Shown one piece after another: positions 1 to 64,000 of a DNA stretch of 64,000 nucleotides. The stretch lies in assembly GCA_002281555.1 (NCBI GenBank), contig NCGJ01000014.1, positions 1 to 64,000 on the forward strand, read 5' to 3'. The position numbers and the translations under genes are program-made. Source of the stretch: Hydrogenophilales bacterium 28-61-23. Lineage in GTDB: Bacteria > Pseudomonadota > Gammaproteobacteria > Burkholderiales > Thiobacillaceae. Within the stretch, counting starts at the first letter, position 1, and each line of letters begins with the position of its first letter. The notes under the pieces are model-generated. The model did no database searches, had not been told where the DNA came from, and worked only from the letters and a program-made list of their open reading frames with translations.

Positions 1-407
1 GTAGGACCTGCAGTTTGCCAGGTCGCCAGCTTTCTTCATCGTTTCAATGGCTTGCCGTCGCAATTCGCCAACACTGGGGCTTATGTAAGTGCCATTCGGG
101 CCAGGGTCGAGTTAGAGCCAAAAGGTTCAGTGTCGAATAGTTTTTTGAGAACACGATTCCATAATCGACAAACCGACACTGCCTCCTTTCAGCAGGACTC
201 TACGTTCGGCCTCACTGGCTTAGTACCGATCGGCGACCACAACAGGGCTGCATAACGTGATTGCTCAAGACATCGAAAAAGGACTCGCCGCGCGAAAGGC
301 CTGTGCATGACGGCGCCGCACAAGCCGCGCGTGGGGCTTGCGGCATTGGGGACCACGGTTTCGCTGGTTTTTCAGGCGCAAATAAATGCTTTATTTCTGG
401 CTGCCAT
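1..407. other. Left-edge region without a recognisable gene
   Basis: No convincing gene was found here. On the minus strand a frame open from about 109 down to 1 reads DPGPNGTYISPSVGELRRQA and then a lysine-rich stretch. It could be the edge of a gene running off the window, but it lacks a clear start and I do not recognise it. On the plus strand a short frame starting at TTG 261 ends in the TAA of the attC-like site at 408. It could be a tiny cassette ORF of about 50 codons, with no recognisable domain. The region probably belongs to an integron cassette array or its debris. Confidence 0.3.
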
Positions 408-464
408 GCCTAACCGGCGCTTCAACCGGACTGGCGGAAATGCCGCCTTACTTCGTAGTTAGCG
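408..464 (+). repeat. attC-like recombination site (57 bp)
   Basis: The site begins with GCCTAAC (408-414), a perfect RYYYAAC R'' core, and ends with GTTAGCG (458-464), close to the GTTRRRY R' core. The interior contains a short imperfect stem (CGGCG.. and TGGCGG/CCGCC). The next gene starts only 3 nt further on, as in integron cassettes. Recombination would cut between G458 and T459. The upstream cassette boundary expected to match this R'' (GTTAGGC) is not visible in the window, so the site is supported mainly by its cores and position. Confidence 0.5.
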
Positions 465-467
465 ATT

Positions 468-940
468 ATGCAATTTCACGTCACTCCCACTCACGTCAAG
501 CAGCGAAACAGAAAATCGGCATTTGTCGCTTTGCTTCTGGCGGCATTATCAATTGGCTGTATTGTCTCGCTATCAGGAGCGAAGTCTGTTTCCGGTATTA
601 TTTTTCCGGCAATCGGCCTTGTTTTTTTGTCCCTGCAATATTCAGGATAGTTAAGCACATCAAGGAAGGTGCGCGAACCTATCCAGTAATCGATCTCGAT
701 GAGGCCTCAGGCAAGATTGTGGTGAGCTACAAAGACATTGTAGTGACCGTTGATATCACGCAAATCAAGAATCTTCGGTTGCAGTACAAATCTGAACGTT
801 TGGTTTCTACGATAGTGACAACGTCTTCGGGTGAGGTTATGCGCCTTGAGGGGTATGAAAATCTCGAAATTCTTGCAGCTACTTTGGAGCGCTTTACCCC
901 TAAGGAGCGAGTTACAAATGCCAAGTTCTATCATCGCTAA
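468..940 (+). pseudogene. Integron cassette gene: two-TM membrane protein with a frameshift
   Basis: I do not recognise the family. The first frame, from ATG 468, gives a basic N-terminus and two hydrophobic segments (about residues 18-36 and 41-57), then stops at 648-650. A second frame that ends at TAA 938-940 continues with a soluble domain of about 95 residues (IVKHIKEGARTYPVID..., ...SGEVMRLEGYENL...). Adding one T to the T7 run at 622-628 joins the two into a 157-residue protein, two N-terminal membrane helices followed by a beta-rich cytoplasmic domain. The stop codon lies inside the downstream attC and the start abuts the upstream attC, as is typical of cassette genes. It is either a true one-base deletion in a homopolymer, a slippage site, or a sequencing error. 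The overlapping 386-940 reading frame is not a separate gene. Confidence 0.55.
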
Positions 941-1021
941 CCCGGCGCTCAACCTCGCTCCCTTCGGTCGCTGGACGCTGCGTGATAAAGCCGCGCAGCG
1001 CCGGTTTGCTCTACGTTGAGG
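935..1021 (+). repeat. attC site closing the cassette (87 bp)
   Basis: The R'' core CGCTAAC (935-941) is the exact reverse complement of the cassette's left end GTTAGCG (458-464), which is what a single excisable cassette must show. The interior has long complementary arms (GGCGCT.../...AGCGCC, and GCTGCG/CGCAGC) around a central loop. The site closes with GTTGAGG (1015-1021), a degenerate R'. This arm pattern matches attC sites I know from betaproteobacterial chromosomal integrons. The next gene (1060) is on the opposite strand and of core type, so this is probably the last site of the array. Confidence 0.7.
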
Positions 1022-1059
1022 CTATAGAAAAACCCAGTTTTCAAAAGCCGGAGGCTGGC

Positions 1060-1548
1060 TTATGGCATCGGCGGCGGTGGGTTTACCCGGCATAACCAAG
1101 CCTCCACCGCGCTCGCCGCCGCGCTGACCGCCTGCGATACCGGCTCACTGAGCGTTTCGCCGAAATCGAATTCGGGTTGGGCCTCAACGCCCACCACCCA
1201 TATTTCCTCCGGCAAATCCAGGCCCACGCCCCGACCGAACGCCAAGGCGGATGACAGGCTCAGGTCGTGCACGGACGCGGTGTGCTGGGCGCACAACTCG
1301 TCCATCTCGCGGGCAGACATGCTGTAAAGGTTGCCGGGCGTGGCACCCGTGGTCATCGCATCGACGATGATCGCGCGCCGGTAGCCGGCCAAATATTCCA
1401 TCAGGGACAGACCGCCGAGGGACAGACAGAGCACCTCGACATCGGGATCGTCCAGATTGGCGCGCACGAGCTCCGCCACGCGCCAGCCGACGCCGTCATC
1501 GCCCAGGATGGGGTTGCCGAGGCCGACCACCAGGGTGGTGGCGTTCAT
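1060..1548 (-). CDS. [NiFe]-hydrogenase maturation endopeptidase
   Basis: This 162-residue protein belongs to the HycI/HyaD/FrhD peptidase family that removes the C-terminal extension of the hydrogenase large subunit after nickel insertion. The N-terminal signature GNPILGDDGVG (residues 11-21) carries the expected nickel-sensing acidic residue. IIVDAM and TASVHDLSL supply the other acidic and histidine ligands. The start ATG at 1548 overlaps the stop of the large-subunit gene (ATGA, 4 nt), so the two are translationally coupled and the enzyme is very likely dedicated to that subunit. Its target would be the 25-residue tail that follows DPCLGCATH in the upstream gene. The longer open frame extending to 2508 is antisense-like low-complexity translation and is not used. 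It is the last gene of the hdr-mvh operon. Confidence 0.9.
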   Translation of the reverse strand: MNATTLVVGLGNPILGDDGVGWRVAELVRANLDDPDVEVLCLSLGGLSLMEYLAGYRRAIIVDAMTTGATPGNLYSMSAREMDELCAQHTASVHDLSLSSALAFGRGVGLDLPEEIWVVGVEAQPEFDFGETLSEPVSQAVSAAASAVEAWLCRVNPPPPMP

Positions 1549-3002
1549 CCGCTCACCACATCGACGACTTCGCCGCTGGCGTCGTGGATGCTCACTTGCA
1601 GCGGAATCTTGCCCGGCAGCGAGTGGGTGGCGCAGCCCAGGCAGGGGTCGTAGGCGCGGTAGGCCATCTCGATGCGGTTGAGCAGGCCTTCGGTGACCAC
1701 CGTGCCGGCCTTGATCAGCGACTTGGCCGCCTTGCCGATGCTCAAGCTCATCGCGGCGTTGTTGTTGGTGGTGCCGACGACCAGGTTGACCATGGTCAGC
1801 AGGCCGCGCTGGTCGGTGCGGTAATGGTGGGTCAGCGTGCCGCGCGGCGCTTCGACGATGCCGACACCTTCCGTCGGCGTGGCGGTGGGCAAGGCGCGCA
1901 CGTCGGGCGAGGTGATTTCCGGGTCGGTCGCCAGTTCCACCCAGCGCTCCGCCGCATAGAGCAGTTCGATCAGGCGCGCCCAGTGGATCGCCAATCGGCT
2001 GTGCGCGGGCTTGCCCAGCGTGGCGAAGAATTTCTCGTACTCGGCCTGAGCCAGCGGCGTGGCCATGCCTTCCGCGACGTTCAGGCGGGCCAGGGGCGTG
2101 GCCATGTAGATGCCTGAGTCGGCGCCATCGGTGAAGCCATTCCAGCCGACTTTCTTCAGGTAGGGGAATTTCAGGTAGCTCCAGGGTTCCACCCGTTCGG
2201 CGATCCAGTCGGTGTATTCGTTGGGTGAGTAGGTGCCGTGATGGCTGCCGTCGGGGCCGACGATGCGCACGCGGCCGTCGTAGAAATTCACTTTGTTCCG
2301 GGCGTCCACCAAACCCATGTAATAGGTTTTGTGGGTGTAGGCGTCGCCCAGAATCATGTCGAGATATTCCGGGTTGCCCAGCACCAGGTCGTGGAATGTC
2401 TGCAGGGCGAACTGACCGAATTCCACCGCCCAGCGGCCCATCGTTTCGATTTCTTTCCGTTCTTCTTCCGAAAGCGATTTGGTCATGCCGCCCGGTACGG
2501 CGGTGCACGGATGCACCTTGCGCCCGCCAATGATTTCCACGGTGCGGTGGCCGACTTTGCGCGCCTGGATCACCTTGCCGCCGATCTCCAGGCCGACTTT
2601 CTTGATCACGCCCAGGATGTTGCGCTCGGCCACCGGGGTGTCCGGGCCCATGATGAAGTCCGGCCCGCCCAGGATGAAGAAGTGGGTGGTGTGGTCGGCG
2701 AAGAAGAAGGCGGAATAGAGCAGTTCACGCAATTTCTTCGCGGCCGGCGGCGGCGTCACGCCGTACACCGCGTCGGCGGCCTTGGCGGCGGCCATGTGGT
2801 GCGCCTCCGGGCAGACGCCGCAGATGCGGTTGGTCAGCACCGGCATTTCCTCCACCGGGCGGCCGACGCAGAAACGTTCGAAGCCACGCAGTTCCGGCAC
2901 TTGCAGATAGGCGTTGGCGACGTCGCCGGCCTCGTCGAGGAAGATTTCGATCTTGCCGTGGCCTTCCAGCCGGGTCAGGGGGTCGATGGTGATGCGTTGC
3001 AT
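1545..3002 (-). CDS. mvhA: [NiFe]-hydrogenase large subunit, MvhA type (group 3)
   Basis: This is the catalytic subunit, 485 residues, that carries the Ni-Fe centre and splits H2. Both metal-binding motifs are intact. The N-terminal motif is RICGVCP (59-65, Cys61 and Cys64). The C-terminal motif is DPCLGCATH (452-460, Cys454 and Cys457), followed by a 25-residue extension for the maturation protease. No signal peptide is present, so the enzyme is cytoplasmic. The sequence resembles F420-non-reducing (MvhA) enzymes, and neighbouring mvhD, mvhG and hdrABC support group 3c. It probably feeds electrons through MvhG and MvhD to HdrA. It is separated from mvhG by a 120-bp gap filled by a REP-type double hairpin, unlike the tight spacing elsewhere in the operon. 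Confidence 0.93.
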   Translation of the reverse strand: MQRITIDPLTRLEGHGKIEIFLDEAGDVANAYLQVPELRGFERFCVGRPVEEMPVLTNRICGVCPEAHHMAAAKAADAVYGVTPPPAAKKLRELLYSAFFFADHTTHFFILGGPDFIMGPDTPVAERNILGVIKKVGLEIGGKVIQARKVGHRTVEIIGGRKVHPCTAVPGGMTKSLSEEERKEIETMGRWAVEFGQFALQTFHDLVLGNPEYLDMILGDAYTHKTYYMGLVDARNKVNFYDGRVRIVGPDGSHHGTYSPNEYTDWIAERVEPWSYLKFPYLKKVGWNGFTDGADSGIYMATPLARLNVAEGMATPLAQAEYEKFFATLGKPAHSRLAIHWARLIELLYAAERWVELATDPEITSPDVRALPTATPTEGVGIVEAPRGTLTHHYRTDQRGLLTMVNLVVGTTNNNAAMSLSIGKAAKSLIKAGTVVTEGLLNRIEMAYRAYDPCLGCATHSLPGKIPLQVSIHDASGEVVDVVSG

Positions 3003-3018
3003 TTCATTCTCCGTTCAT

Positions 3019-3119
3019 CCCCTCTCCCGCAAGCGGGAGAGGGTTAGGGAGAGGGCGATTTTGAAAACAGTCAAAAGCCCCTCTCCCCCGACCCCTCCCC
3101 CGCTTGCGGGGGAGGGGAG
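3019..3119. repeat. BIME-like double hairpin, CCTCTCCCGC family
   Basis: Two inverted repeats face each other: CCTCTCCCGC-AA-GCGGGAGAGG at 3021-3042, and CCCCTCCCCCGC with its complement around TT at 3092-3117. They are joined by an AT-richer spacer. The same paired-hairpin architecture recurs at about 38330-38490 and 40971-41128. It fills the only large gap inside the hdr-mvh operon. It may stabilise or terminate part of the transcript between the small and large hydrogenase subunits, but that is inference. Confidence 0.85.
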
Positions 3120-3122
3120 TCA

Positions 3123-4109
3123 CTACTCCTGTTCCGCCAGTGCCGCCCGGTTCGCGCGCAGCAGCGAATGCGCCAGGCTGAAGCGGTAGAAGGTGCCGGC
3201 CGGATCGGGCAGGCCGTCGAGCACCCGGTCGATGGCCTCCGGCTCCTTCGCGTCGATCACCGAGGCGATGGCGGCCATCAGCCGCGCCCCCTGATCGAGT
3301 ACGCCGGGGGCGGCGCCATAGCAGCCGATGCAGGGCGCGCCGACGTTGGGGCAACGCGAATTGCAGCCGCTGCGGGTGGCCGGGCCGGAACACATCAGTC
3401 CCTGTTCCAGCAGGCAGACCTCAGTGTCCAGGACGGGCAGTTCCTGGATGCGGGACAGCTTGTCGATGTGCTTCACGTCGCGGCTGCGCGGGCATTCGTC
3501 GCATACCGAGGTGTCGCCGGCGCCGAGCACCGCGCCTTTCGGTGGCAGTTCGGCCTCGCCCTTGACTACCGCGATCAGCACGTCGAGCACGGCGGCGATC
3601 TGGTGCGATTCGGGCGGGCAGCCGGGCACGTGGTAATCCACCTCGACCACCTGATCCAGCGTGCGCACCACGGCCTGCAACGGCGGCAGAGTCAGGACGC
3701 CTTCCGGAACCTGACAGGCGATCTGCGGGCGCAGATGCGCCGGGTTTTCGGTGCTGGGATTGTCGAAAGCGCAATCGAAGATGCTCTCGCGGGTGCCCAG
3801 GTTGGCCAGACCGGGAATGCAGCCCTCGTTGGCGCAGGAACCGAAGGCCACCAGGAGCTTCGATTTGCGCCGCAGCAACTTGGCCATGTGTTCGTTTTCG
3901 TCGGTGCGGATGCCGCCATTGAACAAGGTGACCAGGATGGATTCGTCTTCCATCGCTTCCACTTCCTTGTATTTCACGTCCATCGCCGCCGGCCAGAAGG
4001 CGACTTCGAAGTTGGCGTCCAGGTCGAGCACCTTCTCGTCGATGTTGAGCACCGCGATCTCGCAACCGCCACAGGCGGCGGCCCAGTACATGGCGAACTT
4101 GGGTTTCAT
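3123..4109 (-). CDS. mvhG: [NiFe]-hydrogenase small subunit, MvhG type
   Basis: This 328-residue electron-transfer subunit lacks a TAT signal, which fits a cytoplasmic group 3 enzyme. Proximal-cluster ligands are visible in WAAACGGCE (Cys13, Cys16), FGSCANEGC and PGCPPES. The C-terminal half has an unusually Cys-rich stretch, with CDECPRS followed by CLLEQGLMC and GCNSRC...CIGCYG, consistent with further Fe-S clusters. It would relay electrons from the Ni-Fe site of MvhA to MvhD. The start ATG at 4109 overlaps the mvhD stop by 4 nt, which indicates translational coupling. The length is near that of MvhG-family proteins. Confidence 0.9.
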   Translation of the reverse strand: MKPKFAMYWAAACGGCEIAVLNIDEKVLDLDANFEVAFWPAAMDVKYKEVEAMEDESILVTLFNGGIRTDENEHMAKLLRRKSKLLVAFGSCANEGCIPGLANLGTRESIFDCAFDNPSTENPAHLRPQIACQVPEGVLTLPPLQAVVRTLDQVVEVDYHVPGCPPESHQIAAVLDVLIAVVKGEAELPPKGAVLGAGDTSVCDECPRSRDVKHIDKLSRIQELPVLDTEVCLLEQGLMCSGPATRSGCNSRCPNVGAPCIGCYGAAPGVLDQGARLMAAIASVIDAKEPEAIDRVLDGLPDPAGTFYRFSLAHSLLRANRAALAEQE

Positions 4110-4591
4110 GCGACCTCCTCGCTCAGTACCGGAATCTCAGCCGCCACCATGCCCACCGGCACCGGCTTGGTTGGCAAATTCGCCGGCCAGTTGAGCGGCC
4201 CCAGTTTGCGCACCTGTTCCACCATCTCGGTGATGTCCTCGGCGAATTTGGCGCCCTCGGCGGCGCTGGCCCAGGTCAGGCGCACCCGTTCCGGTTCGAT
4301 GCCGAACTGGGCCAGGGTTCTTTGCATCAGGCGATGCCGGCGCAGGGCCTTGTAGTTCTGTTCCAGGTAATGGCACTCGCCCGGATGGCAGCCGGCGATG
4401 AGCACGCCGTCGGCGCCTTCAGACAGGGCCTTGAGCACGAAGGTGGGGTCGAGCCGACCGCTGCACATGAGACGAATCAGGCGCACGTTGGGCGGGTATT
4501 TGATGCGCGCCGTGCCGGCTAGGTCGGCGGCGCGGTAGCTGCACCAGTTGCAGGTGAAGCCGATGATGACGGGCTCGAATTGATCGGTCAT
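4106..4591 (-). CDS. mvhD: Hydrogenase iron-sulfur subunit MvhD
   Basis: This 161-residue protein carries a [2Fe-2S] cluster and bridges the hydrogenase to HdrA in the methanogen MvhADG-HdrABC complex. The conserved cysteines appear as FTCNWCSY (Cys14, Cys17), MCSGR and GCHPGECHY, the hallmark pattern of the family. Its gene lies between hdrA (10 nt upstream) and mvhG (4-nt overlap), the position expected for a physical linker. It makes an unrelated hydrogenase next to hdr unlikely, because MvhD is specifically the Hdr-contacting subunit. Confidence 0.93.
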   Translation of the reverse strand: MTDQFEPVIIGFTCNWCSYRAADLAGTARIKYPPNVRLIRLMCSGRLDPTFVLKALSEGADGVLIAGCHPGECHYLEQNYKALRRHRLMQRTLAQFGIEPERVRLTWASAAEGAKFAEDITEMVEQVRKLGPLNWPANLPTKPVPVGMVAAEIPVLSEEVA

Positions 4592-4601
4592 TTCTGGTTC
4601 C

Positions 4602-6659
4602 TCATGCCGTGACGGGTTCGCGCGTCACCGGTTGGGCAACATCGCGCAGCAGCCCCTCGATCTGCGCCAGCACCTGTTCGTTGCTGAAGCCCGAGCCCTG
4701 GATGGCGCCGGCCGGGCAGGCTGCGACGCAGGTGCCGCAGCCCTGGCAGAGGGCGGCGTTGATTTCGCTGACCTTGCGTTCCGCCACGAAGGAAATGGCG
4801 TTGAACGGGCACAGGCCGTTGCAGATGCGGCAACCGGAGCACTGTTCCTCCAGCACGCTGGCGCGGATCGGCTCCAGGGCCAGTTCGCCCTGGCGGATGT
4901 GGCTCAGCACCCGCGCCGCCGCCGCCGCGCCCTGGGAGACGCTGGCCGGGATGTCCTTCGGCCCCTGCGCGCAGCCGGCCACGAAAACGCCCTCGGTCAT
5001 GGTGGCGATGGGATCCATCTTGGCGTGTTTTTCGATGAACCAGCCGTTGGTGGAACAGGCGATGCCGAAGGTCTTGCCGACTTCCGCGCTGTCGTGGCGC
5101 GGTTCCAGACCGGCGGAGAGCACCACCATGTCGACCGGAATGCGCCGCTGCAGGCCGGCCAGGGTGTCTTCCACCTGGACGTAAAGCTTGCCGCCCTCTT
5201 CCGACGGGGCGATCGGCACGTCGCTGACCTCGGCCACCTTGCCGCGCACGAAGTGCACGCCCTCATCCATCACGCGCAGATAGAACTCGTCGTATTCCTT
5301 ACCCGGCGTGCGGATGTCGATGTAGAAGTTGTACACCTCGGCGCCGGTGCGTTCCTTGACCAGATGCGCCAGCTTCAGGCTCTGCATGCAGCAGATGGCG
5401 GAGCAGTAGCCGTTGTAGTTGCGGTCGCGGCTGCCCACGCAATGGACGATGCCGACCGCCTTGGGCGCGGTCTGGCCATCGCGCAGCACCACACGGCCCG
5501 AGGTGGGGCCGGCGGCATTGCACATGCGCTCCAGTTCCAGGCTGGTGAAGACGTTGGCCAGGCGGCCGTAGCCGTATTGCGGGATGCGGCGGGCGTTGAA
5601 CAGATCCCAGCCGGTGGCCAGGATGATGTTGCCCACCTTCAGGCTCACCCGTTCTTCCTTCTGGTCGAACAGGATGGAATTGGGCACGGTCGGGCAGAAG
5701 ATTTCGCAGGCCTTGCACCCCCCCTTGCCGCCGATGAAATAGGTGCAGGTGTCCGGGTCGAGCACCGGCAGATTGGGCACCGCCTGGGCGAACGGCCAGT
5801 AGATCGCCTTGCGATAGCCGATCCCGGCCTCGAAATTCTCGTCCACCACCATGACCGGACACTTCTCGACGCAGATGCCGCAGCCGGTGCAGACGTCCTC
5901 GTCCACGTAGCGCGGTTTCTTCTTCACCGTCACGGTGTAGTTGCCGACGAAGCCTTCCACCTTCTCGACTTCGCTCCAGGTGAACAGGTGGATCCTGGCA
6001 TGGCTACCCACGGCGGCCATCTTGGGCGTCAGGATGCAGGCGGCGCAGTCCAGGGTGGGGAAAGTCTTGTCGAACTGGGCCATGTGGCCGCCCAGGGAGG
6101 CTTCGCGTTCGATCAGATAAACGTCGTAGCCGGCCTCGGCCACTTCCAGCGCGGCTTGCAAACCGGCGATACCGCCGCCGACCACCAGGGTGGCGGCGTC
6201 GATCGGCACCCGGATGGCTTCCAGGGGCTCGTTTTTCAGCACCCGTTCCACCGCGCCGTTGACGATGGCCTTGGCCTTGGCGGTGGCGGCGGCCTTGTCG
6301 GTATGCACCCAGGCGACGTGCTCGCGGATCGACGCCATCTCCGAAAGGTAGGGGTTGATGCCGGAGCGCTCACACACGTTGCGGAAGGTCTTCTCATGCA
6401 GGTGCGGCGAGCAGGCGGCGACCACCACGCGGGTCAGGCCCTGTTCGTGGATATCCTGCTCGATCAGTTCCTGGCCGGCCACCGAGCACATGAAGGTGTA
6501 GTCCCGCGCTAGCACCACGCCGCGATCCTTCAGATCTTCGGCGGCGAACTTCGCCACGGCCTCCACATTGACCACGCCGGCGATGTTGCTGCCGCAGTGG
6601 CAGACGTAGACGCCTATACGTTCTTCGCCTGCTCGTTCCTGTTGAGTTTTGTCAGTCAT
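4602..6659 (-). CDS. hdrA: Heterodisulfide reductase subunit A, FAD bifurcating subunit
   Basis: HdrA (685 residues) is the flavoprotein thought to bifurcate electrons between ferredoxin and the HdrB disulfide site. An N-terminal VCHCGSNI motif (Cys20, Cys22) precedes an FAD-binding GGGIAGLQAA (161-170). A [4Fe-4S] motif CTGCGICVEKCP follows at 257-268, then a Cys-rich GGKGGCKACEIFCP segment. Two C-terminal ferredoxin motifs are CSGCRICNGLCP (607-618) and CQGCGTCVAACP (638-649). All are intact, and the length matches methanogen-type HdrA rather than the shorter sulfur-oxidation sHdrA. The gene follows hdrB by 3 nt and precedes mvhD by 10 nt. No fused MvhD domain is present. Confidence 0.93.
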   Translation of the reverse strand: MTDKTQQERAGEERIGVYVCHCGSNIAGVVNVEAVAKFAAEDLKDRGVVLARDYTFMCSVAGQELIEQDIHEQGLTRVVVAACSPHLHEKTFRNVCERSGINPYLSEMASIREHVAWVHTDKAAATAKAKAIVNGAVERVLKNEPLEAIRVPIDAATLVVGGGIAGLQAALEVAEAGYDVYLIEREASLGGHMAQFDKTFPTLDCAACILTPKMAAVGSHARIHLFTWSEVEKVEGFVGNYTVTVKKKPRYVDEDVCTGCGICVEKCPVMVVDENFEAGIGYRKAIYWPFAQAVPNLPVLDPDTCTYFIGGKGGCKACEIFCPTVPNSILFDQKEERVSLKVGNIILATGWDLFNARRIPQYGYGRLANVFTSLELERMCNAAGPTSGRVVLRDGQTAPKAVGIVHCVGSRDRNYNGYCSAICCMQSLKLAHLVKERTGAEVYNFYIDIRTPGKEYDEFYLRVMDEGVHFVRGKVAEVSDVPIAPSEEGGKLYVQVEDTLAGLQRRIPVDMVVLSAGLEPRHDSAEVGKTFGIACSTNGWFIEKHAKMDPIATMTEGVFVAGCAQGPKDIPASVSQGAAAAARVLSHIRQGELALEPIRASVLEEQCSGCRICNGLCPFNAISFVAERKVSEINAALCQGCGTCVAACPAGAIQGSGFSNEQVLAQIEGLLRDVAQPVTREPVTA

Positions 6660-6662
6660 GGC

Positions 6663-7628
6663 TCACTCCATGCGCGGCATGGGCAGCCCGTCGCCCGGCT
6701 TCGGACGGCGACGGCGTTTGGCTTCAGCCACTTTTGGGGCCTCGGCCTGGATCTTCGCCAGAGCCGGGGTGGCATCGACAAATTCCTTGCCGATGCCCAG
6801 TTCCTTCGCGCTCTTGCCGAAGGCCAGGCCCATCAACTGGGTGAAATACAGCACCGGCACCCGATAGTCGGTGTGGAAGTGCTTGTTCATTTCCACCTGG
6901 TAGGCGTCGAGGTTGAGCTGGCACATCGGGCAGAGCGTGACCACCATGTCGGCGCCGGCTTCGGCGGCGCCGTGGATCAGGCGACGAATCAGGCCGAACG
7001 CGACCTCCGGGCCGATCACCGACATGTGGCCGCCACAGCACTGTGTCTTCAGCGACCAGTCGACGACTTCCGCGCCCAGCGCCCGCAGCAACGTGTCCAT
7101 CGCGGTCGGATGTTCGTGGCTGTCCCAGCGTCCGTCGTAGTCCGGGCGCACCACCTGGCAACCGTAATAGGCGGCGACTTTCAGCCCGTACAGAGGCTTC
7201 ACCACCCTGGCTTTGACCGCGTCATAACCGATGTCGTGGCAGACCAGATCGAGCAGATGCCGCACTTTCAGACTGCCGGCATCGTAGTGCAGGCCGCCGG
7301 CGGCGAGCGCTTCGTTCACCGTGCCGTTGAGCTTGGCGTCCTCGCGCATCTGGGTGTCGGTCTTGGACAGATTGAGGAAACAGGCGCTGCAGCCGGCGGT
7401 CAGTACATCGGTATCCACCGCCTGCGCTTGCGCCAAAGCCAGATTGCGGCCGATCAGGGAATGCGCCGCGACCCGGTGCACCGACATGTATTCGGTGGCG
7501 CCGCAACAGTTCCAGTCGTCGATTTCCTGCAATTCCAGGCCGATGTCGGCGCGGATCGCGAGCAGGGAATCGAGATAGGGGCGCGCGTTGCGCTGCATGG
7601 AGCAGCCTGGGTAGAACAGCGCCTTCAT
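6663..7628 (-). CDS. hdrB: Heterodisulfide reductase subunit B, catalytic
   Basis: HdrB (321 residues) holds the two noncubane [4Fe-4S] clusters that cleave disulfides in methanogens. Both CCG domains are intact. The first has Cys9, Cys41-Cys42 (DWNCCGATEY) and Cys80/Cys83 (AGCSACFLN). The second has Cys157, Cys197-Cys198 (TQCCGGHMS) and Cys233/Cys236 (LCPMCQLN). The start ATG 7628 overlaps the hdrC stop by 4 nt. An upstream in-frame extension to 8114 runs through hdrC and is not real. The basic C-terminal tail (about 25 residues, KRRRRPKPG) looks like a lineage-specific addition. Since bacteria of this type lack CoM-S-S-CoB, the physiological disulfide is unknown. Confidence 0.93.
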   Translation of the reverse strand: MKALFYPGCSMQRNARPYLDSLLAIRADIGLELQEIDDWNCCGATEYMSVHRVAAHSLIGRNLALAQAQAVDTDVLTAGCSACFLNLSKTDTQMREDAKLNGTVNEALAAGGLHYDAGSLKVRHLLDLVCHDIGYDAVKARVVKPLYGLKVAAYYGCQVVRPDYDGRWDSHEHPTAMDTLLRALGAEVVDWSLKTQCCGGHMSVIGPEVAFGLIRRLIHGAAEAGADMVVTLCPMCQLNLDAYQVEMNKHFHTDYRVPVLYFTQLMGLAFGKSAKELGIGKEFVDATPALAKIQAEAPKVAEAKRRRRPKPGDGLPMPRME

Positions 7629-8197
7629 GCCAGTACTCCTTCCAGCGACTTGGCTCTTTCGAGTATGGCGCTGAGCTGCGCCATGCCCTCGATGCGATGC
7701 GGGGTGAGATCGATGCGCCCGCGTTTCAGCATGTTCAAGCCCAGCGGCGCCATGCCGGCCAGCGACAGGGGGTGGTGGCGCAGGTTGAAGCGGGTGGCCA
7801 GGCCGAGTTCGAAGCTGCGGCCATATTTCTCCACATAATCGACGAAGGTTTCCGAGAAGTCCGGCAGGCTGGTGTCGTGGTAGAGCCCGGCCTGGATGGC
7901 CATGGCCTTCAGCGTGTACATCACGTCGGTGATGTGGATGTTCTGCGGGCAGCGCACCGTGCAGTAGTAGCAGGACACGCAATACCAGGGCGCGTTGCTC
8001 ATCAACACCGTCTTCCGCTCGCCGGCGCGGATCAGGGCGAACAGACGGCGCGGCGTGTGTTCCATCTCCGCCCCGGAAGGACAGGAGCCGCCACAGGAAC
8101 CGCACTGGATGCAATGATTGAGCCGGTTGTCACCCGGCGTGGCTGCCATGACTTCGGAGAGAAAGTCCTTGGGGCCGGAAATGGTTGCCGCAGTCAC
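7625..8197 (-). CDS. hdrC: Heterodisulfide reductase subunit C, ferredoxin-like
   Basis: HdrC (190 residues) carries two [4Fe-4S] clusters that wire HdrA to HdrB. The motifs are CIQCGSCGGSCP (Cys29/32/35/39) and CVSCYYCTVRCP (Cys73/76/79/83). The rest is the helical region typical of the family. It is the first gene of the seven-gene operon hdrCBA-mvhDGA-protease, read leftward from the 205-bp gap at 8198-8402. The tight overlaps downstream indicate a single transcript and a stoichiometric complex. With one hdrB only and the hydrogenase genes attached, this is the hydrogen-linked Hdr type and not the sulfur-oxidising sHdr type. Confidence 0.93.
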   Translation of the reverse strand: MTAATISGPKDFLSEVMAATPGDNRLNHCIQCGSCGGSCPSGAEMEHTPRRLFALIRAGERKTVLMSNAPWYCVSCYYCTVRCPQNIHITDVMYTLKAMAIQAGLYHDTSLPDFSETFVDYVEKYGRSFELGLATRFNLRHHPLSLAGMAPLGLNMLKRGRIDLTPHRIEGMAQLSAILERAKSLEGVLA

Positions 8198-8291
8198 GAT
8201 CCAATCCTCCAGAAAGAGGAAACACCGTCGCCGGATAAATCGCTGCGGAACGGGATGTCGTGAAGGCCGGCGGCGAGATGCCTATAACTGG

Positions 8292-8320
8292 ACGTTAGTA
8301 TCTACTTATATGCTTGTCAA
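8292..8320 (-). promoter_or_regulatory. Possible sigma-70 promoter of the hdr-mvh operon
   Basis: Read on the minus strand, TTGACA (8320-8315) is a perfect -35 hexamer. After a 17-nt spacer comes TAACGT (8297-8292), a weak -10. It lies about 95 nt upstream of hdrC, within the only non-coding gap ahead of the operon. No palindromic FNR-type operator was seen in the gap. The weak -10 makes this a tentative call. Confidence 0.3.
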
Positions 8321-8402
8321 AGTAGTGGCCCATATTTCTTCGACTATTGATATTGCTTTGGCCACGATAGCTGGCGCCCTCAGGCGAAATTCATGTCCAT
8401 CA

Positions 8403-9629
8403 TCACCCCACCCAGCGCTTCGGGTCGATATTCCATTCTTCGAATTCCTCGTGCCCGGTGATTTTTTCCTTGCCGCCGGGCCAGGCCAGATCGATCACTT
8501 CCGGCGGCAGATAGCGTTTGTGTTCGGCGTGGAAGATGACGCGCACTTTCGGTTGCATCATTTTTTCCTCATGCTGTTCGATCACCACGCCGAGGCGACC
8601 GCTTTCCAGCCTGACCAGTGAGCCGGTCGGGTAGATGCCGACGCATTTGACGTAGATGCGCACCAGTTCCGGGTCGAAATGGAATTTGCTCCATTCCAGC
8701 AGGCGGCCAAGCGCGGCGGTGGGGGCCATGCCCTTGTGGTAGACGCGATCCGAGGTGATCGCGTCGTAGACGTCGACGATGGCGCCCATGCGGCCATAAA
8801 GCGAGATTTCGTCGCCTTTGAGGTTGTTCGGGTAGCCGGTGCCATCGAAGCGTTCGTGATGCTGGCCGGCGACGTCGAGCGCGATCTGGCTGATGCCGGG
8901 CGTGTTATGCAAAATCACGATGCTTTGCACGACATGCGATTTCATCTTGCCGAATTCGGCGTCGGTCAGTTTGGCCGGTTTGTTCAGGATGTTGTCCGGC
9001 ACCTTGGCTTTGCCGACATCGTGCAGCAAGCCGCCGATTGCGATTTCCTTGATGATCGACCGTTCCAGCTTGAGGCCGCGCGCGAACGAAACCAGCAAGG
9101 CGCAGACGGATACGGAATGCTGGAAGGTGTAGTTGTCGTGGTCTTTCAAACGCGCCAGAGGCAGCAACGCATCCTGATTGCGGAAGATGGAGTCGATCAT
9201 GTTCTCGACCAGCGGCTCGATCTGTTCGATCTCGATCTGCCTACCCAGACGCACATCGTGAATCAGGCCGCGCACGATGCGGTTGGCTTCGCCATGCAAC
9301 TGGCGGGCGCGCGCGACTTCTTGCTCGAGTTCGACGCGGCGCGGTTCGGCCTGGATTTCCTGAGCGATCGCCGCCATTTGAACATCGACTTTGTGGCGAA
9401 TCTCCTCCTTGCTCAGCGCCTCGCCCTCGACATCCAGCCCCTTGGCGATATCGATGTAAATCTCGTGCACACCCAACGCGATGACTTCCTTGACCCGCTT
9501 TTCATCCTTGACCATGAAATGGTTGGTCGCGAAAGGATGATCCATCCAGGAGCAATTCAGATCCTGGATGTACATGCCGGGACGTAATTGCTTGATTTCA
9601 ATCAGCTTGAAAGTGTGTTTTTGGTTCAT
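8403..9629 (-). CDS. HD-GYP domain cyclic-di-GMP phosphodiesterase
   Basis: This 408-residue cytoplasmic protein is predicted to hydrolyse cyclic di-GMP. The N-terminal 100 residues match the DUF3391 module common in front of HD-GYP domains (IKQLRPGMYIQDL). The catalytic core has HD at 203-204 (LLHDVGKAKVPD) and the GYP signature HHERFDGTGYP at 257-267, so all metal-binding residues look intact. There is no receiver or membrane domain, so input must come through the N-terminal module or expression level. It reads in the same direction as the hdr operon but is separated from hdrC by 205 bp. Biofilm and surface-matrix genes elsewhere in the window are plausible outputs of its signal, but no direct link is visible. 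Confidence 0.9.
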   Translation of the reverse strand: MNQKHTFKLIEIKQLRPGMYIQDLNCSWMDHPFATNHFMVKDEKRVKEVIALGVHEIYIDIAKGLDVEGEALSKEEIRHKVDVQMAAIAQEIQAEPRRVELEQEVARARQLHGEANRIVRGLIHDVRLGRQIEIEQIEPLVENMIDSIFRNQDALLPLARLKDHDNYTFQHSVSVCALLVSFARGLKLERSIIKEIAIGGLLHDVGKAKVPDNILNKPAKLTDAEFGKMKSHVVQSIVILHNTPGISQIALDVAGQHHERFDGTGYPNNLKGDEISLYGRMGAIVDVYDAITSDRVYHKGMAPTAALGRLLEWSKFHFDPELVRIYVKCVGIYPTGSLVRLESGRLGVVIEQHEEKMMQPKVRVIFHAEHKRYLPPEVIDLAWPGGKEKITGHEEFEEWNIDPKRWVG

Positions 9630-9729
9630 ATCCCCTCTTTTTCATGAGACTCGATCTCCATCGTCGCGATCATGCCGGCAAAAACCTGGACGAGTTCAAG
9701 ACTGAAAAAGCGGTGCCTTATGTTGAGCC

Positions 9730-12210
9730 TCACTCTCGCCGCAGGCTGATCATCGGCGCTTCCCGCAATAGCTTGAGGCTGACCAGCAAACCCGCGCCGG
9801 TGACCAGCAGCCAGCCTCCGCCCAGGCCGGCCAGCCAGATGGCCGGATCCGGCGTGTGCGGCAATTCGAACACCCGCTCCGCCAGCAGCCAGGCCACGCC
9901 GGCGGCGGCGCCCGATGCCAGCCCGCCGGCGAGCAGGCCCAGCGCGGTGAACTCGGTGGCCAGCGCCAGCATGACGCGACGCCGCGACGCGCCCAAGGTG
10001 CGCCAGAGGCCGATTTCGCGCGCGCGTTCATCGCGCCGGGCATACAGCGCGGCCAGCAAGACCAGGACGCCGACGGCCAGGCTGAACAGGAAGATCAGTT
10101 GCACCGCCGCGCTGACCCGGTCGAGCAAGCCGCGCAGTTGGCTCATGACCTGTTCGACATCGATCACGGTGACATTGGGAAATGCCGAGACCAGGCCGGC
10201 CAGTACCGCGCCGCGTTGCTTGGGCAAATAAAAGCTGGTGATGAAACTTTGCGGCAACGCGGCCAGCGCATCCGGCGGCACAACGATGAAGAAATTCACC
10301 CGGAAGGAATCCCACTCGACCTTGCGCAGGCTGTTCACCCGGCCGCTCAACGGCAGTCCGCCGGCGTCGAAAACGAGCTCGTCGCCCAGCTTGATGCCCA
10401 GCGTTTGCGCGATGCCCGCCTCGACCGAAATGCCATCGCGGCTGGACCAGACGCCAGCGACGACCTGGTTATCGGGCGGCAAACGATCCATCGAGGACAG
10501 ATTGAATTCGCGTTCGATCAGGTGCTTGGCGCGCTCGTTTTCATAATCGTCCGGGTTGGCCGCGCGCGCGCCGATGCGGGTCAGGCGCGCGCGCGCCATC
10601 GGGTAGAGGGTCACGTCGGCGACGCGCTGGCCGGTCAGATAGGCGCGCACGGCGTCGACCTGCTCCGGCTGGATGTTGATGACGAAACGGTTCGGCGCGC
10701 CGGCCGCGGCCTGGCCGCGCCAGCTCTCGAACAGGTCGCCGCGCACCAGCGTCAGCAGCAACAAGGCCAGTAAACCCAGACTCAAGGCCATGGCCTGCAA
10801 CGTGGTTTCCCAGCGCCGGCGACGCAGATTCAGCAGGCCGAGCCGCATGCCGGTCGGCAGCCTTTGCGCCAGCCAGGGCAGCGGCCAGAGCAATAATTGA
10901 ATGGCCAGCGCGGCGGCCAGCATCAGGGCCAGTATGCCGCCGCCGACGATCAAGCCCAGCCGCACCTCGCCCGCCTGCCAGAACAGCAAACCCGCCACCA
11001 CACCCAGGCCGGCGACCTGGGCGATCAACGCGCCGGCCGGCGGCGCGCCCAGATCGCGTCGCAACACGCGCAACGCCGGCACGCGCGCCAGCCGCGACAG
11101 CGCCGGCAGGCTGAACGCCAGCACCAGCAGCATGCCGGTGGCGAGGCCGAGCAAGGGCGGCAACAGACTCGGCGGCGGCAAGCCAAGCCGGATTGCATCG
11201 CCGAGCAGATGCACCATGCCGGCCTGCGCCAACCAGCCCAGCCCGCTGCCCAACGCGCCGGCCAGCAGGCCCAGGCCGCCCAATTGCAGCAGATACAAAC
11301 CGAACAGACGGCGCTGGCTGGCGCCGAAGCAACGCAGCAGCGCGAACTGGTCGAACTGGCGCTGGACATAGCGGCGCAGGGCCAACTGGGTGGCGGCGGC
11401 GGCAAGCAGCACCGTCATCAACGCGGCGAGGCCGAGATAGCGCTGGGCGCGGTCGAGGATCTGGCGCAGTTCCGGACGCGCATCGCGCACGTCTTCCAGC
11501 TTCTCGCCGCGCGCCAGGCGCGGCTTGGCCCAGGCCTGGAACGCCGCGACCCGCGCGCGATTTTCCGTAACCCCGCCCGCCACCAGCAGGCGATAAACCA
11601 CCCGGCTGCCCGGCTGAACCAGCCCGGTGCGGGCCAGATCGGCGTCGTTCAGCAGCAATCGCGGCGCCAGCGCCATGAAGTTGCCGCCGCGTTCGCCTTC
11701 GAAAGTCAGGATGGCCGCGATGCGCAACCGGATATTGCCCACTTCGACGCTATCGCCCGGCCGCACGCCCAAACCGCTGATCAGACGCGAATCGACCCAG
11801 ACCTGGCCGGGCGGCGGAACGCCGCGCGCGGGCGCATCGGCGGCGAACAAGGTCGGCGCGGTACGCAAATCGCCGCGCAGCGGGTAGCCGGGTTCGACCG
11901 CCTTGATGCCGGTGAGCAGATTGCGCTCGCCGGCCAGCACCATGCTCAGGAACGTCGTCGTGCGCGTCACGCGCAAGCCGCGCGCCGCCGCCGCGCGCGC
12001 GAATTCGGGGTCGGGCGGATGATCGGAAACCAGGGCCAGATCGGCCGCCAACAGCGTATTGGCTTCGTGCCCAAGGGCTTGTTCGACCCGGTCGGCGAAA
12101 TAACGCACCGCAGTCAAACTGGCCACGGCCAAGGCCACCGCCAGCAAAACGACGCGCATTTCGCCGGCGCGCCATTCGCGCGCCAACAACCTGAATGCGA
12201 GCGCGATCAT
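9730..12210 (-). CDS. ABC transporter permease, FtsX/YbbP type
   Basis: This 826-residue inner-membrane protein has an N-terminal helix (VVLLAVALAVASLTAV), a large periplasmic region, and two blocks of FtsX-type membrane segments around residues 260-480 and 680-820. This is the ten-helix arrangement of YbbP-family permeases. It overlaps the ATPase gene by 4 nt (12207-12210) and must act with it. The neighbouring divergent tesA gene reproduces the ybbAP-tesA grouping known from E. coli, where the transporter has been suspected of handling lipids or hydrophobic compounds. Substrate is unknown. Long plus-strand frames covering this gene are GC-driven shadows. Confidence 0.88.
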   Translation of the reverse strand: MIALAFRLLAREWRAGEMRVVLLAVALAVASLTAVRYFADRVEQALGHEANTLLAADLALVSDHPPDPEFARAAAARGLRVTRTTTFLSMVLAGERNLLTGIKAVEPGYPLRGDLRTAPTLFAADAPARGVPPPGQVWVDSRLISGLGVRPGDSVEVGNIRLRIAAILTFEGERGGNFMALAPRLLLNDADLARTGLVQPGSRVVYRLLVAGGVTENRARVAAFQAWAKPRLARGEKLEDVRDARPELRQILDRAQRYLGLAALMTVLLAAAATQLALRRYVQRQFDQFALLRCFGASQRRLFGLYLLQLGGLGLLAGALGSGLGWLAQAGMVHLLGDAIRLGLPPPSLLPPLLGLATGMLLVLAFSLPALSRLARVPALRVLRRDLGAPPAGALIAQVAGLGVVAGLLFWQAGEVRLGLIVGGGILALMLAAALAIQLLLWPLPWLAQRLPTGMRLGLLNLRRRRWETTLQAMALSLGLLALLLLTLVRGDLFESWRGQAAAGAPNRFVINIQPEQVDAVRAYLTGQRVADVTLYPMARARLTRIGARAANPDDYENERAKHLIEREFNLSSMDRLPPDNQVVAGVWSSRDGISVEAGIAQTLGIKLGDELVFDAGGLPLSGRVNSLRKVEWDSFRVNFFIVVPPDALAALPQSFITSFYLPKQRGAVLAGLVSAFPNVTVIDVEQVMSQLRGLLDRVSAAVQLIFLFSLAVGVLVLLAALYARRDERAREIGLWRTLGASRRRVMLALATEFTALGLLAGGLASGAAAGVAWLLAERVFELPHTPDPAIWLAGLGGGWLLVTGAGLLVSLKLLREAPMISLRRE

Positions 12211-12884
12211 GGTGTTTCAGCGGCGGCAACCACTCTGCCGCCGTCGAGATGTATTTGGCGGCCACAGCGGCTGGCCAGGGCGACGTCGTGCGTCACGATG
12301 ATCAGGCTGGCGCCACGCGCGCGGTTGAGTTCGAACATCAGCTGGATGATTTGCGCGCCGGTGTGGGCGTCGAGATTGCCGGTCGGTTCATCCGCCAGCA
12401 GGATGCGCGGCGACACCGCGAAAGCCCGCGCCAATGCGACACGCTGCTGCTCGCCACCGGACAGTTGCGTCGGCCGATGCCGGGCGCGCGCCGACAAGCC
12501 GACCCGGGCCAGATGTTCGCCCGCGACCTCGACCGCGTCTTTGCGGCCGGCCAGTTCCAGCGGCAACATGACGTTTTCCAACGCGGTCAGGCCGGGCAGC
12601 AACTGGAACGACTGGAACACAAACCCCATGCTGCGGCCGCGCAAGGCGGCGCGGCCATCTTCGTCGAGATCGGACAACGCCACGCCATCGAGGCGCACCT
12701 GGCCGACGCTGGGGATATCCAGCCCGGCAATCAGGCCGAGCAAGGTCGATTTGCCGGAACCGGAACTGCCGACGATGGCAACGGTCTCGCCGCTATTCAC
12801 AGAAAAGGAGACATCGGCCAGTATGGTCAGCGTTTCTTGCCCGATTTGTACGGATTTGCCGAGGTTTTCGATGTCGATACGCAT
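12207..12884 (-). CDS. ybbA: ABC transporter ATP-binding protein, YbbA/LolD type
   Basis: This 225-residue ATPase has Walker A GSSGSGKST (39-47), a Q-loop FVFQSFQLLPGLTALENV, signature LSGGEQQR (140-147) and Walker B ILLADEP (160-166), all intact. It belongs to the MacB/LolD subclass that works with FtsX-like permeases and usually transmits force across the membrane instead of pumping solutes. It is co-transcribed with the downstream permease. Its start codon (CAT, 12882-12884) shares two bases with the ATG of tesA on the other strand, so each gene's promoter must lie within the other's 5' coding region. Confidence 0.9.
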   Translation of the reverse strand: MRIDIENLGKSVQIGQETLTILADVSFSVNSGETVAIVGSSGSGKSTLLGLIAGLDIPSVGQVRLDGVALSDLDEDGRAALRGRSMGFVFQSFQLLPGLTALENVMLPLELAGRKDAVEVAGEHLARVGLSARARHRPTQLSGGEQQRVALARAFAVSPRILLADEPTGNLDAHTGAQIIQLMFELNRARGASLIIVTHDVALASRCGRQIHLDGGRVVAAAETP

Positions 12885-13503
12885 GAAGTTGTTTTGTCTG
12901 CTCTGGTCTGTGAATCTGCTCGGCGCGGCTCAGGCCGCGCCCACCATCCTGGTCTTTGGCGATAGTCTATCCGCCGCTTACGGTATTTCGGTCGAGTCCG
13001 GCTGGGTCGCGCTGCTGGCCAGGCGATTGCAACCCGGGCCGCAATCCGGCCAGCCGGCCTACCGGGTCGTCAACGCCAGCGTCTCGGGCGAAACCAGCGC
13101 CGGGGGTCTGACCCGTTTGCCCAAACTGCTGGCCGCGCACCGCCCGCATCTGACCATACTTGAACTGGGCGCGAACGATGGCCTGCGTGGACTGTCGCTG
13201 GCGCAAACCGCGCGCAATCTGGAAACGATGATTGGCCTGGCGCAAAAACAGGGCGGCAAGGTCTTGCTGGTCGGCATGCGACTGCCGCCCAACTATGGCG
13301 CGGCCTACACCGGCAAGTTCCAGGCGCTGTTCACCGATATCGCCAGAAAGAAAAAGGTCCATCTGGTTCCCTTTCTGCTCGACGGCATCGGCGCGCAACC
13401 GGGGCGCTTCCAGGCCGATGGCCTGCACCCGACCGCCCAGGCCCAGCCGATCCTGCTGGATAACGTCTGGCGCGAGTTGAGGCCCATGCTGACCACGAAG
13501 TAG
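12883..13503 (+). CDS. tesA: TesA: periplasmic SGNH esterase/thioesterase I
   Basis: This 206-residue exported hydrolase acts on esters, acyl-CoAs or lysophospholipids. A signal peptide ends at AQA (residue 19). The SGNH blocks follow: FGDSLSAAYG with the catalytic Ser28, GANDGLRG, and ADGLHPT with the Asp179/His182 pair. I chose ATG 12883 because it gives a compact signal peptide. An in-frame ATG at 12871 would add four residues. The very long frame to its left (from 10897) is antisense to the ABC genes and is rejected. The gene is divergent from ybbA with overlapping start codons, and the stop is followed by a small promoter region for the Xre-RES pair. Confidence 0.9.
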   Translation: MKLFCLLWSVNLLGAAQAAPTILVFGDSLSAAYGISVESGWVALLARRLQPGPQSGQPAYRVVNASVSGETSAGGLTRLPKLLAAHRPHLTILELGANDGLRGLSLAQTARNLETMIGLAQKQGGKVLLVGMRLPPNYGAAYTGKFQALFTDIARKKKVHLVPFLLDGIGAQPGRFQADGLHPTAQAQPILLDNVWRELRPMLTTK

Positions 13504-13537
13504 TGACATCCGAGACGGCAATCGAAAAGACAGCGGA

Positions 13538-13568
13538 TTGACTTTATTGCGCAATTCGCCGATACAGT
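13538..13568 (+). promoter_or_regulatory. Promoter and likely autoregulatory operator of the Xre-RES pair
   Basis: A -35 box TTGACT (13538-13543) is followed by a poor -10 candidate around GATACAGT (13561-13568). Inside the spacer sits the perfect palindrome ATTGCGCAAT (13546-13555), and a related ATTGCGG lies downstream near 13576-13582. A palindrome between the promoter boxes of a toxin-antitoxin operon is the usual place for antitoxin binding. The ribosome-binding site GGAGA lies about 8 nt before ATG 13593. Confidence 0.45.
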
Positions 13569-13592
13569 AATGGCATATTGCGGAGAACAATC

Positions 13593-14108
13593 ATGACCAC
13601 ACTCACCCAAACGGCCAAAGCCACACCGAAACGCGCCAAGGCGGCGGTCCTTCATGGCGGCATACCGACCAGCCCAAGCCTGGTTGCCGAAGAGCCGGCC
13701 CTGGCCGCTTCCCATCTGCTCGATGAGCTGGGCGGCGGCGCGACGAACTCGTTGAGCGCCATGAAAGTGATCCGGGAAGGCTTGCCCACCAGCATCATCC
13801 GTCGTCTGGAAGAAGCCGGCGTCGAACGCAAATACCGCATCCAGATCATCCCGGAACGCACCCTGCAACACCGCGTCAAGAATGGCGAACGGATGACTCC
13901 GGCGGAAAGCGAACGCGCCTATCGCATCGCCAACATCATCGCCCTGGCCGACCGGGTGTTCGGCAATCACGCCAAAGGCATGCGCTGGCTGCACAACCCG
14001 ATGCGACGCCTGGAAGGCCAGAGCCCGCTGGACGTGCTCGATACCGACATCGGCGCGCGCCTGGTCGAGGAAGCGCTCAGCCAGATCGACGCCGGCTACT
14101 TTGCTTGA
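13593..14108 (+). CDS. Xre-type antitoxin with Xre/MbcA/ParS toxin-binding domain
   Basis: This 171-residue antitoxin would neutralise the RES toxin encoded 10 nt downstream. After a disordered N-terminus (about 50 residues), residues about 50-110 form an atypical Xre-like helix-turn-helix region (IREGLPTSIIRRLEEAG...RTLQHRVKNGERMTPAESERAYRIANII). The C-terminal segment MRWLHNPMRRLEGQSPLDVLDT followed by GARLVEEALSQIDAG matches the DUF2384 toxin-binding domain. The ATG at 13593 is preceded by GGAGA, so it is preferred over the longer in-frame start at 13578. The pair probably represses its own promoter. Confidence 0.88.
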   Translation: MTTLTQTAKATPKRAKAAVLHGGIPTSPSLVAEEPALAASHLLDELGGGATNSLSAMKVIREGLPTSIIRRLEEAGVERKYRIQIIPERTLQHRVKNGERMTPAESERAYRIANIIALADRVFGNHAKGMRWLHNPMRRLEGQSPLDVLDTDIGARLVEEALSQIDAGYFA

Positions 14109-14118
14109 GTAATTTCGC

Positions 14119-14571
14119 TTGATCCTCTGGCGCATCAGCAATTACGAGGATCTTAGCGGCAGCGGCGGCCTGAAGGTCGCCGGTCGCTGGCACCACGCCG
14201 GCCGGCCCGTGGTTTATCTGGCCGAACACCCGGCGCTGGCGCTGCTGGAAACACTGGTACATCTGGAAATCCGCGCGCTCGAAGACCTGCCGGACAGCTA
14301 CAAACTGTTGCGCGTCGAGGCGCGGGACGGCATCGACATCGCCCAATCGCATCCGGACGCCGATTGGCGGAGTAATCCGGCCAGCACCCGAAACATGGGC
14401 GACACCTGGCTGGCTGCCGCGCAAAGCGCGCTGCTACGCGTTCCCAGCGTTCTGGTGCCGGGCAATAATTTTCTACTCAACCCATTGCATCCGGATGCCG
14501 TAAAGATACAGATTAGCGGGATCCTGAATTGGCCATTCGATCCGAGACTGGCGGGTACCGCCGGGCTATAA
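14119..14571 (+). CDS. RES-domain toxin (NAD+-depleting)
   Basis: This 150-residue protein of the RES family takes its name from conserved Arg, Glu and Ser. The Arg lies in LWRISNY near the start, the Glu in LLETLVHLE (around residue 45), and the Ser in RVPSVLVPGNNFLLNP (around residue 115). RES toxins such as MbcT and the Photorhabdus/Pseudomonas enzymes degrade NAD+. A start at TTG 14119 is used because the family begins with an LWRI motif and no ATG fits. The weak start may keep toxin below antitoxin. It is the second gene of the pair, and no frameshift or missing residue is evident. Confidence 0.88.
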   Translation: MILWRISNYEDLSGSGGLKVAGRWHHAGRPVVYLAEHPALALLETLVHLEIRALEDLPDSYKLLRVEARDGIDIAQSHPDADWRSNPASTRNMGDTWLAAAQSALLRVPSVLVPGNNFLLNPLHPDAVKIQISGILNWPFDPRLAGTAGL

Positions 14572-14603
14572 ACGACTCGGCCCATGAACAAGGAGCATTC
14601 AAC

Positions 14604-15587
14604 ATGCAAGTAAAATTCTGGGGTACGCGCGGCTCGCTGCCGGTAGCCGCAACCGCAGGAGAAGTCAGAAACAAGATCGTCGCCGCGCTGACGGCGGCGA
14701 ATGGACGCCAGTTCGACTCCGGCACCGAAATCGAAGCCTTCGCCGATAGCCTGCCCTTCGCCGTGGCGGGAAGTTTTGGCGGCAACACCGCCTGCGTCGA
14801 GTTGATCGGCGAGTCGATAGAAGACTCCGGCCAGGCCCCGAATGAGCACGTCATTTGCGACATCGGCAGCGGCGCGCGCGTGCTCGGCCATGCTAAGCTG
14901 GCCACCTACGGGCCGGGCAAACCGCAGACCTATCATTTCTTTGTCTCGCACATGCACTGGGATCACTTGATGGGCCTGCCGTTTTTCGTGCCGATCTACA
15001 TGCCGGGCAACCGCATCGTGATGCACGGCTGCCACCCCAATCTCGAAGCCGGCATTCGATTGCAAATGTCCGCGCCCTGCTTCCCGGTCGACTTCAGCCA
15101 GATCGGCGCCAAGGTCGAGTTCGACATCATGGAACCCGGCCGCGAATACGAGATCGCCGGCTTCAAAGTCCGCGCCAAGCTGCAACTCCATGCCGGCGAC
15201 TCCTACGCCTATCGCTTCGAGCGGAACGGCAAATCGGTGGTCTATTCGACCGACTCGGAACACAAGCTGGAGCATCGCGAGGAACAGAAGACTTTCATCG
15301 ACTTTTTTCAGGGCGCCGATCTGGTCATATTCGACACCATGTACAGCCTGGCCGATGCCATAACCGTCAAGGCGGACTGGGGCCACTCCAGCAACATCGT
15401 CGCCGTGGAACTCTGCCAGAGCGCGCGGGTTGCGCGTCTGGCCATGTTCCATCACGAACCGATCCACGATGACGCCAAGCTATGCAGCCTGCTTGCGGAG
15501 ACCCGCCGCTTCGAGGCCACCACCCGCGACGGCCATCCGCCACTGGAAGTGATCTCGTCCTACGATGGCATGAGCGTTGAGTTGTGA
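14604..15587 (+). CDS. MBL-fold metal-dependent hydrolase
   Basis: This 327-residue protein of the metallo-beta-lactamase superfamily has the metal-binding motif SHMHWDHLMGLPFF (around residues 114-127), an upstream FWGTRGSLPV opening and a downstream FDTMYSL segment. HSS and HHEPIHDD supply later ligands. The FWGTRGS start is typical of a subgroup often found with PAS or response-regulator partners and annotated as MBL-fold or phosphodiesterase-like, but the substrate is unknown. A good ribosome-binding site (AAGGAG) precedes ATG 14604. It follows the RES toxin by 32 nt on the same strand, but functional linkage to the toxin pair is doubtful. Confidence 0.8.
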   Translation: MQVKFWGTRGSLPVAATAGEVRNKIVAALTAANGRQFDSGTEIEAFADSLPFAVAGSFGGNTACVELIGESIEDSGQAPNEHVICDIGSGARVLGHAKLATYGPGKPQTYHFFVSHMHWDHLMGLPFFVPIYMPGNRIVMHGCHPNLEAGIRLQMSAPCFPVDFSQIGAKVEFDIMEPGREYEIAGFKVRAKLQLHAGDSYAYRFERNGKSVVYSTDSEHKLEHREEQKTFIDFFQGADLVIFDTMYSLADAITVKADWGHSSNIVAVELCQSARVARLAMFHHEPIHDDAKLCSLLAETRRFEATTRDGHPPLEVISSYDGMSVEL

Positions 15588-15734
15588 GGCAGTGAGCGGG
15601 ATCCGGCGACTTGCCTATCCGCTTGAAATCATTGCCGGAAAACAATCCCGACCAAACCGCTCAATCTTTACATTCGCAAGTCGCGCCCCTATCCTGATCG
15701 ACCTTTTTTCGCCTAAACAAACCGCCCGCGCACC

Positions 15735-16559
15735 ATGTCCATCACGATAAAAAATCCCCAGGAAATCGAAAAAATGCGCGTCGCCGGCCGTCTGGGCTCG
15801 GAGGTTCTGGATTACATCACCCCGTTCGTCAAACCCGGCATCACCACCGGCGAGCTGGACAAGCTGTGCCACGATTACATGGTCGACGTGCAAGGCTGCA
15901 TTCCCGCCCCGTTGCACTACGCCCCGCCCGGCCACGCGCCCTACCCCAAATCGATCTGCACCTCGGTCAACCACCAGGTCTGCCACGGCGTGCCGGGCGA
16001 GAAAAAACTCAAGTCGGGCGATGTCGTCAATCTCGACATCACCGTGATCAAAGAAGGCTGGCATGGCGATACCTCGCGCATGTTTTTCGTGGGCGAACCC
16101 AACGTCCAGGCGCGTCGCCTGACTGAAATTACTTACGAATGCATGTGGAAGGGCATTGCCAGAGTGCGGGCTGGCGCGCATCTGGGCGATATCGGCGCGG
16201 CGATCCAGAAATACGCCGAAATGAACGGCTACACGGTGGTGCGCGAATTCTGCGGCCACGGCATCGGCCAGAAATTCCACGAAGAACCGCAGGTGCTGCA
16301 TTACGGCAAGGCCGGCACCGGGCCGGTGCTGCAAGCGGGCATGATTTTCACCATCGAACCGATGATCAACGCCGGCCGGCGCGACATTCGCATGCTCGGC
16401 GACGGCTGGACGGTGGTGACCAAAGACCACACGCTTTCCGCCCAGTGGGAACACACCGTGCTGGTGACCGAAACCGGTTATGAAGTGTTGACCTTGTCGG
16501 CGGGCTCGCCCGCAATTCCCGCGTTCATCACGGCTCCGGCTGCTGTCGCCACCGCATGA
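15735..16559 (+). CDS. map: Methionine aminopeptidase, type I
   Basis: This 274-residue enzyme removes the initiator methionine from nascent proteins. The pita-bread metal site is complete: NLDITVIKEGWHGDTSRMF with two Asp ligands, GHGIGQKFHEEP with the His, MIFTIEPMI with a Glu, and a final QWEHTVLVT Glu. The C-terminus is about 12 residues longer than usual and ends in an Ala/Pro-rich tail. The stop overlaps the glnD start by 4 nt, an adjacency common in beta- and gammaproteobacteria. It is an essential housekeeping gene and an indication that this part of the window is core chromosome. Confidence 0.97.
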   Translation: MSITIKNPQEIEKMRVAGRLGSEVLDYITPFVKPGITTGELDKLCHDYMVDVQGCIPAPLHYAPPGHAPYPKSICTSVNHQVCHGVPGEKKLKSGDVVNLDITVIKEGWHGDTSRMFFVGEPNVQARRLTEITYECMWKGIARVRAGAHLGDIGAAIQKYAEMNGYTVVREFCGHGIGQKFHEEPQVLHYGKAGTGPVLQAGMIFTIEPMINAGRRDIRMLGDGWTVVTKDHTLSAQWEHTVLVTETGYEVLTLSAGSPAIPAFITAPAAVATA

Positions 16560-19201
16560 CGCCTGAAAGCGCCGCGCGGATTGCGGCAAAACCAATGAAT
16601 ATCGCGGCCTGGCGAGATCATCTGGCCAAGGCGCGCGCCGAATTGTTCCAGGCCTACCTGGACAAACCCGCCGCCGGAAAATTGCTGCGCGGCCATGCCC
16701 GCCTGATCGATCGGATCTTGAAACAGATCTGGGCCGCGCATGCGCTGCCCGCCAACGCCACCCTGGTCGCGGTCGGCGGTTATGGCCGCTACGAGCATTA
16801 CCCGCAGTCCGACGTCGATGTCCTGATCCTGTTCGACGATGCCTTGCCGGAAGCCGAACGCGCCCGCTTCGAACCGCTCATCGCCCTGCTTTGGGATGTC
16901 GGCCTGCCGATCGGGCATAGCGTGCGCAGCCTGTCCGAGAGCCTGGCCGAATCGGCGCAGGACATCACCATTCAGACCAACATGCTGGAATCGCGCTGGC
17001 TGGCCGGGAATCGCGCCTTGCTGCGGCGGATGCAAAGCGCGCTGGACGATCAAATCGACCCGGCCGCGTTCTTCCAGGCCAAATCGCTGGAACAGAAACT
17101 GCGCCACGGTCGCCATGCCGATGTCGCCCTGTTGCTGGAACCCAACCTGAAAGAAAGCCCGGGCGGACTGCGCGATGTGCAGACCCTGATCTGGGTGGCG
17201 CGCGCCGCCCACCTCGCCGACAGCCTGAGCGGGCTCGCCCACGCCGGCTTGTTGAGCCAGGCCGAAGCCCGCACCGTCCGGACTGAACTCGACTTGCTGG
17301 CGCATTTGCGCATCCGGCTGCATTTGTGCGCCAACCGGCGTGAAGACCGTCTGCTGTTCGAATTCCAGGAGCGCATCGCGCAAGGCATGGGCATCGCGCG
17401 CGCGACGGACGTCGGCCCTGATTTGCGCCAAGACTCGCGCCGCGCCTCCGAGCGCTTGATGCAACGCTATTACCAGGCCGCGCGGCATATCCGGCTGATC
17501 AACGAACTGGTCATGGGCGAATTCCGCGCCCGCCTGTTGCCGCCGATCGGCGCCCGCCCGTTGGCGCAGATTACCGACAACCCGCAAGCGCGCCATTTCA
17601 GTTTGGCCGGCAACCTGCTCGACGCCGAGGAAGACATCTTCGAGCGACATCCCGACCTGTTGCTGGAAACCTTTCTGATACTGGCGCGCGAACCAGGCCC
17701 GAAAGGTTTCGCCCCGAGCGGCTGCACACCGCGCCTGTTGCGCGCGCTCTGGCGCGCGGGCAAACGCATCGACCCGGCATTCCGGCGCGATCCGGACAAC
17801 CGGGGCCGCTTCATCGAGCTGCTGCGCCAGCCCAAGGGCGTCACCCTGGCCCTGCGCCTGATGCATCGGCTCGGCATCCTGGGCCGTTACATCCCGCTGT
17901 TCAGCCGCATCACCGGCCAGATGCAGCACGACCAGTTCCACATCTACCCGGTCGACGAACACATCCTGATGGTGCTGCGCAATCTGCGCCGGCTGACGGT
18001 GCCCGAATACGCGCACGAGTTTCCGCTCGCGCACCGCGTAATCAACGAATTCGAACGCCAGGAAGTCCTGCTGCTGGCCGCCTTGTTTCACGACATCGCC
18101 AAAGGCCGCGGCGGCGATCATTCCAGCCTGGGCGCGCTGGATGCGCGCCGTTTCTGCCGCGCGCATGGCCTGGACAAGGAAGACCGGGAACTGGTGGCCT
18201 GGCTGGTGGCGCAACACCTCAACCTGTCGCAAACCGCGCAGAAGCAGGACATTTCAGACCCCGAGGTGATCGCCGCCTTCGCCGCGCGCTGCGGCAATGT
18301 ACGCCGCCTGTCCGCGCTGTACCTGCTCACCGTCGCCGACATCCGCGGCACCAGCCCCAAGGTCTGGAATGCCTGGAAGGACAAGCTGACCCGCGAACTC
18401 TATCTGGCCGCCAGACAGGTGCTGGAAGGCAACGCGCCGCACGCCGACGACATCGAGGAGAAAAAGGAACAGGCGCGCGCCCAGCTTCGCCTTTACGGTT
18501 TCGCACCCGATAGCGAAACCGCGTTGTGGAATCGCCTCGACGACATCTATTTCCTGCGCCAGGACGCGCGCGACATCGGCTGGCAAACCCGGCGTCTGCT
18601 GCCCGTCCTGAATCAACCCGGCCCCATCGTGCGGGCTCGCCTCGCCCCGTTCGGCGAAGGCGTCGAAGTGCTGGTGTTCGCCCCAGACGAAGAAGCGCTG
18701 TTCGCGCGCATCTGCGCGTTTTTCGCCCGCCTGGGCTACAGCATCCTGGCGGCGCGCATCCACACCACGCACGATGAACATGCCCTGGACACCTTCTACG
18801 CCGTCGATCCGGAACACCCGCAAGTCCCGTACCGGGATTTCCTGAATTACATCGAACACGAGCTGGCGGCCGAGCTGGCCAACCACGCTCCGCTCGGCGC
18901 GCCGCCCGGCGGCCGCCTGCCGCGTCGCCTGAAAGCCTTCCCGCTGGCACCGGAAGTCAGCCTCACGCCGAGCGACAACCGCAACGATTACATCCTTACC
19001 TTCACCGCCGGCGACCGGCCCGGCCTGCTCGCCAGCGTCGCCCTGGCTCTGCATCGGCACGGCGTCAACGTCGTCACCGCCCGCATCAACACCCTGGGTA
19101 GCCGCGCCGAAGACGTGTTCGTGATCGAAGGTGAAAACCTGGAAAGGGCCTCGGCCCGGCTGGAACTCGAGCAGGCTTTGCTGGACGTGCTGAAGGTTTG
19201 A
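16556..19201 (+). CDS. glnD: GlnD: PII uridylyltransferase/uridylyl-removing enzyme
   Basis: This 881-residue bifunctional sensor of glutamine modifies PII proteins. The nucleotidyltransferase motif VAVGGYGRYEHYPQSDVDVL (residues 71-90) has both catalytic Asp residues. An HD domain (LLAALFHDIAKGRGGDHS, around 503-520) carries the uridylyl-removing activity. Two C-terminal ACT domains (about 700-775 and 805-880) sense glutamine. All parts are present and of normal length. Translation is coupled to map through ATGA. The convergent ABC-adaptor gene ends 88 bp downstream. Confidence 0.97.
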   Translation: MTPESAARIAAKPMNIAAWRDHLAKARAELFQAYLDKPAAGKLLRGHARLIDRILKQIWAAHALPANATLVAVGGYGRYEHYPQSDVDVLILFDDALPEAERARFEPLIALLWDVGLPIGHSVRSLSESLAESAQDITIQTNMLESRWLAGNRALLRRMQSALDDQIDPAAFFQAKSLEQKLRHGRHADVALLLEPNLKESPGGLRDVQTLIWVARAAHLADSLSGLAHAGLLSQAEARTVRTELDLLAHLRIRLHLCANRREDRLLFEFQERIAQGMGIARATDVGPDLRQDSRRASERLMQRYYQAARHIRLINELVMGEFRARLLPPIGARPLAQITDNPQARHFSLAGNLLDAEEDIFERHPDLLLETFLILAREPGPKGFAPSGCTPRLLRALWRAGKRIDPAFRRDPDNRGRFIELLRQPKGVTLALRLMHRLGILGRYIPLFSRITGQMQHDQFHIYPVDEHILMVLRNLRRLTVPEYAHEFPLAHRVINEFERQEVLLLAALFHDIAKGRGGDHSSLGALDARRFCRAHGLDKEDRELVAWLVAQHLNLSQTAQKQDISDPEVIAAFAARCGNVRRLSALYLLTVADIRGTSPKVWNAWKDKLTRELYLAARQVLEGNAPHADDIEEKKEQARAQLRLYGFAPDSETALWNRLDDIYFLRQDARDIGWQTRRLLPVLNQPGPIVRARLAPFGEGVEVLVFAPDEEALFARICAFFARLGYSILAARIHTTHDEHALDTFYAVDPEHPQVPYRDFLNYIEHELAAELANHAPLGAPPGGRLPRRLKAFPLAPEVSLTPSDNRNDYILTFTAGDRPGLLASVALALHRHGVNVVTARINTLGSRAEDVFVIEGENLERASARLELEQALLDVLKV

Positions 19202-19217
19202 CCGACCGACGAAAAGG

Positions 19218-19253
19218 CCACCGAATTGGCCAACGAAATGGCCAACGAAATGG
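19218..19253. repeat. Three tandem 12-bp repeats
   Basis: Two exact copies of CCAACGAAATGG (19230-19253) follow a degenerate copy CCACCGAATTGG (19218-19229), in the gap between the convergent glnD and adaptor genes. No hairpin terminator is obvious in this gap. It is probably a simple slippage-generated microsatellite. Confidence 0.8.
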
Positions 19254-19289
19254 CCGCCGGGTCGTCGCCTAGACTGGCGATAGGGGCTG

Positions 19290-20492
19290 CTAGGGCCGGG
19301 CCTTCACCCTGACCCCATCGGCGATCTTGTCGTCCGGGTAGGCGACGATCTTGTCACCCATCCTGAGGCCTTCGATCACCTGCGCGGTGAGTCCATTGCG
19401 CTGGCCGATCTTGACCGGTCGCAGGCGGGCGCGGCCGGCTTCGACGACAAACACCGCCCAGCCTTGCGCATGCCTGAACAGGGCGCTGGTCGGAATGAGC
19501 AACAGATCGGAACCCCGCCAGAGCACGAAGCTGGCCTCCACCCGGTAGCCGTCGCCCAACGATCGCCATTGCTCCGGCGGGCTGGCGATGTCGACGATGA
19601 CGCGCACCCGCTGTTCTTCCACGCCGAGGGCGGACACTTTGGTGAAGCCAGCCGGCTCCACCAGCCGCACCCGGCCTTGCAGGGTCCGGTCGCCACCCCA
19701 ACGGTCGAGCAGCACACGGGCGCCCGCGCCGATCTTCACCGCCGCGGTGGACAGTACTTCCACCACCACTTCCAAGGATCGGGGATTGCCGATCTCCAGC
19801 AGAGCCTGCCCGGCCAGCACCGCCCCCTCGCTCTCATGCGGCACGCTCAGCACGTTGCCGGCCACCGGCGCGGCCACCCGCAGGGTTTCGGCGGCCGCGC
19901 CGGCGGCCAAGGCGGAGGTCTGGATCAAGGCCGCGCGTGCCGCTTCGACATCGTGCCGGGCCACCTGCACGGCATATTCGGCCGCCTGCCGCGTCGCCTG
20001 ATCGACCTGGAGCCGGGCGCGAGCCTGATCCAGCGCCGCCGGGGAAAGAAATTTGGCCCGCCCCAGGGATTCGGCCCGGGCCAGCGCCTGCTCGGCCAGG
20101 CGAGCTTCGGCGGCGGTGGCGCGGGCGCTTTCCCCAGCCGCCCGCAATGCGGCGCGCACGGCCTCCAGGCGCGCCACGGCCTGGGCGCGGCTGCGCGGAT
20201 CCAGGCTAGCGGCGCGCGCCGGCTCGATGTTCGCGACCACCTGGCCGGCGGCCACGGCATTGCCCACCTTGAGATCGATGCGGCGGGCGTGGCCGGCCAC
20301 CGGCGCGGCGATGACATAGCGCTCGCGTACCCGGGTCTTGCCTTCCTCGTCCACGGTCACCGCCAGATCGCCCTTGCGCACCTGGGCCAGTTCCACCGCC
20401 ACCGGGCGGGGCATGAAACCGTAGCCAATTCCGGCCGCCACGGCCAGGCCGATGAGCAGATAAGCGACGCGCCCGCGCCAGGGTTTGTTCAT
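19290..20492 (-). CDS. HlyD/MacA-type membrane-fusion (periplasmic adaptor) protein
   Basis: This 400-residue adaptor is anchored by one N-terminal helix (VAYLLIGLAVAAGIGYGFM). It shows the barrel-sandwich halves around residues 45-75 and 205-245, an Ala-rich coiled-coil hairpin between them (about 95-205), and beta-barrel domains after that. Proteins of this kind connect an inner-membrane ABC permease to an outer-membrane channel or deliver substrates to the periplasm. The gene lies 7 nt after its partner permease and is last in a three-gene ATPase-permease-adaptor operon. No TolC-like gene is nearby, so any outer-membrane partner is encoded elsewhere. Confidence 0.88.
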   Translation of the reverse strand: MNKPWRGRVAYLLIGLAVAAGIGYGFMPRPVAVELAQVRKGDLAVTVDEEGKTRVRERYVIAAPVAGHARRIDLKVGNAVAAGQVVANIEPARAASLDPRSRAQAVARLEAVRAALRAAGESARATAAEARLAEQALARAESLGRAKFLSPAALDQARARLQVDQATRQAAEYAVQVARHDVEAARAALIQTSALAAGAAAETLRVAAPVAGNVLSVPHESEGAVLAGQALLEIGNPRSLEVVVEVLSTAAVKIGAGARVLLDRWGGDRTLQGRVRLVEPAGFTKVSALGVEEQRVRVIVDIASPPEQWRSLGDGYRVEASFVLWRGSDLLLIPTSALFRHAQGWAVFVVEAGRARLRPVKIGQRNGLTAQVIEGLRMGDKIVAYPDDKIADGVRVKARP

Positions 20493-20499
20493 GATCGAA

Positions 20500-22881
20500 T
20501 CACTCCCTCGTTTTCAGAACGCCGACCAGATCCAGCCGCCCCAGTTGGCGCCATACCAGCAATCCGGAGACCAGGGCGGACACCGCCACCACCGTGGCGG
20601 CCAGCGCGAAATTGTAGGGCTCCAGCACCAGCGGCAGGCGATACAGATCGGATTCGAACGCCAGCACCAGGATGCCGCACAGGCCGGCCCCGACCAGAAA
20701 ACCCAGGGGGATGGCGGCCAGGGTCAGCAGCGCCAGTTCGCCGAGCAGGATATAGGCGATTTCGCCATGGGTGAAACCGAGCACGCGCAGGCTGGCCAGC
20801 TCGCGCCCCCGCTCCGACAAGGCGATACGGGCGCTGTTGTAGACCACACCAAAAGCTATCGTTGCGGCCAGCAGCGTCGCCACCATGTTGAAGAACAGCA
20901 CGAACTCGCCCAGGGTGGCGTAGAAGCTCTTGATGGCGGCGGCGTGATCCACCATGCCCAGCACGCGTGGACGCTCGTGCAGGCGGGCATACAGCGCCGT
21001 CTCCACGCCCGGGTCGTGGGAAAGATAGGCGCCGGACACCACGTTTCCCTCGCGCAGCAAGGTGTTGAGCGAGTCCTGGCGCATGTAGGCGGAGACCCCC
21101 AGATATTGCTTCGTGATACCCAGCACTGGCACCCGCAGCGTCTGGCGGCGGCCCTCCAGAACTTCCACCGTAAGCAGGTCACCGGGCTTCACGTGCAGGA
21201 TGTTGTTGGCCAGGTGATCGGTCAGCACGATGCCGTCGGCCGGCACCCGCACCGGCCGCAATTCGCTGTCCAGCGAACGGTGCAGCCGCCCCTCGGGCTG
21301 GATACCGTAGACGGCGGAGCGGTAATGGTAATGGCCGAAACGCAAGTTGGCGGCGACGTCGCGGAAACCCTCGACATGACGCACGCCGGGCAACTGCGCC
21401 AGCTCGTGCAGCGCGCGGCCGCTGCTGGGCTCGATGAAGGTGACAGCCAGATCTTCCCGGGCGGCCTGGCGGAACTGTACGTCGACCATGAAATCGATGG
21501 CGCCGCGCTGGTAGTTGCCGACCATCATCAGGCCGCCGGCGCAGGCGATGCCGAACACGGTGAGCAACGATTTCAGCGGCCGCCGCTCGATGTGGCGCAG
21601 AACCATGCGCGAAGGCTGGTTGAACCAGCGTTGCAGACCCATGCGTTCGAGCAGGGTGGCGCGGTAGACCTCCGGCGTCTCCGCCCGCATGCCCTCGGCC
21701 GGCGGCAGGCGCATGGCCCGGCCCACCGACAGCAGGGTGCCACTCAGCGCCGCGATGCCGGTCACCGCCAGCGCGATCAGCACGACATTGGGCTGCAGCA
21801 CGTATTCCAGATAGGGGAAGCGGTACAGCTCCATATAGACACCGGACAGGCCGAGTCCGAACCAGACGCCCAGCGCCACGCCGCCCGCAACGCCAAGCAG
21901 GGCGATGCCCATGACCAGCTTGACGTAATGCCAGCCGATGCTGGCATGAGCGTAGCCAAAAGCCTTGAGGATGGCGATCTGCTCGCGCTGGGTGGCGATC
22001 AGCCGGGTCACCACCACGTTCAGCAGGAAGGCCGCCACGCCCAGGAAAATGGCCGGAAACACCGTGGCCATGGTCTGCAACTGCTTCAGCTCCTCGCTCA
22101 GGAAACGGTTGGAAAACTGGTCACGCCGCGCATAGGCGCCAATGCCGCCGTAGGGCGCCAGCTGGGTGTCGAGCCTGGCGATGACCGCCCGCTCGTCGCC
22201 GTGCGGCGAGTGCCGGTCGGACGCGAGGGTCAGGGACACGCTGTTGAAGGCGCCGTCCATGTCGTAAGCGGCGGCCAGGGCATGGCGGCCCATCCACAGC
22301 ACGCCGTAGCGCTTGAAGTCCGGGAACATGGCGCCAGGGGCGATCTGGTAAACGTATTCCGGCGACAGGGCCACGCCGACCAGGGTCAGGGCCTTGCGCT
22401 TGCCGTTGATGACGGCATGGATGCGGTCGCCGGGGTGCAGACCATGCGCATCGGCGAAGGTGTCGCTGACAATCACCTCATCGCCGCTGTAAGGGGTGAG
22501 CCAACGCCCCCGTTTCATGTGCAGGCTATTGAGCAGGGGCGCGCCGATATCCGGCACCGACGACAACACGCCGGTGACCGGATCGTCGAAACCGGCCACC
22601 TCCAGCTTCACCACCGCCACCACCCGGGTCTCCAGTCGCTCCACGCCGGGAATTTCTCTCAGGCGGCCGGCCACCGCCTCCGGCGCCCGCTTCAGGCTGG
22701 TGAACACCTGGGCGAAGCGGTATTCCCGGTAGAAGCGGTCGCGCGTGGTGAGCAGAGAGTCGTAAGTCGACAGCGACATGACCAGAGTCGCCAACCCGCC
22801 CGCGATCACCGCCGCGATGGCCACGGCCTGACCGCGCATGTGCCAGAGGTCGCGCAGCAGCTTGCGGTCGAGGGCCTTCAT
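20500..22881 (-). CDS. ABC transporter permease, FtsX family
   Basis: This 793-residue permease has an N-terminal helix ([19 protein letters not shown]), a large extracytoplasmic domain to about residue 255, three helices at about 260-395, a second extracytoplasmic domain, and a final helix set (about 670-785). This duplicated FtsX layout resembles MacB/LolCE-like machines. It overlaps neither neighbour but sits 4 nt after the ATPase and 7 nt before the adaptor. Substrate unknown; lipids, peptides or glycolipids are typical for the class. It is not similar enough to the YbbP-like permease at 9730 to be a recent duplicate. Confidence 0.87.
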
Positions 22882-22885
22882 GGCA

Positions 22886-23605
22886 TCACCAGCTCAACTC
22901 GCGGGCCGGCCGCTTGGTCTGGTTGCGGCGTTCTTCGACGATGCGGCCGTCGGACAGGCGGATCACCCGGTCGGCCATGTCGGCGATGCCGGCGTTGTGG
23001 GTGATCAGCACGGTCAGGGTGCCCAGTTCCCGATTCACCTTTTCCAGCGCTTCCAGCACGATCACTCCGGTCGCGGAATCGAGGGCGCCGGTGGGCTCGT
23101 CGCACAGCAGCACCGCCGGGTTCTTGGCGATGGCCCGGGCGATGGCCACGCGCTGCTGTTCGCCACCGGACAACTGGGCCGGAAAGTGGTCCAGACGCTC
23201 GCCCAGGCCGACCAGCGCCAGCGCCTCCTCGGGGCGCATGGGGGCCACGGCGATCTCGGTCACCGCCGCCACGTTCTCCTTGGCGGTGAGGCTGGGAATC
23301 AGGTTGTAGAACTGGAATACGAAGCCGACATGGTCGCGCCGAAAGCGGGTCAGTTCGTCCTCATCGGCGCCGGAAAGCATCTGCTCCAGATAGCGCACCT
23401 CCCCCGCCGTGGGCGTATCCAGCCCGCCCAGAATGTTGAGCAGGGTGGACTTGCCGCTGCCGGATGGCCCCAGCAGCACAATCAGTTCGCCGGCGCGCAA
23501 TTCCAGATCGATGCCGCGCAGGGCATGAACCTCAAGCTCGCCCATGCGGTAGACCTTGGTCAGCCCGCGGGCGCTAAAAACGCTATCTCGTCGTGCTTCA
23601 GCCAT
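22886..23605 (-). CDS. ABC transporter ATP-binding protein, LolD/DevA type
   Basis: This 239-residue ATPase has Walker [10 protein letters not shown] (around 46-54), a Q-loop [18 protein letters not shown], signature LSGGEQQR and Walker [13 protein letters not shown]. It belongs to the same mechanotransducing subclass as the ybbA product but is only distantly similar to it. It is the first gene of the ATPase-permease-adaptor operon (23605 to 19290). The 76-bp gap upstream separates it from the flagellar-type genes. Confidence 0.9.
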
Positions 23606-23681
23606 GCTTCAGCATAGAGCAGCCTGAACCCGGCAAAAGCCTGCCACCGACAGGCGCCGGTTTATCTGTTCAAGCTAGTGC

Positions 23682-23975
23682 TTACTGGTCGCCCGTCGCG
23701 TCGGCGTTCTCGATCCGATACAGCCAGGCCAGCAATTCCGCGACGGCGATATACAACTGGGGCGGGATGCGGTCGTCCATGTCGACTTGCATCAGCAGCG
23801 AAAGCAGTTCCGGCGATTCATGCACATAAACACCGGCCTGGCGCGCGCGTTCGATGATTTCATCGGCCAGATAACCGCGCCCTTTGGCGACCACGCGCGG
23901 CGCGCCGTCCGCCGCATCGTAGGCCAGGGCGACGGCCTCCGAGAGGCGATCAGCCTTCGCCACCGGGTTCTCCAT
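23682..23975 (-). CDS. FlhB C-terminal-domain-like protein
   Basis: This stand-alone 97-residue protein matches the cytoplasmic C-terminal domain of FlhB/EscU type III export switches (AVALAYD...GAPRVVAKGRGYLADEIIERARQAGVYVHESPELLSLLMQVDMDDRIPPQLYIAVAELLAW). The NPTH autocleavage motif and the membrane domain are absent. Such small paralogues are found beside fliK-like genes and probably modulate substrate switching in flagellar export. Its gene overlaps the end of the FliK-like gene by 26 nt, a strong sign of a shared function. Confidence 0.85.
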   Translation of the reverse strand: MENPVAKADRLSEAVALAYDAADGAPRVVAKGRGYLADEIIERARQAGVYVHESPELLSLLMQVDMDDRIPPQLYIAVAELLAWLYRIENADATGDQ

Positions 23976-25530
23976 TTGGCACCGCCACCTGCATCTCGAC
24001 CGGCTTCAAGCCGCTGGCCTCGAACCCCTTCGCCAGCAGCGGCAGCGCGGCGATCAAGCTATCGCGCGTTGATGCGTCGGTGGTCTGCAAGCGCACACGA
24101 AGTTGATCGCCGGCCAAGCCTAACTGGGCATGCACCGTACCCATGCGCGGCAAGGTCAGATTCAATTCGGTCACCCATTCAGAGCCCGCTTGCGCATCCT
24201 CGCCGCCGCCCTCGCCGCCCGCCTCTTCGCGTACCAGCCAGTCCATGGCTTGGCCCGGCCAGGCCTGGCCCTGCCACAGAAAGGGCGCGCCCTCCAGCAT
24301 CTGCAATTGCCGACCGGCCAGCCTGGCCGCTTCTTCCGGCATGCCGCCCAGCTCGGGCGCGCTTGCCGGGAGAAGATTTTCCTGGCCGAGCCGAGCTTGC
24401 GGCTCGCGCAAAATCGATTCCAGCGACAGCGAACCCGTGCTCCATTTGGCCAGATGCGACTCGTAAAACATGCCGCTCTCGGACACGGTTTGCGACAAGC
24501 GCACCGGCAGCATGTGGTTCGCCGCCGACGGCAACTCGACCAAGGTGTTGACCGACAAGGTCGTGCTGGATGGAATGGCGGCGCGCGGCGCCCCCACCGC
24601 CTGCTCGAGCAGGCCGCTGTTTGGGCCGGTCAGCGCGGCCGTGGTGGACGGCACGACCGCGGAATGGTTTTGCAACATGACGACATTCGCGACGATGGTC
24701 CGCGCCGGCGCGATGTCGGTCGTGCCGGCGGGAGAGGCCAGGTTGTCGATCAACGCGGCCGCTTGGACCGCTCCGCGCGCGGCGTTGACGGGCGCACTGG
24801 TGGAAACCGCACTGGTGGACGCCACGCTGGGGGCAGCCGAGGTAGTGGAGGCTGTAGTGGTGGAAGCCGCCGACCGAGCGCTCGCGGCTGGGACGTTAAC
24901 GATACGGGCACCGCTCCCCGGTGCATCGCCGCTCAACGCCGCGCCGAGTAACGTGGTTTTGGTCGCCGCTTGACTGGTCGATACGTTGTTGGTCACCCCG
25001 CTATCGGCCGTCCCGTCGCTGACCGCCGACGTGTCGCTCGCGGCCTTGTTGCCGACCGCGCCGTTGGTCACCGCGCCACTGCTCACCACACTGCCGCCCA
25101 CCGCCTTGTTGCCGACCGCACTGTTGGCCACGGCACTGTTGACCATTGCGCTGCTGGCCATTGCGCCGCTCCCCGGCGTTTGAGCCAGACGCAACAAGGC
25201 GTTGACCTGTTGCGCGGTGTTTGAAATCTGCACTTGCTGAACTGGTGTGACAGCGCCCTGGTTGAGCAAAAACGTCGGGCGCGGGCCGGCGTTCATGTAG
25301 GTCAGCCGAACGCTGTCTCCGGGCTGCGTTTTGGCGGGGAGGTTCATGTCCAGCATCTGGCCGCCGACTTTGACCAGATGACGCCCATTGACCAGGTTAT
25401 CGACGACTTTTCCTTCGTACTGCTGGCCAGGCTGAAACGTCGCGGGTTCCGCTTTTGCGCTTTGCAGCAGCGCCACGCCCTGATTCTTGACCCAGGACAG
25501 CAGCAGCTCCGGCAAGGCGGTCAGATTCAC
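23950..25530 (-). CDS. FliK-like flagellar hook-length control protein
   Basis: This 526-residue protein has a folded N-terminal part (about 1-110) and a long low-complexity middle (about 120-280) rich in Ala, Ser, Thr and Val, with imperfect AVxNxAVGNKAV repeats. The C-terminal domain (about 430-520, ELNLTLPRMGTVHAQLGLAGDQLRVRLQTTDASTRDSLIAALPLLAKGFEASGLKP, given here in shortened form as LTLPRMGTVHAQLGL and LRVRLQTTD) is typical of FliK hook-length proteins. The disordered middle fits a molecular ruler. The gene overlaps the DUF2802 gene start by 4 nt and the FlhB-like gene by 26 nt. No other flagellar structural genes are in the window. Confidence 0.8.
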   Translation of the reverse strand: MNLTALPELLLSWVKNQGVALLQSAKAEPATFQPGQQYEGKVVDNLVNGRHLVKVGGQMLDMNLPAKTQPGDSVRLTYMNAGPRPTFLLNQGAVTPVQQVQISNTAQQVNALLRLAQTPGSGAMASSAMVNSAVANSAVGNKAVGGSVVSSGAVTNGAVGNKAASDTSAVSDGTADSGVTNNVSTSQAATKTTLLGAALSGDAPGSGARIVNVPAASARSAASTTTASTTSAAPSVASTSAVSTSAPVNAARGAVQAAALIDNLASPAGTTDIAPARTIVANVVMLQNHSAVVPSTTAALTGPNSGLLEQAVGAPRAAIPSSTTLSVNTLVELPSAANHMLPVRLSQTVSESGMFYESHLAKWSTGSLSLESILREPQARLGQENLLPASAPELGGMPEEAARLAGRQLQMLEGAPFLWQGQAWPGQAMDWLVREEAGGEGGGEDAQAGSEWVTELNLTLPRMGTVHAQLGLAGDQLRVRLQTTDASTRDSLIAALPLLAKGFEASGLKPVEMQVAVPNGEPGGEG

Positions 25531-25934
25531 GATGAGCCGCTTTCCGCGCGCTGCAGCGAGATGATCAATTCCGCCTCGCTGCGCGAAATGCCGAGACTGC
25601 TGGCCAGTTCTGTCGCCGAGGTGCCTTCGCGCGCCATACGTTGGGCATCGGCGTAGGTGGCGGCGCGGGGATCCAGCGCGGATCCCGCCGGCGGTTGTTC
25701 TTCGAGCGCGTTAATACGTTTTTTGAGTTCGACGATTTCCGCCTCCAGGGCGTCGATCCGGATCTGATCCAGATCGGCGCGAATCTCGGAGGCTTTCCTG
25801 ATCGATATCGCGGGTGTTCTGCCGCCTCCGCGGCGTGAAAAAAGCCAGGTTTCGAGCAGATACACCAAGGTGGCCAGTACCACGGCGAGTAACAGTTCTC
25901 GGCCGGTAAAAATGAAGTTTTCCAGCATGCTCAA
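25527..25934 (-). CDS. DUF2802 membrane protein, flagellar-gene associated
   Basis: This 135-residue protein has one N-terminal membrane helix (LLLAVVLATLVYLLETWLF), a coiled coil (about 48-78, EIRADLDQIRIDALEAEIVE...) and a C-terminal helix-turn-helix-like segment (ATELASSLGISRSEAELIISLQ). DUF2802 genes commonly lie beside flagellar export and chemotaxis genes, and here the gene is first in a three-gene unit with fliK-like and flhB-C-like genes. Function is not known. The coiled coil plus HTH-like end suggests a membrane-anchored adaptor. Confidence 0.8.
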   Translation of the reverse strand: MSMLENFIFTGRELLLAVVLATLVYLLETWLFSRRGGGRTPAISIRKASEIRADLDQIRIDALEAEIVELKKRINALEEQPPAGSALDPRAATYADAQRMAREGTSATELASSLGISRSEAELIISLQRAESGSS

Positions 25935-26058
25935 AAGCGTCGCTCAGGGTTTCGGTTTGTCGATGACTGGCTTACGGCCGCAACCGCTTTTTCTTTAGCA
26001 GCGCAACCATAAGGCGGACAGGGAAGCAGACGCAGCGGCGAACGGAACCGCTAATGAC

Positions 26059-26967
26059 TCAATCGCGCGGAAAATCGGGGCGCGGGTCAAAGCTCGACGC
26101 GGCCTGCAAGCCTTCGTACAAGGCGCGCTCTTCGTCACTCAGCGTGGGCGGCAACACGATCTGCAATTGCACATAAAAATCGCCGACGCCTTCCGGCACG
26201 GGCATGCCACGACCGGTCAGGCGCAGTTTTTGCCCGCCGCGCGCGCCGGCCGGCACTTTGAGGCGCAGGTTCCCGGCCAAGGTAGGCACGGTCAAGGTGC
26301 AGCCCAAAGCGGCTTCCCATGGCGCAATCGGGGTATCCAGATAGATGTCCTTGCCTTCCAGGCGATATTGCGCATGGGGCGCGACTTCCAGAGTCAGCAG
26401 CAGATTGCCCGCCGGCCCGCCCATCGGCGAGGCTTGCCCTTTGCCGGTCAGGCGCAATCGCTTGCCTGGCAGCGAGCCGGCCGGGACGCGTAGTTTGACG
26501 TTGCGCTGGCCGCCTGAACCAGGCACATCCAGATGCTTTTCACAGCCGTGGAAAGCTTCTTCCAGACTCAGCGTCAACGTCGCTTCAAGGTCCTGCCCGC
26601 GTGGCGGGGCATGCCGATGGCCCGAGCCGCCCCTCGCGCCGCCAAACATCTGCGCGAACAAATCCGAGAAATCCATGCCGGAGAAATCGCCGCCGGCAGA
26701 AGCGCCGCCTCGCCCGGCCCAACCCGGAGGCGGACGAAAATCCTGCCCGGGCTGGTAGTAGCCCAATTGATCGTAAGCACTGCGTTTTTCCGGGTCGCTC
26801 AAAACATCGTTCGCCTCGTTCACATCCTTGAATGACTCCTCCGCGCCGGTCTCTTTCGAAACATCCGGGTGATATTTCCGCGCCAGGCGTCGATACGCCT
26901 TTTTGACATCTTCCGGTTTGGCATCGCGCGGAACGCCGAGAATCTTGTAATAGTCTTTGTATTTCAT
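26059..26967 (-). CDS. cbpA: CbpA-like DnaJ co-chaperone
   Basis: This 302-residue J-domain protein has the HPD motif ([10 protein letters not shown], residues 34-36), a Gly/Phe-rich linker (about 70-120) and two C-terminal beta-barrel substrate domains, with no zinc-finger cysteines. That is the CbpA layout, close to the 306 residues of the E. coli protein. CbpA assists DnaK and binds curved DNA. It is divergent from the hfq-like gene across 149 bp, which must hold both promoters. The usual cbpM partner gene is not present next to it. Confidence 0.92.
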
Positions 26968-27116
26968 GAGCTTGGACGAAGTAAGTTGTTGTTTATTAAA
27001 TTAGGCGGGAATGTTCCATCCTCAAGATTGGACGGACGCGAGCTGAATCGGCACGTGCTATCATCAAACCGCAACATACCACTACAAACCCTCAATAAAG
27101 ACATAGAAGACATTCC

Positions 27117-27377
27117 ATGAGCGAGCGCCAAAACCTGCAAGACCAGTTCCTCAATACCCTGCGCAAAGAACATATGCATTGCTCCGTGTTCCTTGTGAAC
27201 GGCATCAAGCTGGTAGGAAAGATAGAATCTTTTGATCAGTACATGGTGCTGTTGCGCGGCAACGATCAAGCGGTGCAAGCCATTTTCAAGCACGCGATTT
27301 CGACCATTTCCCCGGCCAAGCAGATTTCCCTAGGCCCGCGTGACGCATCGGCCCCGGCTGAAAACACAGACGCGTAA
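27117..27377 (+). CDS. hfq: Hfq-family RNA chaperone, divergent
   Basis: This 86-residue protein forms the Sm fold of Hfq. The N-terminus [14 protein letters not shown] and the Sm1 core [18 protein letters not shown] are close to E. coli Hfq. Sm2 ends in [10 protein letters not shown] instead of YKHAISTVVP, keeping the proximal-site Lys-His. The loop before it ([18 protein letters not shown]) is about two residues longer than usual, and MHCSVF replaces VPVSIY, so the distal face is altered. The context is unusual, because housekeeping hfq in this class normally lies next to der/hflX. This is therefore probably a second Hfq. A giant hairpin follows 17 nt after the stop. Confidence 0.9.
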
Positions 27378-27394
27378 TCGTGTAATCGTTCAAG

Positions 27395-27456
27395 AATCAC
27401 ACCGCATCAATGAAAACGGGCGCTTGAGCGCCCGTTTTCATTGATGCGGTGTGATT
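27395..27456. terminator. 29-bp perfect inverted repeat, bidirectional terminator
   Basis: Two 29-nt arms (27395-27423 and 27428-27456) are perfectly complementary around the 4-nt loop TTGA. The inner part reads ACGGGCGC-TTGA-GCGCCCGT followed by TTTTC, and by symmetry the minus strand ends the same way. It can therefore terminate hfq from the left and nap transcripts from the right. The outer AATCACACCGCATCAATG extension is much longer than a terminator needs. Confidence 0.88.
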
Positions 27457-27567
27457 TGCTGATGCCCTGTCAGACCAAGCGCTTTAAGCAAAGTGCTTTA
27501 TGCAAAGCGCCTTACACCAGATGGCTGACAGGCAAACCCAGTCCGACTCCCGCCTTTACCGCAAATC

Positions 27568-28035
27568 TTACTTCGCCTTCTTGAACGTGCTTTGCACCAG
27601 CACGTCGACCTTGGCTTGCGGACGATGGCACTGGACGCAATTCCAGCGCCCCATATACATCTCACCCTTCTTCACATTGACGTAGTGGCTGGCCGGCGCG
27701 GGAATCGGCATGCCCTTGACCAACTTCTGTTTGAGCAGATCGGGTTGCACATGGCAGTCCTTGCACAGATTGGAGTCACGCGTGATCGGCACCATGTCCG
27801 TGATGGTGTGCGTGATCATCGGTGGCGCGGTGTTGTAGGACTTGGCCGCGCGTTTGTTGGTGCCAGGATCGCCACCGCCGAAATTAACGATGGCGGGATC
27901 GGGAACCTCATAAACGCTGGAGTTGTATAACCCGAGAGAATCCTCGGAGATGGCCTGATCCTGTACCGCGAAAGCGGGCAGGGACAAGGCCAGGGCAACA
28001 CTCAATAACAAGGTCTTCCTAACGGGTTTGCTCAT
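27568..28035 (-). CDS. napB: NapB, periplasmic nitrate reductase dihaem cytochrome c
   Basis: This 155-residue cytochrome passes electrons to NapA. A signal peptide ends at AFA (residue 23). The two haem sites CKDCH and CVQCH are intact, with the MITH and ASHY histidines expected as distal ligands. The start ATG 28035 overlaps the napH stop by 4 nt. It is the last gene of napDAGHB. Downstream, two short inverted repeats of AGCGCTTT type (about 27478-27511) and then the 29-bp palindrome close the operon. Confidence 0.95.
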   Translation of the reverse strand: MSKPVRKTLLLSVALALSLPAFAVQDQAISEDSLGLYNSSVYEVPDPAIVNFGGGDPGTNKRAAKSYNTAPPMITHTITDMVPITRDSNLCKDCHVQPDLLKQKLVKGMPIPAPASHYVNVKKGEMYMGRWNCVQCHRPQAKVDVLVQSTFKKAK

Positions 28036-28982
28036 CTCGTCCTCCTTTGAACGGCAATGGCGTCCGCCTGCACACGGGCTTGCGTGTTGTGGCTGCGGAT
28101 CAGGGGTTTGAAATCGAACTGCAGACTTCCTTCGGGGCAAATCGGCGTGCAGCGACCGCAGTTGCTGCATTCACCGGAAAACACATAACCACGTTCATCC
28201 AGCTTCTTCAGATTGAGTACCTGCGGCTCGGGACAGACTTTGGCGCACTCGCCGCAATGCGTGCAGGAGTTCTTGTCGAAACGCACCCGCAACAGGGCGG
28301 TCTTGCCAATGAGACTGTAGAACGCCCCCAGCGGGCAGAGGTGGCCGCACCAGCCGTTCTTCAGGATCAGCAGATCGAACAGAAAGATCGCGAGCAAGGC
28401 GGTAAATCCCATGCCTAGCCCGAAGATGATCTCGCGGTGCGTCATGCCGATGGGGCTGACCCATTCGAACGCGGCCAACCCGCTTAGCACGGTGATCGCC
28501 AAAGTCGCGACCAGAATGAAATAGCGCAGCATGCGCGGCAGATGGAAGATGGCCTGGACACCCAGCTTGTCGCGCAACCAGCCGGCGGCGTCTGTTACCG
28601 CATTGACCGGGCAAACCCAGGCGCAGAACATGCGACCGCCGATCAACAGGTAAATGCCCATCACGATGGCGACGCCAATCAGACTTTCCCGTTCCAGAAC
28701 ATGGCCGGTCAGGAATATCTGCAAGGCGGCGAAAGGATCGGTCAGAGGAACCAGGCCGATGAACTTGGAAGCCGACAGATTGCCAGTCAGCAAAGGCACA
28801 TCCTTCGCCACCTGCCAACCCCAGTGCGCCGTGCCGAAGAACAGCAGCAGGATGCCGAACTGGCCGATCCGGCGCAGAACGATATAGCGCCACGACCACA
28901 GCCGGGCGCCGAATGCGCGGCCATGGAGTTTCTCGGTGGAGGCCAGGGCGTCGGCCTTGTTGAAGGAGGGCGACTCGCTCAT
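28032..28982 (-). CDS. napH: NapH, membrane quinol dehydrogenase subunit
   Basis: This 316-residue polytopic protein has four predicted membrane helices. The CAWVCPVNA and CGHLCPLGA CX3CP motifs lie at the cytoplasmic side. Two C-terminal [4Fe-4S] motifs are CTHCGECAKVCP and CSNCGRCTPICP. With NapG it oxidises quinol and feeds periplasmic Nap in organisms that lack NapC. The gene overlaps napG by 4 nt upstream and napB by 4 nt downstream. No napC is in the cluster, so NapGH is the likely sole electron route. Confidence 0.95.
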   Translation of the reverse strand: MSESPSFNKADALASTEKLHGRAFGARLWSWRYIVLRRIGQFGILLLFFGTAHWGWQVAKDVPLLTGNLSASKFIGLVPLTDPFAALQIFLTGHVLERESLIGVAIVMGIYLLIGGRMFCAWVCPVNAVTDAAGWLRDKLGVQAIFHLPRMLRYFILVATLAITVLSGLAAFEWVSPIGMTHREIIFGLGMGFTALLAIFLFDLLILKNGWCGHLCPLGAFYSLIGKTALLRVRFDKNSCTHCGECAKVCPEPQVLNLKKLDERGYVFSGECSNCGRCTPICPEGSLQFDFKPLIRSHNTQARVQADAIAVQRRTR

Positions 28983-29773
28983 AGCCCCCCCTCATTCAGA
29001 TAATCCACACCGGGAGCCGTCTTGGGCACCGGCGCATCCACCGCCGTCGCCGGCAGCGCGTCGGCCGGTTTGAAATCCTGGGTGACTTCGGTATCGAAAG
29101 TCCAGCCCAGGCGGTAGTGCTCGCCGATTTTCCCCTGCACCAGCTTGTGCGGCAGGATACGGATCGCGGCGATATCGGTCGGGCAGGCCTTCTCACAGAT
29201 ACCGCAGCCGGTGCAGGCGTCGGAATGCACCAGCGGAATGAACATGGCGTGCTTGGAAGTCTGGCGCGGATGCGTTTCCAGCGTGATCGCCTTGCCCTTG
29301 AGCGGACATTCGCGGTGGCAAATTTCGCAACGCAGACCTTTATAGGACAGGCAGTTCTCGATATCGATCACCGCCAGACCCATGCGCGCGTCGTTGATGT
29401 TCTTGAGCTTCGGCGACAAGGCACCGGTCGGGCAGGCCTTCATGCAGGGAATGTCCGGACACATCACGCAGGCGCCGGTGCGCGGCTCGTAGAACGGCAT
29501 GCCGATGGGCAGATCGCCGCCAGCCGGCTGTAATTTGAGGATCAGCGGCGGGCAGGCATTGACGCATTGCCCGCATTTGATGCAGGCGGCATTGAAGTCA
29601 TCCTCGGCCAGGGCGCCAGGAGGACGCAGCGCATAGGGCGCGGCGCGCGCTTCATTGCGCAAGATGTAATCCCACAACAGGCCGCCGGTACCGGCGAGGG
29701 CGGCGCCTTGCGCCAGCTTCACCAGGAAATCGCGGCGGGTTGGATTTAGGCCGCCAAGGCCTGTTTCAGCCAT
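28979..29773 (-). CDS. napG: NapG, periplasmic Fe-S ferredoxin of nitrate reduction
   Basis: This 264-residue protein carries a twin-arginine signal (TRRDFLVK, residues 12-19, then a hydrophobic stretch). The four [4Fe-4S] clusters come from CIKCGQCVNACP, CVMCPDIPCMKACP, CEICHRECP and CTGCGICEKACP. It accepts electrons from NapH and passes them to NapB or NapA in the periplasm. It is 138 nt downstream of napA, with a hairpin in between, so its expression may be tuned below that of napA. Confidence 0.95.
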   Translation of the reverse strand: MAETGLGGLNPTRRDFLVKLAQGAALAGTGGLLWDYILRNEARAAPYALRPPGALAEDDFNAACIKCGQCVNACPPLILKLQPAGGDLPIGMPFYEPRTGACVMCPDIPCMKACPTGALSPKLKNINDARMGLAVIDIENCLSYKGLRCEICHRECPLKGKAITLETHPRQTSKHAMFIPLVHSDACTGCGICEKACPTDIAAIRILPHKLVQGKIGEHYRLGWTFDTEVTQDFKPADALPATAVDAPVPKTAPGVDYLNEGGL

Positions 29774-29875
29774 TCATTTCACCTATCGACCAATTTTCAC
29801 CTATCAACCCATTGGGCCCATTCAGCCGGGGTGAGGAAACGTCAATGCGGAAAGCCGCACGCAACAATCCCTCAA

Positions 29876-29903
29876 CCCGGCCCTCTCCAAAGAGAGAGCC
29901 GGG
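29876..29903. promoter_or_regulatory. Intercistronic hairpin between napA and napG
   Basis: CCCGGC and GCCGGG close a stem with an inner CTCTC/GAGAG pairing, one mismatch and a CAAA loop. It lies just downstream of the napA stop on the minus strand, inside a 138-nt gap in an otherwise overlapping operon. No T-run follows, so it is more likely an mRNA-processing or stability element than a full terminator. Confidence 0.5.
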
Positions 29904-29911
29904 CTGCATCA

Positions 29912-32656
29912 TCAAGCCTTGTAGACCTTCACCGCGCACTTCTTGTAGTCGGTCTCTTTCGAGAGCGGACAAGTCGCGTCGAGGGTGACCTTGTTGATCA
30001 ACACGCCTTCGTCGAACCAGGGCACATAAACCATGCCGCGCGGCATGCGGTTGCGGCCACCGGTTTCCAGACGCACCTTGACCTTGCCGCGACGCGACTC
30101 GACCCAGACCAGATCGTTACGCTTGAGGCCCTTGGCATCGGCGTCCTTCTGGCTGATCCAGCACACCGCGTTGGGCACAGCGCGGTGCAGTTCCGGCACC
30201 CGGCGGGTCATGGTGCCGGAGTGCCAGTGTTCCAGCACGCGGCCGGTACACAGCCATAGGTCGTAGTTGGCATCGGGTTTCTCGACCGGAGAAGCATACG
30301 GACGGAAATAGATCTTGGCCTTATGTGAGATGTCCACCTTCTTGGCCGGATCGCCCGGCTTGTCCAGATCGCCCATGACCAGGGCGGCGCCGTTGTTGCC
30401 GTAGAAGTCGAAACCGGAACCTTTGGCGACATAAGAGTCGTACTTCTCGTTGTTGCGCCACAGTGTTTCCACCCACTTGCCATCTTTCTCGATCACCGGC
30501 CAGCGCAGACCGCGCACCTTGTCATGGTGATAGATGTCGAACGGCGCCAGGTCGTGGCCATGGCCGCTGCCGAACTGGCGGTATTCCTCGAACAACGCTT
30601 TTTCGGGGAACCAGCCATCCTTCAACAAATCGGCGACATGGTTGCCGTGCCCTTTGGCAATGGGGTCGGGCCACTTGTGCTTCTTGTTCTCGGCGGTTGC
30701 GAACAGCACGTCGTAAAGCGTCGATTCCGGGGTGTAACCCATCGCCTGGGCGGCAGGCAGCACATCCGGCAGACCTCCATCAAGGCCGGGTATCTTCTGC
30801 GCGCCCCAAACATCCTTGAGTTTGAAACGCTTGGACAGCTCCAGCATCATCCAGATATCGGCGCGCGCCTGGCCGGGCGGCAGAATCTGCTGACGCCAGA
30901 CCTGGGTACGGCGCTCGGCGTTGCCGTATGCGCCCCACTTCTCGTTGATCATCGCGGCCGGCAGGATCAGGTCGGCCACCTTGCAGGAAACACCGGGGTA
31001 TGCATCGGCGACGACGATGAAGTTGTTCATCTCGCGCGCGGCCTTGATCCAGTGATTGACGTTGGCGGTGTTCTGCCAGGGATTGTTGACCTGGGTCCAG
31101 CTGAACAAGATCTGGCCGTCTTCCAGATCGCGCATGATCTTGACGAAGTGGCTGCCCATCTGAGGGTTGATGGTGCCGGCGGGCAGTTTCCATATCTTCT
31201 CGGCGATGGCCCGGTGCTTCGGATTCATCACCACCATATCGGCCGGCAGGCGATGGGCGAAGGTGCCCACTTCGCGCGCCGTGCCGCAGGCGGAGGGCTG
31301 GCCGGTCAGGGAGAAAGCGCCGTCGCCGGGCTTGCACTGGCGGCCGGTAAGCAGGTGATTCATATAGGCCTGCTCGTTGACCCAGGAACCGCGCTGGTGC
31401 TGGTTGAAACCCATGGTCCAGTAGGACACGATCTTGCGCCCCTTCTCGCAGTACAGGTCGGCGAGTTGTTGCAGCTTGGCCTTGAAGGCATCCATCGGCT
31501 CGTCCGGATCGCCCTTGGCGACGGCGGCGGTGAAGTCCAGGGTGTAAGGCTCGACGGCGGTCTTGAAATCTTCAAAACTGATCGCCCAATCCTTCATCGG
31601 CGTGGCGGCATTCTTCTGCTCCACCACATCGCCTTCTTTCTTGCGCTGACCGATGGCCTCCCACTTGTCGATGACGTGGGACTGCTCGTTCTTGACGATC
31701 TCCATCTCGGCGGCCGTGTGGAACTTGTCGGCGTTCTTGGGACGGAAACCGTAGCCGATGTCATAAGGGCCGGTCGCGAACTGGGTGTATTTCTTGACGT
31801 AATCGTGGTCGATGGCATCGCGCTTGACGATCTCGCGGGCGATGTAATTCTGGATCGCCAGGTCGCCGCTGGGCGAGAAGATGATTTCCAGATCGGCGAT
31901 GTCGGAGGACATGTTGCCGTAGACCGACAGGTTGACCACCTTCATCTTGGCGTGAGTCAGGCGACGGTCGGTGATGCGCGACCACAGGATCGGGTGCATC
32001 TCCGCCATGTTGGCGCCCCACAAAACGGCGGTGTCGGTGTGCTCGATGTCGTCGTAGTTGCCTTGCGGCTCGTCGATACCGAAGGTCTGCATGAAACCGA
32101 CCACGGCGGAGGCCATGCAATGGCGCGCGTTCGGGTCGAGGTTGTTGGAGCGGAAGCCGGCCTTCATCAGCTTGGCGGCGGTGTAGCCCTCATGGATGGT
32201 GTACTGGCCGGAACCGAAGATGGACAAGCCATGCGGGCCCTTTTCCTTCATCGCCCAGCGCATCTTCTCTTCCATGACATCGAGCGCCTGTTCCCAGGAG
32301 ACGGGAACGAACTTGCCCTTCTTGTCGAACTTGCCGTCGGTCATGCGCAGCAGCGGCTGGGTCAGACGGTCCTTGCCGTAGTTGATCTTGCCGTTGAAGT
32401 AACCCTTGACGCAGTTCAGGCCCTTGTTCACCGGCGCATCCGGGTCGCCTTTGGTGGCGACGATGCGGCCGGCCTTGGTCGCGATCATGATGCCGCAACC
32501 GGTACCGCAGAAACGACACACGCCCTTGTCCCACTGCCAGCCCGCCTCACCCGCCTTGACGGCGGCCTCGGCCTGTTCCGATAGCGGCATCCCCACGGTG
32601 GCGGCGGTAGCACCGGCAACACTGGTCTTCAGAAAATCACGACGCGAAAGTCCCAT
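29912..32656 (-). CDS. napA: NapA, periplasmic nitrate reductase catalytic subunit
   Basis: This 914-residue molybdenum bis-MGD enzyme reduces nitrate to nitrite. A TAT signal (SRRDFLK, 4-10) leads to the [4Fe-4S] site at CRFCGTGCG (47-55) with Cys82 in LNCVKGY. The Mo-ligand cysteine is in [16 protein letters not shown]. The length exceeds the roughly 830 residues of Paracoccus/E. coli NapA and matches the long form found in Campylobacterota, with insertions around residues 330-360 and 640-740. The gene is second in napDAGHB, after its chaperone napD. The ribosome-binding site (GGAG) is visible upstream. This long form together with NapGH is uncommon outside epsilonproteobacteria and a few betaproteobacteria. 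Confidence 0.95.
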
Positions 32657-32674
32657 CTCAGCCTCCTAGCTCGA

Positions 32675-32998
32675 TCAACTGTTCAAATATGCCGGCACGG
32701 CACAGGTCTCAAAACCATCCTGCTGTTCGATCAACTCCGGCGGCATGGCTTCGTAAATGCGTTCATCTTCGGCGAGATAGTGGTAGACCATCTCCGCCAT
32801 GATGACGTGGGGAATCGCCTTGATGCGCTTGACGCCTTCAATCTCGGCGTGAATGTCTTCCGCTTCCTGTACCGCCACGATGCGACCTGTCGCGGCATCC
32901 ACCTGATGAACCTCGACGCCTTCCAGCGCGTTGAGCGCTTCGACCACTTGCCCGTGGCTCTCGGGTTTTGACATCACTAAAATGCCTGACAAATTCAC
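32675..32998 (-). CDS. napD: NapD, chaperone for NapA maturation
   Basis: This 107-residue cytoplasmic protein binds the twin-arginine signal of NapA and controls its export and cofactor loading. It shows the ferredoxin-like fold pattern of the family (LSGILVMSKPE...EVHQVDAATGRIVAVQE...IPHVIMAEMVYHYL). Translation starts at GTG 32998, supported by a strong AAGGAGG site just upstream. It is the first gene of the operon and is followed after 18 nt by napA. The C-terminus is about 15 residues longer than short NapD forms. Confidence 0.93.
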   Translation of the reverse strand: MNLSGILVMSKPESHGQVVEALNALEGVEVHQVDAATGRIVAVQEAEDIHAEIEGVKRIKAIPHVIMAEMVYHYLAEDERIYEAMPPELIEQQDGFETCAVPAYLNS

Positions 32999-33058
32999 GG
33001 TCTTCCTCCTTGGGGTTAGACGCGGCGCAAATCCTGACTTCCTTGTCCTTTATTTACT

Positions 33059-33072
33059 TTGACTATGGTCAA
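33059..33072. promoter_or_regulatory. FNR/DNR-type operator TTGAC-N4-GTCAA
   Basis: The perfect half-sites TTGAC and GTCAA are separated by TATG, forming an ideal Crp/Fnr-family operator between napD and the divergent regulator gene. Its centre lies about 68 nt from the napD start and 74 nt from the regulator start. A class II position (-41.5) would leave leaders of about 26-33 nt on either side. The half-site TTGAC differs from FNR's TTGAT, which suits DNR/NNR-like proteins. Confidence 0.8.
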
Positions 33073-33139
33073 GTTTGGCTCAAACTGACACGGGTTAAAT
33101 GCCGGGCAACCCCGTAAACATCCACTCCGGAGAACCTAC

Positions 33140-33829
33140 TTGATTCTTGAAACACGCCACTCCATCGCCGAAATTCTGTCGCGACAGCCTTTGTTCCGAG
33201 GACTGTCGGAAGCTGAACTGACGCAAATATCGTCTGGATGCCGTGAATTTCACGCCAAGAAGAACGAGGTGCTGTTCCAGAAAGGAGACACGCCCGAAGG
33301 CATGCACGCGGTCGTGGCGGGACAAATCAAACTGGCGCTGCCGTCGTCGCACGGGGCCGAGAAAATCGTCCATATGTGCGGACCCGGCACCACGTTCGGT
33401 GAAGCCGTCGTTTTCCTTGACACGATATACCCCATCAGCGGCCAGGCCATGACGGACAGTCTGCTCGTGCTGATTTCAAAACGCGTGCTGTTTGAAGCCA
33501 TGGATAACAACAGCATGCTCAGCCGGAAAATGCTGGCCAGCTTGTCGGCGCGTTTACATGAACTGATCGGGGACATGGAAAGCTGCACCCTGCTTAACAG
33601 CATGCAGCGCGTGATCTGTTTTTTGATTCAAGCCGCGCCGGCGAATCATTCAGGACGATTCGAGATCGTGCTGCCGTCCAGCAAACAGAACATCGCCTCT
33701 CAACTCAATCTAGCGCCGGAGACTTTTTCGCGCGCGCTCAAACATCTATCCGACCAAGCGTTGATAGAAATCAAAGGCCGCTCGATCAGCGTGGTGGACT
33801 TGCAGCTTCTTAAAAATTTCTCGGCCTGA
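33140..33829 (+). CDS. Crp/Fnr-family transcriptional regulator
   Basis: This 229-residue regulator has an N-terminal cyclic-nucleotide-binding-like barrel (about 15-130), a dimerisation helix, and a C-terminal winged helix (about 180-215, PSSKQNIASQLNLAPETFSR). It lacks the N-terminal cysteine cluster of FNR, so it is not a direct Fe-S oxygen sensor. DNR/NnrR-like proteins that respond to NO through haem are the closest functional fit, given its place divergent from nap and the shared operator. A TTG start at 33140 is assumed, with an upstream GGAGA. It probably activates nap and regulates itself. Confidence 0.88.
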   Translation: MILETRHSIAEILSRQPLFRGLSEAELTQISSGCREFHAKKNEVLFQKGDTPEGMHAVVAGQIKLALPSSHGAEKIVHMCGPGTTFGEAVVFLDTIYPISGQAMTDSLLVLISKRVLFEAMDNNSMLSRKMLASLSARLHELIGDMESCTLLNSMQRVICFLIQAAPANHSGRFEIVLPSSKQNIASQLNLAPETFSRALKHLSDQALIEIKGRSISVVDLQLLKNFSA

Positions 33830-33990
33830 GCCCCCCCGCCTACCCTGGCGGGCCGAGCAATTCCGCTATCGATTTGCGCCCCGACGAAGGCCGTTCCGCC
33901 GTTGCCGACACACGAACGGCGCAGGCCGGAAATATCCCCGTCACACGAACGAATTAGTCTTGCAATAGCACTCACATAAAACCGTCATCC

Positions 33991-35217
33991 ATGCCCGCGC
34001 CCGAGATCCACATCCATAGCTCCCCCACCGCCCTCACCCTGCGCGACCGACTCGACCAGAATGTTTTCAACGCGCTCTATGCGCGTTCCCTGGTCTACAA
34101 CACTTGCTGGGAAGATCCGGCGGTCGATCGACAAGCGTTGAACCTGGGACCGGACGATACCGTCATGGTCATTTCCAGCGCGGGCTGCAACGCGCTCGAC
34201 TACGCGCTGGACGGACCGGCCCGAATCCACGCCGTCGATGCCAATCCACGCCAGAACGCGCTACTGGAACTGAAGATCGCGGCCATACGCCGACTCGAGT
34301 TCGAGGATTTTTTCGCCATATTCGGCGATGGCTACCACCCCCGCTTCGAGGAAATTTATCGCTCCACGCTGCGCGGCGAACTATCCGATTTCGCACGCGA
34401 CTGGTGGGACAAACACGGCAACTGGTTCACCAGTCCGCTCGGAAGCTTCTATTACCATGGCCTATCCGGTCTGGTCGCGCGCGGTTTTCGCGCCTATTTC
34501 CGGATGCGGCCGAAGCTGGCCAGCGACGCGCAAGACCTGTTCGCCGCGACCGACCTTGCAACCCAACGCCGCATCTACGACGAACGCATCGCGCCCGCGC
34601 TCTGGACCCCGGCGATGAAATGGGTGCTCGGGCGCCAGCTCACCATGAGCCTGCTCGGCGTGCCTCACCCGCAACGTCGGCTGGTTCAGGACCAACATCA
34701 GGATGGCATCGCGGGCTTCATCCGCGAAGCGCTCGAGTATGTATTCAAGCAACTGTCCATCGCCGACAACTATTTCTGGCGTGTCTACCTGAATGGCCGC
34801 TACACGCCGAACTGCTGTCCGGAATATCTCAAGCCCGACAACTTCCAGGCACTGAAAAACGGCCTGGTCGACCGCATCAAAACCCATAGCTGCACGGTCA
34901 CCGAGTTCCTGCACGACACAAACAAACCGATTTCCCGCTTCGTCCTGCTCGACCATATGGACTGGATGAGCAGCTATTACCCGGCGGCGCTGGTCGAAGA
35001 GTGGAACGCGATCCTGGGCCGCGCCCGCGCTGGCGCGCGCATCCTGCTGCGCAGCGCCCATGCCGACCCCGCTTTCCTGAACTGGGTCCACGTCGGCCAC
35101 GAGCGGCGTCGACTCGACGAAACCTTGACCTTCGACCACGCCCTGGCGGCGCGCCTGCATGTCGAAGACCGCGTACACACTTATGCCGGTTTCAAGATCG
35201 CCAATGTCCCCGGCTGA
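33991..35217 (+). CDS. btaA: BtaA-like SAM:diacylglycerol 3-amino-3-carboxypropyl transferase
   Basis: This 408-residue DUF3419 protein would transfer the aminocarboxypropyl group of S-adenosylmethionine to diacylglycerol, the first step of betaine lipid (DGTS) synthesis. Family features are the YNTCWEDPAVDRQAL segment, the nucleotide-binding VISSAGCNALDYAL (about 56-69), and the C-terminal FVLLDHMDWMSSYYP and RSAHADP stretches. It overlaps the methyltransferase gene by 14 nt, matching the btaAB pair known in Rhodobacter and Sinorhizobium. No canonical Pho box was seen in the 160-bp upstream gap. Confidence 0.88.
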   Translation: MPAPEIHIHSSPTALTLRDRLDQNVFNALYARSLVYNTCWEDPAVDRQALNLGPDDTVMVISSAGCNALDYALDGPARIHAVDANPRQNALLELKIAAIRRLEFEDFFAIFGDGYHPRFEEIYRSTLRGELSDFARDWWDKHGNWFTSPLGSFYYHGLSGLVARGFRAYFRMRPKLASDAQDLFAATDLATQRRIYDERIAPALWTPAMKWVLGRQLTMSLLGVPHPQRRLVQDQHQDGIAGFIREALEYVFKQLSIADNYFWRVYLNGRYTPNCCPEYLKPDNFQALKNGLVDRIKTHSCTVTEFLHDTNKPISRFVLLDHMDWMSSYYPAALVEEWNAILGRARAGARILLRSAHADPAFLNWVHVGHERRRLDETLTFDHALAARLHVEDRVHTYAGFKIANVPG

Positions 35218-35917
35218 GCTCGCCGCCGACGCCCGCATTCTCTGGCGACTGATGCGCGGGCAGCCGCGCAACGGCAGCCATGCGGAACGCCTTGAGGGTT
35301 TCTATGCGCCGCAGGCCGGGCGTTACGATGCCTTCCGCGCCCGCCTGCTGCATGGCCGTAACGATCTGATCGAAGCGCTGCGCATCCCCTCCGGCGCGCA
35401 TGTGGTCGAACTCGGCTGCGGCACCGGCAGCAACCTGGAAGCGCTCAGCCAGGCCAGGCCGCTTGAAACGCTGGCCAGCGTGCAACTGGTCGATCTCTGC
35501 CCCGCCCTGCTCGCGATAGCGCGCCAACGCGCCGCGCGGCACGCCAATATCGAGGTTTTCGAGGCCGACGCGACAACCTGGCAGCCCCGACAGCCGGTTG
35601 ACTTCGTCTACCTGTCTTACGCGCTGACCATGATGCCGGACTGGCGCGCGGTTCTGCATAACGCCTGGACCATGCTGGCCCCCGGCGGTCGTCTCGGCAT
35701 TGTCGACTTCCACCTGCCGGAGACCGCGAACCGGCTCGGCAACCGCTTCTGGCGGAACTGGTTTGCCCATGACGGCGTCCATCTCTCAGACCGGCACCTA
35801 CCCGCGTTGCGCGCCCTGTCGCACGATACCCACACGGAAGAACGCCGCGCCCCGGTGCCCTATCTGCCCCGGCTGCGTGCGCCGTACTACCTGTTCGTCG
35901 GCACCAAGCCCAGATAA
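35204..35917 (+). CDS. btaB: BtaB-like diacylglycerylhomoserine N-methyltransferase
   Basis: This 237-residue class I SAM-dependent methyltransferase would add three methyl groups to diacylglycerylhomoserine to finish the betaine lipid. The SAM motif VVELGCGTGSNLEAL (about 67-81), the acidic VDLCP and the MLAPGGRLGIVDFH post-motif are clear. I chose ATG 35204, inside the end of btaA. The earlier in-frame start at 35159 would increase the overlap. Identification rests on the btaA partnership, since the domain alone is generic. Confidence 0.85.
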   Translation: MSPAELAADARILWRLMRGQPRNGSHAERLEGFYAPQAGRYDAFRARLLHGRNDLIEALRIPSGAHVVELGCGTGSNLEALSQARPLETLASVQLVDLCPALLAIARQRAARHANIEVFEADATTWQPRQPVDFVYLSYALTMMPDWRAVLHNAWTMLAPGGRLGIVDFHLPETANRLGNRFWRNWFAHDGVHLSDRHLPALRALSHDTHTEERRAPVPYLPRLRAPYYLFVGTKPR

Positions 35918-35920
35918 GGC

Positions 35921-36607
35921 ATGTACCGAAACCATGACCGCATGATCATCATCGATGCCGATGGCACGGTGATCGATGCATTCACGGCCATCGGCAAGGC
36001 GTTTTCACATCACGGCATGGAGCTTGGCGACCTGGACCGCTTCCAGAAACGGCGCAACCTGTTCAAGTATCTGGGCGGGTTGAAAGAGTTCCCGCGCAAT
36101 CTGGCCAAGCATTTCGGCAAATACGGTCGCAAGGATCTGCTCGCCACGCTGACCGATATCTACCGCGACGAGGCGCTCCTCTATCCCGGCATGGCCAACT
36201 TGATCCGCGACTTGTTTGCCGCACCCAACATCCGGGTCGGCATGGTCACCCGCAATGTCACCCATGAACCCGAAATCACGCTGGAGCGTCTATTTGCCCG
36301 GCACGACCTGGATATCAAGGCGCTGGATTTCCTGCATCACATTCCCTTGCGCCAGGAAAAGACACCGTACTTCAAAGCCGCGCGCGCGCGTTTCGACATC
36401 AACCCGGCGCGCGCCTATGCCTGCGGCGACGAACACAAAGACTTCACCGCCGCCATCGCTTCCGGCATGCACCCATTCATCGTGTCCTACGGCTTCGAAA
36501 ACCTGGCCCGCTTGACCAGAAAGTTCGCCATCCCGGAAGAAATCATCGCTGAAACACCGATCGAACTCAGCCTGCGAATCAGGCACGGCCTCGATCTGCC
36601 AACATAA
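35921..36607 (+). CDS. HAD-superfamily phosphatase
   Basis: This 228-residue hydrolase begins near IIIDADGTVID, the HAD motif I with both Asp residues. MVTRNVTHEP gives motif II-like Thr, and ACGDEHKDFTAAIASGM gives motif IV. A cap-like insertion spans about residues 25-95. Starts at 35921 or 35942 are both possible; the second places motif I nearer the N-terminus. The substrate is unknown. It follows btaB by 3 nt and may belong to the same transcript, possibly handling a phosphorylated lipid headgroup or glycolate. Confidence 0.82.
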   Translation: MYRNHDRMIIIDADGTVIDAFTAIGKAFSHHGMELGDLDRFQKRRNLFKYLGGLKEFPRNLAKHFGKYGRKDLLATLTDIYRDEALLYPGMANLIRDLFAAPNIRVGMVTRNVTHEPEITLERLFARHDLDIKALDFLHHIPLRQEKTPYFKAARARFDINPARAYACGDEHKDFTAAIASGMHPFIVSYGFENLARLTRKFAIPEEIIAETPIELSLRIRHGLDLPT

Positions 36608-36624
36608 TTGAAACAGGAATAAAC

Positions 36625-37488
36625 ATGCGCCCTATTTCCAGTCCCATTCCCGCCTTGCTGATGTTGCTGCTCATAAGCGCCCAGACCGCGCTCGCCGCCG
36701 ACCTGCCCATCGTCGCCCGCATGGGCTCGATCACGCTGACCGAAGCCGATGTCAAAACCATCGTGCAGGCCAACCCGGCGGAAGCCCGTACGGCCCAGGG
36801 CCTGGAAAAGCGGATCCGCACTGAAATCATCCGGCGCGCAATCGCCGCCGAAGCCCGCCGGCAATCCTTCGACAAGAAACCGGAAATCGCCGCGCGCATG
36901 GATCAAGCGGCCGAGCAGACGCTGGTCACCAGCTACATGAACGCCATTGCCCAACCCCCGGCCGATTTCCCGTCTCAAGCGCTGTTGCAGCAAACCTATG
37001 AAGCCAACAAAGACGCTTTGATGTCGGCCCGGCAATACCGCGTAAGCCAGATTTACGTGGCTGGCAACGATGCCAAAGCAACCAAGCTTGCCGACGAGTT
37101 GCTGCGCGAGGCCCGCCGCAAGGGCGCGGATTTTGCCGCCCTGGCGCGTAAATCTTCACAGCACCCGGCCAGCGCCAACAAGGGCGGCGACATGGGATGG
37201 CTGCCCGAAACCGAATTGGCGCCGCCGTTCAAACAGGCCTTGACCAGTTTGGCCAAGGGCGATGTCGTGGCCGCACCGGTGGCAGGCCCGGAAGGTTTGC
37301 ATATTCTGAAACTGGTGGAGCGCAAAGATCCAGCGTTACAACCGCTAGAGAAAGTTCGCGACATCCTGGAGCGCAATCTGCGCTTGCGCAAAGCCGCCGA
37401 AATTGAACAGGCTTATCTCGACTCGATGCTGGCCAAGACACCGGTCACGCTCAACGGCATCGCGCTGGAAGAGCTGGTCAAACGCTGA
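36625..37488 (+). CDS. Periplasmic peptidyl-prolyl isomerase, parvulin (PpiC/SurA) type
   Basis: This 287-residue exported folding factor has a signal peptide ending at ALA (residue 27) and an N-terminal helical chaperone region to about residue 135. A parvulin domain (about 136-240, YRVSQIYVAG...GGDMGWLPETELAPPFKQAL...GPEGLHILKLVERK) follows, and then a helical tail. It probably helps fold outer-membrane proteins. It is 17 nt downstream of the HAD gene. The tail ends 135 bp before the first genes of the surface-protein block, whose large beta-barrels could be clients, but that is inference. Confidence 0.9.
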   Translation: MRPISSPIPALLMLLLISAQTALAADLPIVARMGSITLTEADVKTIVQANPAEARTAQGLEKRIRTEIIRRAIAAEARRQSFDKKPEIAARMDQAAEQTLVTSYMNAIAQPPADFPSQALLQQTYEANKDALMSARQYRVSQIYVAGNDAKATKLADELLREARRKGADFAALARKSSQHPASANKGGDMGWLPETELAPPFKQALTSLAKGDVVAAPVAGPEGLHILKLVERKDPALQPLEKVRDILERNLRLRKAAEIEQAYLDSMLAKTPVTLNGIALEELVKR

Positions 37489-37550
37489 ATTCGTTAATGG
37501 ACTTTGGCCTGAACAAGCGGGACGTCCCAGGCGGATTGCCGGCAAAGGAC

Positions 37551-37613
37551 AGCGGAGTCGTAGCGCCCTGGCGCGTACAAATTCGGCGTACCCCTTGCGG
37601 GTATTGCCGACCT
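37551..37613. repeat. Dispersed GCGGAGTCGTAGCGC repeat with half a REP
   Basis: The segment starting AGCGGAGTCGTAGCGC (37551) recurs at 60028-60085 with the same order of small inverted repeats (GCGCnnnnGCGC, then ACCCC-GCGGGT). It is followed by TTGCCGACCTAC (to about 37613), the 3' half of a GTAG-type REP. It lies in the gap between convergent genes and may act as a terminator remnant. Confidence 0.6.
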
Positions 37614-37623
37614 ACGAAACCTT

Positions 37624-38301
37624 TCACCCGCCCGGCGCTTTGATCAGTTTCTGATCATCCAGTTTGTCCCGGTACTCTTCCAGCAGGTTCTCGATTTCCA
37701 CCCGCTTCAGTCCGGTGAACGGCTCTTTCTGGGCGAGCACTTCGCCACACGACTTATTCTCGAACCGGGTCATCAACTCGCGCCCGGTCTGATACAGCTT
37801 CAGATTTTTATCCTCGCAACTGGCGATTTCCCGTTCATTGCGCGTTTTGACGCCTTCCAGTTGGCGTTTATCGGCCTCGGTTCTCGCCAGCGTCATCTGG
37901 GTCTGGGACAACGTCTTCCCGGTTTCGGTCAACTTGGTTTCGGTATCGGCCAGACGCGTTTGCGTTGTCGCCAGCTCCTGTTTGACGCCTTCCAGGTCTT
38001 TCAGCAACTGCTCGCCCTTCGCCTTCTCCTGGCCCAAGTCCTTCTCCAGCTTGCCCAGCTTGCCCTGGGCGCCTTTTGCTTCCTTACGGGCCTTGTCGCG
38101 CTCACCGCTGAGCGTCAACTTTTCCTGCTCCAGAGTGGAAAGCTGGCCCTGCACCTGCTGCAACTGCATTTGAGCGCGACGCATCGCCTCGCGCTCACGG
38201 TTGGCTTTCTTGTCGCCCGCGGCAAAAACCGGCCCGCAAATCAGCGAACCGGCGAGCAGCAAAACCAGTAATCGAAGTAATCGAACTTGAACTTTCATCA
38301 T
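37624..38301 (-). CDS. Exported coiled-coil protein
   Basis: This 225-residue protein has a signal peptide (about 1-27, ending VFA) followed by a nearly continuous coiled coil of about 150 residues rich in Lys, Glu, Gln and Thr (for example QLSTLEQEKLTLSGERDKAR). The two cysteines (SCEDKNLK and KSCGEV) could form a disulfide near the C-terminus. I do not recognise a family. It lies last in the TonB/porin/ankyrin series and is probably periplasmic, perhaps a structural or tethering part of the envelope complex. ATG 38301 has AAGGAAAAG upstream; a second ATG follows at once. Confidence 0.8.
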   Translation of the reverse strand: MMKVQVRLLRLLVLLLAGSLICGPVFAAGDKKANREREAMRRAQMQLQQVQGQLSTLEQEKLTLSGERDKARKEAKGAQGKLGKLEKDLGQEKAKGEQLLKDLEGVKQELATTQTRLADTETKLTETGKTLSQTQMTLARTEADKRQLEGVKTRNEREIASCEDKNLKLYQTGRELMTRFENKSCGEVLAQKEPFTGLKRVEIENLLEEYRDKLDDQKLIKAPGG

Positions 38302-38329
38302 CTTTTCCTTGGATAAACCCAAATTGTTC

Positions 38330-38490
38330 ATTAGCGTGTTAATGGTTTTTAACCCCCTCTCCCGCAAGCGGGAGAGGGTTGGGGAGAGGGAAACGTCAGT
38401 CGAGGATGCTTTCTCACTCACAGAACCCCACCCTCTCCCCCAACCCCTCCCCCGCTTGCGGGGGAGGGGAGTAACACCAACAGCACTAAT
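38330..38490. repeat. BIME-like unit A, inverted copy of the one at 40971
   Basis: Two hairpins, CCTCTCCCGC-AA-GCGGGAGAGG (38355-38376) and CCCCTCCCCCGC with its complement (38444-38469), flank an inner segment CGAGGATGCTTTCTCA (about 38401-38416). The same inner segment appears in reverse complement near 41041-41056, and outer sequences (ATTAGCGTGTT, AACACCAA) also match. The two units of about 160 bp therefore bracket the ankyrin and porin genes in opposite orientation. Confidence 0.88.
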
Positions 38491-38524
38491 AAATCGTTTG
38501 AGATAAAACTGGCGCAACACCCAC

Positions 38525-39322
38525 TCAAAGCGTGGTCGCGCCATGATCGACCAATAACTTCTGTATCCGCTTGTTGTCGGTAAACGTGGTCGAGTCGAGC
38601 GCCGTGCCCTTGTTCTTGTCCTGAACATTCGCATCGACGCCCGTTTCCAGCATCAGGCGCACCGCCTGCTCGAACCCTTCCATCGCCGCCACGCTGAGCG
38701 CGGTCCGGCCCTCTCGATTGAACAGCGTGTAATCGGGACGGAACGGCATCAGCACGCGGATGACATCCAGACGATTCATGCTGGCCGCCGCGGTCAAAGC
38801 CGAATTCCCATCGCCACTTTTGAAATCCGGATTGGCTCCAGCCTTCAACAACAGCCTGGCGATTCGGGCATGCCCGCGTAGAGCCGCAAGCACCAACGGG
38901 GTGTAACCGCCGCCTTTGAGATCCGGATCGGCGCCGGCATCCAGCAGCAGGCGCGTGATTTCGACATCGCCCTGCTCGACCGCGAGAATCAGCGCCGATT
39001 TGCCCCACTGCCCAGTCAAACCGTTGGGATTCACCCCGTTCTTCAACAATGCGTCGATCCGTTCCCGATCTCTTTTTTCAACCGCATGGATCAACTCCAA
39101 CTGCCCTTCGACCGCATATTCCGGCTCCTGGTCGTTGCCGGTGGCCTTGATGCGGGCGAATTCGAGCGGGTTGAACTTCCGGCGTTCGGCGTCCTGCCGA
39201 GCGCCCGTCTCGGCGGGAAAGAGCCAGGTATCGCGCTCCATGTCGAAGGCGAGAGCCTGGGGCGCCAGCACGAACAAAGCCAATGGAAATAGGCAGGTCG
39301 GCAAGCCCTTGCCGACTTTCAT
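38525..39322 (-). CDS. Exported ankyrin-repeat protein
   Basis: This 265-residue protein is predicted to be exported, with the signal peptide MKVGKGLPTCLFPLALFVLA ending near QALA. The mature part carries about five ankyrin repeats (about 80-262; for example GKSALILAVEQGDVEITRLL and YTPLVLAALRGHARIARLL). Ankyrin repeats bind proteins, so a periplasmic scaffold or inhibitor role is plausible. Unusually, the first nine codons (MKVGKGLPT) lie inside a GTAG-type REP hairpin, and no ribosome-binding site precedes ATG 39322. An upstream start at 39376, overlapping the porin stop, is possible. It follows the porin gene closely and is probably co-transcribed. Confidence 0.82.
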   Translation of the reverse strand: MKVGKGLPTCLFPLALFVLAPQALAFDMERDTWLFPAETGARQDAERRKFNPLEFARIKATGNDQEPEYAVEGQLELIHAVEKRDRERIDALLKNGVNPNGLTGQWGKSALILAVEQGDVEITRLLLDAGADPDLKGGGYTPLVLAALRGHARIARLLLKAGANPDFKSGDGNSALTAAASMNRLDVIRVLMPFRPDYTLFNREGRTALSVAAMEGFEQAVRLMLETGVDANVQDKNKGTALDSTTFTDNKRIQKLLVDHGATTL

Positions 39323-39354
39323 TGCGATCTGTCGGCAATGGGTTGCCGACCTAC
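39294..39354. repeat. Inverted pair of GTAG-type REPs around the ankyrin start
   Basis: One hairpin (GGTCGGCAAGCCCTTGCCGAC, split across 39296-39316) and one in opposite orientation (39331-39354, ending GCCGACCTAC) form a small BIME. It spans the gap between porin stop and ankyrin start, and its left half is translated as VGKGLPT. Confidence 0.88.
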
Positions 39355-39362
39355 AGCCTGGC

Positions 39363-40928
39363 TCAGAACTTGGCATTCAGATCCACCTGCATAACATTGA
39401 CACTGTATTTAAGGCCGTCTATCTCACTCGCTGACTGCCACTTCAATGACAGCCAGGTATTCCGATCCAGACCATAAAGTCCGCCAATAAAATAACCCTT
39501 GCTGTTGGTGCCGCCCAAATTAAAGTCGGAATCGGTGAAGGCATCGAGAACCGCATCGCGCTCAAGATATCGATATCCAAAATAGGCCTGCCAGTCGCCG
39601 GATAAAGAAACACTGGGTTTGCCGACCGTGGTTTTAAACATCCAGCCTTGTGTTTTCGCTTCATGAGCGGAGCCTAACAAGCTGGCCACTTCAGCTTGGT
39701 CATAACCTACGTTCTTAACAACATCCGCGCTGAAAATGACATGAACAGGATCGAAATAGCTCAAGTCAGTCATCGCGGTAAGGTTGATCACCCGATAATC
39801 GGCAGCCAGACCATATGCGTCCGTTTTATCAACTGGCGCAACCTGAAATACAGTATTTCCTTTTTGCCGGTAACTTAAGATCGAGTCTGAATATTCGTAA
39901 AGTGCGTCACCGCTTATATCGTCCTTAACAGCCTTGATATTGCGGTAGTCATAATATGAAACGCCGATACGCCAGCTTGAGTAAGCGCCACTGCGCCAAT
40001 CAACCGCCCCCTGGGCTGCAAACAACCACTTATCTTTTGCTTTATTGGTGTTCGATGACTGAACTTCCTGAAGCGGAAAGACGCCAACCGTGAAAAAAGG
40101 CTTGGCGGTCATTGTTCTGTTCGCCCAGGGTTTGAATCCGGCGGCAACACCATCGAAATTCAAATCATCATCCCAAACCAAGTCGGTGCTGAAGAATGGA
40201 TTGGGAATTCGGCCTGCCGTAATTTCAAGCCAGTCCGCGGGTTTGGCTTTCCCGTAGGCACGGTCAAGAACCAGAGAATATTTATTACCGCTGACTCCAA
40301 GCGTTTGGTTAGTCGAAACAGGATCGGATGTATTTCCTGTTGTAAGTCGAAAACCGGCAGAGACCGAATCAGAAACTTTTGCCAATAAACCCAAACGGGC
40401 GCGCACACGGGTACGGCTTCGATCTTCTGACGTATTAATTGGGTTCGCAGCGGTTCCCAGGCCATACGGCTGGGTAATGAAATTGGTACCGATATCATTA
40501 TCGGAGGCAAAGATATCTTCCTGATATCGAACCCGAATATCCCCTTCCCACTTCAACCGATCCACCCATTCCGGCACCGCGTTGACATCGCCCCAGCGCT
40601 CGGTCTTGGCCTGGGCCACGACTTCCTGGCGCAACTGCTCGCGTATCTCCCGCTTCACCACTTCGGGGATATAGGGCACCCGAACCACGCCGGCGGCGGC
40701 TTCCGCCTTGATGGCGGCATCGGCCTTCTCCTGGCCCTTGTCTTCGGCCTGTTTGACCAGCGCCTTGGCCGCTTCGTCGGTCAATATGCCCTTTTCCACC
40801 AGGGCATCGATGATCGCCTGGGTGGTTGCGCGCAAGGCTTCGAGCTGCTCCCGCTCGCCCGCCTGTGCGGGCATGGCTGCAGCGAGGGCAAGCGCCAGGA
40901 TCAGAGGTTTGATGGTGGTCTGTTTCAT
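39363..40928 (-). CDS. Putative outer-membrane porin
   Basis: This 521-residue protein has a signal peptide ending AQA (residue 23), then an alpha-helical, Lys/Glu/Ala-rich periplasmic segment (about 25-110), and then a beta-barrel of amphipathic strands ending in a terminal Phe (VNVMQVDLNAKF), as outer-membrane barrels do. The family resembles the annotated putative porins (DUF3373/PF16930-like), with RVRYQEDIFASDN and SRTRVRARLGLLAKVSD near the barrel start. In this neighbourhood it may be the channel energised by the TonB-like and ExbBD proteins, or it may anchor the surface filament. GC content drops somewhat in the barrel-coding half (about 39480-40520), suggesting different ancestry or constraints. 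Confidence 0.82.
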   Translation of the reverse strand: MKQTTIKPLILALALAAAMPAQAGEREQLEALRATTQAIIDALVEKGILTDEAAKALVKQAEDKGQEKADAAIKAEAAAGVVRVPYIPEVVKREIREQLRQEVVAQAKTERWGDVNAVPEWVDRLKWEGDIRVRYQEDIFASDNDIGTNFITQPYGLGTAANPINTSEDRSRTRVRARLGLLAKVSDSVSAGFRLTTGNTSDPVSTNQTLGVSGNKYSLVLDRAYGKAKPADWLEITAGRIPNPFFSTDLVWDDDLNFDGVAAGFKPWANRTMTAKPFFTVGVFPLQEVQSSNTNKAKDKWLFAAQGAVDWRSGAYSSWRIGVSYYDYRNIKAVKDDISGDALYEYSDSILSYRQKGNTVFQVAPVDKTDAYGLAADYRVINLTAMTDLSYFDPVHVIFSADVVKNVGYDQAEVASLLGSAHEAKTQGWMFKTTVGKPSVSLSGDWQAYFGYRYLERDAVLDAFTDSDFNLGGTNSKGYFIGGLYGLDRNTWLSLKWQSASEIDGLKYSVNVMQVDLNAKF

Positions 40929-40970
40929 ATCGTCGTCTTCAATTCAACTTGTAATAAGCCCAGATTGTCC

Positions 40971-41128
40971 ATTGGCGCTATTGGTGTTGCCCCCCTCTCC
41001 CGCAAGCGGGAGAGGGGCTGGGGGAGAGGGGGGGTGCGCATGAGAAAGCATCCTCGTACGCCGTTTCCCTCACCCCAACCCTCTCCCGCTTGCGGGAGAG
41101 GGGGCAACAAATCTTTCAACACGCTAAT
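40971..41128. repeat. BIME-like unit B
   Basis: Hairpins CCCCTCTCCCGC-AA with its complement (40992-41017) and CCCTCTCCCGC-TT with its complement (41079-41102) surround GAGAAAGCATCCTCG. It is the reverse-complement partner of the unit at 38330-38490, and it fills the gap between the TonB-like gene and the porin gene. Confidence 0.88.
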
Positions 41129-41177
41129 AATCAATCTCGGATAAACATCGGCACAAATTACCGACAGCCCTCTGCAT

Positions 41178-41828
41178 TCACCGCGAAACCACACGCAGCT
41201 TGACCGGCTGGGGAATGTCCTCCGGCAAAGGATCGCGCAACGTCATGCCTTGAATCTCGCGGCGCAGGACTTCATCCAGTTCGGCATTGCCGCTGCCCTT
41301 GTCCAGACGCATCCGGATCACACCGCCCGCCACATCGAACCAGATCTGCGCAACGACCTGATAGTCCTTGCCCTGCAGCGCCTTGACCCGCTTCAACTCG
41401 TCTTCCAACTGGCGAGAAATACGTTTCGAATACCAGGCATTGCGATCGCCGCCGGCGCCGCCACCGCCAATGCCGATTCCGGTACCTCTGGCCAGATCGG
41501 TCGCCATGCCGCCCGCCGGGCCGTCCGGTATGCCACCGGGCGGCGGCGGCGCGTCATCCGGCGGCGTGTCCTGAGGCTTGGGGTCATTGATGACCACCTC
41601 CTCCTTCGGCTGCTCGATTTTCTCCGGCTCGGGCGGCTTTTCTTCCGGTGGCTTGGGTGGCGGCGGCTTCACCAGCGAAATGGTCTGGATAGCGGGCGGC
41701 TTCGGTTTCTCCGCGTCATTGATAAAGCCCATGACCAGCCAGATCACACCCGCCGTAAAAACCGCCATGAACAACAGGCCGCCGATCAGCGGCAAACGAC
41801 TGCGCAGGGATCGCTTGTGTGCCGGCAT
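41178..41828 (-). CDS. TonB-like energy transducer
   Basis: This 216-residue protein has an N-terminal membrane anchor (LPLIGGLLFMAVFTAGVIWLVM, residues about 12-33), a Pro/Glu/Lys-rich periplasm-spanning segment (KPPPPKPPEEKPPEPEKI), a Gly-rich hinge (GTGIGIGGGGAGG), and a C-terminal domain of TonB type (ISRQLEDELKRVKALQGKDYQVVAQIWF...). It would carry proton-motive energy from the ExbBD pair to an outer-membrane partner. ATG 41828 lies 3 nt after the exbD stop, so the three Ton genes form one unit. The partner is probably local: the porin or TpsB, since no TonB-dependent receptor is nearby. Confidence 0.88.
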   Translation of the reverse strand: MPAHKRSLRSRLPLIGGLLFMAVFTAGVIWLVMGFINDAEKPKPPAIQTISLVKPPPPKPPEEKPPEPEKIEQPKEEVVINDPKPQDTPPDDAPPPPGGIPDGPAGGMATDLARGTGIGIGGGGAGGDRNAWYSKRISRQLEDELKRVKALQGKDYQVVAQIWFDVAGGVIRMRLDKGSGNAELDEVLRREIQGMTLRDPLPEDIPQPVKLRVVSR

Positions 41829-41830
41829 CG

Positions 41831-42238
41831 TTACTTGGGCTGCTTGGCCGTCACCAGACCGAGCTGAGTGATTTCCAGACGACCGCACAAATCCATGACA
41901 TCGATGACTTTTTCATAAGCGATCTTCGAATCGCCCTTGATCACCACCGGCAAATCGGGCGTTGCCGCCTTGAAGCCGCGCAAGCGGCTTTCCAGTTCGC
42001 TCATGCTGACCGGGTAGGTATCCAGATAAATCTGGCCGTTCGCATCAATGGTGACCGCCTTGGTTTTTGGCTTGCCCAGACTGGGCGTATTGCTGGCCTT
42101 GGGCAGATTGACCTTGATGCCCTGCACCGAAGCAGTGGTCATGATGATGAAGATGATCAGCAGCACATAGGCCAGATCCAGCATCGGCGTGATGTTGATA
42201 TCGTCAAACGGCTCATTGTCTTCGCGTAGTTCGGACAT
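41831..42238 (-). CDS. exbD: ExbD/TolR-family biopolymer transport protein
   Basis: This 135-residue protein has a short cytoplasmic N-terminus and one membrane helix (ITPMLDLAYVLLIIFIIMTTA) that contains the essential proton-carrying Asp in PMLD. A periplasmic domain (about 50-135) follows. With the ExbB-fusion gene 21 nt upstream it would form the proton channel that drives the TonB-like protein encoded 2 nt downstream. Length and motifs are normal for the family. Confidence 0.93.
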   Translation of the reverse strand: MSELREDNEPFDDINITPMLDLAYVLLIIFIIMTTASVQGIKVNLPKASNTPSLGKPKTKAVTIDANGQIYLDTYPVSMSELESRLRGFKAATPDLPVVIKGDSKIAYEKVIDVMDLCGRLEITQLGLVTAKQPK

Positions 42239-42259
42239 CTTCGTCTCCGCTCCTCGCCT

Positions 42260-44038
42260 TTATCGGCTGTAGGTTTCGGCGATGCGGGCGATGTACTCGT
42301 CCACGAACACATGCATATCGGCACCGATGGACTTGATGCGCGAGCCTAGATAGTTGTAGCCAAACAGCGCCGGGATCGCCACGCCCAGGCCGGCGACGGT
42401 GGCCACCAGGGCGGCGGCGATACCCGGCGCGATGGCCGCCACGTTGACGTCGCCGGTCGCGGCAATAGCCGCGAAGGTAATCATCACGCCGACCACGGTG
42501 CCCAGCAGACCCAGGAAGGGACCGCCGGAAATGGCGATGGTCAGCAACACCATCAGACTGCTGAGCTTCTGGTTTTCCCGCACCAGGGCGCCATCGAGGG
42601 TGGCGCGGATAGCATTCAGGGCCTGGGGAGACAGTTCCACGTCGGCGCGCTCGCCCACCCGCTTTTTCACTTCCTGGATGCCCGCGTGATAAATGCGGTA
42701 CAGGCTGGCGTTCTGGAAATGGTCATGGTGGCCGAACATGATCGAAGCCAATCCCGCGTTTTTCAGGTCCGCGTCTTCCGGGTTGTCATCGGCATCCAGC
42801 GCGGCGGTGTCCTTGCTCTTGAGATCGTGGAAAGCCTCCATGAAAGTCTTGTTGGCCTTATCGGTCTTGCTCACCACCATCGCCTTGATCGTCATCACCA
42901 ACACGCTGATGCCCAACATCACCATCAAGATGCCGATCACCACCCAGCCGTCCAGGGTCACGCTTTGCAGAATGACACCGAAGTAGGACGCTTCGCCGCC
43001 GCCCTCGCCTTCACTCTCGTCCTCGCCGTAGACCGTCAGCTTCGCATCCGCGCCCTGACCCAGAGCGGCCGCCTTGATCCAGTCGGCGCCGCGCGCCACG
43101 TTGGCCAGATTCAGTTCATCCATCTCACCATGGAAGCCGCGACCGAGTGTGATATCCCCGCCCATATCCGGACAGTGCGCCTCGGAGCCGGCAACCTTCT
43201 GGCCGTTGACATAGACGGAAACGTCTTCGCCCATGGTCAGGGCCAGATGAAACCAGCCCGAGGCGGGTAGATCGACCGGCGGCATGCTTTGCAGATTGAC
43301 GCTGCCGTCGTTCACCGTGGCAACCAGCTTGCCATCCTGAAGCGCCAGAGCGACCGACTTGTTGCCATCGACGCGGCTGAACAAAACCGAGTTCTGCTTG
43401 GCCTCGCTGGAGCGAACCCAGGCCGAGAACGTGGCTCCGGTCGCCCGGCCGATATTCAGCGAAGGCGACGCCCGAATGGTCAGCGTCGCCTCGCCGTCAA
43501 AACCCAGCCCCCCGCCGATGGCCGCCCCGGCCAGACGCGCGCCGGTGAATTCGATGGCATGGTTGGCATTGCCGGTTGCATCCTGCGGCGCGCCATTGGC
43601 CTCGCTGAAATGCCAGACCCCGACCTGATTGGCGTCGTAAGTGCCCTTGACATCGCCGCCCGCCGTACCGGCCTCGTTACCCGAATACAGCCAGATTTTC
43701 TGCGTGTTGTTGCCCGGCTCCAGCTTGGGCGCCTGCACCCAGATCAAAGCCAGTTGATTGACCGCATCGAATTTCTCGATATGGAATTTGAGCGGTGTCT
43801 TGTCATCCTCAGCGACAAAACGCAGATCGGAACCGTCTTCCTTGGCATTGATGAAATCGAAATTGCCCGTATGCAAACGCACCAGCACCGGCACATTGGC
43901 TAGCCCCGCCTTCAGATCGGCCCCATCGGCGGCCGTATTCAGGTTGATGGCCTTACGCGCGGTCCAGTCACCGTTCCACCAAGCATGGGCATGAACAGAC
44001 ATGAACAGCAGGAACAGAGACAGCAGAAAGCGCTTCAT
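42260..44038 (-). CDS. exbB: ExbB/TolQ proton channel fused to DUF2341 and LamG-like domains
   Basis: This 592-residue protein has a cleavable signal peptide (MKRFLLSLFLLFMSVHAHA), then WWNGDWTARKAINLN, the DUF2341 opening. Residues about 20-125 are DUF2341. Residues about 135-325 form a concanavalin/LamG-like jelly roll (VGVWHFSE...SAWVRSSE...GWFHLALTMGEDVSVYVNGQK). A Glu/Gly linker leads to a first helix (about 363-385), a cytoplasmic loop, and the ExbB core helices (SLMVLLTIAISGGPFLGLLG and GIAAALVATVAGLGVAIPAL). Ordinary ExbB is about 230 residues without such an ectodomain. I use ATG 44038 because it gives the signal peptide; a start at 44071 would add 11 residues. The ectodomain could bind a glycan or the TpsA filament. 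Confidence 0.9.
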   Translation of the reverse strand: MKRFLLSLFLLFMSVHAHAWWNGDWTARKAINLNTAADGADLKAGLANVPVLVRLHTGNFDFINAKEDGSDLRFVAEDDKTPLKFHIEKFDAVNQLALIWVQAPKLEPGNNTQKIWLYSGNEAGTAGGDVKGTYDANQVGVWHFSEANGAPQDATGNANHAIEFTGARLAGAAIGGGLGFDGEATLTIRASPSLNIGRATGATFSAWVRSSEAKQNSVLFSRVDGNKSVALALQDGKLVATVNDGSVNLQSMPPVDLPASGWFHLALTMGEDVSVYVNGQKVAGSEAHCPDMGGDITLGRGFHGEMDELNLANVARGADWIKAAALGQGADAKLTVYGEDESEGEGGGEASYFGVILQSVTLDGWVVIGILMVMLGISVLVMTIKAMVVSKTDKANKTFMEAFHDLKSKDTAALDADDNPEDADLKNAGLASIMFGHHDHFQNASLYRIYHAGIQEVKKRVGERADVELSPQALNAIRATLDGALVRENQKLSSLMVLLTIAISGGPFLGLLGTVVGVMITFAAIAATGDVNVAAIAPGIAAALVATVAGLGVAIPALFGYNYLGSRIKSIGADMHVFVDEYIARIAETYSR

Positions 44039-44192
44039 GAACGGACTCGGCAATAAAACAAAGTCGCGCATTATGAGTTGGCGCTGTTACAGCGCCGTTA
44101 AGGCGGCATGAAGCTAATGACTCAGTGCGGCAGGGCGGCATAGACATGCCGCCCTGTCGCACTGAAACCCCTGCCCTCACATGCAACGAAGA

Positions 44193-47100
44193 CTAGCCGC
44201 GACGGCGTCGCTCCTCTTCTCTCCGATTCTTCTCCGCCTCATCCAACTGATCGGAAACGCTGGCCGTGCCATCGCCAAAACCCAGCACCTCGACAGTGAT
44301 GAAACTGGGCTTGAAGCCGGCCATGGCCTGTTTCATTTCCTGCGCGGCTTTCTGAGATTCCTCGCTGGTTGCCGCAAGTGAACGTGTCGCCTCGCCAGCA
44401 GTCTGGGCGGCGTCACCGAGACTCCCGATACCGGAAATGCTCAGCCCCCCGGTATCCACAGCCACAGGCACACCGATGGAGAGCCCGCTGACCTGAATGT
44501 TGTCGGCACCGATCACGTGCGCGGCGGCGATATTCAAGTTACCCGAAGCGCGAATACCGGCATCGCCCGCGTTCACCGCACCGCTCGGTGCGATCAGCGA
44601 AACATCGCCCGGCACGATGACCTCGCGCGCCAGCAGCACACCGATACCCGAACCGGCAATGGAGTTGGCCAGATTGACCTTCAGGTTGCCCTTGCCGTCG
44701 TATTCGTAAGTCGGCGGCGGCGCGGCGGTGGCGGTTTTGGCGCCTTTGCCGGCATCGATATCGCCCAGCAGGCTGAACAACATGATGTCGTCGCGCAGGA
44801 GCCGTTCGTACTCCGTCGTCCGTGCGGCTTTCTTTTCCTGTCCAAGGGTGAACACCCGCGAGGTATTGACGGCGAAATTGTCGCGCACATAGGAACGGAT
44901 ACCGCCGCCGTTGACCGTAAACAACCCCAGTTCGGACGCTTTCCTGATACCAGCCAGATCCACCGGATTACTGACCAGACCGACCGCCACCGAGCCACCC
45001 GGGGTCAGCAGTTCGATATCACCGCCCTGGTTGGTGCGTATCTGGCTGAAGAAAACACTCAAATCGCCTGCATAGGCGATCTTGTCGCCAGCCGCATTCT
45101 TACCAGGGAAGAACAGGGCTATCGCCTTGTTTGCGCGTTCGTAGCCCAGGCCCTGGTTGGCCTCAACGCCAGCCATCTCCAGTTCGTGATAGAAGATGCG
45201 GCGCGCCCGCGCATCGAGCGGCGAGGCATCGAAAGCAGCCAGCGCCGCGACGATCTCCTCGCCAGCCAACGTTTTCATGCTGGTGCGATAAGTCGAGTCT
45301 TTCAGCTTGGTCTGTACCTCCGCATAGCTCAGACCGGTATTTTCGGGCTGCAGCATGGTCACGCGGCGGATTTCAAAGTCCTCAATGGCGGCGGCAAAAT
45401 CGGTCAGCGCAGTGCTGCCCGCAGCCAGATAGGTCGCCGAAAAAGCCGCGTAGTCGGGCTGGCGCGGCCGTCCGTCGGCATCCGCGCCCATGCCGGACAA
45501 GAGGGTGATGTGCGCGCCACCCGCCGGCAAGGCCGGGTTCTTGAGATTACCGTTGCTGACGATGCCCGCTGTGCTGCCCAGGTCGATATTCCGACCGACG
45601 GCCACATTGAGATAGCCCGGTCCATCGACCTGGATGCCGCTACCGTTGTTCGCGAGATATCCGTCGATGCGCAAGGGCTGATAGCGAATGTCGCGGCCCG
45701 CCTGGATGTTGCTGGTCTGCCCCGCCGCAACATGCTGGGCGGTAAGCGAGAGGTCGCGAATATCGAGACCGGCCAGGAACTCCACCAGCTTAGGGAAATA
45801 AAGTGTGTCGAGAGCCGTTTCGTTCTCCGCAACATACTCGATGCTGCCCGTCTCGGCATAGACGCGCACCGGATCGGCATCGTTCAGGTGGGTGAGATCG
45901 GGAGCGTGGTACGCGGCCGTATCCTGGATGCTGAACAACAACGCATCCGCCGGTTCGAAACCCTTGCTTGGCGCCTGCAGCGACGGCAAACGAGCGGGAT
46001 CCACATCGGACATGGCGACACCGCCCGAGAAGGTGACGTCCCCCTGCGCCAGCAACTGAAATTTGCCCTGGCTGGACGGGTACATGGCGAAGGTATTGCC
46101 GACTTTCACGCTACCGTTGACCGCCGCCACAGTCAGCGAACCGGGGTAAACGAATGTACCGGTCATGAAATTGGGCGCGCTGCCGCCATAGACTTCACTC
46201 ACGAACAACGCTTGTTCGTCGACCCGCGCGCGGTCGTTGCTCAGAAGCAGATCGCCCTGCGCCGAGACAAGACGAACCGCACTGTCATCGCCGTAGGTGA
46301 AGAAATCCGTATTGGAGGACGACTTGTAACTGCCGCTGACATTCAGGCTGCCTGCCAGCGTGCCCGTCGCCGCCACGGTCGGATTGAAGGCCGTTTCCAG
46401 CACCAGCCCGTTGCGCGCGAACACCTCAATCTGGCTGGCGCCCATCGCCAGTATCAGATTACGGTTGTCGTATGTATCGGAATCCAGATCGGTCGCAGGC
46501 ATGGCGCCGATGGCGCCACCCGCTGTCACCCGGCCCTGCCCCTTCTGCACGTACATGAAACTGCCGCGAATATCGCCGTCCGCATGCATTTCGGCGTTGC
46601 CGCCGCCGGTCTCGAACAGCTTGCCGCCAGCATCCTGCGCGGCATAGTCGCGCCCGGTGGTGGGCAGAGAAACGGACAGGTTGTCGATATTCCGGCCCGC
46701 CTCGATATGCACATTGCCGCCACCCAGCGCGCCCACGCCCTGGTTGAAGTATTCATAAGCGACACCCCAGGTCGGGCTACGGGCGATGGCCCCCGTGCTG
46801 TCGATCGTGCCACGTCGCTGCAGCCAGTTGTTGGTCAACTGGCCGTATTCGGGCGCCGCGATGGAACCGGCGGCGACGATGCCGAGTGCGCCGCCGTCAA
46901 CGCCGTAGGACACCTTGCCGAAGTAGCTGTCGGTCGGTTTGATGTAGGCGTCGGGATTGCTGTCGTCCCTGCCCGCCGTGTAGACCACCGACACACGGTT
47001 GTGACTGCCGTCGTTATTGAGGCCGATCTCCACGTCGCCACCCGCCGCGATCTGGATGGCACCGGTACCGGTGCGGATCAGCTTGCCGCCCTTGAGCACG

Positions 47101-50100
47101 AAGTCGCCCGTGCCCGCTTCCAGATTGCGCTGCACAGCCATCGGATCGGCCGCCGCCAGGTCCGCGCCCGCCACCAAGCGGTAAGACCAGGACTCGCCAC
47201 CATCCAGGATGGCGCCCGTCGCGCTGTTGAAACCATCGCTCAGATTGCCGTTGACAAGCAGCTTTCCAGCCGCCCGCAGGGTCAGGCTACCGGGTTGGTT
47301 CTGGGCGACTGCCGTGATCGCGCCGAAGTCGTAATCGCTGCTGAAGGTCAGATCGCCGTCGCTACGAACTTCCACACCAGGGCGCACCTGAAATGCCGCA
47401 CTATTTTTTAATGCGTCGCCGCCAAGGCGCGTCTTCGCTGTGCCGGCGCTATTCATGAAGGACTGACTGTCATTCTTGATGGCCGTCATCTGGGTCGCAC
47501 CCAGCGTGCTGTAGTCGAACACCTTGTTGCCCAGCACCTCGATCAGCGCAGCCCCATTGATACGCGTGCCTATGTCATCGTCACTACCGAACATCACCTC
47601 GCCGTCGGGGTTATTGTTGACGTCCACATGGGTAATACGCACATCGGTACCCGCGCCGCTGCCCAGACGCGGCGCCTGGAGGTGGACACGCCCTCCGGTG
47701 ACCTGGGTCAGGGCGATATCCGGATCGCCCGCGTTGTTTCCAGTGAAGCGCACCGCCGTAGCCAGCGTGCCACCGACTTCTATGGTTGAACCGTTTTCCA
47801 GCACCAGCGCACCATTGCTGACGTCATCGGCGACATAGTCCCGGTTCATGCCGCTGATCAGATAGACCTCGCCGCCGCGTTGCGCTGCGCCGGTCGCGCG
47901 AGCGTCTATTTCCGCATCGTCGCGCAGATAAAGCTCCTTGCCGGCGGCGGCCATGACCCAGCCCCCGTCAGCAGCGTGTGCGTCGATCTTGCCGGCGATG
48001 TCGAGCACACCGTCGTCCACCGACAACACCACGCGCCGCGCCTTGATCGTGTCGTCAGCGGCGACGACGAGGTCGCCAGTACGCTGGCGCATGCTGAAGT
48101 TCTCGCCGAATCCGGTCACGTGCTGTAACAAAGCAGAGAAATCGTTGCCAGTATCCGCATCGCCGTCGTCGATGATGTTGGCATCCAGACTGAAACTACC
48201 CATCCAGGGATTCGGTACGCTTGCGATCACTTCCACGCCACCCGCCAACTGCCCACTCAAGGCAAAAGTGCCGTTCGGAACATGCATCGTCAGCCTGCCC
48301 GCATCCGCCCCGCCCGCACCGCTGACGTCCACCGTCGCGCCCGACGCGATAGCCAGGTTGCCGATATCGGCTGTCAGCGTCGTGGAGCCACCGGCTACCG
48401 CAACCACCACTGTGTCATTGACCCCCTTGAATGTCCTGACGACCCCGCCGGTGAAAATACTCGATCCATCGAGCAGGTTCAGGTCGCCGCTTTCCGCCGT
48501 CATGGTCAGCACACCGGCCGGCATGTCGATTTTTCCGCCGTGGTCGATGCTCTCGGCGACGAAAGTCATCTTCGCACCCAGCGGCGTGCTACCCAGTTCA
48601 GGCAGCTTTTCAACTACGCCATCCACCGTCTTCGCCACATAGTTCGCAGTGGTCAACTTGCCGCCCACGTTGAAAGCCATGTCGCTGCCGTTGTAGCCCA
48701 CGATGCTCTGGGCGGTCATGCTCAAATCTTTGGAAACAGTCATGCCGCCCATGCCATTGCTGCCGGCAATCTCGCCGCGCGCAACCAGTTTGACTGTATC
48801 GAATCCCGCCGTTTTGACGCCGCCCTGGCCGAACTGGATGGTGTCGGCATTGACCTGCATCGTGCCAGTGCCTACCGCGGCAGCGTCATCGAAGTCGGTG
48901 CCATCGGGATTGGCGAAGGCCACGTTCTTGGCGGCGATGCTCAACGTACCTGTACTGACACCGGCGAAGCCCGCGCCTTGGAGGATCAGACTCTGCGTAT
49001 CGGCGTTGCCCAGGGTGGCATCACCGTAGACATCGAAATTGCTGTAGCTCTTGAGCACGATCTCATTCGGCTTGCCCAGGCTATCGAGCAATTCATTGGT
49101 CACGAAAACGCCCTGCAAAATATCGGTGACCTCGCCCAATGCGACTCGCGTAGCACCCAGTTGCAATGCGCCGCCTTCAGTGCCCAGTTTCTTCCCATCC
49201 GCGTCCAGAACGTCCTTGCCCACTTCAACCGAGCCAAGATTGAAGGCGGTATAGGTGGAATCGATGTTGACGCTATTCGCGCCATCGATCAGGGCATTGC
49301 TGGCGGTGTAGAGACCATCCGTCTCGATGACATCGCCATCAGCATTCAAACGCTTGCGTTCGGTATTTTTACGCACCACGCCACGCAAGCCACCGCTGGA
49401 AGCGCGCACCAGGACACCATCGCCGGAGCCGGCGGTGCTGTCATCGCCGAACACCAGCGTCTCGTTTTTCGAGCTGCCGTTGCCTTCGCCGCGCACCTCG
49501 CTGCCTGCCGCCAGGGTGATGGAACCCTTCGACACCAGCATCACTTCCGGTGCGCTCAGCGGTTTCTCGGCGCTGGTCTCGATCAGCACCGCGTCCGCCA
49601 CCTGATTGACCCGCACACTGCCGACATCGCCGGCAATCGCCTCGCGGGTACCGCCCAACATCAGGCTATCGACGCCATAACTACTGAGCAAATCCACATC
49701 CAGAACCAGATAGTCAGCCGGGTTAACGCTCGGGTCGTCAAAATGTGGCGCGCTGCCATCGGTGACAGCGAGCTTGCTGGAGGCGATATCCAGTTCGCCA
49801 CCCAGCGTGCCGGGGTCATGGCTGAAATCAATGGTTCCATCCAGTTGCAGCGAGGTGGTCGCGTTAATGCCCAACCGACCTGCGTCGGGGCCGAGTTTCG
49901 GCAAGGACAGGTCGTATAGCGCGGCAATGCCGGGGATCAAGCGGCTGGCGAGGTAATCGTGTATCTCCGAGCGCCCGCTCGGGGTTTGCGCCTTGAGTTC
50001 GGCGGCGCTGTACTGGAACTCGAAACCCGCACGGCTGGTGACAACCTCGCGCGATGCGACCTCGAAGCCGGACCAGCGGGTTTGGCCGACGTTCGTATCG

Positions 50101-53100
50101 CCCAGCGAACTGCGATAGCCGGCGACCAGATAAGCGCCATCGGCGCGCTGCGAGTTCTGCGCGGCAGTCATGTCCCGCGTGTTCGTCACGGCGCGTACCG
50201 CCACCGCCCCCGGCAACAAAGCGTAGTGCGCCGGCAGCAGGGTGTAGTAGCCCGCCGCAATATTGAGTTCCGGGATGGCCGAGAGATAGACGCTTTCACC
50301 CGGGTTTACCTGTTGCGTCGCGCCCGTACCCAGCGCGCGCCCGGAAATCTCGCCCGTGCCCTGAGCGGATTTGTAGGAATACTGCGCGTACTGGAAGTCG
50401 AACGGCGCGGCCTGGCCGGCGCTGGCGGGCAGGATGGCGAACACGCCAGGCGCCGACAGATAATCGCTGGAACCGCCCGAGCCGGGTGTGAATTCGTAAC
50501 CATAGAGATCGCCGCCACCGGACAGGTCGATTGTGGCTGTCTCCTTCTTGACGATGCTGTTGCCCTTCAGCAGGACGTCCTTGGTCGGCAGATTCAGCGT
50601 CCCGTCTGCGCCTGAAAAGATGCTGCGCTGTTTAGCCGTGGCGCCAACATTGAGGTCGTAAATCCAGGTCTGGCCGTTGGCCACGCGGCCATATGGAATC
50701 AGCGACCCTTCGGCCGAGACCGAGGTCAGGCTGTCGTCAAACAGCGTCAGCGTCTTGGCGGCATCAAGTTCGATCCGGCCGAGCGGGGCACGCAACACGC
50801 CGTACTGGTCGATGAAGTCGGCCTTGAGTGTGACCGCGCCGCCCGCCGCCAGCGGAACGGCGGCGGATGAACCATTGCTGTGGATTGCGATCCTGCTTCC
50901 CTCCTCCGGATTCACGCTTGCCGGCTTCACGCTCTCCAACACATATTCGCTGAGGGTCGTCGGGTAGACCTGGGTCGCCGTCAAAGTCAGATCGCCCGCC
51001 GTGCTCAGTTGGCCGACCGGAATCAGGGAGTCGTCGCCAATCGGGACGACCCCGGTGAGACGGATATCCCCGTCGCTGTTCAGGTTTGCTTGTGCCGCGC
51101 CGGACAACGACCAGTTGCCGATCAGATCGATCACGCCGGCATTGGCCGTGAACACGCCCGCACCGCCAACTGGAGCTGGCACTTGGCTGCCTGTCGTCTG
51201 GTACAAGGGGTCGGCATTGCCGAGGCGGATGGACAGGGCATCCAACGTCACCTCCGCGGAGCCGGCCACTTCGACCGATGCGGTATCCAGGCTCAGACGG
51301 CCGCGCAAGGCGAGGTCGAGGCTCTCCTCGAAAACGATGCGGTCGCGGCTTTTCAGGCTGACGTGGTCGAAACTCGCCAGCTTGCCGGCATCCAGCTCGG
51401 CGCGACCGTTATCGCTGTCGGCAATCGACGTGCCCGGCTTAGTCAAATAGACCGGGAAGACAGGATTGCCGGCGTAAAGCGCGATGCTGCGCATACCGGT
51501 CAGATAATCGTTGGCAACCTCATCGTCAGTCGGGATGTCCGGCCGATCCAGTTCGATGCTGAGCGAACCACGCGTCGCCTCGCTGGAGCCGCCCGCCGCT
51601 TCCATACCGGCGGCAAGGAAAATGCCCTCGCTGGCCGCCAGGCGCAGACTGCCACCCGCCGACGCAAGCAAGCTTCTGGCGTAACCGGTTCCCGTGTCCT
51701 GGCGCGGCAGATCGAGACTCGCCTGCGTGCCGGACACGTCCAGCAAAGAGCCCGGCTCGGCGACAATGTAGCCGTTATGCGCCAGCAGGCCGATCGAACC
51801 GCCGTCCAGCACCTCGCCCTGGATACGGCCGTCGCTGCCGCGATAGGTGTGGGCGACGCCCTGGGCGGAGATACTCGCCGTCTCGCCCAGCCAAATGGCC
51901 GCATCCGCAAGATAGCCGGCGCCACCGCTGTTTGGCCCCTTCAATTCCAGTTGGATGCTGCCGCCTGGAGCGCTCAGGTTCCCCTCCAGCGTCAAGCTGC
52001 GCACCGCCGTCAGATTCAGACTGGCGCGCGGGTCTAGGTCAATGCGCACATTTTTGCCAACGCGCAGACTGCCCAGGTCATCGGACGTGGCGGACAGATC
52101 CAGATGGGTAACCGGCCGTTCCGCCTTGGCGACGCCCCAGGCAAGCTGCGTGGGGCGACTGAAGTCGGCGACCGAAGCCCCGGATGCGACGTTAACTCGT
52201 CTGGCATCGAGCATACGGGTCAGCGTGCGCGGCGCGACCACGGCGTCATCGGCAACGTTCAGCCCGTTGGCGCCCGTAATCGCGTAGTCGGAAAACCCGC
52301 CTTGCTGGAAAAAAGTCTCGGCCAGCCAGAGTTCGGCCGAATCCGGGACGGCGGGTTGCGTTCCACCAATCCCGACCTTCAGGGTAGAGATTGTCAATTT
52401 GCCGCCGCGACCGGCCTTGAGGCTGGAATCGAGCAGCCCGTAGCTGCGCAGTTCGCCCGCCAGGCGGATCGGTTCAGACTCGCCGATGCTCCGGTTATCG
52501 GTCAGCGAGATGTCGCCGCCCTTGCCTGTCGACCAAGTCTTGCCATCGACCTTGAGCCATGCCCCCGCGCTGGCATCGAGCAGGCTGCCTGCCGCCAGAT
52601 CGATCAGACCCTGAGCGCTGATGCCGATGCCGCCGCCATTCAGCACCACGGGTGCTGCGGCATTCCGGGCGAGATAGTCGTTGCTCCACAGGCCGGCCGT
52701 GACGATATCGCCGGCAATGGTCAGGTGCTGATCCAGCGTGGCGGGATCCACGCCTTGCGCGGCGGCCAGGCTGGCTGCACGCTCGTCGCTCCCGGCCAGG
52801 TTGTACACCGTGCGCATCGAGGCGAGATTGACGCTCCCGCCCGGCGTTTTGATATCACCCAGGATATCCAGGCTGGCGCCAGTCAAGTTAACGCTTCCGC
52901 CTGGCCCAACATCCAGCGTTTGGTCGCTTTCGACGCGTATGGCGTTATTGGTGAAGACGCTCAGATTGGCGATATTGGCCGCCTTGAGCTTGGCCGCGTC
53001 CAGAACCAGAGTGCGTTGCAACTCGTTGGACAGCGCCGTGCCGTGGTCAGGCGCGGCGCTCTGCGCCACACTGCTGAAAACGATCTCGTTGAGAATGCGG

Positions 53101-55199
53101 TAATCCCGGCCGGCATCGGGTCCGGAAGGATTGTCGATGCCTAATTTAAGGGTTGCGCCCTTGGGCAGTGTTGATCCACTTTGGCCACCGGCCCCGCGCT
53201 GACGCTCACCGATGACTGTGTCGCCCTTGATATCGCCTTGCAGTGCGCCCCAGGGCGCCACGATAGTCAATGCGCCGGCATCCTTGCCTTCGCGATAACC
53301 CTGCTCGGTGACCACCCGATCCGCGCCCAGTCCCGTATAGGCCAGATCGGCCTTGGCCGTGGCGATATCGTAGAGCCTGCCATGGTAGAGCAACTGGCTG
53401 GTGGCGACATTGCCGGTCCGATAAGAGATGGAGCCGCCGGAAAGGTCGATGCTGGCATCGTTCTGCACGACCAAAGCGCCTTCCGAATAGAGATTGACCT
53501 TGCCGCCGGCGGTCATCTTCTCGTCCACCTTGCGGCCGATCTGGGCAATATAGGTCGAGGCGTCCGCCAGCGTGGTGCCCTGGCGCGTCACGCTCTGGCC
53601 ATTGACATCCACTGTGCCCGTATCGCGGATGTCGACCTTGATCTTCTTGCCGTAGAGCGGGCCATCGATATCGTGCAGCAGCGGCGAATCGGCCACCACG
53701 CCGCCGCGCAGTTCCACCTCCACCACATTGCGCTCCATGGCCACCGCCACATCGCGCAGACCGCTGACGTCGAGCACCGCACCGGTATCGATCTGCACGC
53801 GGCAATCCAGGCAACTGCCATTCAGCGCGAAAGAACCCGGATCGTTCGGATTGGTCAGGAATATCTTGTTCGGGTCGACACTCGCGCGCTGAAGCGCCTG
53901 CAAAGTAATGTTCCCGCTCGGCGCTTTCAGCACAGCGTCCCGCCGCACCCAGATATCGCGGCCCTCGGCCTTGATCTGCGATGCGCTGTAGGCCTGCGCG
54001 TCCTGCAGCGTGGTGTCGGGCATATAGGCGTAGAAATCGGCCAGCGTCGCCGCGCCGCGATGGTAGGCATCCACCTGGGCCTGGGTCAGCTTGCCGGCGG
54101 CCATCGCCACCTGAACCTTGCCCGCATCCAGGGCCGGCATGATCACGGTTCGGCTGTTTTCGCCGAACTCCACGCTGCCGCTCGCATTGGCGGAAACGTT
54201 GCCGCTGGGCAGATAGATATCGGTCGTCGTGCCTGAGGCGACCTCCCGCGCCAGCAGATGGATGGTGCCGTTCAGGTTGACCGAACTGGTGGCGGTAACG
54301 ATGCCGTCCTGTTTGACCAGCTTGCCGATCAGCGTGACGTCGCCCTGCTTGGCAGCCAGTTCGCCCAGGTTCACCGCGCTGCCGCCGCTGCCCACTTCAA
54401 CCAGCAAGCCGCGCAGCAGCGTGTTGGAGTCCGAGATGTTGGTCAGGTGGAAATAAGCCTTGTGGCCGGCCGCCAGGATCACTTGGCCGGTGTCGGTGGT
54501 GACGATGCCCTTGTTCTCCACATCCGGCGCCAGCAGGATCACCTTGCCGCCGGTGGCGGCGGTGATGGCCGCGCCCTCGGCCACCCGCACCATGCCGACC
54601 GGCGCGGTGCCGACATACTGCGTGTAGGCATCGCTGAACGCCGGTTCGGTCTGTGCCGCCGTCAGGTAGCCGTTCTTGAACAGTTCGTCGTCCTTGATAT
54701 CCAGCGTCGACGCGACCAGCGTGTGCAGGTTTACCTGGGCGCCCTTGTCGAACAGGATGCCGTTGCGGTTGATCACGTAGACCGCGCCGGTCGCGTTCAA
54801 CGCGCCCTGGATCACGCTGGCCTCGTTGCCGACGATGCGGTTCAGCGTCGCGGCGGTGGCGTTGGGTTGGTTGAAATTGACCGTGGCGGCGGAACCGATG
54901 TTGAACGTGTTCCAGTGGATGATGCCGTTCTGGCTGGCCTGATTGATGTTGAGGGTATTGCCGGTTTGTGCGATGCCGATATCGCCATAACGCACATTCG
55001 CACCTGTCGGCACTTCAGTGGGCGCCGGCGGATTGGCCGCCCAAACCGGCACAGCCAGCATCGCCAGCATCGCAGCGGCCAGACGCGCCTTCGCGCCGCG
55101 ATTGCGGCGCTTACCGGAATGCGCGCTGCTCACCTCGGAAACAGGGACGTGCATACCCAGGCGTTTGCTGAAAACCAGACGATAGCTGCGTGCGTTCAT
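44193..55199 (-). CDS. TpsA: giant filamentous haemagglutinin-type exoprotein (DUF3739)
   Basis: This 3668-residue two-partner-secretion exoprotein starts with an extended signal peptide (MNARSYRLVFSKRLGMHVPV, cleavage near PVWA at 54-55). The TPS secretion domain follows (about 60-200), with NRNGI at 144-148 in place of the usual NPNGI. Thousands of residues of short beta-helix-like repeats follow, rich in Gly, Ala, Asp, Asn and Ser. The C-terminus resembles DUF3739 and ends in a charged tail DEAEKNRREEERRRRG. There is no VENN motif, CDI toxin or immunity gene, so it is probably an adhesin or matrix filament. The gene is followed by exbB (155 nt) and preceded by tpsB after a 338-bp REP-filled gap. 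Confidence 0.93.
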   Translation of the reverse strand: MNARSYRLVFSKRLGMHVPVSEVSSAHSGKRRNRGAKARLAAAMLAMLAVPVWAANPPAPTEVPTGANVRYGDIGIAQTGNTLNINQASQNGIIHWNTFNIGSAATVNFNQPNATAATLNRIVGNEASVIQGALNATGAVYVINRNGILFDKGAQVNLHTLVASTLDIKDDELFKNGYLTAAQTEPAFSDAYTQYVGTAPVGMVRVAEGAAITAATGGKVILLAPDVENKGIVTTDTGQVILAAGHKAYFHLTNISDSNTLLRGLLVEVGSGGSAVNLGELAAKQGDVTLIGKLVKQDGIVTATSSVNLNGTIHLLAREVASGTTTDIYLPSGNVSANASGSVEFGENSRTVIMPALDAGKVQVAMAAGKLTQAQVDAYHRGAATLADFYAYMPDTTLQDAQAYSASQIKAEGRDIWVRRDAVLKAPSGNITLQALQRASVDPNKIFLTNPNDPGSFALNGSCLDCRVQIDTGAVLDVSGLRDVAVAMERNVVEVELRGGVVADSPLLHDIDGPLYGKKIKVDIRDTGTVDVNGQSVTRQGTTLADASTYIAQIGRKVDEKMTAGGKVNLYSEGALVVQNDASIDLSGGSISYRTGNVATSQLLYHGRLYDIATAKADLAYTGLGADRVVTEQGYREGKDAGALTIVAPWGALQGDIKGDTVIGERQRGAGGQSGSTLPKGATLKLGIDNPSGPDAGRDYRILNEIVFSSVAQSAAPDHGTALSNELQRTLVLDAAKLKAANIANLSVFTNNAIRVESDQTLDVGPGGSVNLTGASLDILGDIKTPGGSVNLASMRTVYNLAGSDERAASLAAAQGVDPATLDQHLTIAGDIVTAGLWSNDYLARNAAAPVVLNGGGIGISAQGLIDLAAGSLLDASAGAWLKVDGKTWSTGKGGDISLTDNRSIGESEPIRLAGELRSYGLLDSSLKAGRGGKLTISTLKVGIGGTQPAVPDSAELWLAETFFQQGGFSDYAITGANGLNVADDAVVAPRTLTRMLDARRVNVASGASVADFSRPTQLAWGVAKAERPVTHLDLSATSDDLGSLRVGKNVRIDLDPRASLNLTAVRSLTLEGNLSAPGGSIQLELKGPNSGGAGYLADAAIWLGETASISAQGVAHTYRGSDGRIQGEVLDGGSIGLLAHNGYIVAEPGSLLDVSGTQASLDLPRQDTGTGYARSLLASAGGSLRLAASEGIFLAAGMEAAGGSSEATRGSLSIELDRPDIPTDDEVANDYLTGMRSIALYAGNPVFPVYLTKPGTSIADSDNGRAELDAGKLASFDHVSLKSRDRIVFEESLDLALRGRLSLDTASVEVAGSAEVTLDALSIRLGNADPLYQTTGSQVPAPVGGAGVFTANAGVIDLIGNWSLSGAAQANLNSDGDIRLTGVVPIGDDSLIPVGQLSTAGDLTLTATQVYPTTLSEYVLESVKPASVNPEEGSRIAIHSNGSSAAVPLAAGGAVTLKADFIDQYGVLRAPLGRIELDAAKTLTLFDDSLTSVSAEGSLIPYGRVANGQTWIYDLNVGATAKQRSIFSGADGTLNLPTKDVLLKGNSIVKKETATIDLSGGGDLYGYEFTPGSGGSSDYLSAPGVFAILPASAGQAAPFDFQYAQYSYKSAQGTGEISGRALGTGATQQVNPGESVYLSAIPELNIAAGYYTLLPAHYALLPGAVAVRAVTNTRDMTAAQNSQRADGAYLVAGYRSSLGDTNVGQTRWSGFEVASREVVTSRAGFEFQYSAAELKAQTPSGRSEIHDYLASRLIPGIAALYDLSLPKLGPDAGRLGINATTSLQLDGTIDFSHDPGTLGGELDIASSKLAVTDGSAPHFDDPSVNPADYLVLDVDLLSSYGVDSLMLGGTREAIAGDVGSVRVNQVADAVLIETSAEKPLSAPEVMLVSKGSITLAAGSEVRGEGNGSSKNETLVFGDDSTAGSGDGVLVRASSGGLRGVVRKNTERKRLNADGDVIETDGLYTASNALIDGANSVNIDSTYTAFNLGSVEVGKDVLDADGKKLGTEGGALQLGATRVALGEVTDILQGVFVTNELLDSLGKPNEIVLKSYSNFDVYGDATLGNADTQSLILQGAGFAGVSTGTLSIAAKNVAFANPDGTDFDDAAAVGTGTMQVNADTIQFGQGGVKTAGFDTVKLVARGEIAGSNGMGGMTVSKDLSMTAQSIVGYNGSDMAFNVGGKLTTANYVAKTVDGVVEKLPELGSTPLGAKMTFVAESIDHGGKIDMPAGVLTMTAESGDLNLLDGSSIFTGGVVRTFKGVNDTVVVAVAGGSTTLTADIGNLAIASGATVDVSGAGGADAGRLTMHVPNGTFALSGQLAGGVEVIASVPNPWMGSFSLDANIIDDGDADTGNDFSALLQHVTGFGENFSMRQRTGDLVVAADDTIKARRVVLSVDDGVLDIAGKIDAHAADGGWVMAAAGKELYLRDDAEIDARATGAAQRGGEVYLISGMNRDYVADDVSNGALVLENGSTIEVGGTLATAVRFTGNNAGDPDIALTQVTGGRVHLQAPRLGSGAGTDVRITHVDVNNNPDGEVMFGSDDDIGTRINGAALIEVLGNKVFDYSTLGATQMTAIKNDSQSFMNSAGTAKTRLGGDALKNSAAFQVRPGVEVRSDGDLTFSSDYDFGAITAVAQNQPGSLTLRAAGKLLVNGNLSDGFNSATGAILDGGESWSYRLVAGADLAAADPMAVQRNLEAGTGDFVLKGGKLIRTGTGAIQIAAGGDVEIGLNNDGSHNRVSVVYTAGRDDSNPDAYIKPTDSYFGKVSYGVDGGALGIVAAGSIAAPEYGQLTNNWLQRRGTIDSTGAIARSPTWGVAYEYFNQGVGALGGGNVHIEAGRNIDNLSVSLPTTGRDYAAQDAGGKLFETGGGNAEMHADGDIRGSFMYVQKGQGRVTAGGAIGAMPATDLDSDTYDNRNLILAMGASQIEVFARNGLVLETAFNPTVAATGTLAGSLNVSGSYKSSSNTDFFTYGDDSAVRLVSAQGDLLLSNDRARVDEQALFVSEVYGGSAPNFMTGTFVYPGSLTVAAVNGSVKVGNTFAMYPSSQGKFQLLAQGDVTFSGGVAMSDVDPARLPSLQAPSKGFEPADALLFSIQDTAAYHAPDLTHLNDADPVRVYAETGSIEYVAENETALDTLYFPKLVEFLAGLDIRDLSLTAQHVAAGQTSNIQAGRDIRYQPLRIDGYLANNGSGIQVDGPGYLNVAVGRNIDLGSTAGIVSNGNLKNPALPAGGAHITLLSGMGADADGRPRQPDYAAFSATYLAAGSTALTDFAAAIEDFEIRRVTMLQPENTGLSYAEVQTKLKDSTYRTSMKTLAGEEIVAALAAFDASPLDARARRIFYHELEMAGVEANQGLGYERANKAIALFFPGKNAAGDKIAYAGDLSVFFSQIRTNQGGDIELLTPGGSVAVGLVSNPVDLAGIRKASELGLFTVNGGGIRSYVRDNFAVNTSRVFTLGQEKKAARTTEYERLLRDDIMLFSLLGDIDAGKGAKTATAAPPPTYEYDGKGNLKVNLANSIAGSGIGVLLAREVIVPGDVSLIAPSGAVNAGDAGIRASGNLNIAAAHVIGADNIQVSGLSIGVPVAVDTGGLSISGIGSLGDAAQTAGEATRSLAATSEESQKAAQEMKQAMAGFKPSFITVEVLGFGDGTASVSDQLDEAEKNRREEERRRRG

Positions 55200-55537
55200 A
55201 GCTCAGTTCCTTGTCAAATTACCCAGCAACGGTTTGGTATCACCAATCGGATGCCAAACCGTAGGTCGGCAATCCCTTGCCGACAATCCATCCAACCAAC
55301 CCGGCGGCATGGTAATGCCGCCCTACGCAAAACCATTCCCAACCCGTAGGTCGGCAACCCTTTGCCGACAATCCCCCTCGCGGCGGGGGTTCGCCGCCTT
55401 GCCAAACCAAAGGCAATCGGACGGTGAACCGGCGGCATGGGAATGCCGCCCTACTGGCCCGTTCCTGCCGTAGGTCGGCAATCCCTTGCCGACTTCCACA
55501 AACCCCGGCGGCATTCCCATGCCGCCCCATTCCATCC
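55200..55537. repeat. Array of seven REP hairpins between tpsB and tpsA
   Basis: Elements of two subtypes alternate. GTAGGTCGGC...GCCGAC occurs at 55261-55283, 55346-55369 and 55470-55493. GGCGGCAT...ATGCCGCC occurs at 55303-55326, 55431-55454 and 55507-55526. A GGCGG-loop-CCGCC hairpin lies at about 55375-55398. The 109-bp stretch 55346-55454 is repeated, with few differences, at 62792-62900 beside the RAYT gene. No gene is hidden here. The tpsA promoter or a translational control region must lie within or beside the array. Confidence 0.88.
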
Positions 55538-57241
55538 TCACCACTCCGCGCCCAACCGGAAATGAATCCGGTCGTCGCCTGAATCCACGCCGCCGGCGTC
55601 TTTCAATGCGATGGCGTAATCCACCCCGCCGCTGAATTTTTTGCCGGCCCGAAAACGCAAGCCCAGCCCGGCCGAGGCCAGGTTGAAACGGCTTTGCTGA
55701 AACGCGCCGGGTTCCAGGTAATAAAGCCGCGCGCCCTCGACGAAGGTGAGCAAATACAGCTCGTTCAGCACCGGCGCCCAAGCGCCGGCCAGCGGCGGGC
55801 TTTGCAGCTCCAGACCGGCGCGCCAGCCCTTGTCGCCCAGCGCAGCGGATTCCGGATAGCCGCGCACGCTGTCCGCGCCGCCGGCGGCCATTTGCTCGTT
55901 GGAAATCAGCGGGCTGGCGCTGTATTGGGTGGAAAGCTTTCCCGAAGCCAGCATCGCGTAAGGCAATTTGTAGCTCTGGCGCAGATCCGCCTTGAACAGC
56001 ATGAAATCGGCCTTGCCGCCGGGGTTGCGCTTGGCGGCGAACTCCTCTTCCTTGCCGATCACGCCGTTGATGCCGAATACCGTCGTAAGGCCGATCTGGG
56101 TCTGGCTGCCTGCTCCGGCCAGGGTCAGGTCATAGCTGGCGCTGAACGGCATGTAGGTAATCGGCAGATTGTTGTCCTGCTGGCCCTGGAAACGCTGGGA
56201 GTCCTGATAGTCCTTGTAGTCCGCGCCCAGCGTCAGCGAATGGAACACGCCCGGACGGGGACGCAACGGAACCACATAACGCAGGCCATAAATCTGGCCC
56301 TTGCCGATAGAACTGATGCCGCCCACGGTGGTTACGTCGGTATCGGAAAACACCGCGTAGGCGGCCAGCACATTCCCGTTCGCTTGCGGCGCGCTATAGC
56401 TGGCGACCAGCACCTTGGATTCATCCGGCTTTTCCGGCGCGGTCTGGAAATTGAGATTCAGGCTGTGCCCGGTCTGCCACAAATTGTCGTAGCGCACTGC
56501 CGCGCTCAACCGGGTTTTCGTGGTGTCGCGGCTGTAACGGTCGTTCAGTTCCACGCTGGCATGCAGGGGCGGCTTGTCTTCCACTTTCAGTTCCGCCTCC
56601 ACGGTGCCGGGTATGCGTCCGGCGCGCAGCAAGGGCGTCACCCGACGACCGGCATCGCGGTTGAGCTGGCCGAGTTCCTTCTGCACATCGTTGAAGTTGG
56701 GCACCTTGCCCTCGTCCAGTTCCGGCGTTTTGGCCTTGATCGCGCCCAGCGCGTAGTAGCGCGAACCGCTCACCTTGAGCCGCTCCACCTTGCCCTCCAT
56801 CACCTCCAGGCGCACCACGCCGCCCGCCACCTTCTGCTCGGGCAGCGTGACGAAAACGGTGAGGTAGCCGGCCGACTGATAGGCTTTTTCCAGCGCGGCC
56901 CGGGCCTGCTCGACATCGGCGATGGTCTTTTTCTCGCCCAGGTGGGGATAAACCGCATCTTCGATCTGCGCCGAAGGCAACACACTGTTGCCGCGCACCT
57001 CGTATTCGAGAATATCGAAACGGCCGTCGTCCTTCTCCACCACCGCTTTGGCCGGCACACCTGTGTCCGCATCGGCGGCAGGTGATTCCGGGTAGGTCGG
57101 CAATCCCTTGCCGACCTCGTCCGCACCTACCGGCGCGGCAACCAACAACACAAACGACCCGCAACACGCCAAACGGCGCAGCACGCGGATCATCAAAACA
57201 GGGGTCTGTCGATACTTTGACATTCGTTGAATAGTCGTCAT
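55538..57241 (-). CDS. TpsB: outer-membrane transporter of the ShlB/FhaC family
   Basis: This 567-residue two-partner-secretion transporter has an N-terminal export signal ending near PVGA, POTRA-like domains (about 68-215, FDILEYEVRGNSVLP... and VRLEVMEGKVERLKV), and a 16-strand barrel with the conserved VRGYPES motif. It ends in HFRLGAEW with a terminal aromatic residue. Starts at 57241, 57223 and 57193 are in frame; 57193 gives a tidy signal peptide, and none has a good ribosome-binding site. Right after the predicted cleavage site a GTAG-type REP (57092-57116) is translated as EVGKGLPTYPE. It must export the tpsA product encoded 338 bp downstream. Confidence 0.93.
   Translation of the reverse strand: MTTIQRMSKYRQTPVLMIRVLRRLACCGSFVLLVAAPVGADEVGKGLPTYPESPAADADTGVPAKAVVEKDDGRFDILEYEVRGNSVLPSAQIEDAVYPHLGEKKTIADVEQARAALEKAYQSAGYLTVFVTLPEQKVAGGVVRLEVMEGKVERLKVSGSRYYALGAIKAKTPELDEGKVPNFNDVQKELGQLNRDAGRRVTPLLRAGRIPGTVEAELKVEDKPPLHASVELNDRYSRDTTKTRLSAAVRYDNLWQTGHSLNLNFQTAPEKPDESKVLVASYSAPQANGNVLAAYAVFSDTDVTTVGGISSIGKGQIYGLRYVVPLRPRPGVFHSLTLGADYKDYQDSQRFQGQQDNNLPITYMPFSASYDLTLAGAGSQTQIGLTTVFGINGVIGKEEEFAAKRNPGGKADFMLFKADLRQSYKLPYAMLASGKLSTQYSASPLISNEQMAAGGADSVRGYPESAALGDKGWRAGLELQSPPLAGAWAPVLNELYLLTFVEGARLYYLEPGAFQQSRFNLASAGLGLRFRAGKKFSGGVDYAIALKDAGGVDSGDDRIHFRLGAEW
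57092..57116. repeat. REP hairpin inside tpsB coding sequence
   Basis: GTAGGTCGGCAATCCCTTGC continues to CGACCT, a complete GTAG-headed hairpin embedded in frame in tpsB. It encodes VGKGLPTY between the signal peptide and the first POTRA domain, a region likely to tolerate insertions. The hairpin sequence matches those in the tpsB-tpsA gap. Confidence 0.9.
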
Positions 57242-57258
57242 AACGCATTTGCTAAAAC

Positions 57259-57286
57259 GCCATTCCCCGCTTACGCGGGGAATGGC
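57259..57286 (-). terminator. Hairpin terminator after the PstS-like gene
   Basis: GCCATTCCCCGC (57259-57270) pairs perfectly with GCGGGGAATGGC (57275-57286) around TTAC. On the minus strand it is followed by GTTTTAG and lies 51 nt after the PstS-like stop. It ends only 17 nt before the first possible tpsB start, so the tpsB promoter would overlap it or lie upstream. Confidence 0.7.
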
Positions 57287-57337
57287 AATTACGGCTAAGA
57301 CTCAGGCGGGATTGCCCCGCCGAAAAGACTCAAAGGC

Positions 57338-58642
57338 TTACTCGGCCAGAGAGAACGGCGAGCAGGAATTGCCGCCAGTGCTGCCGCGATGCACGCGCGC
57401 CGGGTAAGCGCTGTAGCTGGAAGCGCCCGGCACGGTGAAGATGCCGACCAGGGGGTTGACCTTGGCCGGGTTGCCCATCAGCGCGACGAACTTGTTCATG
57501 AAGTTCTTCTGGGCGGTGGTGTTGTCGTTGCGGTAGACATACACGGATTCGAAGGCGTAGTTGTACTGGCCGTCGATCACGGTCTGGCGCTGGCTGGCGT
57601 CGGGCGTCGGGCTGACGCCGTCGAGCTTGACGAAATGCCAGTGGTCGGAAGCGCCGGGCGCGTTTTCCAGCGACATGATGCCGATAGCGTATTCGTCGGC
57701 GGCGGTGCCGTCGGCCTTGACCGCGGCGTTGACCGTGTTCTGGTTGTGCGCGTTCAGACAGGTCTTGACGTCGCCGGTGCCGGCGTTTTCGATGACCTTG
57801 AAGCTGCCGTTGGTATCGGCATCCAGAACCGCGTTCAACTGGCCAAAGGTCGGATCGGCGGCGGCACAAGGGTTGTTCAGGAAGAACACTTCCATGCCGG
57901 CCTGGGTGCCGGAGGCATTGGTGCGGCGGCACAGGTTCAGGTTGTTGGTCGCATTGGCGACGCCGAACGGGGTCCAGTCGGTGTGGTAGGCACCCGACGA
58001 ACTCAGGATGGAGGTGAACTGCTGCTTGGTGATGTTGGGCTGGTTGGCAACCGTGAAGTCAGCACCCAGGCCTTGCGCGGTTTGCAGCGCGGCATACAGC
58101 TTGTCGCTGACGGCGACGCCGAAGCCCTGGCCGGCAAAACCGGCCTTGGTGGTGTAGGCCACGCCGGCCGGATTGAACGCGCCACGGGCTTCCCAAATGG
58201 CGCCTTCGACGTCGGAGAAACCGCCGTGGGCATTGACCAGCTTGGTGCCGGTACAGCTCAGCGTGGTGCCGGCAAAGGTCGGGGTCGCGCAGGTGGCTTC
58301 GTCCAGCACCAGGGTCTGGGCGTTGCGCTTGATGGCGCGATCGAAGGCTTCCAACGAACCGTCGACGTTGTTCTTGACGATCCACAATTTGGTGCCGGCG
58401 GCCAGGCCGGAGTTGGTGGTATCGACGTCGCTGCAATAGACGCCCTTGATCTTGTTGCTGGGGCCGCCCTGATAAGCCTGGGTGCTGGCGGCGTTCTTGC
58501 ACATGGCCTTGGCCACGTCGGTGACCGAATTGCCGATGGCGGTGGCGCCGTCCATGTGGATGACGAAGGTGGGGGTGATGGCGGCGTTGGCGGAACCGGC
58601 GGCCAGGGCGGCGACGGCGAAAGCGATTTGATGCAGTTTCAT
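57338..58642 (-). CDS. PstS-like periplasmic substrate-binding protein
   Basis: This 434-residue exported protein has a signal peptide ending at ANA (residue 20). The mature part resembles PstS-like or ABC periplasmic-binding folds (ITPTFVIHMDGATAIGNSVT... and DEYAIGIMSLENAPGASDHW), with several Cys pairs probably in disulfides (CKN...YCSD, CATP...SCTG, CRR...NPCA...CLN). No ABC permease is nearby and no PEP-CTERM anchor is present. The signal resembles those of the two PEP-CTERM proteins downstream. Secreted relatives are associated with type II secretion and phosphate limitation in some proteobacteria, but ligand and role here are unknown. Confidence 0.7.
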   Translation of the reverse strand: MKLHQIAFAVAALAAGSANAAITPTFVIHMDGATAIGNSVTDVAKAMCKNAASTQAYQGGPSNKIKGVYCSDVDTTNSGLAAGTKLWIVKNNVDGSLEAFDRAIKRNAQTLVLDEATCATPTFAGTTLSCTGTKLVNAHGGFSDVEGAIWEARGAFNPAGVAYTTKAGFAGQGFGVAVSDKLYAALQTAQGLGADFTVANQPNITKQQFTSILSSSGAYHTDWTPFGVANATNNLNLCRRTNASGTQAGMEVFFLNNPCAAADPTFGQLNAVLDADTNGSFKVIENAGTGDVKTCLNAHNQNTVNAAVKADGTAADEYAIGIMSLENAPGASDHWHFVKLDGVSPTPDASQRQTVIDGQYNYAFESVYVYRNDNTTAQKNFMNKFVALMGNPAKVNPLVGIFTVPGASSYSAYPARVHRGSTGGNSCSPFSLAE

Positions 58643-58691
58643 GGAATTTCCTTTACGTTTGGATTCAGAGTACGAACTTCAGGCTATTAAC

Positions 58692-58714
58692 GCCGCCCGG
58701 CCAGGCCGGGCGGC
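58692..58714 (-). terminator. Hairpin after the first PEP-CTERM gene
   Basis: GCCGCCCGGCC and GGCCGGGCGGC form an 11-bp perfect stem with almost no loop, 20 nt after the stop on the minus strand. There is no clear T-run, so it may be a weak terminator or a 3'-end stabiliser. Confidence 0.5.
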
Positions 58715-58733
58715 AGGGTGCTAACTAAAGAAC

Positions 58734-59531
58734 TCAGGCCTTGCGGCGGCGGGCCAGGAAACCGACCAAGCCCATACCCAGCGCCATGAAGGCGTAGGTG
58801 TCGGCTTCGGGCACCGGAGCGGCGACGCTGTAGGTCAGGATGTCGCCGGTCAGGCCGAACGTGCCGGCCTGCTGGTACAGATTGGTTTGCGCCAGGGTGG
58901 CGCTGCTGCTGTTGCCGAGCAGCCAGAAGTCGGCGGTATCGGCGGCGGCCACGGTGGTGACGAACGGCATGTTGTTGGCCAACTTGTCGCCGATCTTGCT
59001 CTGGGCATAGGCGGCGGTCTTGTTGGTGTAGCTGGAGCCGTCGGCCACGCTGTCGTGGTCGTTCATCAGGTTGTTGCTATCGACCTGTACGCCATTGACC
59101 AACCAGGTGGTGCCGTTGGCCGTACCGACAGCGGTAACCAACTTGCTGTTGGTGGTGGTGTAGCCGCTTACATCGTCGCCGGCGGCAACGGTGGTCAGCA
59201 GACGCTTGTTATCGGCGGTGGAAGTGGCGCCGACGTTGTCCAGCGAGTACACGGCGTATTTGGCGTTGGTCAGATCGCCGCCGATGGCGGTGTTGAAGGC
59301 GCTCCAGGCGGAGAAGCCGGCCAGGTTCCAGGACTGGCTGGCGTTGGCGCCGGCCAGGAAGCTGTCCATACCGATGCCCAAGTCGCCGACGAAGGAATAG
59401 CCGGCGGTGGTGTCGGTGACGACCAGGAACAGGGAACCGGTGCCGTTGGTGCTGTTGCCGTTGTCGATGGCGGCGTGGGCGGAGCCGGCGGCGACCAGGG
59501 CCAGGGCGGCGATGAGGTGTTTCAGTTTCAT
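58734..59531 (-). CDS. PEP-CTERM surface/exported protein, paralogue 1
   Basis: This 265-residue protein has a signal peptide ending at AHA (residue 20) and a C-terminal sorting signal: VPEADTYAFMALGMGLVGFL then ARRRKA, that is a VPE motif, a membrane helix and a basic end. Exosortase would recognise it, cleave it and probably deliver the protein to the cell surface with exopolysaccharide. The mature region is about 80% identical by eye to the protein at 60249-61061, so the two arose by tandem duplication. The VPEAD sorting motif differs from VPEPE in the paralogue. No enzymatic motif was recognised. ATG 59531 has the usual MKLKHLIAAL start. Confidence 0.92.
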   Translation of the reverse strand: MKLKHLIAALALVAAGSAHAAIDNGNSTNGTGSLFLVVTDTTAGYSFVGDLGIGMDSFLAGANASQSWNLAGFSAWSAFNTAIGGDLTNAKYAVYSLDNVGATSTADNKRLLTTVAAGDDVSGYTTTNSKLVTAVGTANGTTWLVNGVQVDSNNLMNDHDSVADGSSYTNKTAAYAQSKIGDKLANNMPFVTTVAAADTADFWLLGNSSSATLAQTNLYQQAGTFGLTGDILTYSVAAPVPEADTYAFMALGMGLVGFLARRRKA

Positions 59532-59683
59532 GTTTACTTCTCCGAATGAGTCATGGTGGGTGTTGCCGGATGTTTCCCGACTGCCTATGCGTCGACATCG
59601 GGAAGCGTCCGGTGCGCCAGTAGCGCTGGCAGCCACTTTCCACCCTTACTGTTACATTTCTTACCGTCCGCAAACCCGAAAAA

Positions 59684-59701
59684 ATGAGCCGTTCGGCTCA
59701 T
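59684..59701. promoter_or_regulatory. Putative operator upstream of PEP-CTERM paralogue 1
   Basis: ATGAGCCGTTCGGCTCAT is a 7-bp perfect inverted repeat around GTTC, 153-170 bp before the start of paralogue 1. An identical site stands at 61219-61236, 158-175 bp before paralogue 2. In both, AAATGTAA (minus-strand reading) follows at exactly 24 nt. Confidence 0.65.
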
Positions 59702-60027
59702 GCGCATCGGCCTCAACCGGCGATGGCCCAGCACTTTAGTCCAGGCAGATGACAGGAATTTGACGATAGCCCGGCGCCCGCACGAACCGTGCCGCGACAA
59801 AGGCATGCCGCCCGAAAGCCCCCGCTCTGGCGCATACGGCAATCCATATTCCACATATCAGGCGGCTGCGCCGCGAGAAGGATCGTCGGCATTGGGATGC
59901 CGACCTACGAGAACCTCAGCACATGAAGCTGGCTTGCGGTAGGGCGGCAACCCCTTGCCGCCTTCAACGTCCGATTGTCTTTCAACAACAAGCGGCTGCG
60001 CCGCGAGGATGATCGTCGGCATGGGGC

Positions 60028-60085
60028 AGCGGAGTCGTAGCGCTTTAGCGCGTAAGAATCTGGCGCACCCCTGGCGGGTAATGCC
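60028..60085. repeat. Second copy of the GCGGAGTCGTAGCGC repeat
   Basis: It matches 37551-37609 over about 58 bp with the same internal inverted repeats (GCGCTTTAGCGC, ACCCCTGGCGGGT), only diverging in loops. Confidence 0.6.
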
Positions 60086-60187
60086 AGCCCCTACGGGCTG
60101 GAATTAGGTAATCCGGGGCGGCATGACGGAATTGAATTAATCGGCGCCTCCCCAACGAACAATCCGGGATAAACGCAATGCCCATAA

Positions 60188-60216
60188 AAAAACCGCCGGA
60201 CCCGCCGGCGGTTTTT
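60188..60216 (-). terminator. Rho-independent terminator of PEP-CTERM paralogue 2
   Basis: AAAAACCGCCGG and CCGGCGGTTTTT form a 12-bp stem around ACCCG, flanked by A and T runs, 33 nt downstream of the stop on the minus strand. Confidence 0.9.
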
Positions 60217-60248
60217 CCTGGCTAGCGCCCTGGCGGGCGCGGCGGCGC

Positions 60249-61061
60249 TCAGGCGGCCTTGCGGCGACGCGCCATGAAACCGACCAGACCCAGACCGGCC
60301 AGCATCAGGGCATAGGTCTCGGGTTCCGGCACGGCGGTGACGCTATAGGCCAGTGTATCGCCGGACAGGCTGAACTGGCCGGCCTGCTGGTACAGATTGG
60401 CTTGCGCCAAAGTGGCACTGCTGCTATTGCCCAACAGCCAGAAGTCAGCGGTATCGGCGGCGGCCACAGTGGTGACGAACGGCATATTGTTGCCCAGCTT
60501 GTCACCGATCTTGGCCTGGGCATAGGCAGCCGAGTTGTTGGTGTAGCTAGAACCGTCGGCCACGGTGTCGTGATCGTTCATCGCGTTCTTAGCATCGGCC
60601 TGCACGCCAGAGACCAGCCAGGTAGTGCCATTGGCAGTACCGACAGCGGCAACCAACTTGCTGTTGGTGGTGGTGTAGCCGCTCACGTCGTCGCCGGCGG
60701 CGACGGTGGTCAACAAACGCTTGGCTTCCACGGTCGTGGTGGCGCCGACGTTGTCCAGCGAGTACACGGCATATTTGGCGTTGGTCAGATCGCCGCCGAT
60801 GGCGCCGACGAAGGGGGTCCAGGCGGAGAAGCCGGCCAGGTTCCAGGTGGTGCTGCTGCCGGAAGCCATGGCGGCGCTGGAAGCGATAAAGCCGTCCATG
60901 CCGACGCCCAGGTCGCCGACGAAGGAATAGCCGGCGGTGGTGTCGGTAACGACCAAGAACAGGGAACCGGTGCCGTCGGTGGAGTTACCGTTGTCGATGG
61001 CGGCGTGGGCGCTGCCGGCAGCCACGAGGGCCAGGGCGGCGATAAGTTGTTTCAGTTTCAT
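60249..61061 (-). CDS. PEP-CTERM surface/exported protein, paralogue 2
   Basis: This 270-residue protein has a signal peptide ending at AHA and the tripartite sorting signal VPEPETYALMLAGLGLVGFM then ARRRKAA. The mature part is a Ser/Thr/Gly/Asn-rich beta domain highly similar to paralogue 1; it has five extra residues near position 55 (AMASGSS region). The canonical VPEPE makes it an excellent exosortase substrate for the enzyme encoded at 62978 onwards. Its role is unknown, and such proteins are often biofilm or exopolysaccharide associated. The upstream region repeats the palindrome and AAATGTAA spacing of paralogue 1, so both are probably co-regulated. Confidence 0.93.
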   Translation of the reverse strand: MKLKQLIAALALVAAGSAHAAIDNGNSTDGTGSLFLVVTDTTAGYSFVGDLGVGMDGFIASSAAMASGSSTTWNLAGFSAWTPFVGAIGGDLTNAKYAVYSLDNVGATTTVEAKRLLTTVAAGDDVSGYTTTNSKLVAAVGTANGTTWLVSGVQADAKNAMNDHDTVADGSSYTNNSAAYAQAKIGDKLGNNMPFVTTVAAADTADFWLLGNSSSATLAQANLYQQAGQFSLSGDTLAYSVTAVPEPETYALMLAGLGLVGFMARRRKAA

Positions 61062-61398
61062 GTTGTGGACTCCTGTGAGGAAAAAATAAAAACAATCGAA
61101 CCCGATGCGCCACGCTTTGCCGGATCAACGCGTGGCCTGGCTACCAAAGCGGCACATGGCTGCAAATTCACTGTAACCGGCCTTTATTACATTTGATCAA
61201 ACCCGGTATCGCACCCCGATGAGCCGTTCGGCTCATGGTTCCGGTTCAAACAAAAATCTTCGCGGCAGCTTACAGGGCCAAGATTTCAGGAAATTGACAG
61301 GTAAACCACGAAAAATGAGCCGAACGGCTCATGGCTGTAAATTTTTCCGACAAGATTCGACGATCCCGCGCACGGTTCGTGGTCGGATATGTGCGATC
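61062..61398. promoter_or_regulatory. Upstream region of PEP-CTERM paralogue 2 with two palindromes
   Basis: It holds TTACATTT (61187-61194), ATGAGCCGTTCGGCTCAT (61219-61236) and, in reverse orientation, ATGAGCCGAACGGCTCAT (61315-61332). The third copy is 67 nt from the end of the pseudopilin gene and may also act as its 3' hairpin. I see no gene in this 337-bp stretch, and no clear sigma-54 motif. Confidence 0.6.
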
Positions 61399-62145
61399 TC
61401 AAGGCGGGCTTGCGTTGCAGGCGTTGAAAACGTCGATGGCGGCTTGTCGGCACAAGTAATAGGCGGCCATGTTTTCCGGGGCCTTGCCTGCCTCACACAC
61501 CGCCAAGGCGGCGTCGTGCGGCTTGATGCAGGCATCGAAGTTTGCCCGCGGTTGTGCGTCCTGGCGCGCGTCGGCGTGTGATTCCGCGCCCGCGCCGGGC
61601 GTGCCGTCGCTTGCGCCTGTGCCGCCGGCCGCCGTGACAGGGCTGCTCGCGTAGGCGAACTTCCAGTCCAGGTATCGGGTCGCGGTAGCGAAAGTGGCAT
61701 ATCGCTCCGGAAAACCGGCGCTTTTCAATGGCCTGGCCTCGGACAGGCTATGCACCCCGACAATCCCGCCGTTGCCATCTTTGACCAGCCCCCACTCGGG
61801 TTTACCACTCACCGGGTCGACATAAGCGCGGCGCAGATGGCGGACTGTGTGGGGGAAACGCGGGTCGAGCAGCAGTTCTTCCAACGCTTTAGGCAATCGC
61901 TTCTGCCCATCCGGCGCCATGGTTTGGCTGAAACTTTCGATCGCACGCCGGTACTGATCGCCAACGAACAACAACTCCGCCTCCTTCTCCCGCTGCACGA
62001 CGCCATGCCACAGCGTACCCAACGCGGCCATGCTCACGCCCAGCCCGGCGACGAGGAACAGCAACCAGAGAAAAGTGAAACCGCCTTGGCAGCGGGGGAC
62101 GGGTGGCATGTGCAATTTGGCAAGCGGAATGGAACGTTGAATCAT
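61399..62145 (-). CDS. Type II secretion/type IV pilin-like (pseudopilin) protein
   Basis: This 248-residue protein has a prepilin-type leader: a basic 20-residue stretch ending QGG, then FTFLWLLFLVAGLGVSMAAL as the hydrophobic helix (the +5 Glu of true pilins is absent). The next part, AELLFVGDQYRRAIESFSQ and RHLRRAYVDPVSGKPEWGLVKD, matches the GspH/GspG-like domain common in betaproteobacterial type II secretion system genes. The C-terminal 75 residues are Ala/Thr-rich and contain four Cys. Without the Glu it may be a minor or atypical pseudopilin. It stands alone among exosortase-related genes. Confidence 0.78.
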   Translation of the reverse strand: MIQRSIPLAKLHMPPVPRCQGGFTFLWLLFLVAGLGVSMAALGTLWHGVVQREKEAELLFVGDQYRRAIESFSQTMAPDGQKRLPKALEELLLDPRFPHTVRHLRRAYVDPVSGKPEWGLVKDGNGGIVGVHSLSEARPLKSAGFPERYATFATATRYLDWKFAYASSPVTAAGGTGASDGTPGAGAESHADARQDAQPRANFDACIKPHDAALAVCEAGKAPENMAAYYLCRQAAIDVFNACNASPP

Positions 62146-62202
62146 CGCAGAGAAATATCACGCCAATGTGAAACCGTAGGTCGGCGGGCGCGATGTGTTC
62201 AC

Positions 62203-62255
62203 GTAGGTCGGCATTCCCATGCCGACAATCCTCCTCGCGGCGGGGGTTCGCCGCC
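62203..62255. repeat. Left REP pair beside the RAYT gene
   Basis: GTAGGTCGGCATTCCCATGC completes a perfect hairpin GTCGGCAT/ATGCCGAC, and is followed by a second hairpin CGCGGCGGGGGTTCGCCGCC. The segment 62183-62255, including the preceding GGCGCGATGTGTT, is repeated at 62903-62975. It is therefore a direct repeat of about 73 bp on either side of the transposase gene. Confidence 0.92.
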
Positions 62256-62294
62256 TATTCACGCCGATGGCACCCACCACGCTACCATCGCGAC

Positions 62295-62795
62295 ATGCCC
62301 AATTACCGCCGCCATTACCTCGCTCTGCCGGTGTTCGTAACCCTGGTTACGCATGGCCGCGCGGGATGGTTGAACGGCGACCGGGTAGAGGATGTGTTGG
62401 TGGCGATGCGTGGCGTCAAGCTCAACTATCCCTTTCGCCACATCGCCCACGTCATCCTGCCGGATCACATCCACTGGCTGTTTGAACCCGAAGCCGACAC
62501 CAACTTTTCCAAGCTGGTGTCTGCGGTGAAGCGCGAAGTCACCTGGCGTATGAAGGCTCAAGGCCGGGAGGGCCCGTTCTGGCAGAACCGCTTTTACGAT
62601 CACCTCATACGCGAGGAAGCGGATTTGCAGGCCCATCTCGATTACATCCATTTCAACCCGGTCAAACACGGCCACTGCAAGCGCGCGGCGGATTGGCCGC
62701 ATTCATCGTTTAAAAGCTGGCTCGCGCGCGGCGCGTACACGTCGGATTGGGGCGTAGCCGAACCCGGGAATTTGATAGGAATGAATTTGGAGTAG
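62295..62795 (+). CDS. REP-associated tyrosine transposase (RAYT, Y1 family)
   Basis: This 166-residue Y1 HUH-type nuclease is related to IS200/IS605 TnpA but domesticated to act on REP sequences. The HUH motif is DHIHWLFEP (around residue 55), with IAHVILP before it. The catalytic Tyr candidate lies in LDYIHFNPVKHG (around residue 115), and RYY/ALPVFVTLVTHG opens the fold. GTAG-headed REPs stand immediately before (62203) and after. The stop codon TAG 62793-62795 is itself part of the downstream GTAG. All residues look intact, so it could be active on the repeats that litter the neighbouring genes. Confidence 0.92.
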   Translation: MPNYRRHYLALPVFVTLVTHGRAGWLNGDRVEDVLVAMRGVKLNYPFRHIAHVILPDHIHWLFEPEADTNFSKLVSAVKREVTWRMKAQGREGPFWQNRFYDHLIREEADLQAHLDYIHFNPVKHGHCKRAADWPHSSFKSWLARGAYTSDWGVAEPGNLIGMNLE

Positions 62796-62975
62796 GTCGG
62801 CATCCCCATGCCGACAATCCCCCTCGCGGCGGGGGTTCGCCGCCTGTCAAAGCAAAGGCAATCAGACGATGGATCGGCGGGAAGGGATTCCCGCCCTACG
62901 TCGGTCGGCGCGATGTGTTTTCGTAGGTCGGCATTCCTATGCCGACAATCCTTCTCGCGGCGGGGGTTCGCCGCC
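62792..62975. repeat. Right REP cluster downstream of the RAYT gene
   Basis: GTAGGTCGGCATCCCCATGC starts a REP at 62792-62844. A GGCGGGAA-type hairpin at 62877-62900 completes the 109-bp unit shared with 55346-55454. Then the 73-bp direct repeat 62903-62975 follows, with another GTAG-headed REP at 62923. Together with 62203-62255 it boxes the transposase gene. Confidence 0.92.
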
Positions 62976-62977
62976 CG

Positions 62978-64000
62978 TTATGCCCCGGACCGCCCGATGA
63001 AGCGGGCACGATCCTTTTCCGGCAGGGCTTTGATCAGGGCCTGGGTGAACTCCTGTTGCGCCGCATACGCCGCCGCGGCGTCGCCGGTGATGCTGGACAG
63101 GCGGAACAGCAGGCCGTCGGGAATCTTGCCGGTGAGGCCGTATTTGATCTGTTCGAGTTTCCAGGCGCCGCCGCCGCCTTCGGCGATTTTGTCGCCTATG
63201 GTCATCCAGTAGGTGACCGGTTCGATCCGGCGGCCCTGAACCGCGACCATGCGCTTGACCGGAACCGCGCCAAAGCCGGTATCCAGGCTGCCGTGACTTT
63301 CCTGGTGCAATTTGAAGCCGAGCGAGGGGTAGCAGACTTCCGGTTTGTGCACCTGCATGGATTCGCTTTGATCGCCGCCGTAGGCGATCAGCAGCATGAC
63401 GCGGCGACCCTGTCGGTCGACGTAGGTGCGCGACAGGATCTGGTTGTACAGGCGGTCGAGCATTTGCGCGGTTTCGGGGTCGGTGCGCAACGGCGCGACG
63501 GTTTCGTCGGTGGTCCATTCGCCGAACTGTTTCGGCAGCATGGTTTCCAGATCGATCTTGGGGCCGATTTCGGACATTTTCTGGGTCGGCGTCATGGCGT
63601 AGGACAGGCCGATGCCGCTCAGCAGAACGAGAGAAAGCGCGAAATAACGGAGTTTCGAGGCCTCAGCGGCGGGCAGTCCGGGCCGCGCCGCGCCGGCTTT
63701 TCTCGCGGCGGGAACTGGCGCGGAGGGAAACAGCAAGCCCAGCAAACCATCCAGTCCGGCCATGAACAGCACCGCAAGGGTGAACAGCGTGGGGCTGGCG
63801 AGATCGTGCGCCAGGCCCTGCCCGGCGGCTTCGCCATGGTGATAGGTGATCAAGGCGAGCACGACGACGCGGACGCAATTGGCGGCGAAGGCGATGGGCA
63901 ATATGGATGCGATCAGGATGCCGTTGCGCGTCCAGCTTCGGTGCTTCATCAGGTGGACGTAGAGCAGGCCCACCGCGCTCAGGCTGAACATGGAATGCAG
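62978..64000 (-). CDS. Exosortase-EpsI fusion protein (5' end beyond the window)
   Basis: The last 340 residues are visible. The exosortase part has helices containing LHSMFSLSAVGLLYVHLMKH, ILPIAFAANCVRVVVLALIT with the catalytic Arg, and the His in the HHGEAAGQGLAHDLASP region. The usual catalytic Cys (ACSG) would lie just beyond the edge. After a linker, an EpsI domain (about 130-335) follows (LETMLPKQFGEWTTDE...VHKPEVCYPSLGFKLHQES). The fusion resembles exosortase B-type systems of betaproteobacteria, and its likely substrates are the PEP-CTERM proteins encoded at 58734 and 60249. The gene continues leftward on the minus strand to TAA 62978, just after the REP cluster. It is probably the first gene of a polysaccharide-linked cluster outside the window. 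Confidence 0.88.
   Translation of the reverse strand: MHSMFSLSAVGLLYVHLMKHRSWTRNGILIASILPIAFAANCVRVVVLALITYHHGEAAGQGLAHDLASPTLFTLAVLFMAGLDGLLGLLFPSAPVPAARKAGAARPGLPAAEASKLRYFALSLVLLSGIGLSYAMTPTQKMSEIGPKIDLETMLPKQFGEWTTDETVAPLRTDPETAQMLDRLYNQILSRTYVDRQGRRVMLLIAYGGDQSESMQVHKPEVCYPSLGFKLHQESHGSLDTGFGAVPVKRMVAVQGRRIEPVTYWMTIGDKIAEGGGGAWKLEQIKYGLTGKIPDGLLFRLSSITGDAAAAYAAQQEFTQALIKALPEKDRARFIGRSGA

Follow-up and report, generated by a model that had tools for sequence, protein, structure and literature searches.

Gene content and organisation of the locus

The window (the whole 64-kb stretch of DNA analysed) carries on its minus strand all eight genes of the unit, whose open reading frames and Pfam domains were checked (Table 1). 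The gene set and order given in a preliminary description, a two-partner secretion (TPS) pair followed by exbB, exbD, a tonB-like gene, a porin, an ankyrin and a coiled-coil gene, were borne out by this inspection. The start that it had placed at 38634 for the coiled-coil gene is more probably near 38301, judged by eye from the signal peptide found there (MMKVQ...), and the short intergenic gaps that it reported hold for most junctions but not for tpsB-tpsA (338 bp, containing three REP-like repeats), tonB-porin (249 bp) and ankyrin-coiled coil (about 220 bp). For tonB, an alternative start at 41828 is possible by eye. The N-terminus of TpsA contains a TPS domain (PF05860, E 2e-26) preceded by an ESPR region (E 1e-6), both found with Pfam. 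A PstS-like gene upstream of tpsB was considered as a further member of the unit and discarded, its NCBIfam score being far under the cut-off and a single weak relative being found among the loci.

Table 1. Positions of the unit genes, the M1 motif and a neighbouring gene in the window.
Feature	Position	Strand	Basis
tpsB, TpsB outer-membrane transporter: POTRA_2 and ShlB barrel	55538..57241	-	Pfam; POTRA_2 at 56792-57019
tpsA, TpsA of 3,668 aa: ESPR signal region, TPS domain, long middle part, DUF3739, tail	44193..55199	-	Pfam; DUF3739 at 44463-44792
M1 tail motif of TpsA, residues 3631-3642, PSFITVEVLGFG	44274..44309	-	Conserved 12-mer flanked by variable stretches
exbB, ExbB with predicted periplasmic ectodomain: DUF2341, LamG (Laminin_G_3), then MotA/TolQ/ExbB core	42260..44071	-	Pfam; core compared to PDB
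exbD, ExbD	41831..42238	-	Pfam; conservation
tonB, TonB-like protein: membrane helix, proline-rich linker, TonB_2 C-terminal domain	41178..41888	-	Pfam; sequence
Porin gene, Porin_5, E 3e-169	39363..40928	-	Pfam
Ankyrin-repeat protein, probably secreted; optional member	38525..39376	-	Pfam
Coiled-coil protein with signal peptide	37624..38301	-	Sequence; likely start by eye
PpiC-type peptidyl-prolyl isomerase, neighbour of unit	36625..37488	+	Pfam

The ExbB core matched TolQ and ExbB chains when compared to the PDB. This core is strongly conserved and aspartate 21 of ExbD, located in a predicted membrane helix, is invariant across 54 aligned rows, so the proton channel seems to have been kept. 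The C-terminal domain of the TonB-like protein passed the cut-off of Pfam TonB_2 and fell under that of NCBIfam tonB_Cterm. As the genome encodes two ExbD proteins besides that of the unit, this ExbB-ExbD-TonB set is an extra one. A Pfam scan of ten window proteins, those of the unit included, found no TonB-dependent receptor domain.

Linkage across genomes and probable sharing of one hub by many TpsAs

We propose that TpsB, the ectodomain-bearing ExbB, ExbD, the TonB-like protein, a stalked porin, the coiled-coil protein and, at some loci, PpiC would together form a hub. Linkage was surveyed in 200 genomes of the same order, 23 of which encode DUF3739 and 25 DUF2341. DUF2341 was found within 25 kb of DUF3739 in 21 of the 23 genomes and Porin_5 in 22, and DUF3739 was present in 22 of the 25 genomes with DUF2341, compared to about 3 expected by chance. 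The order exbB-exbD-tonB-porin was kept in all 40 loci that reached far enough, and the coiled-coil gene was present at all 35 loci that could be followed to its position, an ankyrin gene at 14 of 35, which makes the latter optional, and relatives of the PpiC-type isomerase at eight other hub loci. The hub genes remain together where tpsA sits elsewhere. The linkage between tps and exb-ton-porin genes proposed in the preliminary description is therefore not confined to this genome, being present in Alpha-, Beta- and Gammaproteobacteria. Two exceptions were noted: one genome (G487) with two TpsAs and no DUF2341 match, and another (G135) in which a TpsA is present with neither DUF2341 nor Porin_5.

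A single hub can serve many fibres. Genome G203 encodes 20 TpsAs and a single DUF2341-ExbB, and genome G201 encodes 10 TpsAs and one DUF2341 protein, its sole POTRA_2-containing TpsB being located in the hub. Llamas et al. in 2009 had already described tpsA copies sharing one tpsB-exbBD cluster (PMC2729926); what is new is the number of 10 to 20 TpsAs per hub and its tie to the tail motif described below.

A conserved motif in the TpsA tail

A short motif, M1, was found in nearly all tails of DUF3739 TpsAs (a few, such as those of loci L071 and L054, hardly resemble it) and was absent from all 4,947 other six-frame ORFs. Identity over the M1 12-mer was 0.67, compared to 0.22 and 0.19 for the two preceding 12-mers. 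After exclusion of locus L201, where the end of TpsA is in two pieces, M1 identity was 0.97 within genomes versus 0.78 between them; among pairs whose domain identity exceeded 0.8, the values were 0.97 (86 pairs within genomes) versus 0.73 (49 pairs between genomes). None of 1,000 permutations gave a within-genome identity as high. M1 is thus a genome dialect, irrespective of domain identity. The 20 tpsA genes of G203 encode M1 as 2 peptides by means of 19 DNA versions, which speaks against recent gene conversion.

Covariation of M1 with the hub proteins was calculated for 43 genomes, those 43 of 93 candidate tails that were retained after requiring a strict M1 and sufficient length of each of the five hub proteins. 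M1 correlated with the hub proteins (r 0.52-0.62) better than with its own DUF3739 region (r 0.33). A partial correlation with M1, small in all cases (0.11-0.22), was kept by the ExbB ectodomain, ExbD and the TonB C-terminal domain, and none was kept by the porin; shared ancestry is not fully removed by the permutations. TpsB was outside the set of proteins compared, so the reader of M1 could be TpsB instead. In the one tail fold made, that of a tail together with VreA, M1 was disordered (pLDDT <40).

A hub that may recognise and act on the fibre end

From the M1 dialect and the covariation of M1 with the hub, we infer that the motor complex may bind the periplasmic TpsA tail, and these data point to that tail as the probable contact site, where the preliminary description had suggested an interaction between the LamG domain and the TpsA repeats. 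The hub would be an envelope unit dedicated to DUF3739-type TpsA fibres. The fibre would be exported by TpsB, with its C-terminal DUF3739 domain and tail presumably remaining periplasmic, and the M1 peptide would serve as an address read by those portions of ExbB, ExbD and TonB that lie in the periplasm, for which the support is indirect. Proton flow through ExbB-ExbD might then pull or hold the fibre end, and in this way complete export, keep a tensioned anchoring or time release. An action of the motor on the fibre has indirect support from the M1 data; the preliminary description had proposed that it may anchor, stretch or release the filament, or import what the filament captures.

A dedicated hub whose motor recognises the TpsA tail through M1 is, in our opinion, the best explanation of these observations, with about even chances of being correct. 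The exceptions G487 and G135, the M1-poor tails, the small size of the partial correlations and the disorder of M1 in the tail fold count against it, and so do the insertion phenotypes of P. aeruginosa, where an insertion in PA0695 (tonB) was reported not to lower zebrafish virulence, as was also the case for tpsA and tpsB insertions (PMC2729926, as far as the excerpts of that study go). A broader proposal, which we put forward only tentatively, is that of an energised type V system, in which a private motor would grip M1 on giant TpsAs and pull, tension or release them by proton motive force, a single motor attending to up to 20 fibres and one dialect being common to the fibres and the motor of each genome. 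Type V export is described as needing no energy source (PMC5422565), which counts against motor-driven export.

Alternative explanations

The porin model (AlphaFold2) consists of N-terminal helices followed by 16 long strands, with no sign of a plug. Its nearest solved fold is OmpM1 of Veillonella (Foldseek; TM 0.77 on the target, 18% identity), and a GVVRVxYVP stretch near its N-terminus is conserved. Phosphatase genes (PhoX, GDPD or 5'-nucleotidase) occur at 16 of 74 loci, or 22 of 74 when choice-of-anchor I proteins are included, mostly inserted between tpsA and exbB and confined to few lineages. In P. aeruginosa a transcript of the unit is reported from phosphate-starved cells (PMC4971064), and its production as a response to low phosphate (PMC4971064, PMC9769906). 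The setting of the hub would probably be phosphate limitation, as that work by others indicates and as the neighbouring genes found here in a few other lineages suggest. No support for PhoB control was obtained from the sequence: the two-repeat pho box gave five matches versus 3.0 expected (as many in 18 of 100 shuffles) and the best three-repeat match had 6 mismatches (equalled or beaten in 24 of 60 random sequences), and these matches were set aside since neither scan exceeded chance.

The phosphatase genes and the low-phosphate expression, together with the conserved porin stretch and a porin linked as tightly as ExbB (22 of 23), would suit an uptake machine, in which the fibre captures an external phosphorus compound, the porin admits it and TonB-ExbBD provides the energy, either to the porin or to a partner. 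We consider this unlikely, because the predicted 16-stranded porin is closest to an attachment porin and shows no sign of a plug, the porin lacks a partial correlation with M1, the phosphatase insertions are restricted to few lineages and no hub protein is recognised by Pfam as a TonB-dependent receptor. Equally improbable in our view is that these are merely co-regulated phosphate-starvation genes in one transcript, without physical partnership. A single promoter was reported to span phdA-pdtB-exbB2D2-tonB4-PA0696-0701 in P. aeruginosa (PMC4971064), but counting against this reading are a gene order constant in the 40 testable loci, a hub that stays intact even with tpsA elsewhere, and M1 dialects that track the genome and its single hub.

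A signalling role, in which TonB-like domains would recognise TpsA tails and inform a sigma factor about the state of export (VreA-VreI-VreR, present in a single hub clade), seems very improbable. VreA proteins (STN plus a TonB/TolA fold) roughly match TpsAs in number (20 and 20, 10 and 10), and a second tail motif, M2, was found in 19 of 20 VreA genomes and in 0 of 66 others (19 with both, 1 with VreA only, 0 with M2 only, 66 with neither), the M2 profile having been trained on tails from a family of four of these genomes, whose own scores are thus not independent. In this table 'no VreA' means no full-length match among the matches listed (to about E 1e-10 or 1e-15, depending on the search). 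It covers neither nine genomes whose tails were unread (G072, G075, G097, G118, G135, G144, G157, G173 and G193) nor ten loci from genomes without a VreA search (L008, L014, L016, L028, L030, L033, L035, L039, L040 and L062), and G367 and G210, which have identical coordinates, were counted once. The VreA-M2 pairing was nevertheless not supported, as it has one main origin in the tree, within a single clade (sign test on two independent pairs, p 0.5), and no covariation was seen between M2 and the VreA next to it (partial r 0.08, p 0.21, 16 pairs). In the fold of a tail with VreA, the STN and TonB/TolA domains were well formed and M2 contained a weak strand (residues 48-51, pLDDT about 50). 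Moreover, VreI activation seems not to need VreA, according to the portions of PMC7035377 available. Among the VreA-profile matches listed, the window genome (G000) showed no VreA of the Pdt/PUMA3-type signalling genes: it gave two matches, the better one falling on the C-terminal portion of the hub TonB itself and the other being weaker, and the tree places its hub in the other clade.

Comparison with known systems

With its TPS, exbB, exbD, tonB, porin and coiled-coil genes, the window unit has the gene content of the Pdt/PUMA3 type. By published annotation, the PdtA/PdtB-ExbB2-ExbD2-TonB4-PA0696-PA0699 system of P. aeruginosa likewise comprises a TPS pair, exbB, exbD, tonB, a putative porin, PA0697 and a PpiC protein (PMC7035377, PMC2729926), the last being PA0699 (PMC2729926). 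As far as that annotation allows comparison, the window clade differs from Pdt in lacking a VreA match and M2, and in having the order tpsB-tpsA-exbB and an ankyrin gene. Repeated PUMA3-tpsA clusters were described in Rhodopseudomonas and Janthinobacterium, each genome having three tpsA clusters alongside a single tpsB-exbBD-PA0696 cluster (PMC2729926). The gene grouping is therefore not new, being that of pdtAB-exbB2D2-tonB4-PA0696-0699. The preliminary description had called the machine little described, which is fair, the P. aeruginosa unit being known as a transcript (PMC4971064) and its Exb/TonB part being termed 'still uncharacterized' in PMC7035377, although the association has been in print since 2009 (PMC2729926). 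A literature search for DUF3739 returned no match, and among the matches listed by the other searches (20 of 950 in one case) only the P. aeruginosa work was directly relevant.

In HxuA-HxuB-HxuC of Haemophilus influenzae, too, a TPS operon includes a partner that depends on TonB (PMC5422565). That partner is a haem receptor served by TonB, whereas the window hub has a porin together with its own ExbBD-TonB set, and such a receptor is absent among its genes. Compared with the OmpM1 attachment porin of Veillonella, its nearest solved fold, the window porin has no SLH domain match in Pfam. The TPS adhesins FHA/FhaC and CdrA/CdrB share TPS-domain export, and their C-terminus either stays at the cell or is processed there; they are not known to have an ExbBD-TonB hub, and their C-terminal regions differ. 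New with respect to these systems are M1 in the TpsA tails, the 20 TpsAs per DUF2341-ExbB, the M1 dialect and the closer tracking of the hub by M1 than by the adjoining domain. With a proton-driven partner and a hub-tracking motif, the way in which giant TpsA fibres are propelled, retained and set free becomes accessible to study; partner and motif also offer a first functional guess for the P. aeruginosa ExbB-TonB set and for two protein families, Porin_5 and DUF3739.

Linkage of the TPS locus to an exb-ton-porin unit

The preliminary description had joined a two-partner secretion (TPS) locus to its own ExbB-ExbD-TonB complex, and its eight genes were all recovered on one strand with the domains claimed. 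The TpsA, the one DUF3739 protein of this genome, carries an ESPR signal region and a TPS domain, with DUF3739 close to its C-terminal end, and a DUF2341-LamG ectodomain precedes the channel core of ExbB. Only one of the three ExbD genes of the genome lies at the TPS locus, so that this motor set is additional to the others.

A survey confining this linkage to the present genome was named as what would refute the proposal, but the linkage recurs across samples of the order, the phylum and individual loci. Among 200 genomes of the order, DUF3739 was found in 23, DUF2341 in 25 and Porin_5 in 28 (through weak matches only in 5 of these); by coordinates, 21 of the 23 DUF3739 genomes had DUF2341 no more than 25 kb from DUF3739, and 22 had Porin_5 at such a distance. 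In one DUF3739 genome (G135) DUF2341 was not found and the contig stops beside the tpsA end, and in another (G166) the two domains are on separate contigs. DUF2341 without DUF3739 occurred in three genomes of the order sample: in G038 and G137 the match was limited to the ectodomain, within long open frames, and in G052 exbB, exbD and tonB were seen on a 3.5-kb contig. In the phylum sample (398 genomes), 13 of the 14 genomes with DUF3739 also had DUF2341, and no match to it was obtained in the other (G487). The genome-contig scan yielded 74 DUF3739 loci, 55 of which contained the ExbB ectodomain (phmmer); the remaining 19, many at contig ends, belong to 18 genomes, 13 of them with a DUF2341 gene. 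All 40 loci reaching at least 3.2 kb past exbB kept the order exbB-exbD-tonB-porin on a single strand. The coiled-coil gene was present at 35 of 35 loci, the ankyrin gene at 14 of 35, and PpiC at eight loci besides the window. We call the conserved unit, including TpsB, the hub. Two consecutive ExbD-like genes were observed in the hubs of L005, L006, L008, L032 and L055, from Methylophilaceae and some other betaproteobacterial loci.

The AlphaFold2 model of the window porin (mean pLDDT 80.9) comprised N-terminal helices and 16 long strands, and its best PDB matches were to OmpM1, an outer-membrane attachment porin. This fold would fit a stalk joining the porin to the periplasm.

A conserved motif in the TpsA tail

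Almost every DUF3739 TpsA carries a short motif, M1, at or close to its C-terminal end, beyond a linker that varies. A moderately strict pattern matched 139 of 183 ORFs, the others being in some cases cut by the locus end and mostly looser variants, with a few tails (L071, L054) barely like M1. A stricter pattern matched 101 of the 183 and was absent from the 4,947 other six-frame ORFs and from the remaining 301,216 TpsA residues. Mean pairwise identity over 83 distinct tails was 0.67 for M1, against 0.22 and 0.19 for the two preceding 12-mers. A second motif, M2, comes after M1 in tails of the clade with VreA, a protein whose fold is that of an STN signalling domain with a TonB/TolA-type domain; M2 profile scores were bimodal (at least 7.8 or at most 2.0).

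Across 43 genomes, the correlation of M1 identity was r 0.33 with that of the DUF3739 region in the same TpsA and r 0.52-0.62 with those of the hub proteins. With all others fixed, partial correlations, small in size and only partly freed of shared ancestry, were 0.22 for the ExbB ectodomain (0 of 500 permutations as high), 0.21 for ExbD (1 of 500) and 0.11 for the TonB C-terminal domain (23 of 500); none was left in these genomes for the porin, the ExbB core or the TonB N-terminal part. TpsB was excluded because most loci stop short of tpsB.

One hub, many fibres

In the Tardiphaga genome G203 (L051) there were 20 matches to DUF3739, 20 VreA-like proteins of full length and a single DUF2341; in Bradyrhizobium cenepequi (G201) the numbers were 10, 10 and one, two of its 11 TpsA rows being pieces of one protein. 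The corresponding TpsA/VreA/DUF2341 counts were 5/6/1 (G200), 4/5/1 (G211), 3/4/1 (G410 and G631), 3/3/1 (G576) and 2/3/1 (G606). POTRA_2 had one match each in G201 and G200, inside the hub, and three in G203, one of them inside it. The ExbB-ExbD tree of the 74 hubs separated an 18-row clade (VreA and M2 in 16, VreA only in 1, neither in 1) from 56 rows including the window; the named rows closest to it are Thiobacillus.

Small proteins whose C-terminal, TonB-like match was no more than weak adjoin TpsA genes of the VreA clade at L125 (12447-13115; no match in a Pfam scan), L017 (11497-11982) and L119 (15856-16314). In Nitrosospira multiformis Nl12 (L074, 9539-10491) the DUF3739 end of tpsA is broken across two frames and a search of the genome for DUF2341 found none; fibre and hub are possibly decaying jointly.

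M1 varies as a dialect of each genome. For 54 TpsAs from ten genomes with at least two copies each, same-genome M1 identity was 0.89-0.99 in all domain-identity bands from 0.3 upwards, and cross-genome identity 0.76-0.83, even where the DUF3739 region was more than 0.8 identical. In the three genomes richest in copies (34 TpsAs), M1 identity was 0.97 within and 0.78 between genomes, and M2 identity 0.40 and 0.42; permutations reached the observed value in 0 of 1,000 cases for M1 and 883 of 1,000 for M2. The 20 genes of G203 encode M1 in 19 DNA versions but two peptides, with silent differences at a mean of 4.6 of 12 codons, and identity in the 12-mers on either side is 0.39 and 0.27. M1 thus seems to be under selection to match something common to all TpsAs of one genome, for which the single hub would be the obvious candidate.

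Proposed mechanism

The hub is conserved as a unit, as is its proton-channel core, and M1 is conserved and tracks both genome and hub. We give an even chance to a mechanism in which the periplasmic parts of the motor would bind M1, the TpsA tail would remain in the periplasm once the fibre is exported, and proton flow would pull or hold the fibre, with export, tension, anchoring and release as candidate outcomes. We put forward only tentatively the stronger reading of an energised type V system.

Other features of the window and a probable phosphate setting

Features of the window
Feature	Position	Sequence
M1 tail motif of TpsA	44274-44309	PSFITVEVLGFG
REP-like palindromes	39297-39350, 55265-55493, 57096-57115, 59885-62946	GTCGGCAANNNNTTGCCGAC
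RAYT-type transposase (Y1_Tnp)	62193-62795	
Two closely similar secreted paralogues, upstream of tpsB	58734-59636 and 60249-61061	
Exosortase B/EpsI sequence	62978-63991	
Protein with weak PstS-family match, 96 bp upstream of tpsB	57338-58642	
DUF3419 gene and methyltransferase, adjoining the hub	33991-36607	

The REP-like palindromes number 11 copies with at most 2 mismatches (0.06 expected): one is in frame close to the mature N-terminus of tpsB, two are at the ankyrin gene start and three in the tpsB-tpsA gap, and copies flank the transposase at both ends. The first of the paralogues has a PEP-CTERM match. Comparison with the other loci turned up a single weak relative of the PstS-like protein.

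PhoX, GDPD or 5'-nucleotidase genes occur at 16 of the 74 loci (22 including choice-of-anchor I proteins), such insertions lying mostly between tpsA and exbB and mainly in Nitrosospira and Thiobacillus lineages. Scans for pho boxes gave nothing above chance. Betaine-lipid synthesis is a phosphate-starvation trait, and the DUF3419 gene, which we take to be BtaA-type, possibly forms a betaine-lipid pair with the methyltransferase; the pair was not found at the other loci compared.

Comparison with known systems

In Pseudomonas aeruginosa, a single promoter is described as giving a transcript of phdA, pdtB, exbB2D2, tonB4 and PA0696-PA0701, which PhoB and VreI control when phosphate is low (PMC4971064), the condition in which the unit is in use (PMC4971064, PMC9769906). 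PA0696 is listed as a putative porin of the outer membrane and PA0698 as YbjN, PA0697 is said to resemble channel-forming colicins, and exbB2-exbD2-tonB4 is given as a putative TonB system, there termed still uncharacterised (PMC7035377); PA0699 is PpiC-type (PMC2729926). The function of DUF2341 on ExbB-type proteins is given as unknown in PMC12505986. Llamas et al. (2009) reported that PUMA3 clusters of other bacteria accompany homologues of TPS, ExbBD and PA0696. In that study R. palustris and Janthinobacterium each have four PUMA3 copies: behind three of them comes a tpsA gene, and behind the last one tpsB together with exbBD (PMC2729926).
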